A program made the translations under genes and the position numbers. From Tetradesmus obliquus (taxonomy: Eukaryota > Chlorophyta > Chlorophyceae > Sphaeropleales > Scenedesmaceae): 64,000 nucleotides of DNA. Below are positions 1-64,000 of this stretch, one piece after another. Position 1 is the stretch's first letter. Every line of letters starts with the position of its first letter. The notes beneath the pieces are model-generated. The model was given only the letters and a program-made list of their open reading frames with translations. It made no database searches and was not told where the DNA came from. The DNA lies in NCBI GenBank assembly GCA_030272155.1, contig CP126198.1, positions 1,798,001 through 1,862,000 on the forward strand, read 5' to 3'.

Positions 1-1497
1 ATATGGCGCGGGCAAGATAATGCGCAAGCTGGTCCGGACATGCACGGCCGGTGAAGTGATATCTTGGCATGTAGCGGTGTAAAGCACGACACGAACGCTC
101 ACCCGTTGTTTTCAGCGCTCTGCGGCCTGCCCAGAAGTCAGTACGCTGGGTGGGGCTTTCACCACCCATGCGGGGCCCTGGGTGCCTAGCAGAAGCTACA
201 CAGCAGATCTATATGATGGACTTCTGTGTTCTACCGTTCCTTGCGGATCGCTAGAAGGACTGGCTTGCCCCTTGAGTCTTTATACAAGCCCGCCACGGTA
301 CGCGTGATCGAGGCATCTATGGCTATACATGTTTTATAAACGGATCTCCAAACAATGCGCCTTAGATGGGGCCACCAAGGACTATGTCGGGTACAGTACG
401 CTCGGATTTGTTGTGGTGCGGTCAGTGAACGAGATGGCGCAGTGTTCGTACCCGAGCAATATGGTTTGAGACCACATGTACAAGCTGCTGAACGAGCAGA
501 GAAGCGCTCCGCCAGGGCTGAGGCAAAGAAAAGGAAGTGAAAGGAACAGATACGGAAGTCTTGTTCACCTTCCAGGACATATGATGTGGTATCCGTCATT
601 TTATCTTACATCGTCTTGTTCAAGTGGTCTGTCAGCATACCATCCGGGTTAAAGAGACCAAACACATTTTGGGCCCGCCCGACTGATTTTGGCACCTGTT
701 GCTGCTCCGCCGCCTTCCTCTGCTGCTTAGAACAAACAACATGAATATTTTACCTTCTTATACCGTGCTAGCGCGTTGCTCCGCTTCGTTCTCTGTAACT
801 GGCCTCGTCACCGGCATGACTGGCAGGCACTTCAGTGGGCTCACATGCCACTAGGGAAGGGGCTCCATGTGAGGGCTTTGCAGCAGCTGGATGCACATCC
901 ATCGTACTTTTGGCAAATATTTGAGCATTTGATGGTGTTGAAGGGGGATTTGAACGGTTCTGTGCAACCAAAATCTCAGACAGCTGTCCTACAATGACCT
1001 GCTGTGCTGCCTAGGAATGGTGGCGCCACCAGACTCTGGTGGTCTGAGAGAGGACTGCACTGCAGCAGCTGCAGCCGAACCTGACGTCAAACTTCTTTAT
1101 TGTTTACGTAACACCCAGCCTATTCAAGAATAAGTTAGGCAGATATGGCCACATTTCAGCGCTCAGCCAAAGGGTGTGAGCTGTTGAACAGAACCCCATT
1201 CCGGCGCCAACATGATACAAACTCATTTAGTGCCAATGACAATCCACAAACATTACGCTCACCACGGACAGTACGCTGTGCAATCAGTGACTTTCTGCAA
1301 TCCGATTTCAATTTGTACAGCATGCAATCAGCAACATGTGGTCAATTGTCTGCCTTCAATGGAATGACAAACAACTACCTGCTGATGCGCCCAGATCCTC
1401 TTTCATCCACAATTGTGGATGCAACTATACAATTATCATCCTGCTGCTGCTGCTGTTGATCCTCGAGTCATACTTTGCTGCTTACTCACTCTGCTGC
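1..1497. other. Left flank, mostly non-coding; possible end of a plus-strand gene
   Basis: No complete gene is recognised. Two plus-strand patches have protein-like composition. Bases 1-50 read GAGKIMRKLVRTCTA before a possible GT donor. Bases 328-468 read on from MFYKRISKQCALDGATK to a stop and include GYSTLGFVVVRSVNEMAQ. An overlapping frame ends at 540 with a basic tail (EKRSARAEAKKRK). These could be the last exons of a gene entering from the left, but no family is recognised. The stretch from about 1000 to 1497 is probably the 3' flank of the minus-strand TAPT1 gene. No promoter or repeat stands out. Confidence 0.3.
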
Positions 1498-4400
1498 TTA
1501 CTCCTGTGCTACTGCCAGCGCTGGCTGCATGCTGCTCCTCGCGCCCATGTCAGCACACGACTGCGACTTGCTGTACGCCCGGTGCGACAAGCCAGCAGCC
1601 GAAGCCGCGGTATAGCCGCCACCAAACCCTAGTGCCAGCCCATCAACTGGTGCCCCAGCAAAGTGTGCTGCCCGCCCCGCAGGATGCTCCGGCAGTAGCA
1701 CACTGCTGCCAGCACTGTTGCTGCTGTTGCTGTCGACGTAAGCACCTTCGCCATTACCTCTGCAAGTACTGCTGCTGCTGCTGCTGCTGGTGACGGGACC
1801 TGCACCTGCACCAGCTGCTGCTGCTACTGCAAGGCCCTCCTGCATTGCGCAAGCAGCAGCGTCTGCTGCATGGCTGCCTGGCGCACTGCGCCCCAGCAGC
1901 ACACACGCATCAGCTCTGCTGCTGCTGCCCTTGCCACTGCCTTCATCAGAGCGACCGGCATGCTTCACACTGACCCCACACGCTGCATTTGCAGAGCTAC
2001 GCTGCAGACAGCCCGGCCCTGCTGCTGCTGCTGCTGCTGAAGGCCCTGTAGTGCTTGCAGCCCCTGCAGCGCGGCATGTCTTCGCTCCTGTCCCCACACT
2101 GATGCTGCTTATTCCTGCGCCTGCGCCTGCGCCTGCTGCTGCTGCGCTTGCCCCCGCTGCAGCTCCTGCAGCTGCAGGGACCTGCGCTGCCGGCAGCCCT
2201 ATGCTAGGCTTTGCAGCAACAGCAGCAGCAGTCCCTGGCACTAGCTTCACTCCTGCTGGCGTCACATTGATCGCACGCGGCAGGGACTTGCCTCCTGCCA
2301 CTGCTGCATGGTGCTGCACATACAGATAGGCCAGCCATTTGAGGCTGAACCCTAGCACAACTTGAAATGCGCAGGCAGCCAGCCATGCGAACAGCAGGAA
2401 GGCTGCACGCAAGTGCCACTGTGGAGGGCCGTCGCCTTTCAGGGTGAAGAGCGTGTGCAGCATGCGCAGGCACAGCGCTGCAGGTCCCATGGGGCAGAAG
2501 CCGACCTGAGGAGAATGGCAGCAGCAGCAGCAGCAGCAGCACAGGGTACCAGCAGGTCAGAAGCTGCAGGGCTCATGGATCAGAAGCCGACCTGCAAACA
2601 ACGGCAGCAGCAGCAAGTCAGCAGCTGCCAGATCAGCTTTCAAGGCAGCGGCTGTGCCATGAAAGCGCAGCAAGACAGCACAACAGCGCACCAGTGCGCC
2701 AGTTGTGGGCCAGGTGGCCTGGCCGGGTGATTGTGACAATGCTGGCACTGACACCAGTCCCTGAACCACTTAGCAGCTTGTGCATGTTGTGGCTGTGGTG
2801 GTCGATGCTGCGCTAAGCCAATTCATACCACAGCACAGCACAGAGCAAGCCGAGCAAAGCGGGCAAAAATACAACACACTCACCAGCTTGTGCATGTTGT
2901 GGCTGTGGTGGTCCATGCTGTCGCCGCAGAGGTCGCGCATGTACTCCCGATAGATGCCCGGCCGGATGTCGTTGAACTTGCCCAGCACCGCGTGCTTGGC
3001 GATGTCGATGATGATCTGCAGGGACAATGCAGCGCAGCAGTGATGCAGCAGCGTTGCAGCGCAGGGCACACGTCAGGGAGTGGTGTGAATTGTGAACATT
3101 ACCAAAGGTTGAACTTGCCCAGCACCGCGTGCTTGGCGATGTCAATGATGATCTGCAGTGACAGTGCGGCGCAGAGCAAACAGCAATGTGGCGCAATGAA
3201 AGTAGAGCAGATGCAGCATAGTAAGGTGTCAGACAGCGTGCGCTTTGCCCAGCACCGCGTGCTTGGTGATGTCAATGATGATCTGCAGCAACAATGCGGC
3301 GCAATGAAAGTAGGCAAGACAGCAACAGAGCACAGTGTCAAACGGCACGCACAAGCCATGCTTGGCGATGTCAATGATGATCTGCAGCAGCGCAGCAAGG
3401 ATGAGGCGCGGAGCACACAGCAGGGTGGTTTAGTGCATGCGCTTGCTGAACTTGCCCAGCACCGCGTGCTTGGCGATGTCGATGATGATCTGCAGTAAAA
3501 GTGCAGCAATGATGAGGCGCGGAGCACACAGCAGGGTGGTTCAAAGCATGCGCTTGCTGAACTTGCCCAGCACCGCGTGCTTGGCACTGTCGATGATGAT
3601 CTGGCGCACAGTGCGGCGCAGAGAGTGGTGTCAGAAAGCATGCACAATCAACGATCTTGCGCGCAGTTGCACGCAGTTGGTACATAACAGTGCACTGCAG
3701 GGACAGAAAAAGCGTCGCTGCAACAAGGATGCTTCAAGCGCTCACCTCCCAGAGAAGCAATGCCTCGCATGCCCAAGAGAAATCCTGCCGTGTAAAGCCG
3801 ACTGTGTCCCTCAACTCTCACACACAGATGCGCCCACACATCAGCAGCACTGCAGGCTACAAAACACTCACCAGATTTTTTTGTGACAAGCCATCAAAAG
3901 CCAGCCGTGCCCCTCACCTCCCAGAAGAAGATGCGCCCGCACACCAGCAGCACTGCAGGCTACAAACACTCACCAAAATTAATTGTGACAAGCCATCAAA
4001 AGCCAGCCGTGCCCCTCACCTCCCAGAAGAAGATGCGCCCGCACACCAGCAGCACTGCAGGCTACAAACACTCACCAAAATTAATTGTGACAAGCCATCA
4101 AAAGCCAGCCGTGCCCCTCACCTCCCAGAAGAAGATGCGCCCGCACACCAGCAGTCACTGCAGCCAACAACATGACTATAACGCATCCGCCACCTGAAGG
4201 CCACGACACACGAGCTGTGTCCATCCTCACCTCCCAAAAGAAGATGCGCCCGCACACCAGCAGCACTGCAGCAGCGGGCAGCCAGCTGCCGCCGTTGCTG
4301 ATGTCCTCCACCACCACAAAGCACAGCACCAGCAGCAGCTCAAAGCGCTCCACGATGTCCTGCAGGGCAGCAAAGTGACAAGAGATGCATAGCGGCAAAA

Positions 4401-7400
4401 GATAGGACAGTATGATACAGAAGTGAAGCAGGCATCAGCAGCAGCTCAAAGCGCTCCACAATGTCCTGCAGCAGGTTGCAAAAAGCACCGTAAAGCAAGG
4501 GATCAACCGCACATGTCAGCTGGTACCATGGTGCAAACATGTGATGGTGATTACAGTCGCCAATGTCCTGCAGCAGGTTGTTGTAGCGATCAGCCAAGTC
4601 ATTGAATGTTGCTACGAGGGTTCATGAGCTACAATTGTGGGTTAAAAGTCAATTCAAACCCACCTGGCAGGCCAGCGTCCAGAGCTTGTTGGTGTCGGTG
4701 CGCTTGTAGACCTGCTGCCCCTAAACCTAAAACCCGAATAACAGGCATCGCAAACCCAAACCAACAGCCTGGTCACCTGGCAGGCCAGCGTCCACAGCTT
4801 GTTGGTGTCGGTGCGCTTGTAGACCTGCCCCTCAAAAACCTAACACCCAAATTACATGCAGCGCAAACCAAGAATCACAGGCCACACATACCTGGCAGGC
4901 CAGCGTCCAGAGCTTGTTGGTGTCGGTGCTTTTGAACCCCAGCAATCCCAGGAATCCCCAGCCATCACCCTGACATCATCACATCAACTCTACACAGCCA
5001 CAGCCGCACAGCCCCTGCCTACCCACCTGCCAGCGTCCAGAGTTTGTTGGTGTCGGTGCGCTTGTAGACCTGCCCTTTGAGCTCCACAAAGTTGGTGGCG
5101 ATCATCAGCGCCAGCAGCGCGTTGGCCTTGCTGTTCATGGTCACAGCAAACACCATCGCCTGTTGTAGCAGCAGGGAGTTCATCAGCACAAGCAGCGCAT
5201 TAGCTTTGCAACTCACAGTTAGACAGCGTGCAGGAGACGCCGGGGCACCGTACAAAAACTGAAGGCACAAACACGCTACTGCGGAGATTACAAACAGAGC
5301 AAAGTCTGGCGGCGCAACTGGCGTGCTATCTTGCAACATGGCATGCTGCCAGCCAAGGCCAAGCAGCAACGTGTGTGTTTCGCGCACCGGCAGGCTACCC
5401 TGTCCAGCAGCAAATCAAAAACAAACGCCGCACCTGGCACATCAGCCACTGCTGTGTGCAATGTATATATATCAGCAGGTATGGCACCAGCAAACCAACA
5501 AGTTTGAATGCCGCCGCCGCAACAGCACCATCACCAAAGGACCACACCACCACACTCCGCACCTGGCACATGAGCACGCTGCCGTGCGCTGTGATCAACA
5601 GAAAAGCCACCGCCAAGTCTGACGCCAGCAGGCCCAGGTCACATGAATAACAGCGGTCCCAAGGCACAAACTCAAACTCACAAGGTGAACCCACACAGCA
5701 CATGCCGAACATTCTTGAGACATTACTGAGCCCAACAGCGACCAGATAAAACAACCACAGCGCCGCACCTGGCACATGAGCACGCTGCCGTGCGCTGTTA
5801 TCAGCAGGAATGCCACCGCCAGGTCTGACGCCAGCGGCCCCAGGCCTATGCTGTGGCGCGTGAACAGCGTGCAGGTGCTGCTCAGCGCCTCCAGCACATC
5901 AACACCAAAGTTGGACAGGATCTGCAGTTGATATGGCGACAAAAAAGCGGGTCAGGCCAGGACTATGTGTGACAGAAGACAGGTTTCACAGCAGAATGTG
6001 CTGCTCAGAGCCTCCAGCACGTCCACACCAAAGTTGGACAGGATCTGCAATCATAAAAGGATTGCAAAGCAGGGCGTGTCACAACAGAACAGAATGTGGC
6101 ACTGAGGGAAGGTGATACAGATAAAGGTGCTGCTCAGCGCCTCCAGCACGTCCACACCAAAGTTGGACAGGATCTGCGTTTGTGGCAGATTTTCAAAGAA
6201 AGACTGGTTACAAAAAAGCATGAAACTACAAAGCGTTTACATACATAAGGTGCTGCTCAGTGCCTCCAGCACGTCGACAGTTGGACAGGATTTGCACTGT
6301 GTACTGTGCATGACCTGGATCATCATTGTCGTAGGAGCCAGCAAACCCGGCCTGTGTTGCTGCTGCTGTGCTGCATGCACATGCTGCTGATCAGTGCAAC
6401 CAGCAACCTGCCACCGCACCACACCCTCTCCAGGACCTCCAGTGCAGATCCTGCTGCTGCTACTGCTGCTGCTGCCGCTGCTGTGCTGCACCATGCTTGC
6501 ACTGCTGCAGACAGCCACCTAGCACCAGCCGCAGCCGCACCTTATCTAGGATCTCCAGTGCAGTGAAAATGACCTGGATCTTCAAAAACTCCGATGTTAT
6601 GTCCTTCATCCAGTAGTAAATCACCCCAGGCTTGATCAGACTCAGCACGCCGGCAGCCGCCAGCAGCAGCAGCACACACAAAAAGTCGTACAGCTGCGCC
6701 CCAGAGGGCACGCCGCGGCTGCGGCTGCCGGCGGCAGCTGGCGGCTGCCTGCTGCTGCTGCTGCGCGCTGCGCTTGGCAGCAGCAGCAGCGAGGAGCCCA
6801 GCTGCCACATCGTGCGCAGGCAGCGCAGCGGCAGCACCGTTAGGGCCCCCTGCAGGAATAAGAAGCAGCAGAGATGCAGCAGAGTGCAGAAGCATTAGTG
6901 GATGTGTGGATTCCTGCAACTGACGTTGAGCAGCACATGGCATGTCAATGGGCTGCTGCCGCTGCTCACCAGGAAGGAGTAGAGGCACAGCAGCGTGCCA
7001 AAGATCAAGGTAACATGACCATGTAATGCCTGACTGCTGCTGCCGCTGCCGCTGCTGCTGCTGCTGCTGCTGGTCACCAGGAAGGAGGAGAGGCGCAGCG
7101 GCGTGCCGAAGATGTACACATACACGCTCATGTAGTGCCCAACTGCTGCTGCCGCAGCTGCTTCCGCCACCGCTGCTGCCGCTGCTGCTGCTGCTGTCGC
7201 TGCTCACCAGGAAGGAGTAGAGGCACAGCAGCGTGCCGAAGATCATGATGCGCTCCAGCTGGTAGGGCACGTACAGCAGGAAGTTGTAGCTACAGCCAGG
7301 AACAAACAACACGTGCAGTTTGCAGTTTCAGTGCATTTTAAAAGCCAGGCCAGGCACATCGTGTGCAGCGCTTTCATTGGATGCACAGGCACATCACTGC

Positions 7401-8160
7401 TGAAAGTGAAAATATACATGGGCACTGCTGCTAGCGCTCCATGCAACGCGCCCAACAGCTGCAATTGCTCAGCACAGGTGTCACTTACTGCACCCCCTAC
7501 ATCCGCGAGCCTGCTGCTGCTTGCAGGAAACAGCTCAGGCAGCAGCTGCACTGCCCTACAATGCCCGTACTGCATCTGATATAGCAGCAGCACCGCAGCT
7601 ATCTACTAACCCAGCTACCCCAGCCCAGCAGCAGCACATCCACAGCTAGTCCTGCTGATCTATCCCAGCCAAGCTCACACTTCGTCGCGCATTTGCATTT
7701 GCATTTGCATTTTGCATGCTGGACTGTCCATCATTACACCACTACAGCTATCTACTCACCCAGCCATCCCAGCCAAGCTCACACTCTACTGTACTGTATA
7801 CGACACAGCAGCAGCAACCACCACAGCTATTCGCTATCTGCTATCCCATTTAGTCACACTCACACTCTGTCGCGCTCTGTCTGCCGCCACAGCACATCTG
7901 CTGTTGGGTACTTCTCATGCGGCGTTGCCTCCGCATGAAAGAAGTCCCACAAGCTAGGAGGAGGCGCAGGAGGGTTGGGCTCTAAACTGACCATTGTTTG
8001 CAGGCCAGTTCCCGGCCGCATGCTGCTGCTGCTGCTAGGTGTGCCGCTGTGCTGCTGCTGCCCTGCCCCATGTAGGTGCGTGTGGTGGTGCTGCTGCTGC
8101 TGCTGGAGGTGGCTGCTCTGCAATGGTCCAGCCTTGGTGGGAGAGTGAGGCCGAGACGAC

Positions 8161-8198
<38 letters not shown>

Positions 8199-8924
8199 AG
8201 GCTGCCCTACAGGTGACCGTTGTAGCTCCCGCCATGTTGCTTCAGACATACAGCCGCAGGTGAAAGAGACGCAACATCAGCGGCTTCAAGTGTGCTGGTG
8301 TTGCTTGCGAAGCTAGATGCTATCAGCGTGAGTGCATAGTTGGTTAGTCAACCATGCATAAGATTGCATACATGCCACCCATGCATGGCATGCATGCATG
8401 CTGCTGCAACCACTACCACCACGCGGTACCATGCTGCATGTTTTTAAATGTTGTTCGAAACCTAAACACTGCGACGCATGCTGCCTACCTGCAAAGCTGC
8501 TGATGTCAGCAGCTGCTGCGTCAGCACCTGCTGTCGAGTGGTCAACCGACTTGCTGCTGCTTGCAGGAGACCGCTCCAGCATCTCTAGGCTAGGTCCCAG
8601 CTGCGTGGCTACATCCTGCAAACTTTCTGACATCTGCCCGGCATCTGAGACCGTTGACCGCCGCACGACTGGCGCCCTCTCGCTTGCTATGCTCAGTCTG
8701 CTTGGCTGCTGAAGGTCGAAATGGCTGCTGCTGCTGCTGCTGCTGAAAGAGCAGCTGGCATCTGGGGTCAGAGGCACAGAGGTGGTGTGCAGGCTGCCTG
8801 CTTTGCCCTTGCCCTTCCTTCTCCTGGCCTTGGAGATAGGCGGCAAGCCGTCGCTGCCATCTGACATTCGCTTTTCGGACATGACCTGCTGCTGCTGCTG
8901 GTCCAGCTGCATGGCACTCGGCAC
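1498..8924 (-). CDS. TAPT1: TAPT1/POD1-family multi-pass membrane protein
   Basis: Members of this family (DUF747; animal TAPT1, plant POD1) are multi-pass ER or cilium-associated membrane proteins. Exons on the minus strand: 8924-8489, 8239-7864, 7289-7208, 6849-6541, 5921-5769, 5159-5027, 4611-4460 (tentative), 4359-4231, 3015-2884, 2505-1498, giving about 969 residues. Residues 1-250 are Ser/Gln-rich with a polyQ run. The family core follows: FLLYVPYQLERIMIFGTLL, YYWMKDITSEFLK, SNFGVDVLEAL, NSKANALLALMIATNFVEL, DIVERFELLLVLCFVVV, IIDIAKHAVLGKFNDIRP and a last membrane segment near LRAAFLLFAWLAACAF. The tail, about 280 residues, is Ala/Ser/Gly-rich and outside the family norm. All exon phases agree except at the tentative exon, where a duplication has disturbed the DIVERF junction. 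Introns are packed with partial copies of neighbouring exon edges. It shares a divergent promoter region with the PH gene. Family assignment is firm; the C-terminal end and tentative exon are less sure. Confidence 0.9.
2770..3605 (-). repeat. Copies of the edges of TAPT1 exon 3015-2884
   Basis: Five partial copies of the exon start (IIIDIAKHAVLGKF), each with its AG acceptor, lie upstream of the exon in transcript order at 3109-3158, 3244-3288, 3359-3387, 3448-3495 and 3557-3603. The two most distal share a unit of about 104 bp that includes intron sequence. A copy of the exon end (MDHHSHNMHKL region, frame lost) lies at 2770-2806, downstream of the true donor. The copies have diverged by a few bases each, so they are not one recent event. 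Confidence 0.9.
3901..4170 (-). repeat. 102-bp tandem array copying the donor edge of TAPT1 exon 4359-4231
   Basis: Three nearly identical units start at 3901, 4003 and 4105 (period 102 bp). Each contains the exon end encoding LLVCGRIFFWE plus the GTGAGG donor. They lie downstream of the true exon in transcript order. A fainter, older copy may lie near 3740-3800. The high identity suggests recent expansion. Confidence 0.9.
4360..5222 (-). repeat. Copies around TAPT1 exons 5159-5027 and 4359-4231
   Basis: Donor-side copies of the segment encoding KRTDTNKLWTLA lie at about 4660-4720, 4773-4840 and 4889-4932. An acceptor-side copy (SCKANALLVLMNS) is at about 5180-5222. Copies of the LLQDIVERFELLL segment lie at about 4430-4480 and, diverged, at 4560-4580, before the intact version ending at 4359. 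The last set interrupts coding sequence rather than sitting cleanly in an intron. Confidence 0.85.
5430..6300 (-). repeat. Copies of both edges of TAPT1 exon 5921-5769
   Basis: Acceptor-side copies encoding ILSNFGVDVLEALSS are at about 5999-6050, 6126-6177 and 6248-6296. Donor-side copies of the LLITAHGSVLMCQ segment with its GTGCGG donor are at about 5555-5650 and, shorter, at 5430-5460. Acceptor copies sit before and donor copies after the true exon in transcript order. Confidence 0.88.
6423..7135 (-). repeat. Donor-edge copies of TAPT1 exons 6849-6541 and 7289-7208
   Basis: Two copies of the end of the 7289-7208 exon (IFGTLLCLYSFL plus GT donor) occur at about 7070-7118 and 6966-7012. Each is followed in the sense direction by short CAG runs. 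A shorter copy of the end of the 6849-6541 exon (LEVLER before GTGTGG) lies at about 6423-6455. Confidence 0.82.
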
Positions 8925-9437
8925 ACTGCTGCTGCTGCCACGGCAGTGTCCCTGAAGCTGTCACAAACGGGCTTCCTAGCTTATAGTGAATGGAATTCAA
9001 TTCAAATCAACACATTTGCTGGGCACAGCACAAGCTTACGGACCTCCAGGCGCCATCCCCATCAACGAACAGCGGCAAGAAGAAGCCTTGCAGTTCAAAA
9101 ACCACAACACACGCAATAATTATCCAGTGATTGTCTAATTCATTGCCTCGGTCTGAGTGAGCTCGTGCCATCCTCCACCGTTGCCATGTGACTGTTTTTC
9201 TGCCTCGAAGAAGTTCACCGCAAGCCAAAACGATCTGCAAGATTGCCCACAGGCTTTGTTTGACAGAAGTAAAGAGTACGTTGTCGCAGCACCAACCTAA
9301 AGGCCAATTAGGGCTGTTGTGTGCGGATCGCCACACCCCGTGCGTGTGCAGTCATTTGCAAGCACGATCCTAGTTTTCGTAAACCTTCAAATCGTTTTCA
9401 CTGCGCTTCCTCTAAACACAGCCCCGCAGCAGCACAT
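8925..9437. promoter_or_regulatory. Divergent promoter region between TAPT1 and PH1
   Basis: This 513 bp interval separates two start codons facing away from each other, so it must hold both promoters and 5' UTRs. It is less CAG-rich than the genes on either side. I do not see a convincing TATA box or a named element. Confidence 0.55.
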
Positions 9438-10987
9438 ATGGCTGGCCTGTTCAGGGCCAAGAAGGCTTTTGAGGAGGGAGATGTAGAGTTCTGGCACAAC
9501 CCAGAGCGTGGAGGCTGGCTGATGAAGCAGGGTAAGTATGTGTCGCAGCGCAGCAACAGGTGCCGCATGCACAGTGAGCTCTAGTGTGCTCCTTGACACA
9601 TTGATGCTGCAAAACTGCCGCTTCTGATGCTCATGCTTTACTGCATGCATGCACTAATGTGCTGCTGTCATTACTGCAGGGGAGTACATCAAGACATGGA
9701 GGCGCAGGTGTGCTGCAGCATTTTAAGTGCCAAGCGCCACTTGCATGTTCCATGCATGCGCAGAGCATCACAGCTGGCCTGCAGCTGCTTTCCAGCTGCA
9801 ACGCGCAGCTGCATTTTTCAGTCTGGGCAGCACCTGCAGTATGCAGTAGGAGGGAGTGCACATGAGCAACAGCAAGCGCACTGCACCCGCTGACTAGCAG
9901 AGCTGGGTGCCTGACGCCCTGCCCTACCGCTGCTGCTGCTGCTGCTGCTGCAGATGGTTTGTGCTCAAGCAGGGCAAAATCTTCTGGTTCAAGTCTGATG
10001 TGGTCACACCAGTGAGTGCTGACACAGCAGCCAGCAGCAGCAATGCCACCTTTTAGGCAACAGCGCAGCAGCAAAGACTGGTTACACCTAGATGCTCAGT
10101 TGCGATGCTAGTTGCAGTTGGTTCAAGTCTGATGTAGTTGCACCAGTGAATTGCGCAGCAGGCATGCTGCCCAGCTGCCAGCAGCAGCAACGCTGGCTTT
10201 CAGGCAACACAGCAACAGCAGATACTGGTTACAGCTAGGTGCCCAGCTGCCATGCCAGCCATGTTGCAGCTGCGCTGTTGTCACACTAGTTTCGCATGCT
10301 GCTGCAGCATGCAAGCTGCAGCAACAGCAGCAGCAACCAGTTTGATCAACCTGTCGTGTTGTATTGTCCTTGCAGGACTCTGTGCCACGGGGGGTCATCG
10401 AGGTATGTGATGCTGCTGATTCGACTGTCGACTCGTGCTGTGATGTGCTTGTCTACCACTCAACTGCTTGTTGTTGGGGCTCCTGGCTCCTGTGCACAGC
10501 AGTCATCTAATAGAATGTGTGCTGCTTGCGCATGCAATTGCTTGCATGTTGACTGGGTTGCATGGACCTGCAGCGTTTCCGCAGCACACGACACTGTAAA
10601 TTTTGACAGATGACAGTTATGTTGGTGGTACATTGTTATATGTAACCTCCTGCTGCAGGTGAAGAAGTGCCTGTCCATCAAGGGTGCGGAGGATGCCATA
10701 AACAAGCCGCACGCATTCGAAATCTCAACAACAGACTACAACATGTTCTTCATCGCTGACTCGGATAAAGTGAGTGGCACTTTATGCGCATTTTCTTCAC
10801 CATCATCGTCTTGTTGTCAACTAGGCCATATGCACCTGTTAGGTTGCAAGGGTGATGAAGCGTTATAAGGCACTGTGTGGCTTTTTTTGTGCCTTTGCTC
10901 GGATGCATCTCGGGCACCATGACAGCAGCAGGCTACAATGTTTCCCAGAGATTAGTTGACCTGCTTGCTGCTGCCATTGCTGGCTGC

Positions 10988-11056
<69 letters not shown>

Positions 11057-11383
11057 AGGAGAAGGAGGACTGGATCAATGCAGTGGGCCGCGCCATCGTA
11101 AAACACTCCAGAAGGTAAGCCCTATAAGTTTCTATGCGTTGTGAACAACGGTGTTGTGCAACGCGTTGCTGGTTCAGCATATGTGCCACACGCCCCTTGC
11201 ACGGTGTGCATACCACAGCTGCATCAGGCGCTGCTGCGGAAGGTGAGTGCTTCTAGGTTCTCAAACCACCTCTGCTGCCTGATGCATGCTGCTTCAACTC
11301 AGTGGTGTGCTGTTTGCTGTCTTGCAATGCTCTGCTGCCGTAGTTTGCTGGACACAGACCAGGCAGACTACACCACCAGCTGA
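9438..11383 (+). CDS. PH1: Pleckstrin-homology domain protein, AtPH1-like
   Basis: Seven exons (9438-9531, 9680-9707, 9954-10011, 10376-10402, 10659-10769, 11059-11114, 11344-11383) give 137 residues, close to the roughly 145 of Arabidopsis PH1. The protein is a stand-alone PH domain, which in this family binds phosphoinositides on membranes. Visible blocks in order are VEFWHNPERGGWLMKQG, YIKTWRRRWFVLKQGK, SVPRGVIE, CLSIKGAEDA, YNMFFIADSDKEKEDWINA and the C-terminal helix AVGRAIVKHSR, with the diagnostic Trp in DWINA. The short tail is DTDQADYTTS. The ATG is in good context and opens the conserved region. The intron before exon 3 and the one before exon 6 end in (CTG)n. A copy of the exon 3 donor edge lies downstream. 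Confidence 0.95.
9986..10245 (+). repeat. Tandem copy of PH1 exon 3 end and following intron
   Basis: About 120 bp starting at the exon sequence for WFKSDVVTP is repeated from about 10107 to 10245, with the GT donor retained and intron sequence still alignable. Similarity is clear but imperfect. Confidence 0.8.
10984..11057 (+). repeat. (CTG)n tract forming a 3' splice site
   Basis: About 24 CTG units with one interruption run directly into the CAG acceptor of PH1 exon 6 at 11059. No ordinary pyrimidine tract is present. Confidence 0.9.
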
Positions 11384-13050
11384 GAGTAGCAGCAGCGGTG
11401 GCGGCGGCAGCAGCGGCGGCGGCAGCAGCAACAGCAGCAGTAGCAGGCCACACGGCAGAAATGCAGGGAAGCAGCTGCCCACAGGTGCCTTGGTATCTGC
11501 GTAGTAGCTTGCTGCAGAGCAAAGCGACAGCAGCTGTATGCAGGCTCATACATCTCGGAATGGTGCGTGATGCGTATTGCTGAAGCAGCTGCTGAGCAGG
11601 TAGCTGTGGCGTTGCTCTGCCCGTACTCTACGCAGGCAGCATGCACCAGGCAGGTATAGGAGAGCACGCATGGTGTTCAGGGGTTACAGAAAGTGTTGCA
11701 ACACAGTGCACGGTCCGCCATGCGTCATAGCACGAGCAGCTGGGCGCACAGCGTATGGTATAGGAGCACGATTGTGTATAGCGCTGCACCTGCCGGTTGC
11801 TTGTCTCCTTTGGGTGCGTGCAGGTGTGCTTGCTTGTTTTGATCGGTGTTTGACCATAGGTATTGCTGGCAGTGGTGCGTGGCCGGCGGCTTGGACTGGG
11901 CATTGCATTCCAGCCATCTATCGTGCATGCGGAATTTGCGACTTTGATGTCTCTGTCAACCATACGTTAATGTCACGGAGATGGTCAGGTGCATATGTAC
12001 GTCATTACAAAGATGATTTGGGGTGTCGATTCCGGAGGTCGTGTGCGTCGCTGTTAACATGGAGTTCTCAGATTTTTTTATCATGGTGTGGATATCAGGC
12101 ATGTGCCTGACTTATGCATGGTGGTGTCATCTTGGTGCCATCCTTTGAGTTTTCCAGCCCATGCAATGTGTGAGGCAGGCTGGCATGGCTGTAACTGGCA
12201 ACGGTTTTGATTAAGGAGAGTGCTACATGCCTGCACGGCACTTGTTCGTTGCTTTGAAGGCACTGCACCTCTGGTGCACAGCAGGTCAGAAAAGTGATTG
12301 TTTATGGCTGATTGATGGTTGCGAAGGCACCGTTTGCAACAATAATACGTTAAATAACTTGCGGCGACGCGTAGCTTATAAACCGGAGCCGCAGGGAGTG
12401 GGCGGCACCCGCAGACGTGGTGGGCTGTTGCCATCACTGCCACCGTGAGTTAGGCAATGGCTGGCAATCAGCCTCCATTAAATTATCTTTGATGTTTAGC
12501 AATCCCGTAGCATGACTGCTGGACCCCGCTCTGCCTCCTTGTCGGACCGTTTGTAATCGCGCCAAACCTCCCGGTGACACATTTGTTACTGTTTAGTCGA
12601 CCTTGTCCACCAGCCCTGTCCAGGCTCGTCGAATATATTGAAAAACCGATGCTGCTGTATTTGCTCGGCGAACGAAGCGGGGCTGGCCAGCCGGTACTGC
12701 AGCACTTTCCGCAGTTTCCTTGCCCAACGAGCCCTTTAGGAGACAGTATCACGTCCGCATGCTGAAGCGTTGACTGAAGGATTGAAACGCAACCTTATCA
12801 TTTGTCGAAGACGATTCGGAGTGTCCGAGGCAGGGATCTTGACAGGCATTGCCCAGGAAACGCGGGGCCACAGTTTCTGTGGACGTGCTGCAGCATAGTG
12901 TATTGCTCGGCAGGCAGCAAAGATTCTACAGCAGTCGCGGCAGCTGGAGCACAGGAAGCAGCGGAAGCTCGACCAGCATCAGCAGCAGCAGCTCCACCAC
13001 CAGCAGCAGCAGCAGCAGCGCGAGCTGCGGCTGCAGCAAGTGGCTGAAAC
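11384..13050. other. Intergenic, PH1 to PLC
   Basis: PH1 3' flank and PLC upstream region. The part from 11390 to 11460 has short GGC/CAG repeats and 12950-13035 is CAG-rich. No gene, RNA or mobile element is recognised. Confidence 0.5.
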
Positions 13051-14389
13051 ATGCCCTGCTGTGCCAGCCCCACACAGCACAACAGCAAGCGCCACTTCTT
13101 CATGGCTATCGGCTCAGTCCTACTTGCAGCAGTGGCCCTGGTTGCCATTGCTGTGCCTGTCACTGGTGCGATGAAATCTCACCAGCAGCAGCTCTCAGCA
13201 GCAGCAGCTAATCTCACACAAGCAAAAGCAGAGGCAGCAAGCAGAGAAGCAGGCAGCGGCAGCACGTTGCCGGAAGCTGCTGCTGTGCTGCAGCCGGTGC
13301 CAGCTGGCACACCAGAGTGCAATGGAGTTCCAGGGTTGTGCTCTGTGCCTGTCAGGTGAGGCAGCGGTGCTGTGGCCAACTATAAACTCACAGTTACAGT
13401 TAGAGCTGTGATGTTCAAAACGTGTACACACCTCCTCTTACACCACTGTGCTTGTTTTGAAAGCTCAGTGGCAGCAGCGGCGCATGCATGGTCTTGGCTG
13501 GACCAGCAGCACAGCAGCGCTGGCATGCAGCATGAGCTGCAGCATACATTCAGCCTTGAAAGTTGCACGAGCAGCAGCAGCAGCAGCAGCAGTAGCAACA
13601 GCGCCAGCGTTAGTATGGTTTCAGCAGGCCAGTGACATGCTCTGGCAGCAGCAGGTCGGGGCGCCTGGGCGCCCCCTGCTGCAGCTGGCGAATTGTCATT
13701 GAAGACAGAACTCCTCAGCAGCTGCGCTGATGCACAAGGTGCTTGCAGCGCGTGCCACACGTAATCCCACCTATGATGGGCATCAGAGCACCCAGACAAC
13801 GGCAGCAGCTCAGCTTTTCAGCTGTCGTTGCTGCAGGCTCACTAGTATCTCCTGCAATGCTCGAGCGCAACACCCTGCCGCACATCACCGCAGCTTCAGC
13901 TGCATCTTGACTCATCGTGTTTGTTCTGCTGCTGCTGCTGCTGCTGCTGTGCAGGTTGGTCACATTCGCCGGCACTCACAACAGCAACGCAATAAAGAAC
14001 CGGGAGTTTATCGCGGAGAGCCAGCAGCTGGGGTTCAAGGAGCAGCTGGCGGCTGGCGTGAGGCTGTTCGACCTTGACTTTGCAGGTGCGTGACAATATG
14101 TTATGTATGTGTTACAAATGTGTTACATATGTAGTGTGGTAAGGCTCAAAAACCGGGAGTCCATTGCAGAGAACCAGCAGCTGGGGTTCAAGGAGCAGCT
14201 GGAGGCTGGTGTACGACTTTTTGACCTGGACTTTGCAGGTATGTTACAGCTGCAGTACACAAATGTGTTGCAAATATCTTGGGATTGGAATGCTTTGGTG
14301 ACATCTTTGCTGCCGAGCTCAGCAACAAGCGGCTAATCTGGCGTTCTGGCAAATTGCACAGAGAGGCCGCTTCCATGAAGGCAGCAGCA

Positions 14390-14426
<37 letters not shown>

Positions 14427-16134
14427 CTTGTTGGTGGTGGGTGCTGACTGGGCACCACATCAGCATCAGGCAAATCAAATTGTAGAGGGCAACATCAGCT
14501 GAATTACAACGCTTCATGCAAAGACGAAGCAAAAGCCACCCTGCTAGTGTTTTGAATGTATGCCTGTGCTGAAGTTTGCTGCATGCTGCGTGTTGTGTGC
14601 TTTCTGCTGCAGGGCCGCAGTATGGTGGGCGGCTGGGCCACTGCTTCTCCTGCTTTTGCGCATCTTAAAGCTTGCTGCGTGCTGTGCGCTGCTGTTTTTT
14701 GCAGGGCCGCAGTATGGTGGGCGGCTGGGGCATTGCTTCTCCTGCTTCTGCAGCTTCTCAGCAAACCTGGATGACTCAGACCCGGCAAAGGTAAGCAGCA
14801 GAAGGTGCAGCAGCCAGTGCTGCTGACACACCTTGTCACAGATGTTACCTCTGTGAGATCTTGTTACTTCTGCCGCAAGCGGCTCCTGCAAGTTGTATGT
14901 CAATGTCGTAACACTCAGAAGACAGCAAGTTCAAACATTTCTTCCATTGGCACCTAGCCCCTGCTAATGCGTATGAACTGGCTGCTCCGCTGCAGGTGTT
15001 TGCGGCTATGGCTGATTTCCTTGCAGCCAACCCGCGTGACGTCATCGTCATCGGCATGAGCAACATCAACTGTGGTGACAAGGAGGAGGCCCGCCAGCAG
15101 CTGCTGCAGGTGCGCGGCGGCAGTGTGCATACAATGTCACATAACAACGTGTGGCTGAATGCAACTGCCAGTGTAGTTGTGATCAAGTGACTTGATGATG
15201 GTACCTCACAAGTGACTGCCAACACCATGCTGGGCCAGCTGGTGGATTTGCTGCCATGCCAAGGCCATGCCACCAACTGTTGTGCCGTATGTTGACTGGC
15301 TGTATCTTCTGCAGATGCTGGCAGCATGTCCGCTGTACGAGCATCTTGCCACCACTGCCGTAACTGTCAGCACCCACTGGCCTGGATTTGTCGCGTTGTC
15401 AATGCTGCTGCTGCTATCTCCACTGCAGGTGCTGGCGGCGTCTCCGCTGTCAACGACCTTGCCACCACTGTCGTGAGCCCCAACACCACGTTGGGCCAGC
15501 TGGTGGACTCCAAGCAGCGCACAGTATCATGCCACCAACTGCTTTGCGACATGCTGAATGGCTGCCGCTGCAGGTGCTGGCGGCAATTCCACGGCAATTC
15601 CACAGGCATTTGAGCGCATCTGTATGCACTGCCAACGCCTCACTGCGCCAGCTAGTGGGCTCGTAGTTACATTGCAATTTGCATGGCTGCTGCAGGTGCT
15701 GGCGGCGTCCCCGCTGTACGATCATCTTGCCACCACTGTCGTGACTCCCAACACCACTCTAGGCCAGCTGGTGGACTCGAAGCAGCGTGCATTGCTGCTG
15801 TTCTACGACCAATGGACCTCACCAAGCGGCTTCAAAGTCGGCAGCAAGGTGCGCAGGGGCCAGCTAACCGGGGATGCAAATTACAACTTGCTGTGAGCTA
15901 CAACTGTAAGGCGCAGCTCCCCCTTGGGTGCCAGAAACCTATCTGCGTGCACTGATGTGCTGTGCGCCGTCAATCAAGCCCGCCACGTGTATGCCTCTCT
16001 GCTGGCGCTCGTGCTGACTGGCGTCCAGTTACACCAGCCGCTGAAAAGCCAATAGTCAAGGCTGTTGCGTACCATTGGGCGACCTTGCAGGTCTCTGCGT
16101 CTCACACGTGCCTTCTGCCATCATTCAATGCTGC

Positions 16135-16208
<74 letters not shown>

Positions 16209-17811
16209 GCAGGACGTGCCCAACCAGCCCTTGGTGCGTGTCTACGGCGGTGACACCACAATCGACGCCACAGGGGCCGCAGCAATTGATGCCGAGCTTG
16301 CAACAGAGCTGTTGTCAGACATCAGCAAAGGATTCAAGGCTGCTGCTGCAAGTGTGGAGTCACCCTGGAGGGTGCTGGGCTTGTTTCCTTCAACCTGCCT
16401 CAGCTGCAGGAATGCGGCACAGTGCGGGCCCATCAGCTGTGCCATCAAAGTCAACACGGAGGCGTTTGTGCTGTACAAATTGGGCAAACTCACAACAGAG
16501 TGGCTGGTGGCGCAGGGCAAGGCACAGCTGGTGCCAGCCTTCAACGGCTACCAGGTGGGTGGTGGCATCTAAGGGTTGTAGGGTTTTGAGCGTGGAACCC
16601 TAAGCCGTACACACAGAGTGGCTGGTGGCGCAGGGCAAGCCGCCTGCCTTCAACGGCCACCAGGTGGGTGATCCACAGCGAACGGGTTTATGTACAACAC
16701 TTCATTTATTTTTTCAGTAGCATTGCACGGCATCTGCACACATGCATGTGAGCAACGCATGTACAATGTGTTTGGAGCGCAGGGCAAGCCGCAGCTGGTG
16801 CCTGCCTTCAACGGATACCAGGTGGGTGATTGCAGCAAAGAGTGAAACAAGTTCATGCTGTAATCAATTCACTTAAACATGGTGGTGATGCACAGCATCA
16901 GCAGCACAGGCTTGTGAGCAATGCAGGTTATGTACGGGGCTACGTGACCACAACCACCGCTGTATGTGTGTGACGGGGTGGCAATCATGCTGGGAATGGC
17001 ATCGCTCACACAGGAACCTTGTCACGCAGCCAACTCACACCTATTGCTTGCTGCTGCTAGTCCTGTCTCCATCAAAAACCCGTCACACGTGCTTTCCTGG
17101 TTTCTGCTGTGCAAGTTGACTACTTTGGGGTGGCTGGCGGCAACCGGGGCCTACCGGAAGCAGCGGAGAGGATCAACAAGGCTGCTGCTAGTCCTGTCTC
17201 CCTCCAAGCAACCAATACACGTGCATTGCTGCTGTGTGCAGGTTGACTACTTTGGGGTTGCTGGCGGCAACCGAGGCCTGCCAGAAGCAGCGGAGCGACT
17301 CAACAAGGCTGCTGCATGGATGTATGTGCAGCGTCCAGCAGAGGCCCCCAGTCAGGGCCTTGGAAATTGTGTGTGGCTGCTAGACGATGATGCTGCAGCA
17401 GGGGGCCTTGCATGTGTGCATCATGGGCAGCAGAGGATGGACTCACTGCTGGGATTGGCAGCAGCAGGCAGTACAGATGGTACAAGCAGTACGGGCAATG
17501 CGTCATCTGGCAGTACAAGCGGTACAGCTGCAAGTAATCCAGTGAGCAGGTTAATGTATGGACGGCGGCTAGCTGCAGCTGATGCAGCAACAGCAGCAAC
17601 TGCAGCGGATGCTGTGACGGCTACAACTGCCAGCAGCAGCAGCGGGCGCAGCAGCCGCTGGGTGCTGCTGCCGGCGAATGCGAAGCTGCAGCTGCAGCTG
17701 TTTGAAGGAGGGAAGGTGAAGCGGCAGGTGATTGGCACGCCTGGCAGGCTGTCGTGGGTTGATGTGGGCAGCAGCGCAGATGCTCTGCAGGTGCTGTGGC
17801 CTTCAAAGTAA
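13051..17811 (+). CDS. PI-PLC X-domain-like phosphodiesterase, membrane-anchored or secreted
   Basis: Seven phase-consistent exons (13051-13355, 13955-14085, 14705-14790, 14996-15109, 15696-15848, 16213-16554, 17242-17811) give 566 residues. A basic start is followed by one hydrophobic segment (about residues 19-40), a signal anchor or signal peptide; an alternative ATG is at 13102. The X-domain-like core shows CNGVPGLC, then VTFAGTHNSNA with a candidate catalytic His110. FDLDF, RLGHCF (candidate second His155) and FLAANPRDVIVIGMSN follow, then DSKQRALLLFYDQW. Plant relatives have the same order: GTHNS, LMLDMYDF, LCHS, NPSEIVTIF, QRLVVFTS. The last 150 residues are Ala/Ser-rich with no clear family. 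In this family the enzyme cleaves phosphoinositide-type lipids; substrate and activity are not shown here. Introns carry many exon-edge copies. A candidate TGTAA signal lies 28 nt after the stop. Confidence 0.88.
14136..15620 (+). repeat. Exon-edge copies in PLC introns 2-4
   Basis: A copy of most of exon 2 with its donor lies at about 14139-14241 but lacks the GTHNS start. A copy of the exon 3 start with its acceptor is at 14608-14668. Upstream of exon 5 there are at least four partial copies, at about 15195-15250, 15314-15380, 15428-15540 and 15570-15600. Three begin with a CTGCAG acceptor and code for VLAASPLYDHLATT or remnants of it. Confidence 0.9.
16131..16206 (+). repeat. (CTG)n tract before the PLC exon 6 acceptor
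   Basis: About 25 units of CTG run into TTGCAG, the acceptor of exon 6 at 16213. Confidence 0.9.
16612..17200 (+). repeat. Exon-edge copies in PLC intron 6
   Basis: Two donor-side copies of the exon 6 end (AQGKAQLVPAFNGYQ plus GTGGGT) are at about 16612-16668 and 16770-16826. One acceptor-side copy of exon 7 (VDYFGVAGGNRGLPEAAER) is at about 17110-17200, upstream of the true exon at 17242. Confidence 0.88.
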
Positions 17812-17838
17812 TCGTGTTTGCGAAGCTCACATGCTGAA

Positions 17839-17843
17839 TGTAA
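17839..17843 (+). terminator. Candidate TGTAA polyadenylation signal of PLC
   Basis: TGTAA is the usual polyadenylation signal in chlorophyte green algae. It is a five-base match, so support comes only from its position 28 nt past the stop codon. Confidence 0.4.
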
Positions 17844-19294
17844 TCTCAGTGTCACAAGCTTTGCCAAGATTCAGCATTTGCAGGAAGGTGCTGCTCTGTT
17901 ACATGCACGTGCTTTGACCAAGTTGTGACATTCGGATGCATGCAAGCAGGTGTTCATCAGTAACTCAACCCTAGCGGCAGCTGCTGGCACTGTTAGGTTT
18001 TGAGGGTGTTAGGTTTTCTCAGTCACTGCCACGGTGGCACAGCAGATATGAAATCTGGTTCACATGCTAATCACACAGCTGGTGTAGGGGGCATGATCGG
18101 TGCTGGGCTGACGCTGTTGTTTTTGCAGAGCCTAGTGTGCATCATACATACGATTTTAGTAACAGGCACATACTATGTTACTATGTTGGTAACATGATGA
18201 TGCTAAGGCACATCGGCACTGTCCTGAAGGCCAGAATCACAGCATTGTGGCATCATTCATGTTCGCTTCTTACCAGTAGCTGTCTGGGTCCCTTCGTTGA
18301 ATCACCACAGTTGTTGCTGGCTGTAACATGGCACACAAAGCACTGTGTTCAACCTGTCGTGGCTCATACCATCCAAGATGGTGCCAGGTCCCACATGTAA
18401 CTATCCTCTCTCATTGTGCTGCTGCCAATTACGTGCGCTATTTTGGTAACTCACAAACTGTAGTACTTGGTAGGCTGGTTTGACGCACCAACTGGTGGCT
18501 TGTCATGCAGGTCGGTCATCAGATTTGTTGCACAAACCAGACCACGCTTTACGGAACCCTGAACTGCTGAGTTGCTGGTACACACAGTTACACATCCTTT
18601 TAGGCAAGTGGGGCGAAGAGCCGATGGCAATGTTTATTGCCTCAAAAGATGACATGCTGCTGAGGCTGAGGCTGAAACCAATGATGATGCATATGCTAGT
18701 GATGCTGATGAGGTTGATGCTGATCATCAGCATGATGCTGATGATGCCATGATGATGACGACAAAGCAACATTGGAGTGCACAGAATCACACTGTCTTCA
18801 CCTTGAGCTGATAGCTTGCTGCCTCTATCTCCACAGCCCCAAGGTATCTGCACATTATTATGTGATGATGACATACATAATTTGCCGATTATTATGTGCT
18901 GATGACAGGCACATTGGGCAGCAACTGCATCCAAAGCACGCCAGGCCCAAGCATGATCAACCACCAGCATATGAATGCATGCATGAGCAAACTATACGTC
19001 GTGCCATAGCAGGCTACACAGTCGCCCCAATATACATGCAAGTTGTGCTGCATGCCGTCTGAAGCATGACGCCGGACGCTGACTATGTACGTTGCAAGCA
19101 TCTGCCAATTGTTTGGCGGCAGCTGCACGAGCCCAGCATAGCATAGGCAAACGACATCAGCTAAAGTCTGTGCAAGGGGTGCGCACCTCTGAGCATGCTA
19201 ACAGTCCACAGTGTTCCACGCATGACCCAAATGTCTTGGTTGTCGCGGTCACTACCACAACCCCCACCCGCCTCCACGGCGCTCAACAATACCC

Positions 19295-19317
19295 GCCCCC
19301 CCTCCCCCCCCCCCCCC

Positions 19318-19355
<38 letters not shown>
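19295..19355. repeat. Poly(C) tract
   Basis: About 60 bases almost purely C, ending in an uninterrupted run of 35 C. On the minus strand this is poly(G), able in principle to form a G-quadruplex. It lies just past the stop of the papain-LRR gene. Confidence 0.95.
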
Positions 19356-19356
<1 letters not shown>

Positions 19357-19431
19357 CCTGGCTTTCTGAACGATCTTTCACTGTCCCTGGCTTTGAACAG
19401 GGGCCAGCTACACTGCCTAGACTAGGTTGAA

Positions 19432-22400
19432 TCATGCATTGCAGAATCCTGTTATGTTTGTCCCGGACAGAATATTCGTGTCAACGTCCCAACTTGCGCC
19501 AAGGCTCGTCTGCCATGCAGGCGGCAGGCAGCCACCCAGGCTTGGGTTGTTGTTCAGCCACAACTCCCGCAAGGCAAGCATGGCAGACCAGGAAGAAGGC
19601 ACTGTGCCGGTGAAATTGCTTTGAGACAACTCAAGATAGGCCAGCTTTGTCAGCGACTGGTAGCTCTCCGGCAGCGTGCCCACCAACCTGTTTTGTCCCA
19701 CCCATAAGCCAGTGAGCTGGGGTAGGCCGCTCAGCATGTCCGGAAGCGTGCCTGTCAGCTGATTGTTCTGCAGCGCCAAGTTCCTCAAGCTCTTCATCTC
19801 AAGCCAGGTGGGAATGCTGCCGATAAGGAAGTTGCTACCCAGTTCCAGATGTTGCATGGAGGTGAGCGCAGCAAAGGTAGCAGGGATCTGGCCTGTCAGT
19901 TGGTTGCCCCAAAGGAACAAAACCGTCAACTTCCGTAAGTTCCCCAGGGTTGAAGGGATGCTACCAACCAGCTTGTTTTGGGAAAGCTTCATATCCTGCA
20001 TAGACGTGAGTGCGCCAAAGCTTTCTGGGATGCTGCCTGTTAGCTGGGCGCTGGTGAGGTACAACGTCACCAAGTTTTCCAGGCCGCCCCAAGAAGATGG
20101 GATGCTGCCCCTCGTGCCAAGATCAGCGAGCCATATTATTTGCAATCGCCGTAGTGGTGACCAGTCTGCTGGGAGGGTACCAGTAATGCCAGGCTGATCA
20201 CCTATTGTAATCTCTGTCAAGCTGCTCAGGCCTTGAAATGCAGTTGCAGGCGGTAGCTTGCCCTTCAACCCTGATGTGAGATTCCACCAACCTGAGATGA
20301 CAATGGCAATAACTTGCCTGCTGGTGTCACACGACACACCGGGCCATGAACAATAAGTAGCACCAGTGGCACCAGCATCTATCTTCCAATCTTTCAAGGC
20401 CCCGGAGGTGTCAATGCGTGCTTGGATGCGCAGAAGAGCAGCGGCTTGAGGGTCATTGATGGTTAAATTGGCATCCAGTGCCGTCGCCAGCAGCTCTCTT
20501 GCCTTGCCGCACACTCTGAAAGTTGTGTTTGGGGCTGCCAAGTTGCGTAAAAAGCCCGAGTTGTATGCCACCAGTTCCAACATGTATTGTGCTGGGTTGG
20601 CGTTGGGTGATGCTCTTGCGAGGGTAGATAGCAAGTCGTGCAGCTTCATAAGCCGCATTCGCCTTTTGGCCTTGTACAGCAAACATTGTGTGCCGTTGAC
20701 CGGTGCAAGGGCTGATTTTGTACCCTGACCCAGCAATTGCCGTGCGTCAATCTGTTTGGCGGCTTCTGTCATAGGCCCAAATTGCACGGCATAGGTGTAG
20801 TCTGCAGGCATGCCAAAAGCTGCGCCATAGGCCAGGCGGAATGTGCCGTTGCAGCCCCAAGAGGTGCCCCAACTGCAATCAACAACATAGGCATAGCAAG
20901 AACATTGCAACATACACAGTTGACCAAACGACAGTTATCTTACAACGGTAGGCACTTGCAAATGTATGCTTTGCCTTGGCACTGCAGTTCATCGCTCGTT
21001 AGCTGTTACTCACTATCTTATTGTTGCGAGCTGGCGCACATGGCCGCCATGTAGTGCGGCGCACCACAACAGTGCTTTGCTGCAAGAACACCGTGGACTG
21101 TCTCATGCGCACCCCAAATTGGGCTCAACAGCTTCTGGCATGTATGTAGACAAGCAATGCATGAAAAGCCCCTGTTGCTGGCACTAGCAAGTATGTGCTT
21201 TAGCACATATTGGCACTCTAATGAAGTTGGGGTGGAGCAGCTCGTCGCTGCTGCATGGCACCGCGCTACGCATTTGCACGCTGCCGTACAACGCAGAACT
21301 CTATTGTAACTCAGTGAGCAATGACACTACTTGCAGGGCTAGCTGCAATCGCACCTGTTTTTGCAGAGCCACCATCCGTCCCCTGTGTTGTTGGACGCAT
21401 CTTCCCATCCGTAGCAAAACGCCGCGTGCCAATCCGGTTCTTCGTCCGCTTTCAACTCCACGTCATAAGTTGTCGAGCACTTCAAGTTTCCAAATGCTGG
21501 CAAGATGGCCAAGGCCGTCAGCACCCCACCATTCAAAATGATGGCTTGCTTCACCTTGGCAATAGTGTTCAGGGCACTTCCGTCGTAAGCCATGGTGAAC
21601 TCCGTGCCTACGAGTGCATGACACGCATGTCTTTCCGTCACCTAGAGGCGTCATTGTTGCTGCTAACATAATCGAACATCTGCAACAATAATTGAACCAG
21701 CGATTAGCCAACCATACTACGTGGTTGTATACAATCCTACGTCACAATGATGTATCCTACAATGCTGTGATATTCAACGGTTGATGGGCACAGCATTGTG
21801 CAGTGCACATCAGGTTCTGCAACACCTTCGTACACCAGCATGCACACAATTTCATCGTTTTTTAGAAACACTGTGAAATTCATGTGCACAGCTACCATTT
21901 CACACAAACTTGAAAACATGAAGGATGCTTACCAATACCAATACCAATACCAAAGTATGGGACAGACCCACCTCAGGCACAAGCCCAGCCAGCCGATCTA
22001 CCGCTCATGGGGGTTGGAAAGGTACCTACTTACAATAGTTCCATATGAGACCAAAAGCTAGCAAAACATATAACCCATTCCAAGCGTCTTCCCACCTGCA
22101 GGCAGCTCAGTGTTCCTCTCAGCACACCTGTCGCCCAAAATACAGTTCCCTAAGGGGGTGGCTGCGTAAGGGTAGCATGCGCGTGATGCCAGGCGGCGGA
22201 ACCTGCCGACATTGTCTTTCAACCCCAAATAGGATCCTCCACTGTTACAATCAACAGGAGTCGCCACCCTGCTCAACATAGCGGCCGCATGTGCAAATGC
22301 AACGCTTAGGACAAATTATTCTTCTGACAGGGCAGGCTGTCTCTCAGTTCATGCAACCCTGTGCATGTGTGCACCTATTGTAAGCTTGGGCAAGATGCCG

Positions 22401-23735
22401 CTATGCATAACATCAATGAAATTCGGCGGGTGCGCACCTGCAGAAGCTGATGTATTGCTCTGATATACTTAAGCGTGACCAGCTTTGTTGCTTGTGAACA
22501 TTGACTGCTGCCTCTGTAGCTGCTGTCAATGCGAAGCCCGTGCAAGCCGCGCACTCCCCTTGATCCTGCAAAACTTGAGCAGCACTTCACAACATAAGTA
22601 ACCATTTGATTGTTCTGTGCTGTTTCAGGGCGATTCACACATTGACAGTAGTGCATGTTGTGGTTCAACACTCAACTGGGTGTGCTTGGCATGTGAGCAG
22701 TGTGCACGTGCACATGCACCACGTGATGGCACAACACTGGGAAATGCATCAATATTGTAGTGTGAGCGCCGTGTACGTCAACACATGTATGACAACCCAC
22801 CTGTGCTGGTGAGATGAAGGTATAGCCACCAGTATCAGCGCTGTTGTTTGAACTGTATGTTGCAGGCAGCACAGCCATTAGCAGGGCATCCAAACAGCTG
22901 AAAGGCACCGGCACGCCTGCACTGCCGCATGCCTGCTCTGCTACTTTGCCGGGTGTTGTGGCCCCCAGGTTCTGCAGCCTCCTGCTTATGTCACCCCAGC
23001 GCTGGTAGGTTCTCTTGGTTGCATTTTTTGGCGTCTTGATAAAGTTGTTGTTATACCTCAGCCCTGTGCTGCGACCGCAGTACAAGTAACCCTCCGCCAC
23101 TTTTTCCACAAAGCCCTTGTTACATCTGACGCCGCAACTGTAGCCATCAGGGGTGCTGATGCAGCTGGGCTCGCCATTCGCCACTGAGTCGCATGGCTTG
23201 CAGCTGCTGCCGCACCTGTCAATTGAGGTGCAGTCCGGCGACTGCAGCAGACTACGTGACAAGCTTCCTGCAACACAGATGTTGGGCACACGGCAACAAG
23301 CTTGTGACAATTTGTACGGAGCCACGGTACATGTTATGTGTGGTGACTGGTGCTTGGTTGTGGTGTGACCAGCGTATGGGCTGAGCCAGAAAGTTTGGCT
23401 CTGGTGCATGGAGAAAGTTGTTTGATGCCTCGCAACTTGCAGGATTGCTGCATTTATATCACGTGCGTACACTGCCATGCATATTTAATCTGCAGCAAAG
23501 CACAACAACGGCTGTGCTTCTGACAGCGGGTGCAGTGCAGTATCACTGTGTGGTTGGCACTGCCCTCACACACCTGCTCCCCCTGCTCCACCCACGCTGC
23601 CGTCAACAGTCATGGGTGTCGCAGTATTGCCCAGGTTTGGCAGTGCAGAAGCCAGATGGCACACCAAAACTACACCTGCAGCACAGCGCAGATCAGGGCA
23701 GCAAGCGCAGGCCCTGGGGTAAGTTGGCACTTCAT
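19432..23735 (-). CDS. Secreted papain-like cysteine protease fused to plant-type LRRs
   Basis: Six exons (23735-23676, 23241-22801, 22565-22438, 22241-22096, 21607-21355, 20872-19432) join in phase to 822 residues. Residues 1-20 resemble a signal peptide (MKCQLTPGPALAALICAVLQ). Residues 21-85 are Cys-rich and EGF/sushi-like. The peptidase C1A domain spans about 155-380. DQGECAACTGFA supplies Gln169 and Cys175, although the usual CWAF Trp is Thr. Next come a C-S-G-G match, CYPYAA, WHAAFCYGWED (His319) and, across a splice junction, KNSWGTSWG (Asn342). The papain tetrad is therefore complete. No ERFNIN-type prodomain is visible. An LRR N-cap (about 489-529, CSWPGVSC) leads into roughly ten LxxLxLxxNxLxGxIP repeats (about 544-809), as in plant extracellular LRR proteins. 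Likely an extracellular or vacuolar protease that binds targets through its LRRs; that role is inference. Introns here lack exon-edge copies. Confidence 0.88.
21931..21957. repeat. Short ACCAAT microsatellite in a papain-LRR intron
   Basis: About four units of a six-base ACCAAT repeat within the intron between exons 22241-22096 and 21607-21355. Confidence 0.7.
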
Positions 23736-26166
23736 GGTGCCACTTTGCTGCAAGCCAGATGACATGCAGCACCGTGATGTGGGCAACAGCACCCTGCACA
23801 TAAGCGGCTGATTAAGTCCAAAAGCTCGCGTGTGCGCTGCAGCTGTTGCTGATTGAACAGGGGTGTACGTCACGAACAAGCTTGGTAGTAAGTTGAACAC
23901 TGGCATACTCGCTGGCCATGGCCCGCGTGCACCATGCAATGTTGCAAGCTGCAGCTGCAGCCTCTCAGAGTCAGGTTCATTGGCATGACTGCCGTGGCTG
24001 CGCCACAACGCTATGCGCATTAGAAGGATACCTTCACCTCACAACAGCCTTGTGGATTGTTACAAGGAAACTCAAAAGCTGCTCAGCAACAAGCACTGCA
24101 CTGCAGTGACTCACCGAGCAGTAGCTTCAGAGTCACATGCATCAAACCGCTGATGCTGGCTGAGGGCTGTGTGCCCATCAAGCAGCAGCTGACCATTTTG
24201 CTGCGTACGGAGCCCAGGAGCAGCTGCACCTGCACAGTTGTATCAGTTCAACCGCAGTCACTGTGTGAGTGCACAGTAGTAACTTTTAGCAGTTGCAAGT
24301 AAGTCTGCCGCTGCACCCGTTCGTATGTGATACACGTCTACGACCAAGAAACAGAATCCTCCGTGATCTTTACAGCTGACTGTCTTCAGAGCAAGCCTGT
24401 GAGGGGCTGAACAGCTGTTCTGCAGAACAAGTCCCACCTGGGAGTACTTGCAGGCACGCCTGCTGGGTGCAGGTGTGCAGAGCGCTTGCTGTACCTCGCG
24501 GTGCTGGAAAGCTGAAAAGCCGATCTTATTTCAAAACACAAGCGAAGACGTAGTGGCGCTCAGCAGCCGCACACGATCATGCAGCAACCTCTTCTGCGCT
24601 GTGTGTAACCCATATTTGACGTGACTCCCCCTATAATTTTGTGCTTATGAACTGGAAAGTCAAAACACACAGGCGCTGTTTACTGTATGCCGTATGCTGG
24701 CTTTTCAAGCGCGCATTCACTGATTGGCGTGTTTAGCGCCTTGGTTATACCAGGCACCCCGGCAGCGGCGACCTCCATTGCAACCACATTTGACAACATT
24801 GTTTGCTCTTTGGAGCCACGCGTAATGACGATGGCCGATCTTGCCCTGAATTGACCTGTCACACAAGACACCCGCACAACGCCACTGTGCTCTTGCCACC
24901 CCACAGCACCGATACATCCGTTGGTGTGTACCTTGTAGTACATTTTACAGTTCTGTTGGCTTCTGCTCGCCGCCCAGCCCCACGTTTGCTGCGTTGCGCA
25001 GTCCTAGTGGGAATTCCCACGACCGTGACTGTGCACTATCTGCATGCAGCAGTGTCTGAGCTGGCCGACATTGCCAATGTGGCCAATGCGGCATGTGTTG
25101 TCCACTGCACGGCTGACCACCAATGAAGTTATTATTTATTTCCTTGATCCGCATTTGTAAGCAGCACCAAACAGCTTGCAATTGCAAATTCTCTGTCAAC
25201 AGCAGCTGATGACGCGTCAACACAGTCAGCATACTATGCTGACACTATGATAGTGTGCAGAAACACGTGTGTGTTCTTGGATGTACATGCACACTCATTC
25301 AGCGCGTAATCCCTGAATCCCGATGGGTCGCAAACGCCTCAGCTTTGAGGTTCCAAGGCCAAAGCCAACCAGGAATCTTTGTAAGTGCCAAGCAAGCAAC
25401 AGAAAACCCATCATGCCATCGGTGCGCAGCCGTGCCATCATAGCCAAAGCCAAGCACAAGCTGCAGGACCGTCCTGCCTGTGAGGGCCGCTCCCTCTCCA
25501 CTAGAATGTGGACAACCATGTTACCTATTGATCCGTAGGGTGGTGGCGGGCTGAGAACAAACCCCATACCGGCATGCCACTGCCATTTCGATTGCCATGC
25601 ACATGCCCTGCACCCCTAAAACCTTGAATGACAGCAGTCGAGTTAACGTGCTGAAGGCCACAGTGTATGCATGCCTGCCGCGCCTCGCTCGTTCACTTTG
25701 CGCATGGATGCATAATGCAGCTGTAAACTGAGCACAAGCAAGCATGTTGTGCTGTTTACAGCTGCATGCGCACAACTAAGTAGCCCGCTGCCAACCAGCA
25801 GCATGCATGCTTCAGGTACAACCACTTGCTGCTGCCCTTGCCGTAGCAGCTGCAACTGTGCTGTACAACTGTGCAAGACGAAAAAAGGTTTCAATAGGCC
25901 ATCACAACATTAGATATGCATGTTGCTGCCATGGTCGCACCCTGGGTCGTCTCGAAGGCTCAGGGCAAGCTGTTATACAGCAACTGCTGCATGGTAGCAA
26001 GCAGCGTCAGGTGTTCTCGCTACAACTGGTGTGTATGGCCGGCTGTCACAGCTACCACAGCTACGATAGGCAACTGACAGCGATCCACCTGCCCCTGATA
26101 CAATATACTGCTCGGCAACAGCTCCAGTCCAAGCCAGCAGCTGCGGCGGCGGCTAGCGCAGCGCTG
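23736..26166. other. Intergenic, papain-LRR to PDCD5
   Basis: Contains the papain-LRR promoter side and the PDCD5 3' flank. Two modest open frames occur (24943-24680 minus and 25323-25538 plus), but neither has a recognisable family or supporting splice context. Nothing else stands out. Confidence 0.45.
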
Positions 26167-27923
26167 TCACTCGTCGTCCGCGAACATGGGCCGCCTGCGC
26201 TGGATGGTGATCTTGCTGGCGGCTGACTCTCGCTCACTGATCTGCTCCAGCATGCCCTTCAGCTGGTCCTCAGTGACCTGCAGCAGACATACGAGGCACA
26301 TATTGTCAGGGACAGCTTGAGAGCATTCAGCAGCTGGAATCGCATCCGAGGAAGGGTAAAAGCAGCTGGTCCTCAAGGACCTGCAGACACACGTGCAGCA
26401 CACACGTGGATACGGCACAGCAAGAGTTGCCTTGCAACGCCTTGTTGGAGGAGCTTGACCGGACACTGGGAGCAAGCGTGTATAGTGCTTGACAAAAGCC
26501 GTGTCCCACCAAAGTGCTCAACTGCAAGACCATGAAGGTGCTCAAGTGCAAGAACATACGTGGCACAGACATGTGACTGCTGAGGATGCAGAGCACAGGA
26601 AGTCCATTTGGGGCAACACAGCAACTGCTGCGCCATGTGATCCTCAACACGTGCGTAAGCACCGATACCTGAAAACAAGCAGCGAACACTTCACAGGAAG
26701 CAGGTACGTCTGCCACTGCACGCACACACGCACAGCTGGGGCAGTGCGGCGCTTGCAGCGCCAGCAGCCAGTGACCCACAACATGCATCTGTTACTGTTC
26801 CCTGCAGCAGTGCCTCACCTTGCTCTGCAGTGCTCCGCGCTTGGCTGCCGTCAGGATCATGTTTTCTACGTTGCGCGCCTTGTCAGGCTTCACCAGAGCG
26901 ACACGCGCAACTGCATGCAGCAGTATATTGGAAGTGATGGTCAACACACGCATGTGTTCTAACCGGGCAGTGCGACTTGAAAGCAGGTGCAAGCTGCTGC
27001 ATGCCTACGACGTGGCGCTGCTGGCAGGGGCCACCCAGAGCAGCACAAGTAGATTACAGCTGCCTGCAGATGCATGCAATGCAGCAAGCATACCATACAG
27101 CAGCAAGCTGCTGCGCCAACATGTGGCGCACTATTATTATCACTGTAGGTGAGGCAGATTTGTATGCCACAATGCTGTGTGGCTGTGTGCCATAGCAAAG
27201 CAGCGCTGCAATGTGGCTACTGCTGGGTGCAGGCTGGCGCATAACATGTGCTTACGTCTCTCTCTCGCGTCAGGAGCCATCACTGCATGCAGCATGGTGC
27301 GCCGCTGCTCCTCTGCTGCCCTGCAAGTGCGTACATGAATTGTCAGTATTGTACCAGGTTTGAGGTTGTGAGAGACGGCGAGTCTGCTGAAAATGCTTGC
27401 AGGATACAAGCAGCACTAGCAGGACGAGCAAGCGTCACTGCCATCCACACGCACATCACCCCTTGCCAGCATGCTCAGTTGTCACAGCATGAAATTATAC
27501 GCCAATCTCAACTGTCTTGCAACAATGAGCCACTCAGCGATGCTTCAACTGATGCAGGCACAGGCTGACGTCGGAGCCAGGCACTGCTGTCACTGTCACT
27601 GACACTCCCTAGCCCCACCTGCGAGCTTCCTCTTGCTGCTCTGCATCCTCCGCTGAAGGCATGCCTTGTGCTCCCTGCAGTGACGATCACAGCAGCAGTG
27701 GGGAGCACGTTGACAAATGCGAAACCAGCAGGTACTGCTGCTGCTTTTGAGCATAGTGCGATTTCAAAACTCACCGGCGCCCCACCACGTGCTGCCATCA
27801 TCTCGGCCATTCGCCTTTGCCTGATTGCCTCAAGCTCGGGATCCTCCTGCAGCACGAACACCGCTTACAGCCTGCTGTGCCAGGTGTCTCCCTCTGCGAC
27901 TGAACTCATGTGCCACCTACCAT
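26167..27923 (-). CDS. PDCD5: PDCD5 family protein (programmed cell death protein 5)
   Basis: Six exons (27923-27921, 27846-27775, 27674-27619, 27320-27256, 26910-26819, 26277-26167) give 132 residues, close to the usual 125-135. PDCD5 is a conserved small helical protein linked to apoptosis and chaperonin or nucleic-acid binding. The family blocks are in order: EDPELEAIRQRRMAEM, EEQRRTML, DARERLARVALVKPDKAR, NVENMILTAAKRGAL, EDQLKGMLEQISE, ITIQRRR, and an acidic ADDE end. The predicted first exon carries only the ATG, followed at once by GTAGGT; the second begins at a CTGCAG acceptor and restores the M-E-D-P start expected from Arabidopsis (MADPELEAIRQRR). A copy of the last exon's acceptor edge lies in the preceding intron. 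The body of the gene is firm; the one-codon first exon is inferred. Confidence 0.93.
26355..26396 (-). repeat. Copy of the PDCD5 last-exon acceptor edge
   Basis: CTGCAG followed by sequence for VLEDQLLL mirrors the true acceptor and VTEDQLKGM at 26277, about 110 bp further 5' in the transcript. Confidence 0.78.
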
Positions 27924-28427
27924 ACTAAATGCGCCTTGATCGTTGCTGGATAGGTTAATTTAAGTGTTTGGAGAATAGCCAAAGCTTCAGCAGGAGTGCT
28001 TCGAGAGTACAATTTGTCCGCGCTACGAGGGGGTCTGCCTGTTCACGCTGAAACCTTGCTACGTTTACGTCCTAGGACACGACCACAAGCTTAGTTGATA
28101 GAACCTCGGGCCCTGCTAATTGCATCCTATGTTATGACATGGGGTTTAAACGACGTCGTTCGTTTTGATATCAAAAGCACTTCTGATGGCAGAACCGAGC
28201 GTTGATTAGGCGCCTGAGAAGTTGTTTGCATTGGGCAGAAGGTGCACTCGCGAAACATGGGTGTCTGTCATGATGCCCATGATGTTTCACTGTGCTGGTG
28301 CTGGTAGGAGGCCAGACAATGCAGGACAAACAGCGAAACAGGAGTGGACTTGCACATCAAGACAGCTTAATTGCTGGCACTGCTCAGGTGCGTCTGCACT
28401 TCAGTGTGGTGGCATGTCAGTGTGCAG
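27924..28427. other. Divergent intergenic region, PDCD5 to Sfi1-like
   Basis: The 504 bp between the two divergent starts should contain both promoters. No named element is seen. An upstream non-coding exon of the Sfi1-like gene could lie here. Confidence 0.45.
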
Positions 28428-29669
28428 ATGGCAGTCAACTCTCATGAGACAACCAGATGTTTCATGCCTGCTCACCTGCAGGTAGCTCTCCTGTCAGCCA
28501 AGCTTGCCGCAGTCAAAGGAGCAGCATCAGTCTCACCACAATCCAGCCCTTGTAAGCGGCAGCAGCAGCGGCTCTGGCCATGCAACACCCCGCAGCTGGC
28601 TCCAGCATGCAGTGTGGCGCCAGCCAGCCCTACTGCTGCTGCCCTGCAGCAACCGCTGCGTGCACAGCTGGGTCATCTGAGCCTGCAGCCTGAGCAGCTG
28701 CTGAGGGCAGCACGCTGTCTGCAGCCCTTGGACTTGCAGGAGGGTCCTGGTGCTGTCCTGCAAGCAGAAAGTCTGGCAGAGCCGCAGCCTCAGGCTTACC
28801 CAGGTGTGGTACCACAACCAAAGCAGCAGGAGCAACAGCACCTGCAGCAGCAGCCGCAACAGAGTCTACAGCAAGTCAAGCCGCATAAGGAGGGTGGGGT
28901 GCAGCCACCATGTCAGGTGCAAACAACTGCAAGTTTACAGCAAGTCGCTGGAAGGCGTGGGTATGCTGCCGCAGCTAAGACAGCAAGGACAAGTGCAGCA
29001 AGCCGCAGCCCGGGAAGACCAAGTGCAGCAGCTGCAGCAAGCCGGCATAAGCCACCGTGCAAGTCACCAACAGCAGGCACAACAGGGGTGACAGTTGCAA
29101 CCGCAGCCGCAGCAAAACCAAAGGCAAAAGCAACAGAAGTCCCAGATGTATCTGATGAGACAACAGCCACAGCTCCAGCAGCAAGCTCTTGTGACAAGCA
29201 GCAGGCACCTCAAGCTGATGCCGGCTCTGCAAGGACTACGTTGCAGCAGCCATGCCAGCAAGCAGCACCAGCAGCAGCAGAGGCAGCCAGTAACACTCAA
29301 AGGCAGATGCCTTTATGTCAATTGCCGCCGACACAATGGCAGCAGCAGACGGCGCCTCCGCAGCCACAGCAGCAGCAGCAGCAGCTTACCACTGCTGCCA
29401 TGCTGCTGCAGCACATCAGCAGACAGCAGCAACAACAGCAGGGGCAGCAATGGTTTGGGCAGCAGCACATGGCTTTGCCACTGCAGCTGACAAGGCATCC
29501 ATGCAACAGCTATGCGACAAACCGGAATCACACTTTAGCACCACAAGCACAGAGCACATTCGTACAGGTACCATACAGCAGCATGCAACAGCAGCAGTCA
29601 CTCTTACGCCAGCAACTGCAGCAACAGCATCAGCAGCTGGCACAGGAGCAGCAAGTGCAACTACTGCAT

Positions 29670-29709
<40 letters not shown>

Positions 29710-30708
29710 TAGTAGGCCAGCAGCAGCTGACCAGGACCGCTGACAACAGCACAGCTCCTCAACAGCACCAAGTTCTGCCGCTGTATTCTCCTCAACCAGG
29801 ACAACAGCCGCAGCAAGAGCAGCAGCAGCAGCAGCAGCAAGGTGTTGGAGTTGGTTGTGAGATGCCTGCAGCTGCTGATGCTGTCCACAGCAGCAAGAAC
29901 ACAGAAGCTGTGAACGAGGCATCTGTTGGTACCACTGCTGCTGTTGCCTTGACAATGACACAGACAACAGCGGACACAGCAACGCAAACACAGCCTAAGC
30001 AACAGCATGCAGCGCTTGTTGCTGCTGCGCATCGACGGCCAGCACGCAGCCCCAGTCACAACCAAAAGCAGCTGCTGGCCCGCATGTGCGCAAAACACGG
30101 GCTGCCTGTGCCGAAGCTGCGCGCAGTGCCAGCAGATGACCTACAACAGCCAGTCACCCAAGATCAGTCCCAGCAGCAGCAGCAGCAGGTTGGCAACACA
30201 GCAGGTAACCAAAAGGATCGGCAGTGGGGGCTCCAGCGTAGCAGCAGCAGAGGCAGGCCTCACAGCAGCAGTCCAAGCAGGCGCAAGCGGCAGCATGTAG
30301 CTCCAGGAATGGAGCACCTCAGCAGCCATGCTGCAGTATCAGCGGCAGCAGTGGCTGTGGCCAGTCACGGCAGCGGCAGCGCCGTCGCTGATGCCACAGC
30401 GTATGCTGCTGGCCCAAACAGGCAGCTGTCCCCAGGGAGGCTGCCGCTGCACTCGGACACCCCAGCTTGCGAGTTGCATGCTGTGGATGGTCTGCAGTAT
30501 GTGCATGCGTTGCTGTCATCCATCAAGCTGCCAAGTGGCATGGAATGCAGCAGCACATCAGATGTTCCAGGCAACCTGCTGCTAGCAGTTGAGAATGATG
30601 GGAGGAGCCTGGCAGGTGGCATAGCTTGCAGCAGCGGCTGGGATGGGGATGCAGCTGAAGTGCTGGCAATTGCAGGAGTGCCTGCTGGCAGCGAGGAGCG
30701 GCTGCAGT

Positions 30709-30750
<42 letters not shown>

Positions 30751-33700
30751 CGTGCATAGCTGCACTGACGCAGCTGCATGCCAGGGGCGCTGCTGTGCCT
30801 GCTGCAGAGGCAGCCGGTGCTGAGCAGCAGCAGCAGCTGGCTGCGGTTGTTGACATGCAGCCGGAGGACGCACTGGTGCTGCTATGCATCGCCAGCAGCA
30901 AATCAGAGCAATGCAGTGGTCCAGCAGGCTGTGCAGCACCAGCCACAACGCCTTCAGCAGCAGCTGCTGCTGCCAAGCATGGTACCCTGCATTCAACGCT
31001 GGAGCACTGCATGTGCAAGCCACCCCAAGGAGTCAGCCATGTATCGCAGCAGCAGCAGCAGCAGCAGGGCAGAGTCAGCAGCGTCAAGCTGCTGTGTGTT
31101 CGTGCCATTGGGGTGATTGCAGCAGAGCGTCAGGCATGGTGTGAGCAGCAGCTGGAGCACTTGTGGGGCTGCCTGAAGCAGGTGGGATAACATGGCAGCA
31201 CAATGCATGGATCTGGCACGCATAGATTGACGAGTGACAGATAGTTGCAGCCATATCATGCTTAAAGCCATCTGTTGCACATCCACGTTATTATATATAG
31301 CAGGCAGTGCAGGGGCCGCATGTTGGTGCAACCAGCCAATCCGGTTGCCTTTCAGAGTTGCAAGCAAGTGCATGAAACTTCCTATTGCTGCTCCGCAGGT
31401 GCGCAAGGAGCTGTGGCAGCAGCAGGCTTTGGCTGAAGCAGCAGCAAAGCCGGCAAGCAGCAGCAGCAGACTATCCACCAAACAAAATGCACCCGCAGCT
31501 CGCAGCAACTCAACCAGCAGCCAGCACCATCTGCAGCAGCTGGGATGCAGGCAGCGCACACCTGCGCGCTACGCTGCTGCTGCTTCTGCTACCGCCAGCC
31601 CTGCTGCTGTGCATGCAGCTGCTGCAGCCTCCAAGCGGCTGGCAAAGGTGCTGACGCTGCGTGCAGTGCTGGCAGGCAGGGCCGACTTTGCCACTGCATA
31701 TCAGGGCTGGGAGGGCAGCGGCTTTGTGGTGAGGCTGCTGCAGGAGCTGCTCGAGAAGTTGTGGTGCAAGCTGGCTGTCCAGGTGGGTGTGTGGTGGTAC
31801 AAAGCTCGCAACGATGTGTGGTGTCATCATGTGTGTCCACTGGATCAGGCTGGATGCAGCAGCTCTGGAAGGACAGGATTTGCATGGCATGCTCGCATGC
31901 AAGCTGTCTAGTGGCATCTGTTTGCGCACGAGTGTGCGGGTGATGGCTGGCAATAGCAATCGCAGTGTTGCAAGAAGTGACTGGCCATCAGTGACCATGA
32001 GCTCTGCATGACCACCTTACCCCGTGCTTGCATGCTACCCCTGCGTTCTGCATGTCGCCTTGCAACTTCAGGTGATGCGCAATGCTGCAGTGGTGGCCTC
32101 AGACATAGATGTCTTGCTACAGCAGCAGCACAGCACAGCGCTGCAGGTGCTGCAGCTGTCAACTGCATTCAGCACCTGGCGACACTGGGCTGCCGCCAGA
32201 ACAGCAGCCAGCAGCAGCTATAGAAAAGCCAAACAGCGCCTAACCAGCCTCAGGCAGCATCAAGTGCTGGCAGCCTGGCATAAAGCTGCAGCACAGCAAG
32301 GCATGGCAGCAGCAGCACAGGCAGTGCTGCAGCTGCGGCAGCAGCGCAGGCTGCTAGCGCAGGCCTTTAGGGGCTGGCTGATGCTGCATGCTGGCTGGCA
32401 GCTGCAGCAGGCACAAGCCGCACTTGCAGTGCTGTGGAGCGCGCGTGTTACGTGTGCACGTGTGCTGGTGGTTTGGGCAGGGGTTGCTAGAAGAGCAGGG
32501 GCAATCAAGGCAGCTGTAGATAGCAGGTCGGGCAGTGGCGACGGCGCTGGTGTGTCGTTCAAGCGTTGCAGCAGCAGCTTTGCTGTGGCGATGCAGCAGC
32601 AGCAAGCTTGGAAGGCTTCTATGCTGGAGGCAGTGAGGGGTGCACTGCAGCGGCATGGTGAGGCTACAGCAGCTGCAGATGCCGCGGTTTGTAATGTGAA
32701 CTGCCAGCTGCCGCCTGCTCAAGCAGCTGTCGCGCTGCTGCTGCAGGAGCAGCGGCAGCAGCGGGAGCAGCGCGCAGCCGAGCAAGTGCAGCAGATAGAG
32801 CAGGAGGCAGCTGCGATGGCCGCCGCTTCTGGCAACTTGCATCCGTCAGCATCGCAGCTGAGTGTTGGTGTGTCAGCAGAGTCGAGCAGCAGCAGCTGGC
32901 TCTCAATATGTGCTGGCAACCGGGATGAAGAGGTAGAGCAAGCAGCAGCAGAAACTGCAGCAGCAGTCACAGAACATGGTGCAACGGATCCATTTGGATC
33001 ACAGCTAGCAACAGCACTGCTGGACAGGTTGCACCGTGTTGCAAACCATGAAACATCCCGGCATAAGCAGCACCCGTGGCAACAGCAGCGGCCGCAACAG
33101 TTGCAGCAACAGCCGCAGCAACAGCCGCAGCAACAGCGGCGGCAGCAGCAGCAAGCACATGATGCGGGTGTTCTGTCCGAGCATGCACCAGATGCCAGCT
33201 GCCAGGAGGTCAGCGTGCCGCTCGCAGGGACTGCAGCAGGATGCAGCACATCAGAAGATGCTAATGCTATGGGGGCAGCAGCAGCAGCAGCAGCAGAGGG
33301 TGCTAGCGGCTTTTTGCATGCCAGCCTGCGGTGCAGCCCTGGCAGCAGCAGCAGCAGTCCTGGAGTGTCTCCAGCACATGCGCACCAAGGGCAGCTGCAG
33401 TATAGAAGTGTGGCTGACAGTGGTGTTGCTGGAATTGCCACAGGCGCAGCAGCTCTCGTGCAGCATGCCTTGCACATCCCTGCTGACCAACAGGTGTGCC
33501 AGCAGCAGCAGCAGCTTGGTGTATGCCCAGCAACGTCAGCTGGCCAGGGCAACAGCACCATCCAGGGAAGTTCTGGCGCAGCAGCAAGGCGCGGCATCCC
33601 TGCAGACCGCCACCAACATGGAGTTCAAATCATTGAGCTGCCAGTTATGGATGCATGCTACACAGAGCAGCACAGGGCTGGCCAGGGAGCTGGTGCACTG

Positions 33701-34043
33701 TGCCTGCAGGACCAGATGAATCAGCAGCAGCAGCAGCAGCAGCAGCTGGCGCAGGACCAGCATGAGGAGCAGGCTGCGGCAGCTGGCTGGGGTGCCATAC
33801 GTGCTGGCAGCAGCAGCAGTGACAGCAGTGAAGCAGCAGGGTTGCTGCGGTTGCCGAGCTGTGATGCCAGGGGTGGACCGTTGAGTGGACCAGCAGGGAA
33901 GGCACCGGCATCAACACACCATGTTAGCTCAGCAGGACAGGCAGCAGCAGCAGGTGGTCGTGGCATAAGGACTCACAGCAGCTCTGGCGGCCAGCACAGG
34001 CAGAAGGCTGCAGCACAGCAGCTGCTGCTGAGCGTCAGCCGGC

Positions 34044-34076
<33 letters not shown>

Positions 34077-34363
34077 GCTCTTCTGGGGCCAGCAGGGCAG
34101 GCCACCCGCAAGCTGCAGCAGCAGCAGCAGCAGCAGCTGAATCTGATGACCTGTCATATGCAGATGATGAACAGCCCCATGCTGGCCAGCAATTTGAAGC
34201 CTCAAACAATGCTGCTGACAGTGGGAGGGCTGCTGTCAGCGCCGGCAGGGGTGCTGCAGGAGGAGGCTTGCCAGAGATGCCAGAGCTGCTGTCACATGTT
34301 GATGTTGTGGCCAGTGTTAGCAGGAGGCAATCATTGAGCCAGGTGGAGGATACAAGGCCAAGC

Positions 34364-34401
<38 letters not shown>

Positions 34402-37103
34402 GCACCCACAAACTACTGTTGCACGACCAGCAGCAGCCGCAGCAGCTGGTGATTATGAACTTGGTGCCGCAGAACACACGCAGCAATGTGGTAGCGCTGA
34501 TGATAGCACATCCACCAGCGAGTTTCAGCCTCTGTCATCAACAGCAAAGGGCCAGCTGCTACCACTGCGCAGTGCAAGGCGGCGCGCAAGCGATGCTGTT
34601 GAACAGTTTGCTTGCAGGAAGCTGTGCAGCAGAGCTCTGCTGGGTTTGAGGATGCAGGTGGAGCAGAGGCGGCATCAGCAGCATGCAGCAGCAGCACAGC
34701 ACCAGCAGGCTGTGCAGCGTAGGGCGCTGCAGCTGTGGGTGCTTGAAGTGCAGCAGCAGCAATGCAGCAAGTCATCAGCAGTGCTAAGGTGCGGACGTTT
34801 TACTATCAACAGCTGCTTTAAGCTGCTATTGCTTGCGTGTGTCAGAGGACAGCAGTGCAGGGGTGCATGCACCAACACTTGTTTATTTTGCATAACATGA
34901 AAAGTGCAAGAATGTTCGAGTGCTGTTGCATATCTTTGTGTGGTCCTGCTTGTTCTGCAGGCAGTACCTACGGCGCTGGCTCAGGCATACACATAGCAAA
35001 AAGCAGCACCTGCAGCAACTGACGGCAGCAGCGCAGCTGCACAGGCAGCTCCTTTGCACCAGCATCATGAAAGCATGGCTTGCTGCAGCAGCAGCTGGTG
35101 CGAGCCTGAGGCAGCGGCTTGCCGCCTGGAGGCAGCGCAAGCAGTTTGCCGTGCTTAGGGCGTGGGGCGATGTTGCAGCTGCGCGGCAGCAGCAGCAGCA
35201 GCTTGTTAAGCAGGTGTGGACTGGAGATGTTGCAGTTTGTATGTGCGGCCCTGCATCTCTGCTTGATTTTGCTGCATGTGCATGTTCACAAAATGCTGCA
35301 GTGCCATGTTGCCTTCTGCGCTGCAATTCACTCTGGAAGCGCAAAGGAGCGTTGATGTTTGACGTTCGACTGGTCAATTCTGTCAGCTGCTAGCCTTGAA
35401 CCACATGAAGCAGCAGAGCTGAGGCCAGACCATGCTTTACTGCTGCAACCGCGGCTGCTGCTACATGCTGCAGGCACGTGCGGCGCATCTGCTGCGGCTG
35501 CTGCAGTCATGGAGGGGCCAGGCAGCTGCTGCTGCCAAGCTCAGCAGCGCTGTGCAGGGCGCTGCCACAGCACACGAGCGAATGCTGCTGCAACGGTAAG
35601 CAGCTCAGATGAGTGCAGCAGTTGGTGCGCTTGCGTTATGTGCAAGCACAGCTGGATGTGGTGACCTTGTTATGCAACAGTCGTGCAGCAACTGCTTGTA
35701 CGGTCGCCGTGGTGTATGGCGGCAGGCGTGCAAGGTTTGCTGACTGCAAGTGCCACATATCAACCCATTTTCAGTACTGATTGCAGTGCTGCTCAACGAC
35801 TTGGAAACAATATCCTTTCCCCTGGCGTGGTATGTTGGCTGCAGGTGTCTGCGGCAGTGGATGTGGCCTGTGAGGGGCAGGGCGCTGCTGGCGCGCGTGT
35901 TCGCTGCAGCAGAGCAGCGCTGGGCTGCAGCGGGCCACCCACAGGCTGCAGGCGGCGTGCTAGGTGAGTGTGCAGACGTCAGCTATGTGACTTCTACATT
36001 TGTGTAGCCAAGCACAGGCAGAAATTTCTCTGCTGTGAGGACTCTGCTGCGTTCTGTTGTGTTATGAGGTGCACAGCGTCATGCAGCATATTGCAGATTT
36101 GTCTAGGCAGCAACATGACGTGTGCGTACGTTTGCCATGAAGCGGGTCATGGAAAGCGTGTTGTGTTTGTCATTTTGCTGCACATGCACCTGCAGGGCAA
36201 CATGCACAGAACTTCACAGCCATGCACAGCGCCTTCACAGTGTGGCTGCAGTTCACAGCCGAGCGCCTCTCCGCAGCGGCAGCACGCGCAGCAGCAGCTG
36301 CTGCAGCATCCTTCCACGCAACTCGGCTAACCTCCCATGCCTGGCACAGCTGGCGGCTGGCTGTAGCAGATTCAACCGCGCAGCGACAGCTGCAGGCGCT
36401 GCAGGCCACCTGCTTTGCCCTTTGGAAGAGGCATACACGCGATGCGCTGCAGCATCCTGCAAGCCTAATCAACTTGCGCAGAGCTCTGCAGGCCAAATAT
36501 CCTGCTTGCAGGACAGAGCAGCAGTGGTATGAGAGGCGGTTGGTTGCCAGAGCAGCTCGTGCTTGGGCTGGGAGGGTGCTGTTCCTGCCAGAGCAGCACC
36601 ACCAGCTGCAGCTGCTTGCACGCGGGCTTGCTGCATGGCAGCAGGCAGCAGCGCAGACGCAGCAGCTGCTGGAACGCTTCCAGCTGCGCTGGCAGCGGCA
36701 GCGGCTGCTGCAGAAGTCGCTGCTGCTGTGGCGCGCGCTCGTGATGCTTCTGCAGCAGCAGCGCGAGGAGGCGGCTGCGGTCGATGCATGGAGAGACACC
36801 CGGAAAGCAACGGCTGTGCTGCAGCTTTGGAGGCAACAGGCTGCTGCTGCAGCAGCACAGCAGCAGCTGCAGCTTGCAGCAGTGCAGCACTATGTGGTCA
36901 AGTTGGGTCAGCGGATGCTGCGCAGGTGGATGCTTGTGGTGTGCGTGTACACTGCAGCAAGGGCATACTACCAGCAGCGGCTAGCTGCAAAAGCTTTCCG
37001 CGTTTGGAGGCGGGCGGCTTTAACAGCGGCATCATCGGCAGCGGATGCACGTGCAAAGGAGGACACAGCTGCTGTTTCGGCTGAGCTGGCAAGGTCAAGG
37101 GGC

Positions 37104-37135
<32 letters not shown>

Positions 37136-37388
37136 GCCCTGGTTAGATGCTGGCAGCTGCCTTGCTGCTGCTGCAGGTTCCAGCAGGGCCGCAGGGCCTG
37201 GCTGGCCAGAGAACCAGCTGCAGCAGCAGCAGCCAGCGTTGTGCCAGCAGCACCAGTGTGCAGGGTTGCAGCAGTGGCAGCAGCACAGGTGCAAGGAGCA
37301 ACTCAGCCATGTTTGTGGTAGCTTTCCAGCCACGGCTGTGGTTTTAGCGGTGTGCAGTGCTGCAGCACATCCTGCAGGCCACCACTAG
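28428..37388 (+). CDS. Giant Sfi1-like Trp-repeat protein, probable centrin-binding
   Basis: Seven exons (28428-31181, 31399-31782, 32072-34788, 34961-35213, 35474-35595, 35845-35963, 36196-37388) join in phase to 2513 residues. The first 1000 residues are Gln/Ala-rich with several polyQ runs. From about residue 1075, short helical repeats with a central Trp appear: AFSTWRHW, VLAAWHKAA, AFRGWLML, VLVVWAGVA. After a Gln/Ser-rich spacer of roughly 700 residues they resume: YLRRWLRHT, IMKAWLAAA, VLRAWGDVA, LLQSWRGQA, AFTVWLQFT, AWHSWRLAV, CFALWKRHT, GLAAWQQAA, VLQLWRQQ, MLRRWMLVV, AFRVWRRAA. About 19 in total match the Sfi1 pattern of hydrophobics ending in W-K/R. Sfi1 repeats bind centrins on long helices at spindle poles and basal bodies, a fitting role in an alga, but centrin binding is inferred. 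The start (ATG at 28428) could be extended by an upstream exon, and the extreme C-terminus is uncertain. Confidence 0.8.
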
Positions 37389-38609
37389 AGCAGCGCTATG
37401 GTTTGAAGCAGCAGCCAGAGCAGCAGCAGCAGCAGCAGCAGTCGTGTGCATGCAGCGCTGCTGCACAGCATGAGCAGCAGCAGAGCAAAGCTCAACTGCA
37501 CAGCAGCAGCAGCAGCAGCAGCAGAGCATGGCCAGATGCACGCCAGGTACTTGCTGGGTGTAAGTTGGCTAGTCCAGTGGCAGCACACACATATGTTGTG
37601 GGCAGCCGGGGGGACTGCAGTTGCCAGCTGTGCAGCAGCAAGTGCAAATCAAACTTGCACGGCGCATCTGCCAGTGCTGCTGCTGCTGCTGGTGATGCAG
37701 TCGCCTGCTGCTCAAACAAACCTTCAGGCTCTGGGATTTGCAGCAAGGGTTGTGTGAGTTGTGTGTTGGGTTGTGCTAAGGCTTTGGGCCCTCAGCAGCG
37801 GCAAGCAGCCAGCGCTGAGGCAGCTGCATGTACTGCGGGTTTGCGGCTGACAGCAGGGGTGGTGCTGCACACCACTGCCCCAAAGCTTCCGTTCTGAATT
37901 TTCTTTCATTGCTAGCATCATGTCACAGCATGGTGGTAATTGTCAAGCTGGTGTTCATTGATTTGCTCGGCCCTGCAATCCAACTGGGCAATCCGGGATG
38001 GCAGGACAGCAGGGGCGTCATCCAGGAGCGTCATCAGGACAAGCGTCAATTTGTTACAGGGTCCTCTGCCGCTGCGATATGATTAATTACCGTTCTTTTT
38101 CGTTGGTTGTGTGCATTATGCCCACTCGTTGAACACGGACAACTATTTTACACGTTCCGGCCGTACTCTCTCAAGCTTGAAGATCGCCTCTGCTGGTGCA
38201 AACCAAGAAACAAAACCAACATTCGAAGGTAATTCACGACTTTTAATCATGATTGATACGTTTTGCGGCCTCTTGCAACCTCTGCATAGGCATGGCCAGG
38301 CGCATGGGGTCCTTGCTTTCCGAAAGCGACGTGCAATCGCCACTTGCTGCGTCCGCATCGGCAGCTTTCACGTATTCAACACTTCACCATAAACAAAACT
38401 TTTAGCATAAAATTCCCGCGTTTGCACCGTTGTATGCCCCGTGAGGGCTGGTGATTCTTGGGCCCTGAGGGTCTGCTGTAGCTTTTACCTGCAGCTGCCA
38501 GACTGGCCATGGTCCGTCACCTAGCAGCTGGTGCTTGTGTGCCGTGCCACCTCACTGGCGATGGCAGCAATCGACCCCTTTTCGTTTTCCAGTGATGTGA
38601 CATGGGTTC

Positions 38610-38674
<65 letters not shown>

Positions 38675-38684
38675 CCGCAGGGAC
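37389..38684. other. Intergenic with a CAG-rich remnant
   Basis: Bases 37389-37897 keep an open Gln/Cys/Ala-rich frame overlapping the end of the Sfi1-like gene. It could be an alternative last exon or chance openness of CAG-rich DNA. A TGTAA at 37559 may be a polyadenylation signal. Bases 37900-38500 show nothing. Bases 38530-38680 appear to be a 5' UTR intron end of the next gene. Confidence 0.4.
38611..38673 (+). repeat. (CTG)n tract before a predicted 5' UTR acceptor
   Basis: About 20 units of CTG end in CCCCGCAG, four bases before the ATG of the Cys-rich protein. The alternative reading is a poly-Ala ORF from 38562; I prefer the acceptor because a clean signal peptide follows. Confidence 0.75.
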
Positions 38685-39411
38685 ATGAAGCAGTCAAAGG
38701 GATCGGTGCTGCTGGCACTGGGCCTGGCCCTGCTGCTGTCAGCACACCTCGGGTGAATGCCCAATCTTTGCTTGAACAGTGCGGGCTGCATGCAGCCTGC
38801 AGCCATCACTTTGCATCTGAAGACATGTGATTACGCCAGACTCTGGCCATTGGTTTGATGTAACCCCTCTCCTTCTGCAGCTGCGCAGCCATGCCATTGC
38901 TGCCGCCACCGCCTGCTGCTGCTGCTGCCACTGCCGCTGCCGTTACTGCTGTGCAAAGCACTGCTACTCGGTGCTGCCCGACTGATGGGTGGTTCTATAG
39001 CTAGTGCACCTCCTCGGCACCACACTAGGAGCCAAACCAAAGCAGTGGCTGCTTGCCTGTTGCAGGGAGGCAACGTCCCCCAACTGCTGGCACTGGCACA
39101 AGCCCAGGCCATTCCCGCCCGTGAAGTACGGCACAGCGGTGAGCACACCGTCACTAACAGCTTGTCACTAACAGTTTGTCACTGGTAGCTTTTCCTGGGT
39201 TCACAGATTGCTGAGCAGACCAGTTACTAGGCTTAGGCCAGCAAGGAGGCTATGCATTGCCTACTACGTGGTGAGTATCACACCACCAGAACCAATCAAA
39301 ATATCGTCCCTTTGCACCGACACACTCCAAAGTTTGCGGCAAGGGTGTCCCTGCACACTTGTCGAGGGACAGGCTTGGTGTGACATATGCTGTAGTTTCC
39401 AGCTCCACCAA

Positions 39412-39446
<35 letters not shown>

Positions 39447-41202
39447 CTCAGCTGCCGTTGGAGGACTGCAAGACAGATGCTGACTGTGAGTGACAACTGC
39501 GGCAGCTGCACTCCACTGACAGCCATCATGCCTGATCAGCCATGCCTCAACAGGAGGTCAAGGTCATGCAGAACATATGCACAATATCCACGAGGTGTAT
39601 CACAGCTCAGCTATGTTATGCTGATCGGCCGTCAGCCACAGTCATACGCGTGTGCCCGCTGGCGTTTGTCGGTACCCCACTGGGGGTGGCCCCCTAGGCC
39701 TGACTGCCAGCTTGCAAGCTGGCAATTGCCAGTGGGTTGTGCAATTCTGCACTGTGTGTACGTATTGTGTGCACCCGTATCACTAAGAAATGCGGATCTG
39801 CACGTCTTTGCGTGCAGGCTGCGGCAACCAGGAGTGCCGCACCTACTCCGCCTACCCCAATCTGGGTGACCATGCGCCATATCCCGACATGCATGTTGTG
39901 GGGCATAAGCGCTGCGTGCCGATGTCCTTCAGACATGCCACGCCCACTGCCGATGAAATCTACCTTGCCCCTAGCACTCCAACCAACCCCAACGAGACTG
40001 CAACACTGGAAAGGATCAGCGCAAAGTACCCCGAATTCCCTGACTTTGATGCATGGGAGTGCAGCGCAGGAGACTACTTTGATTGGTGAGCAATCCATCA
40101 ATCAAATACACATTTTTCGAATCTAGCCTTCAAAAATCGAGCCTTCGCATGGCTGCTGCTGCAGTGCAGCAGCAGTCACTGCTGTGCAGGCGCTGAGTTG
40201 GCACCTCAACCCTCAAGGGTTTCCTTGGTGACTGCTGCCGCGGCAACTGCTTTACTGCACCCTTGCCACCTGCAGCCAACAACCCTTAGACAGACAGCAA
40301 CATCATGTTATTATAATATACTTTCACTTTACAATGCATCGCAGGTACGTGCCGCACTTCTGCTGCATCAGCGACTGGATGACCGACCTGTTCCCGCCAT
40401 GTGGCACCGAGCCGTTCTGCTGGAACACTGATGTCGTACCCAAATCGCTGGCAGCTTGCAGGAAAATCGCACCCTACAAAGGCTTCATTCTGAACAAGAG
40501 CGGATGCTGCGTGGCCCCTGGTGGCATCTCTGCGCAGGACAAGTACACAGACCCCACCACAGGCAGCAGGTGGGCGGAAGAGGGTGCAAGCTCAATCAAT
40601 GAGTGGTGAAGCACCTCGGCCTGCTCATATATGGGTTATATAACTGTCAGGTGTTGTGTTACATACCTGTCAGCCGTTAAACACTCAAAAATCTATTCAA
40701 AGCGCGTTAGGGCAGACACACTTCCTTGTCTGTGTGCAAAGGAGCTGCGCGCCTTGTGACAACCACAAGTAACATCAGATGTGACTTGCAGATGCACTGC
40801 TGGCCAACCTGACGGTCAAACACACCTGAACAGCAGTCACATTGACGGTCAAACACACCTGACCAGCGGTCAAACTCGCGGTCAAACATGTATGTGTTGC
40901 TGGCTCTTTTGCTCTTGTACAGGTGCCTCATCGGCATTGTCACGCAAGCCCCGGGCCCGGGCAGTGACGAGGCAACCTGGGGGCCGATCAAGGAGTGCTG
41001 CCCCGACACCTGCAACTACTACAACCCCACGGAGGACTCGCTGTGGATGTGCGTAAAAGCAAGCGACTTAGGCTGGGCAGTCGACGCTGCCGGCCGCTGG
41101 CTCAAGACGGCGGCAAACGCGTGCGATCTGAAGGCGATGCGCGACTCGAAGGTGAAGGGTTCGAAGGTCAAGAACATGAAGGTGTTTGACTGCGGGGTTT
41201 GA
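38685..41202 (+). CDS. Secreted cysteine-rich protein of unknown function
   Basis: Seven exons (38685-38752, 38881-38988, 39066-39138, 39452-39485, 39818-40085, 40345-40569, 40923-41202) give 351 residues with all phases consistent. The protein opens with a textbook signal peptide (MKQSKGSVLLALGLALLLS). An Ala/Pro linker follows, then a domain with about two dozen Cys: RCCPTDG, CWHWHKPRPFPP, DCKTDADCCGNQECRT, HFCCISDWM, CGTEPFCWN, KSGCCVAPGG, KECCPDTCNYYNP and the final FDCGV. The DADCCGNQEC stretch resembles disulfide-knot motifs (dickkopf or knottin-like). I do not recognise the whole family. Likely exported to the wall or medium. The small exon at 39452 follows a (CTG)n acceptor and was chosen because it alone keeps frame and adds the expected Cys pattern. 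A candidate TGTAA signal follows at 41288. Confidence 0.8.
39416..39446 (+). repeat. (CTG)n tract before a 34-nt exon
   Basis: About ten CTG units followed by GCTCAG form the acceptor of the exon at 39452-39485. Confidence 0.85.
40798..40890. repeat. Short direct repeats in the last intron of the Cys-rich gene
   Basis: The phrase CGGTCAAACACACCTGA and shortened versions occur about four times before the last exon at 40923. Confidence 0.75.
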
Positions 41203-41287
41203 CCGTTGACCGGCGCTGCTGCTGCGGGAGGAGATGACAGGGACAGGCCGGGCCACTGAGTGTTTGGTGCACTGGATGCAGCGTTGC

Positions 41288-41292
41288 TGTAA
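41288..41292 (+). terminator. Candidate TGTAA polyadenylation signal of the Cys-rich gene
   Basis: TGTAA 86 nt past the stop codon, followed by an A/T-rich stretch. Confidence 0.4.
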
Positions 41293-42109
41293 AAATTTGT
41301 GTTATATTTTTATCGGCCCAGGCTCGGGCCCTGTCTGCGATCATGATTGCAAGTTGAGCATTTTCGGTTCTGAAAAGGTGGTGGTCTTGCAAACAATTCC
41401 GATTGGAAGCTGCCCGCGTGGTTGAGCCTGTGTTTGAGGCACTGCTGTGAAATGTATACAGCTGCAGCAGCACTACCGGCAGCAAGGTTTGAGAGCAGCT
41501 GTGTCAAGCACCTGCATGGTGTGGCTGCGCTACTGGCAGCAGCCACTGCACTGCTATGTCATCACCTCACCGTGGTGAATCACAACACAGACTCATGACA
41601 CGCCTGAATCAAGAATCAACCACCACGTCCGCCTGGGTTAAATCAAATACTCAGTGAGTGTGCGACAATTGCTGCTGGTGAACTGCTGCTCTGCATGTTC
41701 TGGGTGAGTTGGTAATACGCGTGGATATATAATATTAATAGTGGCTGGGGTAATGTCCTGGTTTGCTGCTGCACTGCATTGATACTGCTGTCAGATGAGC
41801 TAGTTTGTGGAACATCATGGTTCTGCATGCACCTGCACGCATTGTGAACACACCTTGTCTGCTGTGTGTTTCACATAGTAACCTTCAATGCGGGACCGTT
41901 GGGTGGGCTGACCAACTGCCTGGTGCTTTCTGCTGTTGAGCTACCATAGCTTTGGCAACTGTGCTGCACTGTGTCACTGCACATCAGTTTTGAAGGCACA
42001 GTGCCCCAACGTAATGTTTTCGACAGTTGTTTCTTGACGCATCCTTCTTGTTCAACTCCAACGCGCGCACGTTGCATGGCATGGAGTTGCTGTTTGAATG
42101 CCATGACAT

Positions 42110-42580
42110 TGATACACCAGTCGGCGCCCTGGCGACACACTAGCACTGCTGTTGTATTACTGCCTGACAGTGAGCCAGTTGTTGAGTCGCTTCCTGAATG
42201 TCAACCAGCTGCCGCACTGGTGGCACTATAAATGTGCATGTTGATGAGTTGCTGCCTGATGGTTGACCAGTTGGCACCCTGGTGACACTGCTACTAGCCG
42301 TACTGGTGACACTGCTACTAGCACTGCCGTACTACGGGTCGGGTACTGGCAGTACCATCAGTAGCGGTACTGTTGTTGAGTTCCCGTCTGCGCGTCGACT
42401 AGTCGGCACCCTGGTGAAGCACTAGTACTGCTGTTGTATTACTGCCTGAGCAGCAACCAGCTCAGGCCTGGCGGCGCTAGTTATGTTGTTGAGTTGCTGC
42501 ATGATGGTCAACCAGTCGGCGCCCTGCTGGCACTAAGGCGGTTGTTGAGTTTTCGTCTGGCAGTCAACAAGGTGGCGTCG
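42110..42580. repeat. Degenerate minisatellite
   Basis: Phrases such as GTTGTTGAGTTGCTGCCTGA, TCAACCAGTCGGCGCCCTGG and CACTAGTACTGCTGTTGT recur in the same order at uneven spacing of roughly 60-120 bp. Fainter related phrases start near 41890. Copies are diverged. Confidence 0.75.
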
Positions 42581-42810
42581 CCACTCCAGGGCCTGGAGTG
42601 ATCCTTGTGCCGTGGCACCACCGAAAGTGTCAGTTCCCCCATGTACCAGCGATCTTGCGGCTGCTAGGCTATTAAAAAGCACTCAAAGTGGTGGACTAGT
42701 AGTATTGGAAGTACTACTGATGTCATTGCAGTGCCTGTTACACTCCGTTACCATGGCAGCACGTAACAACTCAGCACATTGGATGTACCGTGACGACACA
42801 AGCAAGCCTA

Positions 42811-42851
<41 letters not shown>

Positions 42852-42852
42852 A
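42811..42852. repeat. Intergenic (CTG)n tract
   Basis: About 14 CTG units ending in CTGCAGCAATG. No coding exon was recognised after the CAG. Confidence 0.9.
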
Positions 42853-44514
42853 GCAATGCACACGATGCAGCTTCAGTTTGCAAACCCAGCGCTGCCAGCA
42901 CTGATCACATCAACCACTGTGAACTGCATCATGCCACCACGGCCATGCGTGTGGTGGCAGAGGGGCTGCTGGCCCTTGCCTGTCACAGCAACACAGCGCC
43001 ACACACCACTACATGTGGACGCAGGGTTCTTCACCCAAGCGCGTGGTAATCGTTTCGTCCGAGTAGGATACAACCTTACAGCGCCAGAGCCAGCTTCAGC
43101 CCTGCTTACATGGTAAAGTGAAAACTCTTCCTTTACACCACAAACCACACAGCGCCACACGCCTTGGCTGTCACAGCGCCACACACTGTGACAAGCACAC
43201 CAGAATCCTCTGCCAGCGAGCACCACACTATATACGCCACATCAACAGGTTCTTTCCAAGTCGACATGCTACGTCGCGTGGTATGACAACCTGGAAGAAC
43301 CTCTGTGCACCCTATTGCTAGTTGCAATGCATCGCGCACTGCCTGAATAACTCAGCTCTGTTGATAGCAAGCATTTCCAGCCATTTGCATACTGAATTCA
43401 CGTATACACCAACAGCTAGGAGGGGTGCAAAGGTTGTGGCAAGGAGCTGCAGATCAGGTTGCAGACACAGCAATGCCAGCACCCTCAAACACCCCCTGAA
43501 AAAGGACACGTCCAACAACACACATACCTGTAGTGGGAGATTTGATACACATGTGATTAAGACACACAGTTACAGTCGTTTCGTTGAACACAACCCGCAT
43601 AGCCAACTTCAAGCACAGAGTCACGCAGTGGTGACTTGTAAGCAGCTGTCAGAGCCGGGAACCTGATTCTTTGTGGGTCCCATGCCGCACTCACAGATCT
43701 ACAAACACTGTCAATGCCTTCAGTCCACAACACAGTGAGACTGCTGCCACTCACATTCTTATCCTTCGCTGAGCTCAGCTCGGCTCGAGCCTGGGTCAGG
43801 GATCACCGTGTGCGTCACTTGCGCACCACGCCGACAAGAAGCCTCATACGCTGCTCGAGAGGGCACGCAACAACGGCTGCCCCCGGCAATAGATCAGATC
43901 TTTAATTCAGACTTTCTCCTTAAGCTGTTGGGCCGCATGTGGCTGCTAGCTTAGCTGCGATCGAACTGTGTCCAAAGCTATATCGGGCTTACCCGAAGCT
44001 GTCACGGGCCATCCCGGGGGGTCGGAATCATTCACACACCACCAAAGAGGCTGTGAGCACGAGCAGCCTATGAAGGGGGCAGGCTGGCAGGCCAACAGAC
44101 GTAACACTGTCTGTGACACAACCAATGCCTGACAGCCTTTCACACAGTGACACAAATTCACATGCTACATACCCCTTGCCACACCACATCAGATCAACTG
44201 CCGCATCAAGGCAAGGCAAGGCTGGGTATGGCACCATTGCTCTTCAAAGCTATTGCCATTGCTCAAAGCTTTAAGGCAACAACCTGTTCATCTACATTGC
44301 ATCCGTGTGCTGTCCAATAGCTGTGCGCTTCGTCCCTCAGCACTACCAGCTACCCACCACACACAGCAGCACCCAGCAGAGCTCCCAAACTATCAAGCCA
44401 TGGAGCAGTGACACACCTACCCGCAGTTTCATGCCTTACAGCATTGCACATGCACACCTTCCCTGCAAAATTCCCTGCTGTATCCAGATTGGTTCAACGT
44501 ACAGACCCTTTCAG

Positions 44515-45151
44515 CCGTATGTTAACACATCAGCCCCTGGCAGAGCTCTTTACTGTCAGCCCCGGGTGCAGCGACGCTCAGCCATACTACTGCGCCGTCC
44601 CTGCAGAACCTCCACTTTTGAATTGTATTTTGAACCCTGCCTGCCGTTTGCTCACATCAGCCCCTGGCAGAGCTCTTCACTGTCAGCCCCGGGTGCAGCG
44701 ACACTCAGCAAAACCAATACACCTTCCATGCAGAGTCTCCACTGTGAAAAGTACCGTGAACCCTGGCAGCTGTCTGCTCACATCAGCCTCTGGCGGAGCT
44801 CTTGACTGTCAGCCACGGTGCAGCGACACTCGGCCATACCAGCACACGGCCACTGCAGAGCTCCGCACATAAAGCTGTGAAGCCTGACTGCCGCTTGCTC
44901 ACATCAGCCCCTAGCAGAGCTCTTCACAGTCAGCCCCGAGCGCAGCGACACTCAGCAAACCAATTCACCTCCCCTGCAGAGTCTCCGCTGTGAAATGTAT
45001 CTTGGCCCTGGCAGCTGCATGTGCTCACATCAGCCCCTGGCAGAGCTCTTGACTGTCAGCCCCGGGTGCAGCGACACTCGGCCATACCAGCACACGGCCA
45101 CTGCAGAGCTCCGTACTTACAACTGTAAAGCCTTACTGCCGCTTGCTCACA
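44515..45151 (-). repeat. Tandem copies of the last exon end of the LRR gene
   Basis: Five copies, at about 44528, 44658, 44782, 44906 and 45032 (period about 125 bp), repeat the terminal coding segment encoding VSLHPGLTVKSSARG and downstream sequence. The true last exon ends at 45152. These copies lie past the stop codon, so here the duplication extends beyond introns. Confidence 0.88.
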
Positions 45152-48100
45152 TCAGCCCCTGGCGGAGCTCTTCACTGTCAGCCCTGGGTGCAGCGACACC
45201 AGCCGCGCCTTGAAGCCCTCTGAATGCTTGCGGATGCCTGTGCGCAGCACGCACAGCTCGCTCAGCTGGCTCAGCTCCTTGGCGATACTGGCCGGCAGCA
45301 CCTCCCCAGTCAGCCCTGCAAACCGCAAAAGAATCAAAGCAAGCAGTACCGCAAAACAGTGAGTTGACGAGGTTCAAGTCGGTATGTGTGCTGCAAGCAG
45401 CACAGCTCACTCAACTGGCTGAGTTCTTTGGCAATGCTGGCCGGCAGCACCTCCCCGGTCAGTCCTGCAAGCAGCACAGCAGGCAGCACACGCAGCCCAG
45501 AGTTGCAGTGTGCATGCGCAGCCCATCATGTGATAAAAACTATGCACGTAGTGTATGCCTGGGCTGCTAGCACGGCTACTGTACACTCCAGCGCAACCCC
45601 CAACCCTCCCATTCCAGTGAACACTAGTGTACAAGCGCATCACCTGGATTGCAGTCCAGTTTGAGCTTGCGCAGCCGCTTCAAGCTGCCCGCAATTGTAT
45701 TCACTGCAGAGTCCTGCAGCCCGCAGTCACACAGCACCAAGCTTGTGAGCTGCGTGGCGCTGGCTAGCTGCTCTGCTGCCTCATCATCGATTGGCAGCAG
45801 GCTGTCGCAGCCCTTGCTGTAGATTGCACAGCAGGTCAGGCTGTTGAGCTGCGGGCTGTGTTGGTAGTGTGGGGAAATGGTGGTGTTGAGGAGGGCGCGC
45901 GGTGGAAGAGCAGCAGCAGAGGCAGCAAAGGCAGCAGAGGCGGCATAGCGCAGGGTTGGTTGAGTTGGTTGGCTCACTGGTATGCAAGTGAAGAGAGCCA
46001 GCAGAAGTTTTCTAGGTGACGCCACTGGCGTCGTAGTGGCACTAGTGCCCATGCAGTAAGCCATCTGGTGGATTATTCAATCAAGTATGCACGGCAACCT
46101 ATCATGCTTGCACAGTGAAGCCGGCAGCTGCCGTTTGAGCAGCTGGCAGCAGAACCAATCGTACCCCACTGCTTCCCGGCAGATACATGCAGCACATGAG
46201 CACTACTACACACACCCAGACACGCTGCACTCTCACAACCAGCCACTCACAGGTTTGCAATAGCTTGCATAACTGTTGCCAGACCTTGCCGCGCCCGCGC
46301 GCCGCTGCTGCTGCTGCTGCTGCTGCCGTCGCTTGCGCTGCTGCTGCTCCTGCTGCATGTGCCATTCAACCCATTCCCGCCAGCACCACCTCTCCCATCT
46401 GCCGCCTGTGCCTCAAGTGACAAGCCGTTCAAACCAGTTTGAATTTCAAATTCAAATCCATGCTCAGCTGCAGCTGTCGGCTCAGGTTCAGGCAGCAGCT
46501 CAAAACCCCTAAGCCCCAGCTCCTGCAGGCCGGTCATCTGCCCGAGCACAGCAGCAAACTGCTGCGGAGTGGCTTCAAACTTGCCAGCGTGCCGGCAGCA
46601 GCCGGTACCTCCGTACACATCGAGGCGCACGAGGTCCTGCAGCTTGCCCAGCTGCTGCAGCGTGGCAGCGGACACGCAGCCCTCAACCGCCCGGAAGTCC
46701 TGCACGCGCACAGAAGTGAGGAACACAAGCAGTGAGGCAGCAAACAAGGCAGAGGAAATGGTGTAGGAAGAGCTGCTGCAACGTGGCAGCAGACACGCAG
46801 CCCTCAACCGCGCGGAAGTCCTGCAAGAGTGATGCAGAAGCAAATGGCAGAAAACAGCAAGGAAAGTTGGTGATAGCGCTTAGGGCACAGCTGGTGGCGC
46901 ATGCGCAGCCCTCAGCTGTGCTGAAGTCCTGCAAGCGCAAAAGAGTGAGGCGGACAGCAGAAAGGAGTGAGGCAGCAAGCGCAAAGGTGCGAGGTAGCAA
47001 GCGCAAAGGAGAGTGTCGGCAGCAGCCGGTACCTCCGTACACATTGAGGCGCACGAGGTCCTGCAGCTTGCCCAGCTGCTGCAGCGTGGCAGCGGACACG
47101 CAGCCCTCAACAGCCCGGAAGTCCTGCAAGCGTGAGGCAGTGAGGAAAAACAAAGCAGTGAGGCAACAGGATGGCAGGGGACACATTGTAGGAAGAGCTG
47201 CTGCAGCGTGGCGGCAGACACGCAGCCCTCAACCGCCTGGAAGTCCTGCAAGCGCAGACAAAGAGTGAGGCAACAGGGCTTGGCGGGAAATCGTGAAGGG
47301 AGAGCTGCTGGTAGCACCGCATGCACACAGAGCTGCACACAGATGGCCTGTTAGCCTGTGTGTTTGGAGCAAGCAGGAGTGCATGTTGTTTTGCTGTGAC
47401 GCAACGCTGAGCGCTCCACTTGCAGCTGCTTGGTGTGAAGCAATGTGAGTGTGTGCACAGGTGGCATAACACGTAATCTACCTGCTGTTGCTGCTGCACT
47501 TGTTGAGCAATACATGCTGCCGCATCCGCGAATGCTGTGTGCGGATGACGATTCCACTGCTGCAAAGTGTTACAGCACTTTCCTAGCTGCCTTTGCATTT
47601 CCGCTCACCAGGCTGCGTATCGGCAGGGCGCTCCAGCCGGCTGCTGCAGCCGCTGCATCTGCCATCTCGCCGTAGCACAGCGACACCTCCCGCAGCTGCG
47701 GCAGGCCTGCTGCTACTGCCAGCAGCACTTCAGCAGGAGTGGTGGTCAGAGACATGTCCAGCACCTGTGGGCAGATTTGAAAGCAGGCACATCGCACAAG
47801 ATTGACGCTTGCACATGCTCTGTGCGTATCAACATGTAGATGTTGTGGGTGAAGTGCCATGCTGCCTTCTCAAGGCAACAGCAGCGCCAGCAGCACCTCA
47901 GCAGGGGTGGTGCTCAGTGACATGTCCAGCACCTGCGCAGACAAAAGACAAGCAGGCACTTGGCACACCATGAAACATAGTACACAGTATGCTGTTGCTG
48001 CTACTGCCAGCAGCACCTCAGCAGGAGTGGTGCTCAGCGACATGTCCAGCACCTGTGGAAGATATACAAGCAGGCACATCGCACACAGATTGACGCTTGC

Positions 48101-48737
48101 ACACACTCCATTTTCATGAACATGTAGATGTGGGTGAAGTGTCATGCTGCTTTCTCCAGGCAACAGCAGCGCCAGCAGCACCTCAGCAGGGGTGGTGCTC
48201 AGTGACAAGTCCAGCACCTGCGCATACAGAAGACAAGCAGGCACTTGGCACACCATGAAACACAGCACACCATGTACTGTTGCTGCTAACGTCAGCAGCA
48301 CCTCAGCAGGAGTGGTGCTCAGTGACATGTCCAACACCTGTAGACAGACTTTGCAAGCAGGTACATCGCACACCACCGAGACATGGCTCACACAGCCGCT
48401 GCTGCCACCACTGCTGCTGCTGCCACGAAGAAGGTAAGTTGAGCAGCCCTTCACTTATAATAGCGCAAACAGGTGCGGCATGCCGTGCGATCATCACCTA
48501 AGATACTGATACCCTGCCCAATAGCACAGCCACCATCTCACTGCCAACACCATGACGCATCTCACCCACCTCTAGCCGAGTCAGCGGCAGCAGCGGCGTG
48601 CTCGCCCAGCAGTCCCGCACACGCAGCACCACAACGCTTGCAGGAAGCACATCCCCTTCCTGCAGCTTGCTGCTGCTGCTCCTTGCATTTGTAGAGCCCT
48701 ACATCTGATACGTATCTAAGGTGCGGCATGCTGTCTG

Positions 48738-48795
<58 letters not shown>

Positions 48796-49769
48796 CAGCA
48801 TCACCTGCGCATCAGCCCAAACTCACAAAACAAAACCTAAAGCACACAGCCCCGCCCACCTCAAGCTGCGTCAGCGGCAGCAGCGGCGCGGTTGCCCAGC
48901 AGTCCCGCACACGCAGCACCACAAGGCTTGCAGGAAGCACATCACCCTCCTGCAGCACCAGCGGCTTACTGCTGCTGCTGAGCTCTGTGAGTCTGGTCAA
49001 ATGTCCCAGCTGCAGCAGCGGCAGCGCCTCGCACTTTCGAATGCGAGAAAGTGACATGTGTAACGACAGCAGCTGCGGCGGCAGCCACTTGAGCTTGGCG
49101 GCTGCTGTGGGTGCAGTGATGTCGTGGATTGCCAGCTGTGTGAGCTGAGTCAGCGCGGCAACTGCGGGGCAATGAAAAGAGCATATGCAAATTGGAATCG
49201 AGTGTACACACTGCAGGGTGTGATTGATAGCCAGCTGGGTGAGCTGAGTCAGCTCACCGGCGACTGCAGGGCATTGAGAAGCGCAAGTGCAAACTTGAAT
49301 CGAGTGTACACACTGCAGGGTGTGATTGATAGCCAGCTGGGTGAGCTGAATCAGCGCGGCAACTGCAGGGCATTGAAAAGAGCATACGCAAATCTGAATT
49401 AGAGATACACACTACAAGGTGTGATTGATAGCCAGCTGGGTAAGCTGAGTCAGCGCAGCAACTGCAACAGGGCCAAAGATGAGGAGGATACAGACACAGC
49501 AGCAAGTCAGTAGGTTGCTCAGCTGTTGCTGTGAACAGCGCCGATCGCCGCCCCGCCGGCTGGTAACAGGCATGTCTGCATCGCCTGCGGTTGCTGCTGC
49601 TGCTGCAGGTGTTTCGTTTTTGCATACGCCACCAGGTCTGCTGCTGCTCTTGCTACCCCTGTTACTGCTGCTTGCCGCATCTGCTGTCGCTGCCGTCGTG
49701 GCCACTGCTGCTGCTGCTGCCGCCGGCCCTCCCACTCACCTGCTGGCAGCAGCACGTCACAGCTGCCGC

Positions 49770-49814
<45 letters not shown>

Positions 49815-49842
49815 ACATCTGCTGGCAGCCGTACATCGGCAC

Positions 49843-49876
<34 letters not shown>

Positions 49877-49966
49877 CACCTGCTGGCAGCAGCACGTCAC
49901 AGCTGCCGCTGCTGCTGCTGCTACTGCTGCTGCTGCACATCTGCTGGCAGCCGTACATCGGCACTG

Positions 49967-50008
<42 letters not shown>

Positions 50009-51306
50009 ACCTGCTGGCAGCAGCACGTCAGCGCTGTCGCCATGCAGCACCAGGCTCTGCAGCCGGGTCAGACCCTCAAGAGGGAACGTGCTGCATAACA
50101 GCAGCAGCAGCAGCAGCAGCATGCGCCGTGCAACAAGGTTTCAACAGGTTGCTCTCATCACAGCGCAGCCACACCAACTACACAACACACAGGCAACTGC
50201 GGGCTGCATCCGCTTATAAGCCGGTGCTGCTGTGAAGCAATCGCGCACGAGCTGCGCTTTCCTCAACTGCCGCCAACTTTGTTGTGTGGCTTGCTGCCCC
50301 TCGCTGCAGGCACTGCGCGCTGCAATGTGTAGGGCAGCAAGCAGAGCATGTGCATGCTGCTCGCTCACCTGCTGTACTCTGCGCGGGGGCCCAGCTCCAG
50401 ATGCCGCATGTAGTATGTTGGCAGGTACTGCAGCACTGACCCTGCACAGGCTGGGTAGCTGCGGTACGTTGTCAGCTGAAGGCCTAGGCTGCTGCCTCCC
50501 TTTGCACGCTGCAGTGCGGAGGCTATCAGTGACTCTGCCTCCAGCCACTCTTTGCCTGCAGGTAGCAGAATATGAGGCGCAGCAGATGTAAGTTAGGTGA
50601 GGTGGAGGGGTGCCTCCTTGTGTGCGCTGCAATGCGGCGGCTATCAGAGACTCTGCCTCCAGCCACTCTTTGCCTGCAGGTACACAGCAGGGAGAACAGC
50701 AAGGAACGAAGCACAGAACACAGCAGATGTGAGTTGGGTGGGGTGGAGGGTTGCCTCCCTTTGCACACTGCAGTGCTGAGGCTATCAGAGACTCTGCCTC
50801 CAGCCACTCTTTTCCTGCAGGACACAACAGCAGGGAAGAAGCACAGAACACAGCAATTGTGAGTTGACTGGGGTGGCTACACGGTTGCAGTGCTTTGCTG
50901 CTGCCACCCTTTGCGCGCTGCAGTGCAGAGGCAATCAGTGAATCTGCCTCCAGCCACTCTTTGCCTGCAGGTAGCAAGACATGGAACACACCAGATATGA
51001 GTTAAGTGAGGTGGAGGGGTGCCTCCCTTTGCGTGCTGCAGTGCGGAGGCTATCAGTGACTCTGCCTCCAGCCACTCTTTGCCTGCAGGTAGCAAGACAG
51101 GTGAGGTGGCTGCCTCCTTTTGCATGCTGCAGCGCGGAGGCAATCAGAGCCTCTGTCTCCGGCGACTCATTTCCTGCAGGACACAACGGCAGGGAAGAAA
51201 CACAGAACACTGCAGATCTGAGTTGACTGGGGTGACCAGAAGGATGCATGTCCTTTGCAGCAGCAGTAAAGGCGGTGCTGGTGTTGCCTGCAGGACCGCA
51301 AGCCGC

Positions 51307-51357
<51 letters not shown>

Positions 51358-51676
51358 ACCTGCTGCTGCTGCTGCTGCTGCTGCTGCAGAGCGACAATGA
51401 CACATGTTACGGCCATACCCCACCTGTCAAGTTCAGGTTCAGGTTGAGCGACTTGAGCAGGTGCCCGTGCTTCTCCAGCCATGGGGTGAAGTGCTGCACA
51501 TGCTGTATGTCATACGCAGCAAATTTGACCACCATCTGGCCGTTGCAGCGCGCAGCGATGGCTGCTCGCAGCGCCTTGCTGACGCACAGCAGCCTGCATA
51601 TCTGCCCTGGCTGCTTGTTGATGCTGGGGTGCCGAATAATCAGCTGCAGGGGGTCTGTTTCCAGTGCCTCTACCAT
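45152..51676 (-). CDS. Leucine-rich-repeat protein with F-box-like N-terminus
   Basis: Eight exons (51676-51424, 50555-50369, 50090-50011, 49161-48860, 47764-47609, 46699-46251, 45855-45644, 45315-45152) join in phase to 600 residues. The start, with CRLLCVSKALRAAIAARC and LLKSLNLNLNL, resembles the F-box-plus-LRR layout common in algae, but the F-box match is loose. LRR-type segments follow: LTRLQSLVLHGDSADVLLP, LTQLTQLAIHDI, LGHLTRLTELSSS, GLPQLREVSLCYGEM, LGQMTGLQELGLRGFELL, ATQLTSLVLCDCGL and LSQLSELCVLRTGIRKHSE. A Ser/Gly-rich insert sits near residue 460. Possible substrate adaptor of an SCF ubiquitin ligase; this is inference. An acceptor 11 nt upstream of the ATG suggests a 5' UTR intron or a further coding exon. 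At least six of its eight exons have partial copies in the neighbouring introns or flank. Confidence 0.82.
45395..45470 (-). repeat. Acceptor-edge copy of LRR exon 8
   Basis: Repeats the start of the last exon (LTGEVLPASIAKELSQLSEL) with its TTGCAG acceptor, about 155 bp further 5' in the transcript. Confidence 0.85.
46780..47255 (-). repeat. Acceptor-edge copies of LRR exon 6
   Basis: Copies of the exon start (LQDFRAVEGCVSAATLQQL) with acceptor lie at about 46780-46830, 47030-47128 (extended to VRLNVYGGTGCCRH) and 47196-47250. A weaker one, LQDFSTAEGCA, is at 46905-46935. The parent exon starts at 46699. Confidence 0.9.
47883..48345 (-). repeat. Acceptor-edge copies of LRR exon 5
   Basis: Four copies of VLDMSLSTTPAEVLLAL with acceptor lie at about 47883-47940, 48006-48057, 48166-48224 and 48288-48343. 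They alternate between two subtypes with a higher-order period of about 284 bp, so a two-unit block was itself duplicated. Confidence 0.92.
48568..48672 (-). repeat. Donor-edge copy of LRR exon 4
   Basis: About 100 bp repeat the exon 4 end (GDVLPASLVVLRVRDCWA to LPLTRLE and GTGGGT), downstream of the true donor at 48860 in transcript order. Confidence 0.85.
48735..48795. repeat. CAT then CAG microsatellites in LRR intron 4
   Basis: About eleven CAT units followed by about six CAG units. Confidence 0.9.
49196..49475 (-). repeat. Acceptor-edge copies of LRR exon 4
   Basis: Three copies of the exon start (VAALTQLTQLAINHT) with their TGCAG acceptors, spaced about 118 bp apart, upstream of the true exon at 49161. 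Confidence 0.92.
49736..49990 (-). repeat. Donor-edge copies of LRR exon 3, embedded in CAG/CTG tracts
   Basis: The exon end CDVLLPAG plus GTGAG donor is copied near 49870-49905 and 49740-49775. Each copy is followed in the sense direction by CAG runs and by a repeated ADVRLPADV-like segment. Confidence 0.85.
50606..51182 (-). repeat. Five acceptor-edge copies of LRR exon 2
   Basis: Copies encoding GKEWLEAESLIASALQ, each directly after CCTGCAG, start near 50683, 50820, 50972, 51090 and 51179 in transcript order before the true exon at 50555. Spacing is about 90-150 bp. The most distal is the most diverged (GNESPETEALIASALQ). All keep the same acceptor phase. Confidence 0.92.
51308..51388 (-). 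repeat. CAG tract (sense) near the LRR exon 1 donor
   Basis: About 26 CAG units in the transcript direction, one interruption, starting about 36 nt after the exon 1 donor. Confidence 0.9.
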
Positions 51677-54093
51677 TGCAGCTGCGCCTGCAGGAAAGCA
51701 TCAGCAGATGTGCGCTAGGTTTGTGCACAGTTGCAGTGACAGGTTTAAGAGCACATGCAGGGCAGCATTGCACCTGAGCACGTGCTAGCTGGCTGACATG
51801 TTTGCCTTGATGCTCGAGCACCACAGGAGTAGGACAGATGGCTGTAGCAGGTGACCTGGCAGCATACACTGAGCAGCTGCACTGCTCCTGACGCTAGCAA
51901 ACCCTATTCGAGCTGTGCCACACCTGGACACCGCTAGGCCACGAGAACAACGCAATGCTGACAGAATTGAGCTCAATCAGCGACTAACTGCTCATATTGC
52001 AAGCCGATTGCAGCTTGCCTGCTGACGGAGTGCCCGTTGTGCGTGCTGGCAACATCAGGGCAGTCACATGTGATTCAAAATGATTTAACGTACGGTACTT
52101 GGGAGCTGGCATTCTTTGTTCGCGCGCTACACCGCAGAAGATCGGATGCTTATGCAGTGTAACACATGTCACCTCACATATGCGGATCACCAGCAGCAGC
52201 TCGTGTTCCTGGCTTTAAAAAGCAGATGATTCGCTGTTCTGCATACTGATATGCTTGATAACCGCTCACTAGGTTTAAAGCTTGTCAGGCCCTTATGTAT
52301 CAGTCAATGATGGGCTGTGCTAGTGCCATGTGCATCCCAGGATGCCGTGCATCCCAGCGTCTGCTGGAAGACTTGTCGTCACCCATCTGGCTGGCGCATC
52401 ATGGGTTGCTTCAGCTACTTACGCCTGAGACGAAAACTGATTGCACACATGCGCGCAATGCAAATTCTGAGCAGCCTGGATCCACAGACAGAAAGGCAAG
52501 TGACGTGCCGCAAGTCGCAGTGACAGCCGCCAGGCAGCTAAGCAAATATGAGTCACCCGTGGGGTTGAGGTTCAGGCGCACCTTGGTGCCGCGTCCAAGA
52601 CGTAAATTCTTCCACTGCGATGCCACATATTGCCAATTTTGTGCTGTGCTACAGCTGCCATCAAGCCTGTGAAACTTTGCGGTCAGCCTGCGTCCCTGAC
52701 AAGCACTTCAGGAGGCGGCGGCCCTCCTGGTCACAGCAGTGCATTGCAGGTGCTTGGCCGGCGCTCATTGCTGTTCAGGATCCCATACCAATGGCGCGGA
52801 AGCGATGATGATCAATGGACAGTGTAACCTACTTACATATGGCTCAGCATTGCTTGAAGGTGCGCAGCTGTGCATGACCAGCTTCGGTATCCTGGCTTTG
52901 TCTAGAATTCGTCATTTTACATATCAAGACAGCACCTTCAAGTTTCAAATGTTCAGCTACTGGCATCACCCTAAACACTTGACTGAGAGGTTACTGCCAC
53001 GCCAGCGCCTGACATGTCCAGCGCCGCAGACGGCAGCGCATCACTGAATGTATGACCATCTGAGCTGGACTGAGCGCCGCGGCTGGCTGCTGTCAGCAGG
53101 AGCAGTGTTCCTGCAGGCAGTGACAGGCCTTATCAGCTCGGAGCTGCAGCTGCTGCTGGCTTGGCGCAACAGGTGCGCCGCCGATAGTTACAGTATGTTT
53201 TAGCCTTCATGGGTGCTTGCAGCATGGGCCACGTCGGCCATGTGTGTCTGCCAAGATGCAACATGCAACAGGCTGCTACTAGCCTAGCTGGCTGAGGCTC
53301 ACTGGCGGCCGCTGCTCAGTGTCCAATGATTGCAGGAAACTGCACGACTAACGAAGTCGACACCAAGCGGCGTTTGAGCAAAAATCGCACGCAATTTGCC
53401 GGCGTGCCTGCTAGTCGATCATATGCGGGATGGCACGATAAACAGATCACGGGCGAGTCAACCGCCGACCGCCAGGAGCGGCGCTCGCTATGAGGCGCCC
53501 ACAGTGGGAACCAGCAACAAACAACCTCTTGCGCGCAACATACTTCAACATCATCAACATTACAGAGAGAACATCTCATGCTTGTTGTCGTGAGGTCAAC
53601 CCAACACCAGTGGATCGTGGGATCGCCCATTGGGCCTTGTGCATGTCTGCATGCATGCACCAGGCTGCTGCGGCCTTGCTGCGTCGACAGCTGACCCGTT
53701 GCACCAGTAGATAGTGTGGCGGGCAGAAATGTGGTCCAAACTTTGCCCTGGCTGCCTAGCAGCCATAGCACATGTCCCTTGCCAGTGCTAGAAACGGCAA
53801 TTGCTCAGCAGGTGCTGGACCCTGTCACTGTGTGCCTGTCACTGCCATCAGCGTCAGCACTGCTGTCAACAACGCAGCACGGTCCCCATTGCCCGCTGCA
53901 TGGCTTGCTGCTTTGTCAAACTTTCCTTTGAGCCGCAGCAGACGCGCGGAATGACTACACGGTTGCGGTAGTGGCAGCAGCAAATAGCTCCCATTTGCTT
54001 CGCGCTGTGTACACAGTTATAAGCAGGATTTAATCATCTAGTATGTGTGTTTGACACACATTTGGACGTTTGGGGCAGTTGAACTGTATAGGC
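51677..54093. other. Intergenic, with possible unrecognised small exons
   Basis: A plus-strand stretch at 52402-52500 reads MGCFSYLRLRRKLIAHMRAM and onward to TERQ before GTGACG. A second at 53049-53170 reads LSWTERRGWLLSAGAVFLQ and onward to AWRNR before GTGCGC. Both look protein-like with plausible donors, so an unrecognised plus-strand gene may lie here, but I could not join the pieces in phase. Confidence 0.3.
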
Positions 54094-56803
54094 ATGGCAG
54101 CAGAGCTTAGCCAACAACAGGCGCTCGCTCAGAGCTCGTCAGCTGCGTGCCAGGATACTTTGTTTTCGACGGGCTGGCAGGTGCCATGGCGATCCTGCAG
54201 TCGTGCCATGCCAGCAGTGCCATGGGAAACAGTTCAAGAGTTGTTGCTGATGGCTCGCGACGCCCTTGTTGCGAAGCAAACAGCTGCGGAGGTGAGTGGC
54301 TGCTGCTTGAATGCTTTCATGCTTCGCCGAGCTACCTTTGCCTGCTGTGTTGCCTGCTGGTTGGTGCACCAGTGCTGCTGCTGATGCACTTCACTGGCCG
54401 GGGTCAATGTGCAGGCGCTTCTGAAGGAAGTGGACCAAATCAGGCGGGCTCCTCAAGATGACAAGCTGCTGCAGCGGGTAAGGGCCTGAAGCAGCAGGAT
54501 GCTGCAGCTACAACCAGCAGCATGCTTGCAGGAGACGGTCAGCCTTCTAGGCTAGCACTACGGACTGAGCACGTTCCTGAACTCGCCCCCTGCAATGACC
54601 ATTATGTGGTGTTTGTGCTGCTCTGCAGGCCCAGCGTGCTGAGGTTGATTCTGGGCTGCTGCTGGAGGAGCTGCAGGCGCTCATCCAGGCGAAGTCTGAT
54701 GTGGCGCAGCAGCGCGCTGACCTGGATAGGTGAGTTGCCTGAGAGATAGCATTAGGAACACTCCAAGCAGCTTTTGGCTGCTGTGTCGCGGACTGCCGCT
54801 GCTTGCGGGCGCTGCAGCCGTGCAGGCATTCATGCTGCAGCCGCAGCAGAGGCACAGCAAACCCCACAACACCAGGTGACAGCTGCGCACAACATGGTAT
54901 GCAGGATTCAACAGCATCTTTGGCTGCTGAACAGAAGCTTGCGTTGTCACTCAGCCGCTGTGCTGCTGATGCTCTGCTGTTCTTGCTGTTGCTGCTGCCC
55001 TTGCCGCTGCTGCAGGGCCAATGCGCTGCTGATGGCGGAGCGTGAGCTGCTATGCGAGCAGCTGGATGGTGAGCCCGGTGACATGTGCACAGCAGCGTGC
55101 TCATATGCAGGGTGTCGTACAGCCGTTGTGAGCTGGCGTTGCACGGCAGCTGCTCAGCAGCTGTCCGAACAGTTGCGGGCTGCAGGAGTGCCAGAAGCTG
55201 CAGGTCGCAACAGCCAGCACACGTTCTGTTGTGGTTCAGGTGCTCAATTGCAGCGTGACCTGGGTGCAGATGACACCCAGCTCAAGTTGGTTTAGCCCGT
55301 CTTGCGTCACTCTTTGGCTATCATGTGCAGATAGTCTGACCCTGCCCTCTGTTTTATCCCTCCGCCCTCATCCTGCAGTGTCCCCCAACAATGTGAACCT
55401 GTGCCAGGCAGTGCAGCGAGTGCTGGCAGCAGCCAGGCGCACGCGCGGCGTGGAGGCGCAGCTGCGGCTGCTGGCGCGGCAGCAGCGCGACACGCTGCTG
55501 CAGCTGGAGGCGGCGCGCGAGGCAGAGGCGCGCACTGCGCGGCATTGGCAGGTGGGCTGAGGGGTTGCAGCGGCTACTGCTGTTAGAAGCGCCTTGAGTG
55601 CACATGTTGGCGGTTGGTTGGGTTTAGGGACAGTTGCCAGTTGAGGAACATAGTGGGTTGTGACCTTGCCGCTGGACTGTGCCTCCCTCAGCTGACGTCG
55701 ATGCCTGCTTGCACATCCTGTGCTCTTGTTACTCTCCCCCTGCAGGCGTGTGAGCAGGTTTACCTAGAGACTCTGGCAGCGCACGGGATCCCGAAGCCGC
55801 AGCTGCCGCAGTCGCCAGCCCAGCGCAGCAGCGGCAGCAGCAGCAGTGACACAGGCAGCGTTGACATAGCCAGCGCCTGCAGCAGCAGCAGCGCGGGAGG
55901 CAGTGGCGGCAGCAGCGCAGGCAGTGCTGCCGCGTACTCGCAGCTGCTGCAGCGGCTTGGCAGTAGCGGGTGCACTGGCGCTGGCATGGACTTTGTTGGC
56001 AGCCCTGCTGGAAGCCACGTGAGTGTTGGACTGGATAGCGCTGAGTTGGTGCAGCAAACAGTTTTGACAGCCGCACGCTGCGCCATTGCCTTCCATGAGT
56101 ATTCTAGCTTGTTGGTATCGCAGCTGCAGTTTGTTTTGTGGTCTGCTGTCAGCAGCCACTGCTTGTACCGGCCACGAGCACACCATGCGCAGTCAATTGC
56201 AGGCCCGTGTGGCGTCAACACATGCAGCCGCATGCACAAGCATATAGCTTTGGGCCTACCGCGGCATCCACGACTCCCATTACAGCAATCCTTTCGCTGC
56301 ATCGCACGGTTTTTGCGTTGCAGGTGCAGCTACTGCCGCCGACGCCGCCAGCTAGCGACCTCAACGCAGCCGCAGCCGCCGCAAGCCACCTGCCGCAGCA
56401 CATGCGCCGCAGCCACAGCCTTGACTCTGGGCTCAACAGCCTCACTGGGCTGCTGGATCAGCTGGCGCTGGGGCAGCTGTGCTCTTCTGATGAGGGCGGC
56501 AGCTGCGAGTATGATGAGTATGGCAATGAGTCAGATAGCTGGACGCTGCTGGACCAGATGTCTGAGGAGGCGCCCAATAGCTGCTGCAGCGGCAGCAGCA
56601 GCAAGGGCGGCGGCACGAGTGCAGGAGAGGCAGCCAAAGCGCTGCTGCTGCTTGGCGGCGCTGCTGGCAGCCAGCACTATGGAATGCAGCAGCAGCAGCA
56701 GCATTTGCAGCACCTTCAGCCAGTGCAGGAGGGTTGCGAGGAGCAGGATGCAGCAGACGCACAGGTGTCTGGCGCTGCTGCTGCTGCTGCTGCTGCCCAG
56801 TAG
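54094..56803 (+). CDS. Coiled-coil and Ser/Ala-rich protein of unknown function
   Basis: Seven exons (54094-54291, 54415-54477, 54629-54729, 55016-55068, 55379-55551, 55746-56018, 56324-56803) join in phase to 446 residues. The first 200 residues are helical and charged with heptad-like spacing: ETVQELLLMARDALVAKQ, ALLKEVDQIRRAP, GLLLEELQALIQAKSDVAQ, LLMAERELLCEQLD and LRLLARQQRDTLLQLEAAR. The second half is low-complexity Ser/Gly/Ala, with a conserved-looking acidic patch (DSGLNSLTGLLDQLALGQL, CEYDEYGNESDSWTLLDQM) and a polyQ/poly-Ala end. No enzyme motif or membrane segment is seen. It may be a scaffold or cytoskeletal protein, but no function is assigned. The introns carry no clear exon-edge copies. 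Confidence 0.75.
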
Positions 56804-58742
56804 GCTTTATGCTGCTGCGTTGGCTGCTGCTGGATGTGTTGCGTGTCTTGTTGTCAGACGCTCTGCCAGCTCTGGTGTCGTTCATCTGCCTTGACTTGCA
56901 GCTGCGCTGACTTTGCAACAGACTTGGCAGCGTGCAGCACAAGCATCTGTACTGCAGGGCACGTCAAGTTCAGCAGTGCCTTGCATACGCGTGCGTATGC
57001 GCATGGGCGTGCTCCTTTGCACTGGATGAGTGTGATGTCATCTGCCGACCATCTCGTGTACGGCATTGATTGCGTGATGTATGTTGTTGCCTTGCAAGAG
57101 TGTTATATGCAGGCAACCTGCTGTTGTTCTTGTAGTAGATAGGATTGGGTTGGCAGCTGCTGGCGCAGGTGATCACAGCATGCTGCATAGCTAGTAGGTT
57201 TGTTTGTGACGACTGCCTTACATGACTAACTGTTTTTGGTGCGTGAACGAGCGTGTGTGTAGCCTGGGCTTCTTTAGTGTGTGCTCCTGACTAATGTGAC
57301 ACTTCTGGCTGCCGCTTGATGTGTGTTGGCACGTGCCCTCGCCGCTGCCAGTGTGTTGACTGCCAGAAGCAGCAATGACGTGACGCGTGACAGTGCTGGC
57401 ATCATGCCATGTGACGTGTGACAGTGCTGGCATGATTTGTTGACCGGTCATGTATAAGAGTGCGCCAGCCGCGTGTGTTGGCAAGTGGCCTAGCGGGCTG
57501 GCGTTGGGTGGCGAGCAGACTCGTGTGCCCCTGGCTTGTTGTGCATCCGTGTCTAGTGCTTAGCAGCTGAGCTGCGCACGCGCGCGTGTATCTGCTGCTG
57601 CGCTTGCCGCGTTCGATGGTACCGGCCGCACAGTTTGCCTGCTGCTGCAACAAGCATTGCTGGTGCTGTGCTCATCGCGTATGTCGACAGGCAAGCGGCT
57701 GCTGCCCCGCTGTATTTCATTCTGGGCTGTTGAGACGGAAGCACAGCCTATGTATGCAATGTGTTTCCCTTATGTACTGGTGCCACACCTTGGCACTTGT
57801 GTGCCAGCGAGCGTACTCTCATGTGCCATCTATTGTGTTTCTTGCTCTTGACGGGACGTGATGGGTAGGTGTTGTTAGGTGTAGGCTAGGTAGTGATGAG
57901 GATCATATGGTGGCCTGCTCACTTACACGCGGCACGGGCTTGGCGGTTTCCATGTCCGACATGTCTCAGACTGGAGCGTGTCTGGTTGATGCTACGTGAA
58001 TTGCAGTTATGAATTTGGCAGCAGCATAATGACAGCTGTGCACGACTTTGCTGAGTGCTGAGCTGCTGTCTCTGGCATGGCATGCCCTGATGCGTTCTTC
58101 ACAACATGAGCTGCTGGTGTGATGTAATCTCTGGCAGTGGCTGCCTGCTATTCACAGAGAGTTTGCATATAGCATGAAAGCATGCTATGTTTTGTAAGCC
58201 GGGTGTTTGCACCATGTACTGCTTGATGTAGTCCACGAATTCCTGATGTATTCAAACTGAGTGCGACAGCCAGCGCAGGTCATATTCATTTTGTCGAGGT
58301 GGACACATGCTCCCCTGCAGGAAACATTGAACTTAACCAATGTATCAGAGGACCATTCCACCAGTTCATAACACCGAGTGACTAAAGAGCATTACAACAG
58401 GAAATGGCTCATGGTAGTTGATGAACCGTCGTGTGCGCCTTGAAGATCCGTCGCAGGGCGTTTTCCACAGTTGTCGCCGCGGCACGGTTGACTCCCACAA
58501 GAAGTCCATGCATTGCACTTTGCAACTGTATTTGCTCGCTTGACACCTGAGGTAACTAGCAGTCCTCTGCTCTGAGCAGGGAGTGACACTCCCCAACAAA
58601 AGTCCTTGACGCCTTAAGGCTACTCAGCCCAAAGCAAGACATTTGTGGCTTGGTTTCTCTATCGTGAAACCGGTTTCTTGTTTTGTGGTCGCCAGCCAAC
58701 TTGCTACCACAGTGGCCTGCACAGCACGGTGCAGCTGTGAGC
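56804..58742. other. Intergenic, coiled-coil gene to BTB gene
   Basis: Holds the 3' flank of the coiled-coil gene and the promoter of the BTB gene. Short direct repeats of GTGACGTGTGACAGTGCTGGCAT type occur at 57375-57435. No gene or RNA is recognised. Confidence 0.5.
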
Positions 58743-59134
58743 ATGGCGTTCTTGGCCCAGTATTTCAAACAGGAGACAGTTCACAACGTACGGGCTGATG
58801 TGGACCTCGTGATACGGACTATCGAAGGCCCAGATGATGGCGTGGCAGCTCCCAAGCCCAAGCGTGCCAGATTAGCAGCAGCTGCACCAAAAGGTGCTGC
58901 ATGTGATCCCTTGCAGCTTACAAGCTTCCCTGCCCACAACATCGTTCTGGACACCAGTGAATACTTCAGGGTGCAGCAGGTGAGGACACTGAAATCCTTG
59001 GCAAGCAATCCAAAGCACTTGGAAACGCAACACCTGGGGGAGCCTCATTGCAGCGGCATGCAGTGCTAGAGCTGCTTACTAGACGTGTGAGCAGCGCTTT
59101 GCACTCCAAATGCTGTGGCAGTAGCAGCAGCGAC

Positions 59135-59174
<40 letters not shown>

Positions 59175-60683
59175 CTGGAATCACACTGGTGCAAGCCGTG
59201 CAGCTGCGTCATTGGCAAGGGCGGCATACCAATGCAGACACCGTCCGTGTACGCTCTTAGGGTTACATGCCAACAAGTGACACCTTGCAACACCTAGAAC
59301 TAGTTCCTCTTCTTCTTCTGAGCTTTCCTTGTCTGCGACATGCTTGAACTCTGTAAGCAGGGAGCGTGCTGGAAAGATGCTGCCGAGCCCGATGCAAACG
59401 CCAAAGCACGCGATGGCAGCAGTTTCAGCGGCAGCAGCAGCAGCAGTGCAGCACATGCCAAGCGCCCAGTAGTGCGCCTGACCATTGACCGCGCAGAGCA
59501 GCTGCCAGCAGCAGAGGCAGTCATTGCAGCAATGTATGGCGTGCCAGACGCCATCAGCAGCCTGGAGCAGCAGCAGATGGTGCATGCTCTGGTCATTGCA
59601 GACATGGTGAATGCAGAAGCTGCAGCACAGCAGGCGGTGCAGGCACTGCAAGCAGCAGCAAAGTCCAACCAGGGGCTTGCAGCTGCCGCTGTGCAGGCAC
59701 TGAAAGAGCTGCCTGTCTGGCCTGCATGCCTGCTGCAGCTACTGCAGAGCATTGTTGAGCAGGCGCCATGCTGCAGGAACAGCAGCGCAGGTTTGGCAGC
59801 AGTTCTAGCAGCTGATGCCGGTGGTAAGATACAGCAGCTGCTGGTTGCTGCTTACGGCGACTTGCAGGCTGTGTGGTCAGATGCACAGCAGCAGGCCATG
59901 CTGTTGGCGCTGCCGCTGCCTGCAATGCAGCTGCTTCTCAGCTCAGACCAGCTGCGTGTGCCGTCGGAGGACACCGTGCTGTATACAGCCAACAAGTACG
60001 TGCAGGCACAGAAAACCGCAGCCAAGGCAGCGCTTGCGCCGTTGGTGCGTGCGCCCCAGCTGTCGCCTTTTGCGCTGTCTTGCGCTGCACTGCCAGCATC
60101 CAGCGGCCAGCAACTGCTCAGCATCTATGCCCTGAAGCGGGTAAGCCTGCAGTCGCTGAAGCGCATTGCCTTTGCAGGGGAGCTAGCTGCAGCACTAGAG
60201 GCAATGGGGGGTGCCCCAGCTAGCTGGCAACTTGGCCCCCGGCAGATCAAGCCGCTCATGGATGGTGTGCGGCTGGCGTGGCGGCTGCCTGTGGAGCAGC
60301 TGCAGCAGGCCTGCAGGGACAGCTTCGCGCAGCAGCAGGTAGTGCACATCTACAGCCCTGACAGCCCTCCCTTGGGAGCTGTCGCCTGGCGCATGTTGGT
60401 GGAGTGTGAGCAGCAGGAGGGTGGTACCGTGGTAGGGCTGTTTGTAGGGCCTGTGGAGGTGCCAGCTAGCATCTATTACAAGTTTGAAACAACTCTATCA
60501 TGGCAAGATTGCAAGCGCGCATTCACCAGCTCCTGCATCACGGGCCCAAGTCAGGGCTATCGAAACTACTTCGACCTTCAGCCTATGGCGGGTGACGGGT
60601 GGGATGCAGCAGCCTGGGCAGCTGCAGGTCTGCCCACAGCAGGCGAGATGCTGCTGGAGATGTGTGTGCACAGCGTGCAGTGA
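58743..60683 (+). CDS. BTB/POZ-BACK domain protein
   Basis: Two exons (58743-58979 and 59361-60683) give 519 residues. The BTB fold is split: ADVDLVIRTIEG and FPAHNIVLDTSEYFRVQ in exon 1, then VVRLTIDRAEQLPAAEAVI, AAMYGVPD and VHALVIADMVNAEAAAQQAV in exon 2. BACK-like helices follow, with PSEDTVLYTANKYVQAQ, the typical junction for a domain that binds Cullin-3. The C-terminal third (TLSWQDCKRAFTSS, GYRNYFDLQPM) looks like the sandwich-type end of many algal and plant BTB-BACK proteins. Such proteins usually present substrates to CUL3 ubiquitin ligases; that role is inferred. A nuclear-localisation-like KPKRAR lies at about residue 38. Intron 1 holds a sense CAG run. The start is the first ATG and precedes the conserved region. 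Confidence 0.85.
59139..59174 (+). repeat. CAG tract in BTB intron 1
   Basis: About twelve CAG units in the sense direction; an exception to the CTG-before-acceptor pattern because it lies mid-intron. Confidence 0.9.
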
Positions 60684-62314
60684 CGCGGCTGAGGGTGGAG
60701 GCGCGGCTCGACTGCTTTGCTGCCAGCAAGCAGTGCTTTGTTGTCCAAATCGGCAAGAGTTGCCGCTTGTGCTTTGAATGCTATGACATGTGTTGTACTT
60801 TGTAGTTGGGGTGCTGTTTTGCTGAGAGAGGGTGATTCAAAGCAGCACGGCCACATGAACATCTACTGTGCCATCGTTGGCTGGAGCTTGTTGATTGGCT
60901 GGACTCAAAACGTGCTGGCTGGTGTGCGCCCATGGTGTCCCTTCCAGCAAATCCAGCAAGAGACGGTGTAACGCTCCCGAGTGTCACCCTGTTGATGAGG
61001 CTGTGATGCATTCAATCAAGGTGTAGCATATGACAGGTTGCATGTGCACCAGCAACCCCACTGGGGTTGTTCATAGCATGAGTGAACAGCAGACCGCCAG
61101 AGCTGTAAATTGACGAATTCAAGACCGTCTGTAAAATGATGAATTATAGAACGGTGGCACTGCCAGAGCTGTGGAACTGGGCCATCATCGGCGAAGTACT
61201 TAAAAGCAAGACAGTACGTGCTGTCACTGACATGCTTACCACCCAGGTGTTACCAAAAATGCATCTCAGCCCTTCAACTGCCAGCCTGTCCAGCATGTAA
61301 AACGACGAATTTATACGGCTCCAGGATCCAGAATACCGTGGTAAGTGCATAGCAGCGCACCTTCAAGCATGTATCCATTGCATGCTGGCCTGCACTGCTG
61401 CAGTAGTAGCGCATGCGTGGATCCTGTGCAAGTTCGTAAACGTTTACACCTGCGATTGCCCAACAATCAGCATACATACATTCATACATACACAGTGCAG
61501 TCACAGCAACCACGCTGATGGCATTGCAGTATACAGGAGCAGAGGGTACAGGGAGCGTTGCTTCGCAACTGTCACCAACCTCCAAGGCATTGCAACTGTC
61601 ACCACCTTCAGACGCAATCAATGTCAAATGTCATGTCTGGTAAGGTACGCATGTAAAAGTACGAAAGCAGTAACGGCACTTGTAGACAGGTGCTTTCAAC
61701 CTCAATGCACCTGATGGTCAGGTGCATTATGCATAATGCATGCGCAGCCAACAGCATGCCGCACTGCACTGCTAGTATAGACCAGCTAGCAGGCTTTCTG
61801 TGATTCATGCTGGCAATGAACGCAGCAATGGCGTACAGTGATTAGAGTAAGTGTTGCAAAGGTCAACACCAGTCATCAGTTATGCATTGCACAGTGTAAT
61901 GTGTGCCAGTCATAGTCAAGCAGCAGCCAGCCTTTTCCCTCCACCGTCCTAGATTGCTGCGTCAACAACAAATGCAGCAAAAACGTGCCCAGCAGATGCA
62001 GCATCCACGCAACCAGCCACAAAGGATGCGTTCATGACACCATTAGTCTGTCAAAGCGTCACATGGTCAACACAAGGGATGCTGCCGCACCTCCTCCTGC
62101 AGCAATTCCCCACACGCAGTCAAACAATGAATACCATCAGCCAAACTCTGCACACAGTAGTCTCACCCTCCCAATGTTTACAACACCAACACCATGTGTG
62201 CATCATGCAATCTGCTCACCCAATGTTTACAACACCAACACCATGTGTGCATTATGCATTTCATATTGTGTCAGCTCAGCTGCCCTTCCTCCTGAGCAGC
62301 AATGCCCTCACGCA
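60684..62314. other. Convergent intergenic region, BTB to histone H1
   Basis: 3' flanks of both genes. A 49-bp unit is repeated at 62172-62268 and carries two minus-strand TGTAA motifs. Short ACAT repeats occur at 61470-61495. No gene is seen. Confidence 0.5.
62227..62231 (-). terminator. Candidate TGTAA polyadenylation signal of histone H1
   Basis: TGTAA about 85 nt past the H1 stop. A second lies at 62178-62182 because the motif sits in a 49-bp direct repeat. A polyadenylated H1 mRNA fits plant and algal H1 genes. Confidence 0.4.
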
Positions 62315-62367
62315 TTACGCCTTGACCTTGGCATCAGCCTTCTTTGCGCGCTTGGCCGGGTGCTGCA

Positions 62368-62458
<91 letters not shown>

Positions 62459-62737
62459 GCAGCAGCAGTCAGGCCACCATAACCATGGCATGCTGCTGCT
62501 GAATCCAGCTCATCACCATCCAAACGCATACCCAGATGCACACACAAAGTCGCTGCAGGGCTGCTAACCAGTGATGCACCGCAGCATCAGCAATGGCAGA
62601 GGCACTGAGGAGCAGGAGCTGTTTTCCTGTAGCTGGCAGCCTACCTTGGCCTTGGCTGGTGCCTTCTCCTTCTTCTTTGCAGGCGCCTTGGCCTTCATGG
62701 GCTCCTCCACCTTCATCTCAGCCTGCAGCGAGCCAAA

Positions 62738-62772
<35 letters not shown>

Positions 62773-63723
62773 GAGCAGCAACATATAAGAAACTCCTTCT
62801 TGCAAGAGTTCACATGGCAAGCAGCAGCACAGACACTTGGTGTGTATTGGTCCATACAGCTACATGTCAGCGGTAGTGCAGCTGCATAGGGCCTCCGAGT
62901 CATTAACACTGAATCAGGCCCACCTTGGGCTTGCGGGGCCCCTTCTTGCGTGCCTGCTTCTCCTGCAGGGCCTTGCTCATCTTGAACATGCCGGGGTGGC
63001 CAGGCACGTGCGCCAGCTCATGCTTGTCGGCCATCATCTTCACAGCAGCAGACAGCCGCTTCTCCCAGTGGGCCGGCAGGTCCTGCAGGAAATAAACGGT
63101 ATGGCGGAGTGGGGTGGGGTGGGGAAGGGTGAAAGAGTTGCAGGCATCGACACCCCTAGGAGTGCAGGGGTTCAGGAGTGCAGTATTGCACCCCTGTGAC
63201 AGCAAGGCAGGCTGGCAAGTGGTAGGCTCTGACGTGGCAGGTCCACCGCGCGGCGTCCTAAAGACACAGCAATGGCGCATTTGAAGTTTTATGATAGCAT
63301 GAGTCAGTTTGTGCGATTGCCGTATATGCTTGCATGTGCATCGCGTGTCGAGCTTGACCTGGTGCCATCTGGTGGAAAAGCGATCCGCAAAGTGCAAAGC
63401 AAGAACAGCGCACCAGTTATAAAGAAGCGCAAGCCAATCGACAGCCACTATGTGACCGTCAACGGTCTTTTGCGTGATTTGCAATTGCATTCTCCGGAAC
63501 AGGTGGAACGCTTTCGTCTTGAATAAAGCCGTGAAGCAGCTGTAAGCCTTATAAAACTATAGTTCAAACTAAATTGTCTGTAACTCACGTGATGCTTGGC
63601 CTCAACGGCGTGCTTGATGGCACCCAGGCCGTGCCCATGCACATGACCCTCCTCCTTGTCCTTCAGCGACACGAGGGCCTCAACCACCATGTCGGGATAG
63701 CTATGCATTCGCTTCTTGTCCAT
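62315..63723 (-). CDS. Linker histone H1
   Basis: Four exons (63723-63589, 63082-62924, 62722-62645, 62362-62315) give 139 residues with all phases consistent. The globular H15 winged-helix domain spans about residues 7-85: SYPDMVVEALVSLKDKEEG, GAIKHAVEAKHHDLPAHW, KRLSAAVKMMADKHELAHV and PGMFKMSKALQEKQARKK. The tail is short and Lys/Ala/Pro-rich (AEMKVEEPMKAKAPAKKKEK, then HPAKRAKKADAKVKA), as expected for DNA-binding linker histones, though the tail is much shorter than in land plants. There is no N-terminal tail to speak of; the domain starts almost at the ATG. Intron 3 ends in a long sense-strand (CTG)n. Intron 1 contains an antisense ORF. Confidence 0.94.
62369..62468 (-). repeat. (CTG)n (sense) before the H1 exon 4 acceptor
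   Basis: About 30 units on the transcript strand end in CTGCCTGCAG, the acceptor of the last H1 exon. It is the longest tract in the window. Confidence 0.92.
63272..63526 (+). CDS. Antisense ORF nested in histone H1 intron 1
   Basis: An 84-residue open frame beginning MAHLKFYDSMSQFVRLPYM and ending SPEQVERFRLE, with ATG in good context (AGCAATGG). Composition is balanced (Lys, Asp, Glu, Val, Phe) and unlike the Cys/Ser/Ala-rich chance frames common here; it lacks CAG repeats. No family is recognised. It could be a real nested gene or a fragment of one inserted into the intron. The lack of a homology search keeps confidence low. Confidence 0.4.
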   Translation: MAHLKFYDSMSQFVRLPYMLACASRVELDLVPSGGKAIRKVQSKNSAPVIKKRKPIDSHYVTVNGLLRDLQLHSPEQVERFRLE

Positions 63724-64000
63724 TTCGCGGTGCTCAGCAGGTGCAGTGGGTGACTGCAGTAACGAAGCTCTTCAGCTGGTTGCAGCGCGTGTGCGGTAAG
63801 TCGCTGAACGGTGGTGAAAAAAACAGTGAATTCTGCTGACAACAATGATCCCAGTGCACAGATGCCAGGAAGTATGGATCGCAAACGTTTGCTAACAATG
63901 CTGACTGGGACATTAGGGCCTAGAGCTGTAGCATTGTCAGTGCGTCCGAGTTTCGGCTGAACACTTCAAACCGCTGTTCTCTTTCAACACGCTGCTATTT
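63724..64000 (-). promoter_or_regulatory. Upstream region of histone H1
   Basis: 5' UTR and promoter side of H1, truncated by the window end. No histone-specific element is recognised. Confidence 0.4.

Follow-up and report, generated by a model that had tools for sequence, protein, structure and literature searches.

The window analysed here is a 64,000-bp stretch of the Tetradesmus obliquus genome (contig CP126198.1), and all positions refer to it. Exon models were built by spliced alignment for four of its genes, TAPT1, PLC, LRR and PH1 (28 exons in total), and copies of exon edges were sought by blastn of each exon against its own introns and 3 kb either side. Because the reference proteins for these four genes were derived from the same DNA, their exon edges are partly the analyst's choice; ab initio gene predictions, which were far too numerous, were used solely as seeds for protein searches. 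In the list, acceptor copies repeat the start of an exon and donor copies its end.

2260..7288, minus strand: TAPT1-like gene (DUF747 family, named by reading the protein), by spliced alignment to a reference protein from this DNA; exons 7208-7288, 6541-6849, 5769-5921, 5070-5159, 4664-4711, 4231-4359, 2884-3015, 2260-2505; upstream exons lie outside the model
6970..7113, minus: TAPT1 donor ladder, exon 7208-7288; copies 7078-7113, 6970-7007 (blastn)
5998..6291, minus: TAPT1 acceptor ladder, exon 5769-5921; copies 6248-6291, 6125-6173, 5998-6044 (blastn)
5563..5638, minus: TAPT1 donor copy, exon 5769-5921 (blastn)
4664..5069, minus: TAPT1 48-bp exon 4664-4711, with one complete copy (4777-4824), one within 7 bp of complete (5029-5069) and one partial (4892-4929)
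4432..4465, minus: TAPT1 acceptor copy, exon 4231-4359 (blastn)
3826..4164, minus: TAPT1 donor ladder, exon 4231-4359; almost identical units of 102 bp; copies 4122-4164, 4020-4060, 3918-3958, edge-less piece 3826-3855
3108..3600, minus: TAPT1 acceptor ladder, exon 2884-3015; copies 3558-3600, 3447-3489, 3359-3381, 3245-3282, 3108-3152 (blastn)
2774..2810, minus: TAPT1 donor copy, exon 2884-3015 (blastn)
9438..11112, plus strand: PH-domain gene, PH1-like by reading; exons 9438-9531, 9680-9707, 9954-10011, 10376-10402, 10659-10769, 11059-11112
10119..10145, plus: PH1 donor copy, exon 9954-10011 (blastn)
13962..17469, plus: PLC-like gene, named by reading; exons 13962-14085, 14705-14790, 14996-15109, 15696-15848, 16213-16554, 17242-17469 (last open-ended)
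14148..14238, plus: PLC donor copy, exon 13962-14085 (blastn)
14613..14659, plus: PLC acceptor copy, exon 14705-14790 (blastn)
15212..15519, plus: PLC acceptor ladder, exon 15696-15848; copies 15316-15374, 15429-15519, edge-less piece 15212-15246 (blastn)
16613..16821, plus: PLC donor ladder, exon 16213-16554; copies 16613-16663, 16777-16821 (blastn)
17115..17188, plus: PLC acceptor copy, exon 17242-17469 (blastn)
about 26.2-27.9 kb, minus: PDCD5-like gene, placed by tblastn
26363..26380, minus: PDCD5 short start-of-exon copy, found by eye
45155..51676, minus: LRR gene; exons 51424-51676, 50369-50555, 50011-50090, 48860-49161, 47609-47764, 46251-46699, 45644-45855, 45155-45315 (then TGA)
50611..51171, minus: LRR acceptor ladder, exon 50369-50555; copies 51109-51171, 51020-51082, 50897-50964, 50752-50812, 50611-50673 (blastn)
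49740..49909, minus: LRR donor ladder, exon 50011-50090; copies 49880-49909, 49740-49770 (blastn)
49212..49461, minus: LRR acceptor ladder, exon 48860-49161; copies 49427-49461, 49314-49362, 49212-49253 (blastn)
48570..48666, minus: LRR donor copy, exon 48860-49161 (blastn)
47886..48337, minus: LRR acceptor ladder, exon 47609-47764; copies 48281-48337, 48171-48217, 47996-48052, 47886-47932 (blastn)
46771..47245, minus: LRR acceptor ladder, exon 46251-46699; copies 47196-47245, 47010-47123, 46771-46820 (blastn)
45396..45462, minus: LRR acceptor copy, exon 45155-45315 (blastn)
44533..45077, minus: five copies of the LRR last-exon end beyond the stop codon; 45033-45077, 44907-44956, 44786-44829, 44660-44709, 44533-44583

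TAPT1, PLC, LRR and PH1 hold 46 intronic edge copies, in addition to the two edge-less pieces and the five copies beyond the LRR stop codon. All 29 start-of-exon copies lie in the intron directly upstream of their exon and all 14 end-of-exon copies in the intron directly downstream; the remaining three of the 46 belong to the 48-bp TAPT1 exon (two whole, one partial). The initial annotation had reported intronic copies with splice sites in these four genes and in PDCD5, more than 35 in all and mostly in units of 90-150 bp. Number, unit size (about 120 bp as measured, range 85-192) and the four genes agree with our results; PDCD5 contributes a single short copy, absent from the blast-based lists, that matches at 16 of 18 bases and sits upstream of its exon, 103 bp from the start at 26277. 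Local self-alignment of the window placed clusters of tandem duplication at about 2.4-7.8, 10.0-10.3, 14.0-17.3, 42.1-42.5 and 44.5-51.3 kb. The cluster at 42.1-42.5 kb looks intergenic. The other five genes had been described as free of ladders, and self-alignment indeed gave no ladder-like pair at 17.4-42 or 51.3-64 kb, although short copies such as that of PDCD5 can escape it.

The same pattern was found outside the window in five CCT genes, modelled on human PDB chains, and two cpn60 genes, modelled on cleaned-up predictions. In the resulting set of 11 genes (93 introns, 104 exons) there were 154 intronic edge copies: 81 repeat an exon start and 70 an exon end, each in the neighbouring intron on its own side (upstream and downstream, respectively), and three belong to the 48-bp TAPT1 exon. 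Both intronic totals leave out 11 rows at model ends, whose edges are not verified junctions (five in LRR, three at locus L036, two in HSP60 and one at locus L035); such rows enter the spacing and unit-size figures where spacing permitted, and those of the CCT genes enter the CCT-only figures (copy against copy differences, Met/Trp third positions). Where the match came within 3 bp of the edge, the splice site was retained in 74 of 80 copies for AG and 65 of 67 for GT, indicating that a junction-spanning piece is duplicated together with its splicing signals. Copies number from one to seven per intron, units have medians of 120 and 126 bp, and intron length follows 325 + 127 x copies (r = 0.76, with introns taken as independent). 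Retained splice sites, units of about 120 bp, the 127 bp per copy and the occurrence of the pattern elsewhere together make continuing intron growth at existing junctions, as proposed in the initial annotation, well supported. The introns of this green alga appear to lengthen by about 120 bases per step through tandem duplication of an exon edge with its splice site, a visible step that explains much of intron length in the studied genes.

These exon-edge copies are real and beyond chance. Comparison of exons with their own introns gave 179 matches, and none when the introns were read backwards. Twenty unrelated gene pairs gave 13 matches, 12 of them from one CAG-rich stretch in LRR exon 46251-46699 and one, also CAG-rich, from TAPT1; 110 pairs of different genes gave 56, and the ten matches listed were all between CCT paralogues. 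Of 57 close tandem pairs in 19 random loci, 35 had an aligned strong splice site in common, compared with 1% in a shifted control, so the pattern occurs outside the window too. Duplications are spread very unevenly among loci: tandem coverage had a median of 1.5% in 20 random loci (8 with none) versus 32-60% in the five CCT loci, and profile matches showed little or nothing in the proteasome genes or in the HSP70 genes of C3, C7 and C10. Introner-like dispersal of similar sequence to many unrelated loci was not seen for the two exons probed against the whole genome, one from PLC and one from HSP60, the sole matches being the exon itself, the copy in its ladder or a paralogous exon. A dispersed paralogue as the source of the copies was rejected for three DNA probes, whose hits were limited to the probes themselves, the copies in their ladders and sequences of 68-75% identity; for the three probes the assembly contained no second allelic copy. 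Looping out of ladders by pairing of intron ends was likewise rejected, the own-end antisense score being 12.46 versus 11.96 with other introns (P = 0.18; 71 introns of at least 300 bp).

Twenty-two introns of the 11 genes contain copies of both kinds, and in every one the donor copies come first. The systematic order noted earlier is thus confirmed, but it calls for no special rule, since once a segment has been duplicated in tandem, the real edge can only be the one that remains attached to the exon body. The reading we favour, and consider somewhat probable on the DNA evidence, is that frequent short tandem duplications remain silent under exon definition and preserve diverged coding alleles. 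Duplications of 85-192 bp (median 120-126) would be frequent, and any of them that crossed an exon edge would yield two edges, of which only that attached to the remaining exon could serve; the spare edge and its splice site would become intronic, upstream for an acceptor and downstream for a donor, and a spare stop codon would fall in the 3' UTR. Repeated rounds would then build ladders, each copy making the intron some 127 bp longer, consistent with the observed placement and length relation.

Spare donors match real ones in score (median 7.6 for both), and spare acceptors fall somewhat below theirs (6.6 and 8.1, respectively), so that rival sites exist on paper, as the initial annotation had anticipated. 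They would stay silent because splicing probably recognises an exon by pairing the nearest acceptor and donor across it and skips a half exon that has one site only; the short exons (median 129 bp) and the introns (median 412 bp) fit such exon definition. Duplications within an exon or of a whole exon would be purged because they alter the protein, as their near absence suggests. The sole whole-exon case among the 104 exons, 43 of which are 120 bp or shorter, is the 48-bp TAPT1 exon, which has a frame-keeping length and was copied with its flanking CAG and GT. One genome thus seems to record stepwise intron lengthening in rows of spare splice sites presumably ignored by the cell, and since position seems to be the main thing that separates real from spare sites of like strength, the ladders provide a natural test of exon definition.

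Units are centred on the junction beyond what free placement predicts, with intron parts rarely below 45 bp and exon parts rarely above 85 bp, which must be due to selection keeping the splicing signals or else favour targeting. Under targeting, a process aimed at junctions (splicing-tied breaks, R-loops or nucleosome position) would duplicate about 120 bp around them, with selection playing a minor part. None of 76 acceptor units, and 6% of the 72 donor units, had an exon part longer than 85 bp, where free placement gives about 31-32%, and the 5th percentiles of the intron parts were 45 and 53 bp. Once intron parts below about 55 bp are left out as having lost their splicing signals, however, free placement approximates the observed exon parts. 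Pairs sharing a splice site predominate among visible duplications, but that share is inflated, since sequence derived from exons can be recognised for much longer than the intron parts. In the five CCT genes, where 17 units were matched by their intron part alone as well, these 17 junction-type matches stand beside 13 others, which we count as 6 to 8 separate events; this exceeds the ratio of about 1.3 to 1 expected by our own estimate, in favour of targeting, but intron-only duplications fade faster. Duplication specific to splice sites is contradicted by the copies past stop codons, five in LRR and two in HSP60, and the intergenic-looking cluster also speaks against targeting. The evidence does not establish a junction-directed process, and we regard such aiming as unlikely.

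The copies are mostly synonymous relative to the real exon, a feature newly found here. Differences between copy and exon in the 11 genes numbered 121/2933, 109/2933 and 500/2915 at codon positions 1, 2 and 3 (4.1, 3.7 and 17.2%) and 321/1599 at 4-fold sites. The skew recurred in the copies past stop codons (4/114, 4/116 and 23/116) and in 40 damaged copies, those carrying an indel or lacking the edge (45/732, 34/726 and 141/726). Neutral divergence in place, with positions 1 and 2 changing at no less than half the rate of position 3, gave P = 2e-46 in a binomial test that takes sites as independent. Given this codon pattern and its recurrence in post-stop and damaged copies, the copies appear neither to have diverged neutrally in place nor to be translated. 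Mutation bias was rejected as its cause, because the skew holds for every true base and 0 of 61 Met/Trp third positions differ in the CCT copies.

Strong sites and codon-like constraint might suggest that the copies are in use, alternative splicing at spare sites yielding functional transcripts and selection keeping the copies coding. The skew in post-stop and damaged copies argues against selection for translation; the inner ends of the CCT copies carry no consistent AG or GT, that is, no hidden splice site, and spacings do not keep to multiples of three (62, 53 and 47 across the three classes), so that we hold such use to be very improbable. Under the favoured reading of silent tandem duplication, the copies would instead be snapshots of alleles that, at the time of copying, were already distinct from the present reference exon, drawn from a very diverse, recombining, diploid population. 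The published assemblies suggest diverged haplotypes: that of DOE0152z measures 208 Mb and that of UTEX393 about 109 Mb (PMC5552973), and alleles are described as separated in that of NREL 46B-D3 (PMC7955037). The uneven spread of duplications, the weaker spare acceptors and the absence of a second allelic copy for the three probes count against the favoured reading, and allelic divergence near 0.2 at 4-fold sites would be extreme. Gene conversion between copy and exon could account for the skew in untranslated and damaged copies without such diversity, if copies bearing harmful changes were selected against as donors though never translated. The CCT copies differ from one another (4.7, 5.1 and 18.3%) as much as from the exon, as this conversion load would have it, but frequent exchange should hold the difference at 4-fold sites below 20%, and very large populations with efficient weak selection would be required; we consider it quite improbable. 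That copy-exon differences resemble allelic ones could also point to alleles or misjoined reads assembled in tandem. We give this almost no credence, as the copies everywhere keep to their splice side and avoid whole exons with one in-frame exception, number one to seven per intron and are tracked by intron length.

The codon pattern may offer an unexpected record of past coding variation. It is conceivable, though we stop short of calling it probable, that introns act as sequence archives in which each spare edge is a captured allele of the adjoining exon, with a hyperdiverse population (some 15-20% at 4-fold sites) adding further alleles in tandem or a conversion load keeping the untranslated copies codon-clean. 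By either route, the introns of one genome would hold a sample of the species' past coding variation.

Intron lengthening is usually attributed to transposons or slow insertion, and we found no account of such ladders in the open-licence literature. Tandem exon duplication, as in mutually exclusive exons, also places exon-derived tandem copies within a gene, but involves whole exons with two splice sites, whereas the copies here are half exons with one, a single 48-bp exon among 104 excepted. Intronic minisatellites (VNTRs) share head-to-tail units able to expand; those of T. obliquus are few, diverged and tied to an exon edge, one set per exon side. The case described for potato RdRp, in which an intron arose by way of a cryptic donor after tandem duplication over an intron-exon boundary (Ma et al. 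2016, PMC4974935), shares with the ladders a duplicated piece that crosses such a boundary together with its splicing signals. It is, as presented there, one event in one gene, whereas T. obliquus genes carry numerous copies, at acceptors as well as at donors, that lengthen existing introns and have diverged synonymously. In the AGGT model as outlined in review (PMC3443670), a new intron takes both splice sites from one exonic AGGT; tandem-duplicated exon sequence becomes intronic there too (Hellsten et al. 2011), but the ladders lie in existing introns, each copy carries the splice site of an existing junction, and the inner ends of the CCT copies, with no consistent AG or GT, do not fit an exonic AGGT as source. 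Only the 48-bp TAPT1 exon resembles that model and is a possible exception, and exons 5070-5159 and 4664-4711 may have been split by a gained intron.

Self-alignment showed that the tandem duplications in the window are concentrated in a few genes. Spliced models of TAPT1, PLC, LRR and PH1 comprised 28 exons, with CAG at every internal acceptor and GT beginning every internal donor, one of which was weak (GTCTAC, in TAPT1). The introns of these four genes contained 46 edge copies, partial tandem copies of an exon's start (acceptor-type) or end (donor-type): 29 were exon-start copies, all in the intron directly upstream, 14 were exon-end copies, all in the intron directly downstream, and 3 derived from one 48-bp TAPT1 exon. 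Two further pieces in the four genes lacked an edge, and PDCD5 had a single short copy, found by eye. One array lies beyond a coding sequence:

window 44533-45203, array past the LRR stop codon, five copies of a ~126-bp unit that includes the last exon's end

The window (C8:1798001-1862000) belongs to an assembly of 17 contigs and 104.66 Mb. A join of three exon pieces from the D1 protease gene in this assembly matched PDB 1fc6, the Scenedesmus obliquus enzyme, at 161 of 161 residues, which identifies the organism as Tetradesmus (Scenedesmus) obliquus or a near-identical relative. G+C was 51-61% across 2-kb pieces of the window, and the published T. obliquus UTEX393 genome has 108.7 Mb and 56.8% G+C (PMC7590803).

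The pattern recurred elsewhere in the genome. Models of five CCT genes, built on human CCT chains, comprised 56 exons and 51 introns. These introns carried 100 edge copies, 49 of acceptor type and 51 of donor type, every one in the intron next to its exon; there were also 9 edge-less pieces and 1 inverted piece, and no whole-exon copy was seen among the 56 exons. Two cpn60 genes had 8 intronic copies over 18 introns. HSP70 genes on two contigs (C13:4749798-4750450 and C17:238408-238865) gave stepwise overlapping profile matches resembling acceptor ladders, spaced by ~157 and ~130 bp, respectively. HSP70 matches on contigs C3, C7 and C10 showed no stepwise overlap and proteasome matches little, in profile searches where short copies may fall under the threshold. 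Among 57 tandem pairs at most 200 bp apart in 19 random 10-kb loci, 35 shared an aligned strong splice site, compared with 1% in a control with one copy shifted, and 10 of the 19 loci had at least one such pair; the same test gave 66/80 pairs in the CCT loci and 25/29 in the window. Duplications are unevenly spread among loci: tandem coverage had a median of 1.5% in 20 random loci (zero in 8) and was 32-60% in the five CCT loci. At one locus, L016, repeat offsets were often multiples of 36 bp; these repeats are probably of another kind, because only 4 of 15 close pairs had an aligned splice site.

Across 93 introns of 11 genes, 59 held at least one copy and 34 held none. Intron length followed 325 + 127 x copies (r = 0.76, P = 2e-18, introns treated as independent), and the 127-bp slope matches the median unit sizes of 120 bp (acceptor) and 126 bp (donor), which were measured separately. 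Where both kinds occurred in one intron, donor copies preceded acceptor copies in 22 of 22 cases. A tandem duplication over an exon edge leaves a single copy attached to the remainder of the exon, the downstream one at an acceptor and the upstream one at a donor or stop codon; because just one duplicated edge stays joined to the exon, the donor-first order needs no special rule. All three cases were found, with copies past the stop codons of LRR (5) and HSP60 (2). No start-codon copies were seen, only the PH1 and LRR models starting at a presumed start codon. In 71 introns of at least 300 bp, base composition was G-rich downstream of the donor and shifted to C-rich upstream of the acceptor; the spare donors and acceptors inside copies were flanked by the same biases as real sites.

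Donor strength was 7.6 for both spare and real sites, and spare acceptors were weaker than real ones (6.6 versus 8.1). Median exon and intron lengths were 129 and 412 bp; such a layout of short exons and long introns is commonly associated with pairing of splice sites across the exon. Since each copy has a single site, such pairing would choose the real exon at each ladder, and spare edges may then be harmless. The same rule would make whole-exon copies harmful; the sole case, in TAPT1, is 48 bp long and keeps the frame.

In TAPT1, the copy attached to exon 5070-5159 lacks 5 bp relative to the remaining copies, and its reading frame does not match that of the following exon. The copy at 4664-4711, flanked by CAG and GTGGGT, continues the protein. 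If the assembly is right, this spare copy may have taken over, splitting the exon, and window 4664-5159 is a candidate intron gain through tandem duplication. The nearest published case found is the potato RdRp gene, in which one duplication across an intron-exon boundary produced a new intron (PMC4974935). The AGGT model differs from the ladders in the origin of the splice sites (PMC3443670). Searches of an open-licence library listed no description of such ladders.

Junctions were favoured among visible duplications, and this visibility is biased. In CCT copies, the exon parts were 84-96% identical to the real exon (5-base bins), and the intron parts past the first five bases scored 0.60-0.74, compared with 0.54-0.63 for unrelated junctions. 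An intron-only comparison of the five CCT genes, with exons and copies masked, gave 17 junction-type matches and 13 others, the latter representing 6 to 8 separate events by our count; we estimate the ratio expected under free placement at ~1.3 to 1. A moderate preference of duplication for junctions is possible. Duplication might even be aimed at them, as the units are centred on the junction and exon parts above 85 bp occurred in 0 of 76 acceptor units and ~6% of 72 donor units, against ~31-32% under free placement. However, requiring an intron part above ~55 bp, a minimum that keeping the splicing signals would impose, brings the exon parts expected under free placement close to those observed.

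When 154 intronic copies were compared with the real exon, codon positions 1, 2 and 3 differed at 121/2933 (4.1%), 109/2933 (3.7%) and 500/2915 (17.2%) sites, and 4-fold sites at 321/1599 (20.1%). In CCT copies, the skew was present for each base, Met and Trp third positions differed in 0 of 61 cases, and the copies were as far apart from one another (4.7, 5.1 and 18.3%) as from the exon. Neutral divergence in place, which predicts rates at positions 1 and 2 of at least half that at position 3, failed (P = 2e-46, sites treated as independent). Selection for translation failed too, the same skew being present in 7 copies past stop codons (4/114, 4/116 and 23/116) and in 40 copies damaged by an indel or by loss of the edge (45/732, 34/726 and 141/726). 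Because both explanations fail, the synonymous differences are most likely older than the duplication; the copy would have been taken from one allele, the reference exon descending from another. The main rival is selection on copies acting as gene-conversion donors. With regard to an allelic origin, published assembly sizes of 208 Mb for DOE0152z versus about 109 Mb for UTEX393 (PMC5552973) fit diverged haplotypes, as does the separation of alleles in strain NREL 46B-D3 (PMC7955037). No allelic second copy was found in the present assembly for three probes.

Other repeats were also observed. In CCT1 (locus L033), a 33-bp or 49-bp repeat array at gene coordinates 7635-7881 begins exactly at a real donor. 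Diverged tandem repeats occupy window 42116-42535, a stretch with no recognised gene. A run of ~64 C residues (19292-19355) lies shortly before a long open frame on the minus strand, 19432-20934, for which contig C5 holds a relative of 70% identity. Stretches of (CAG)n/(CTG)n are abundant across the window in exons, introns and intergenic sequence.
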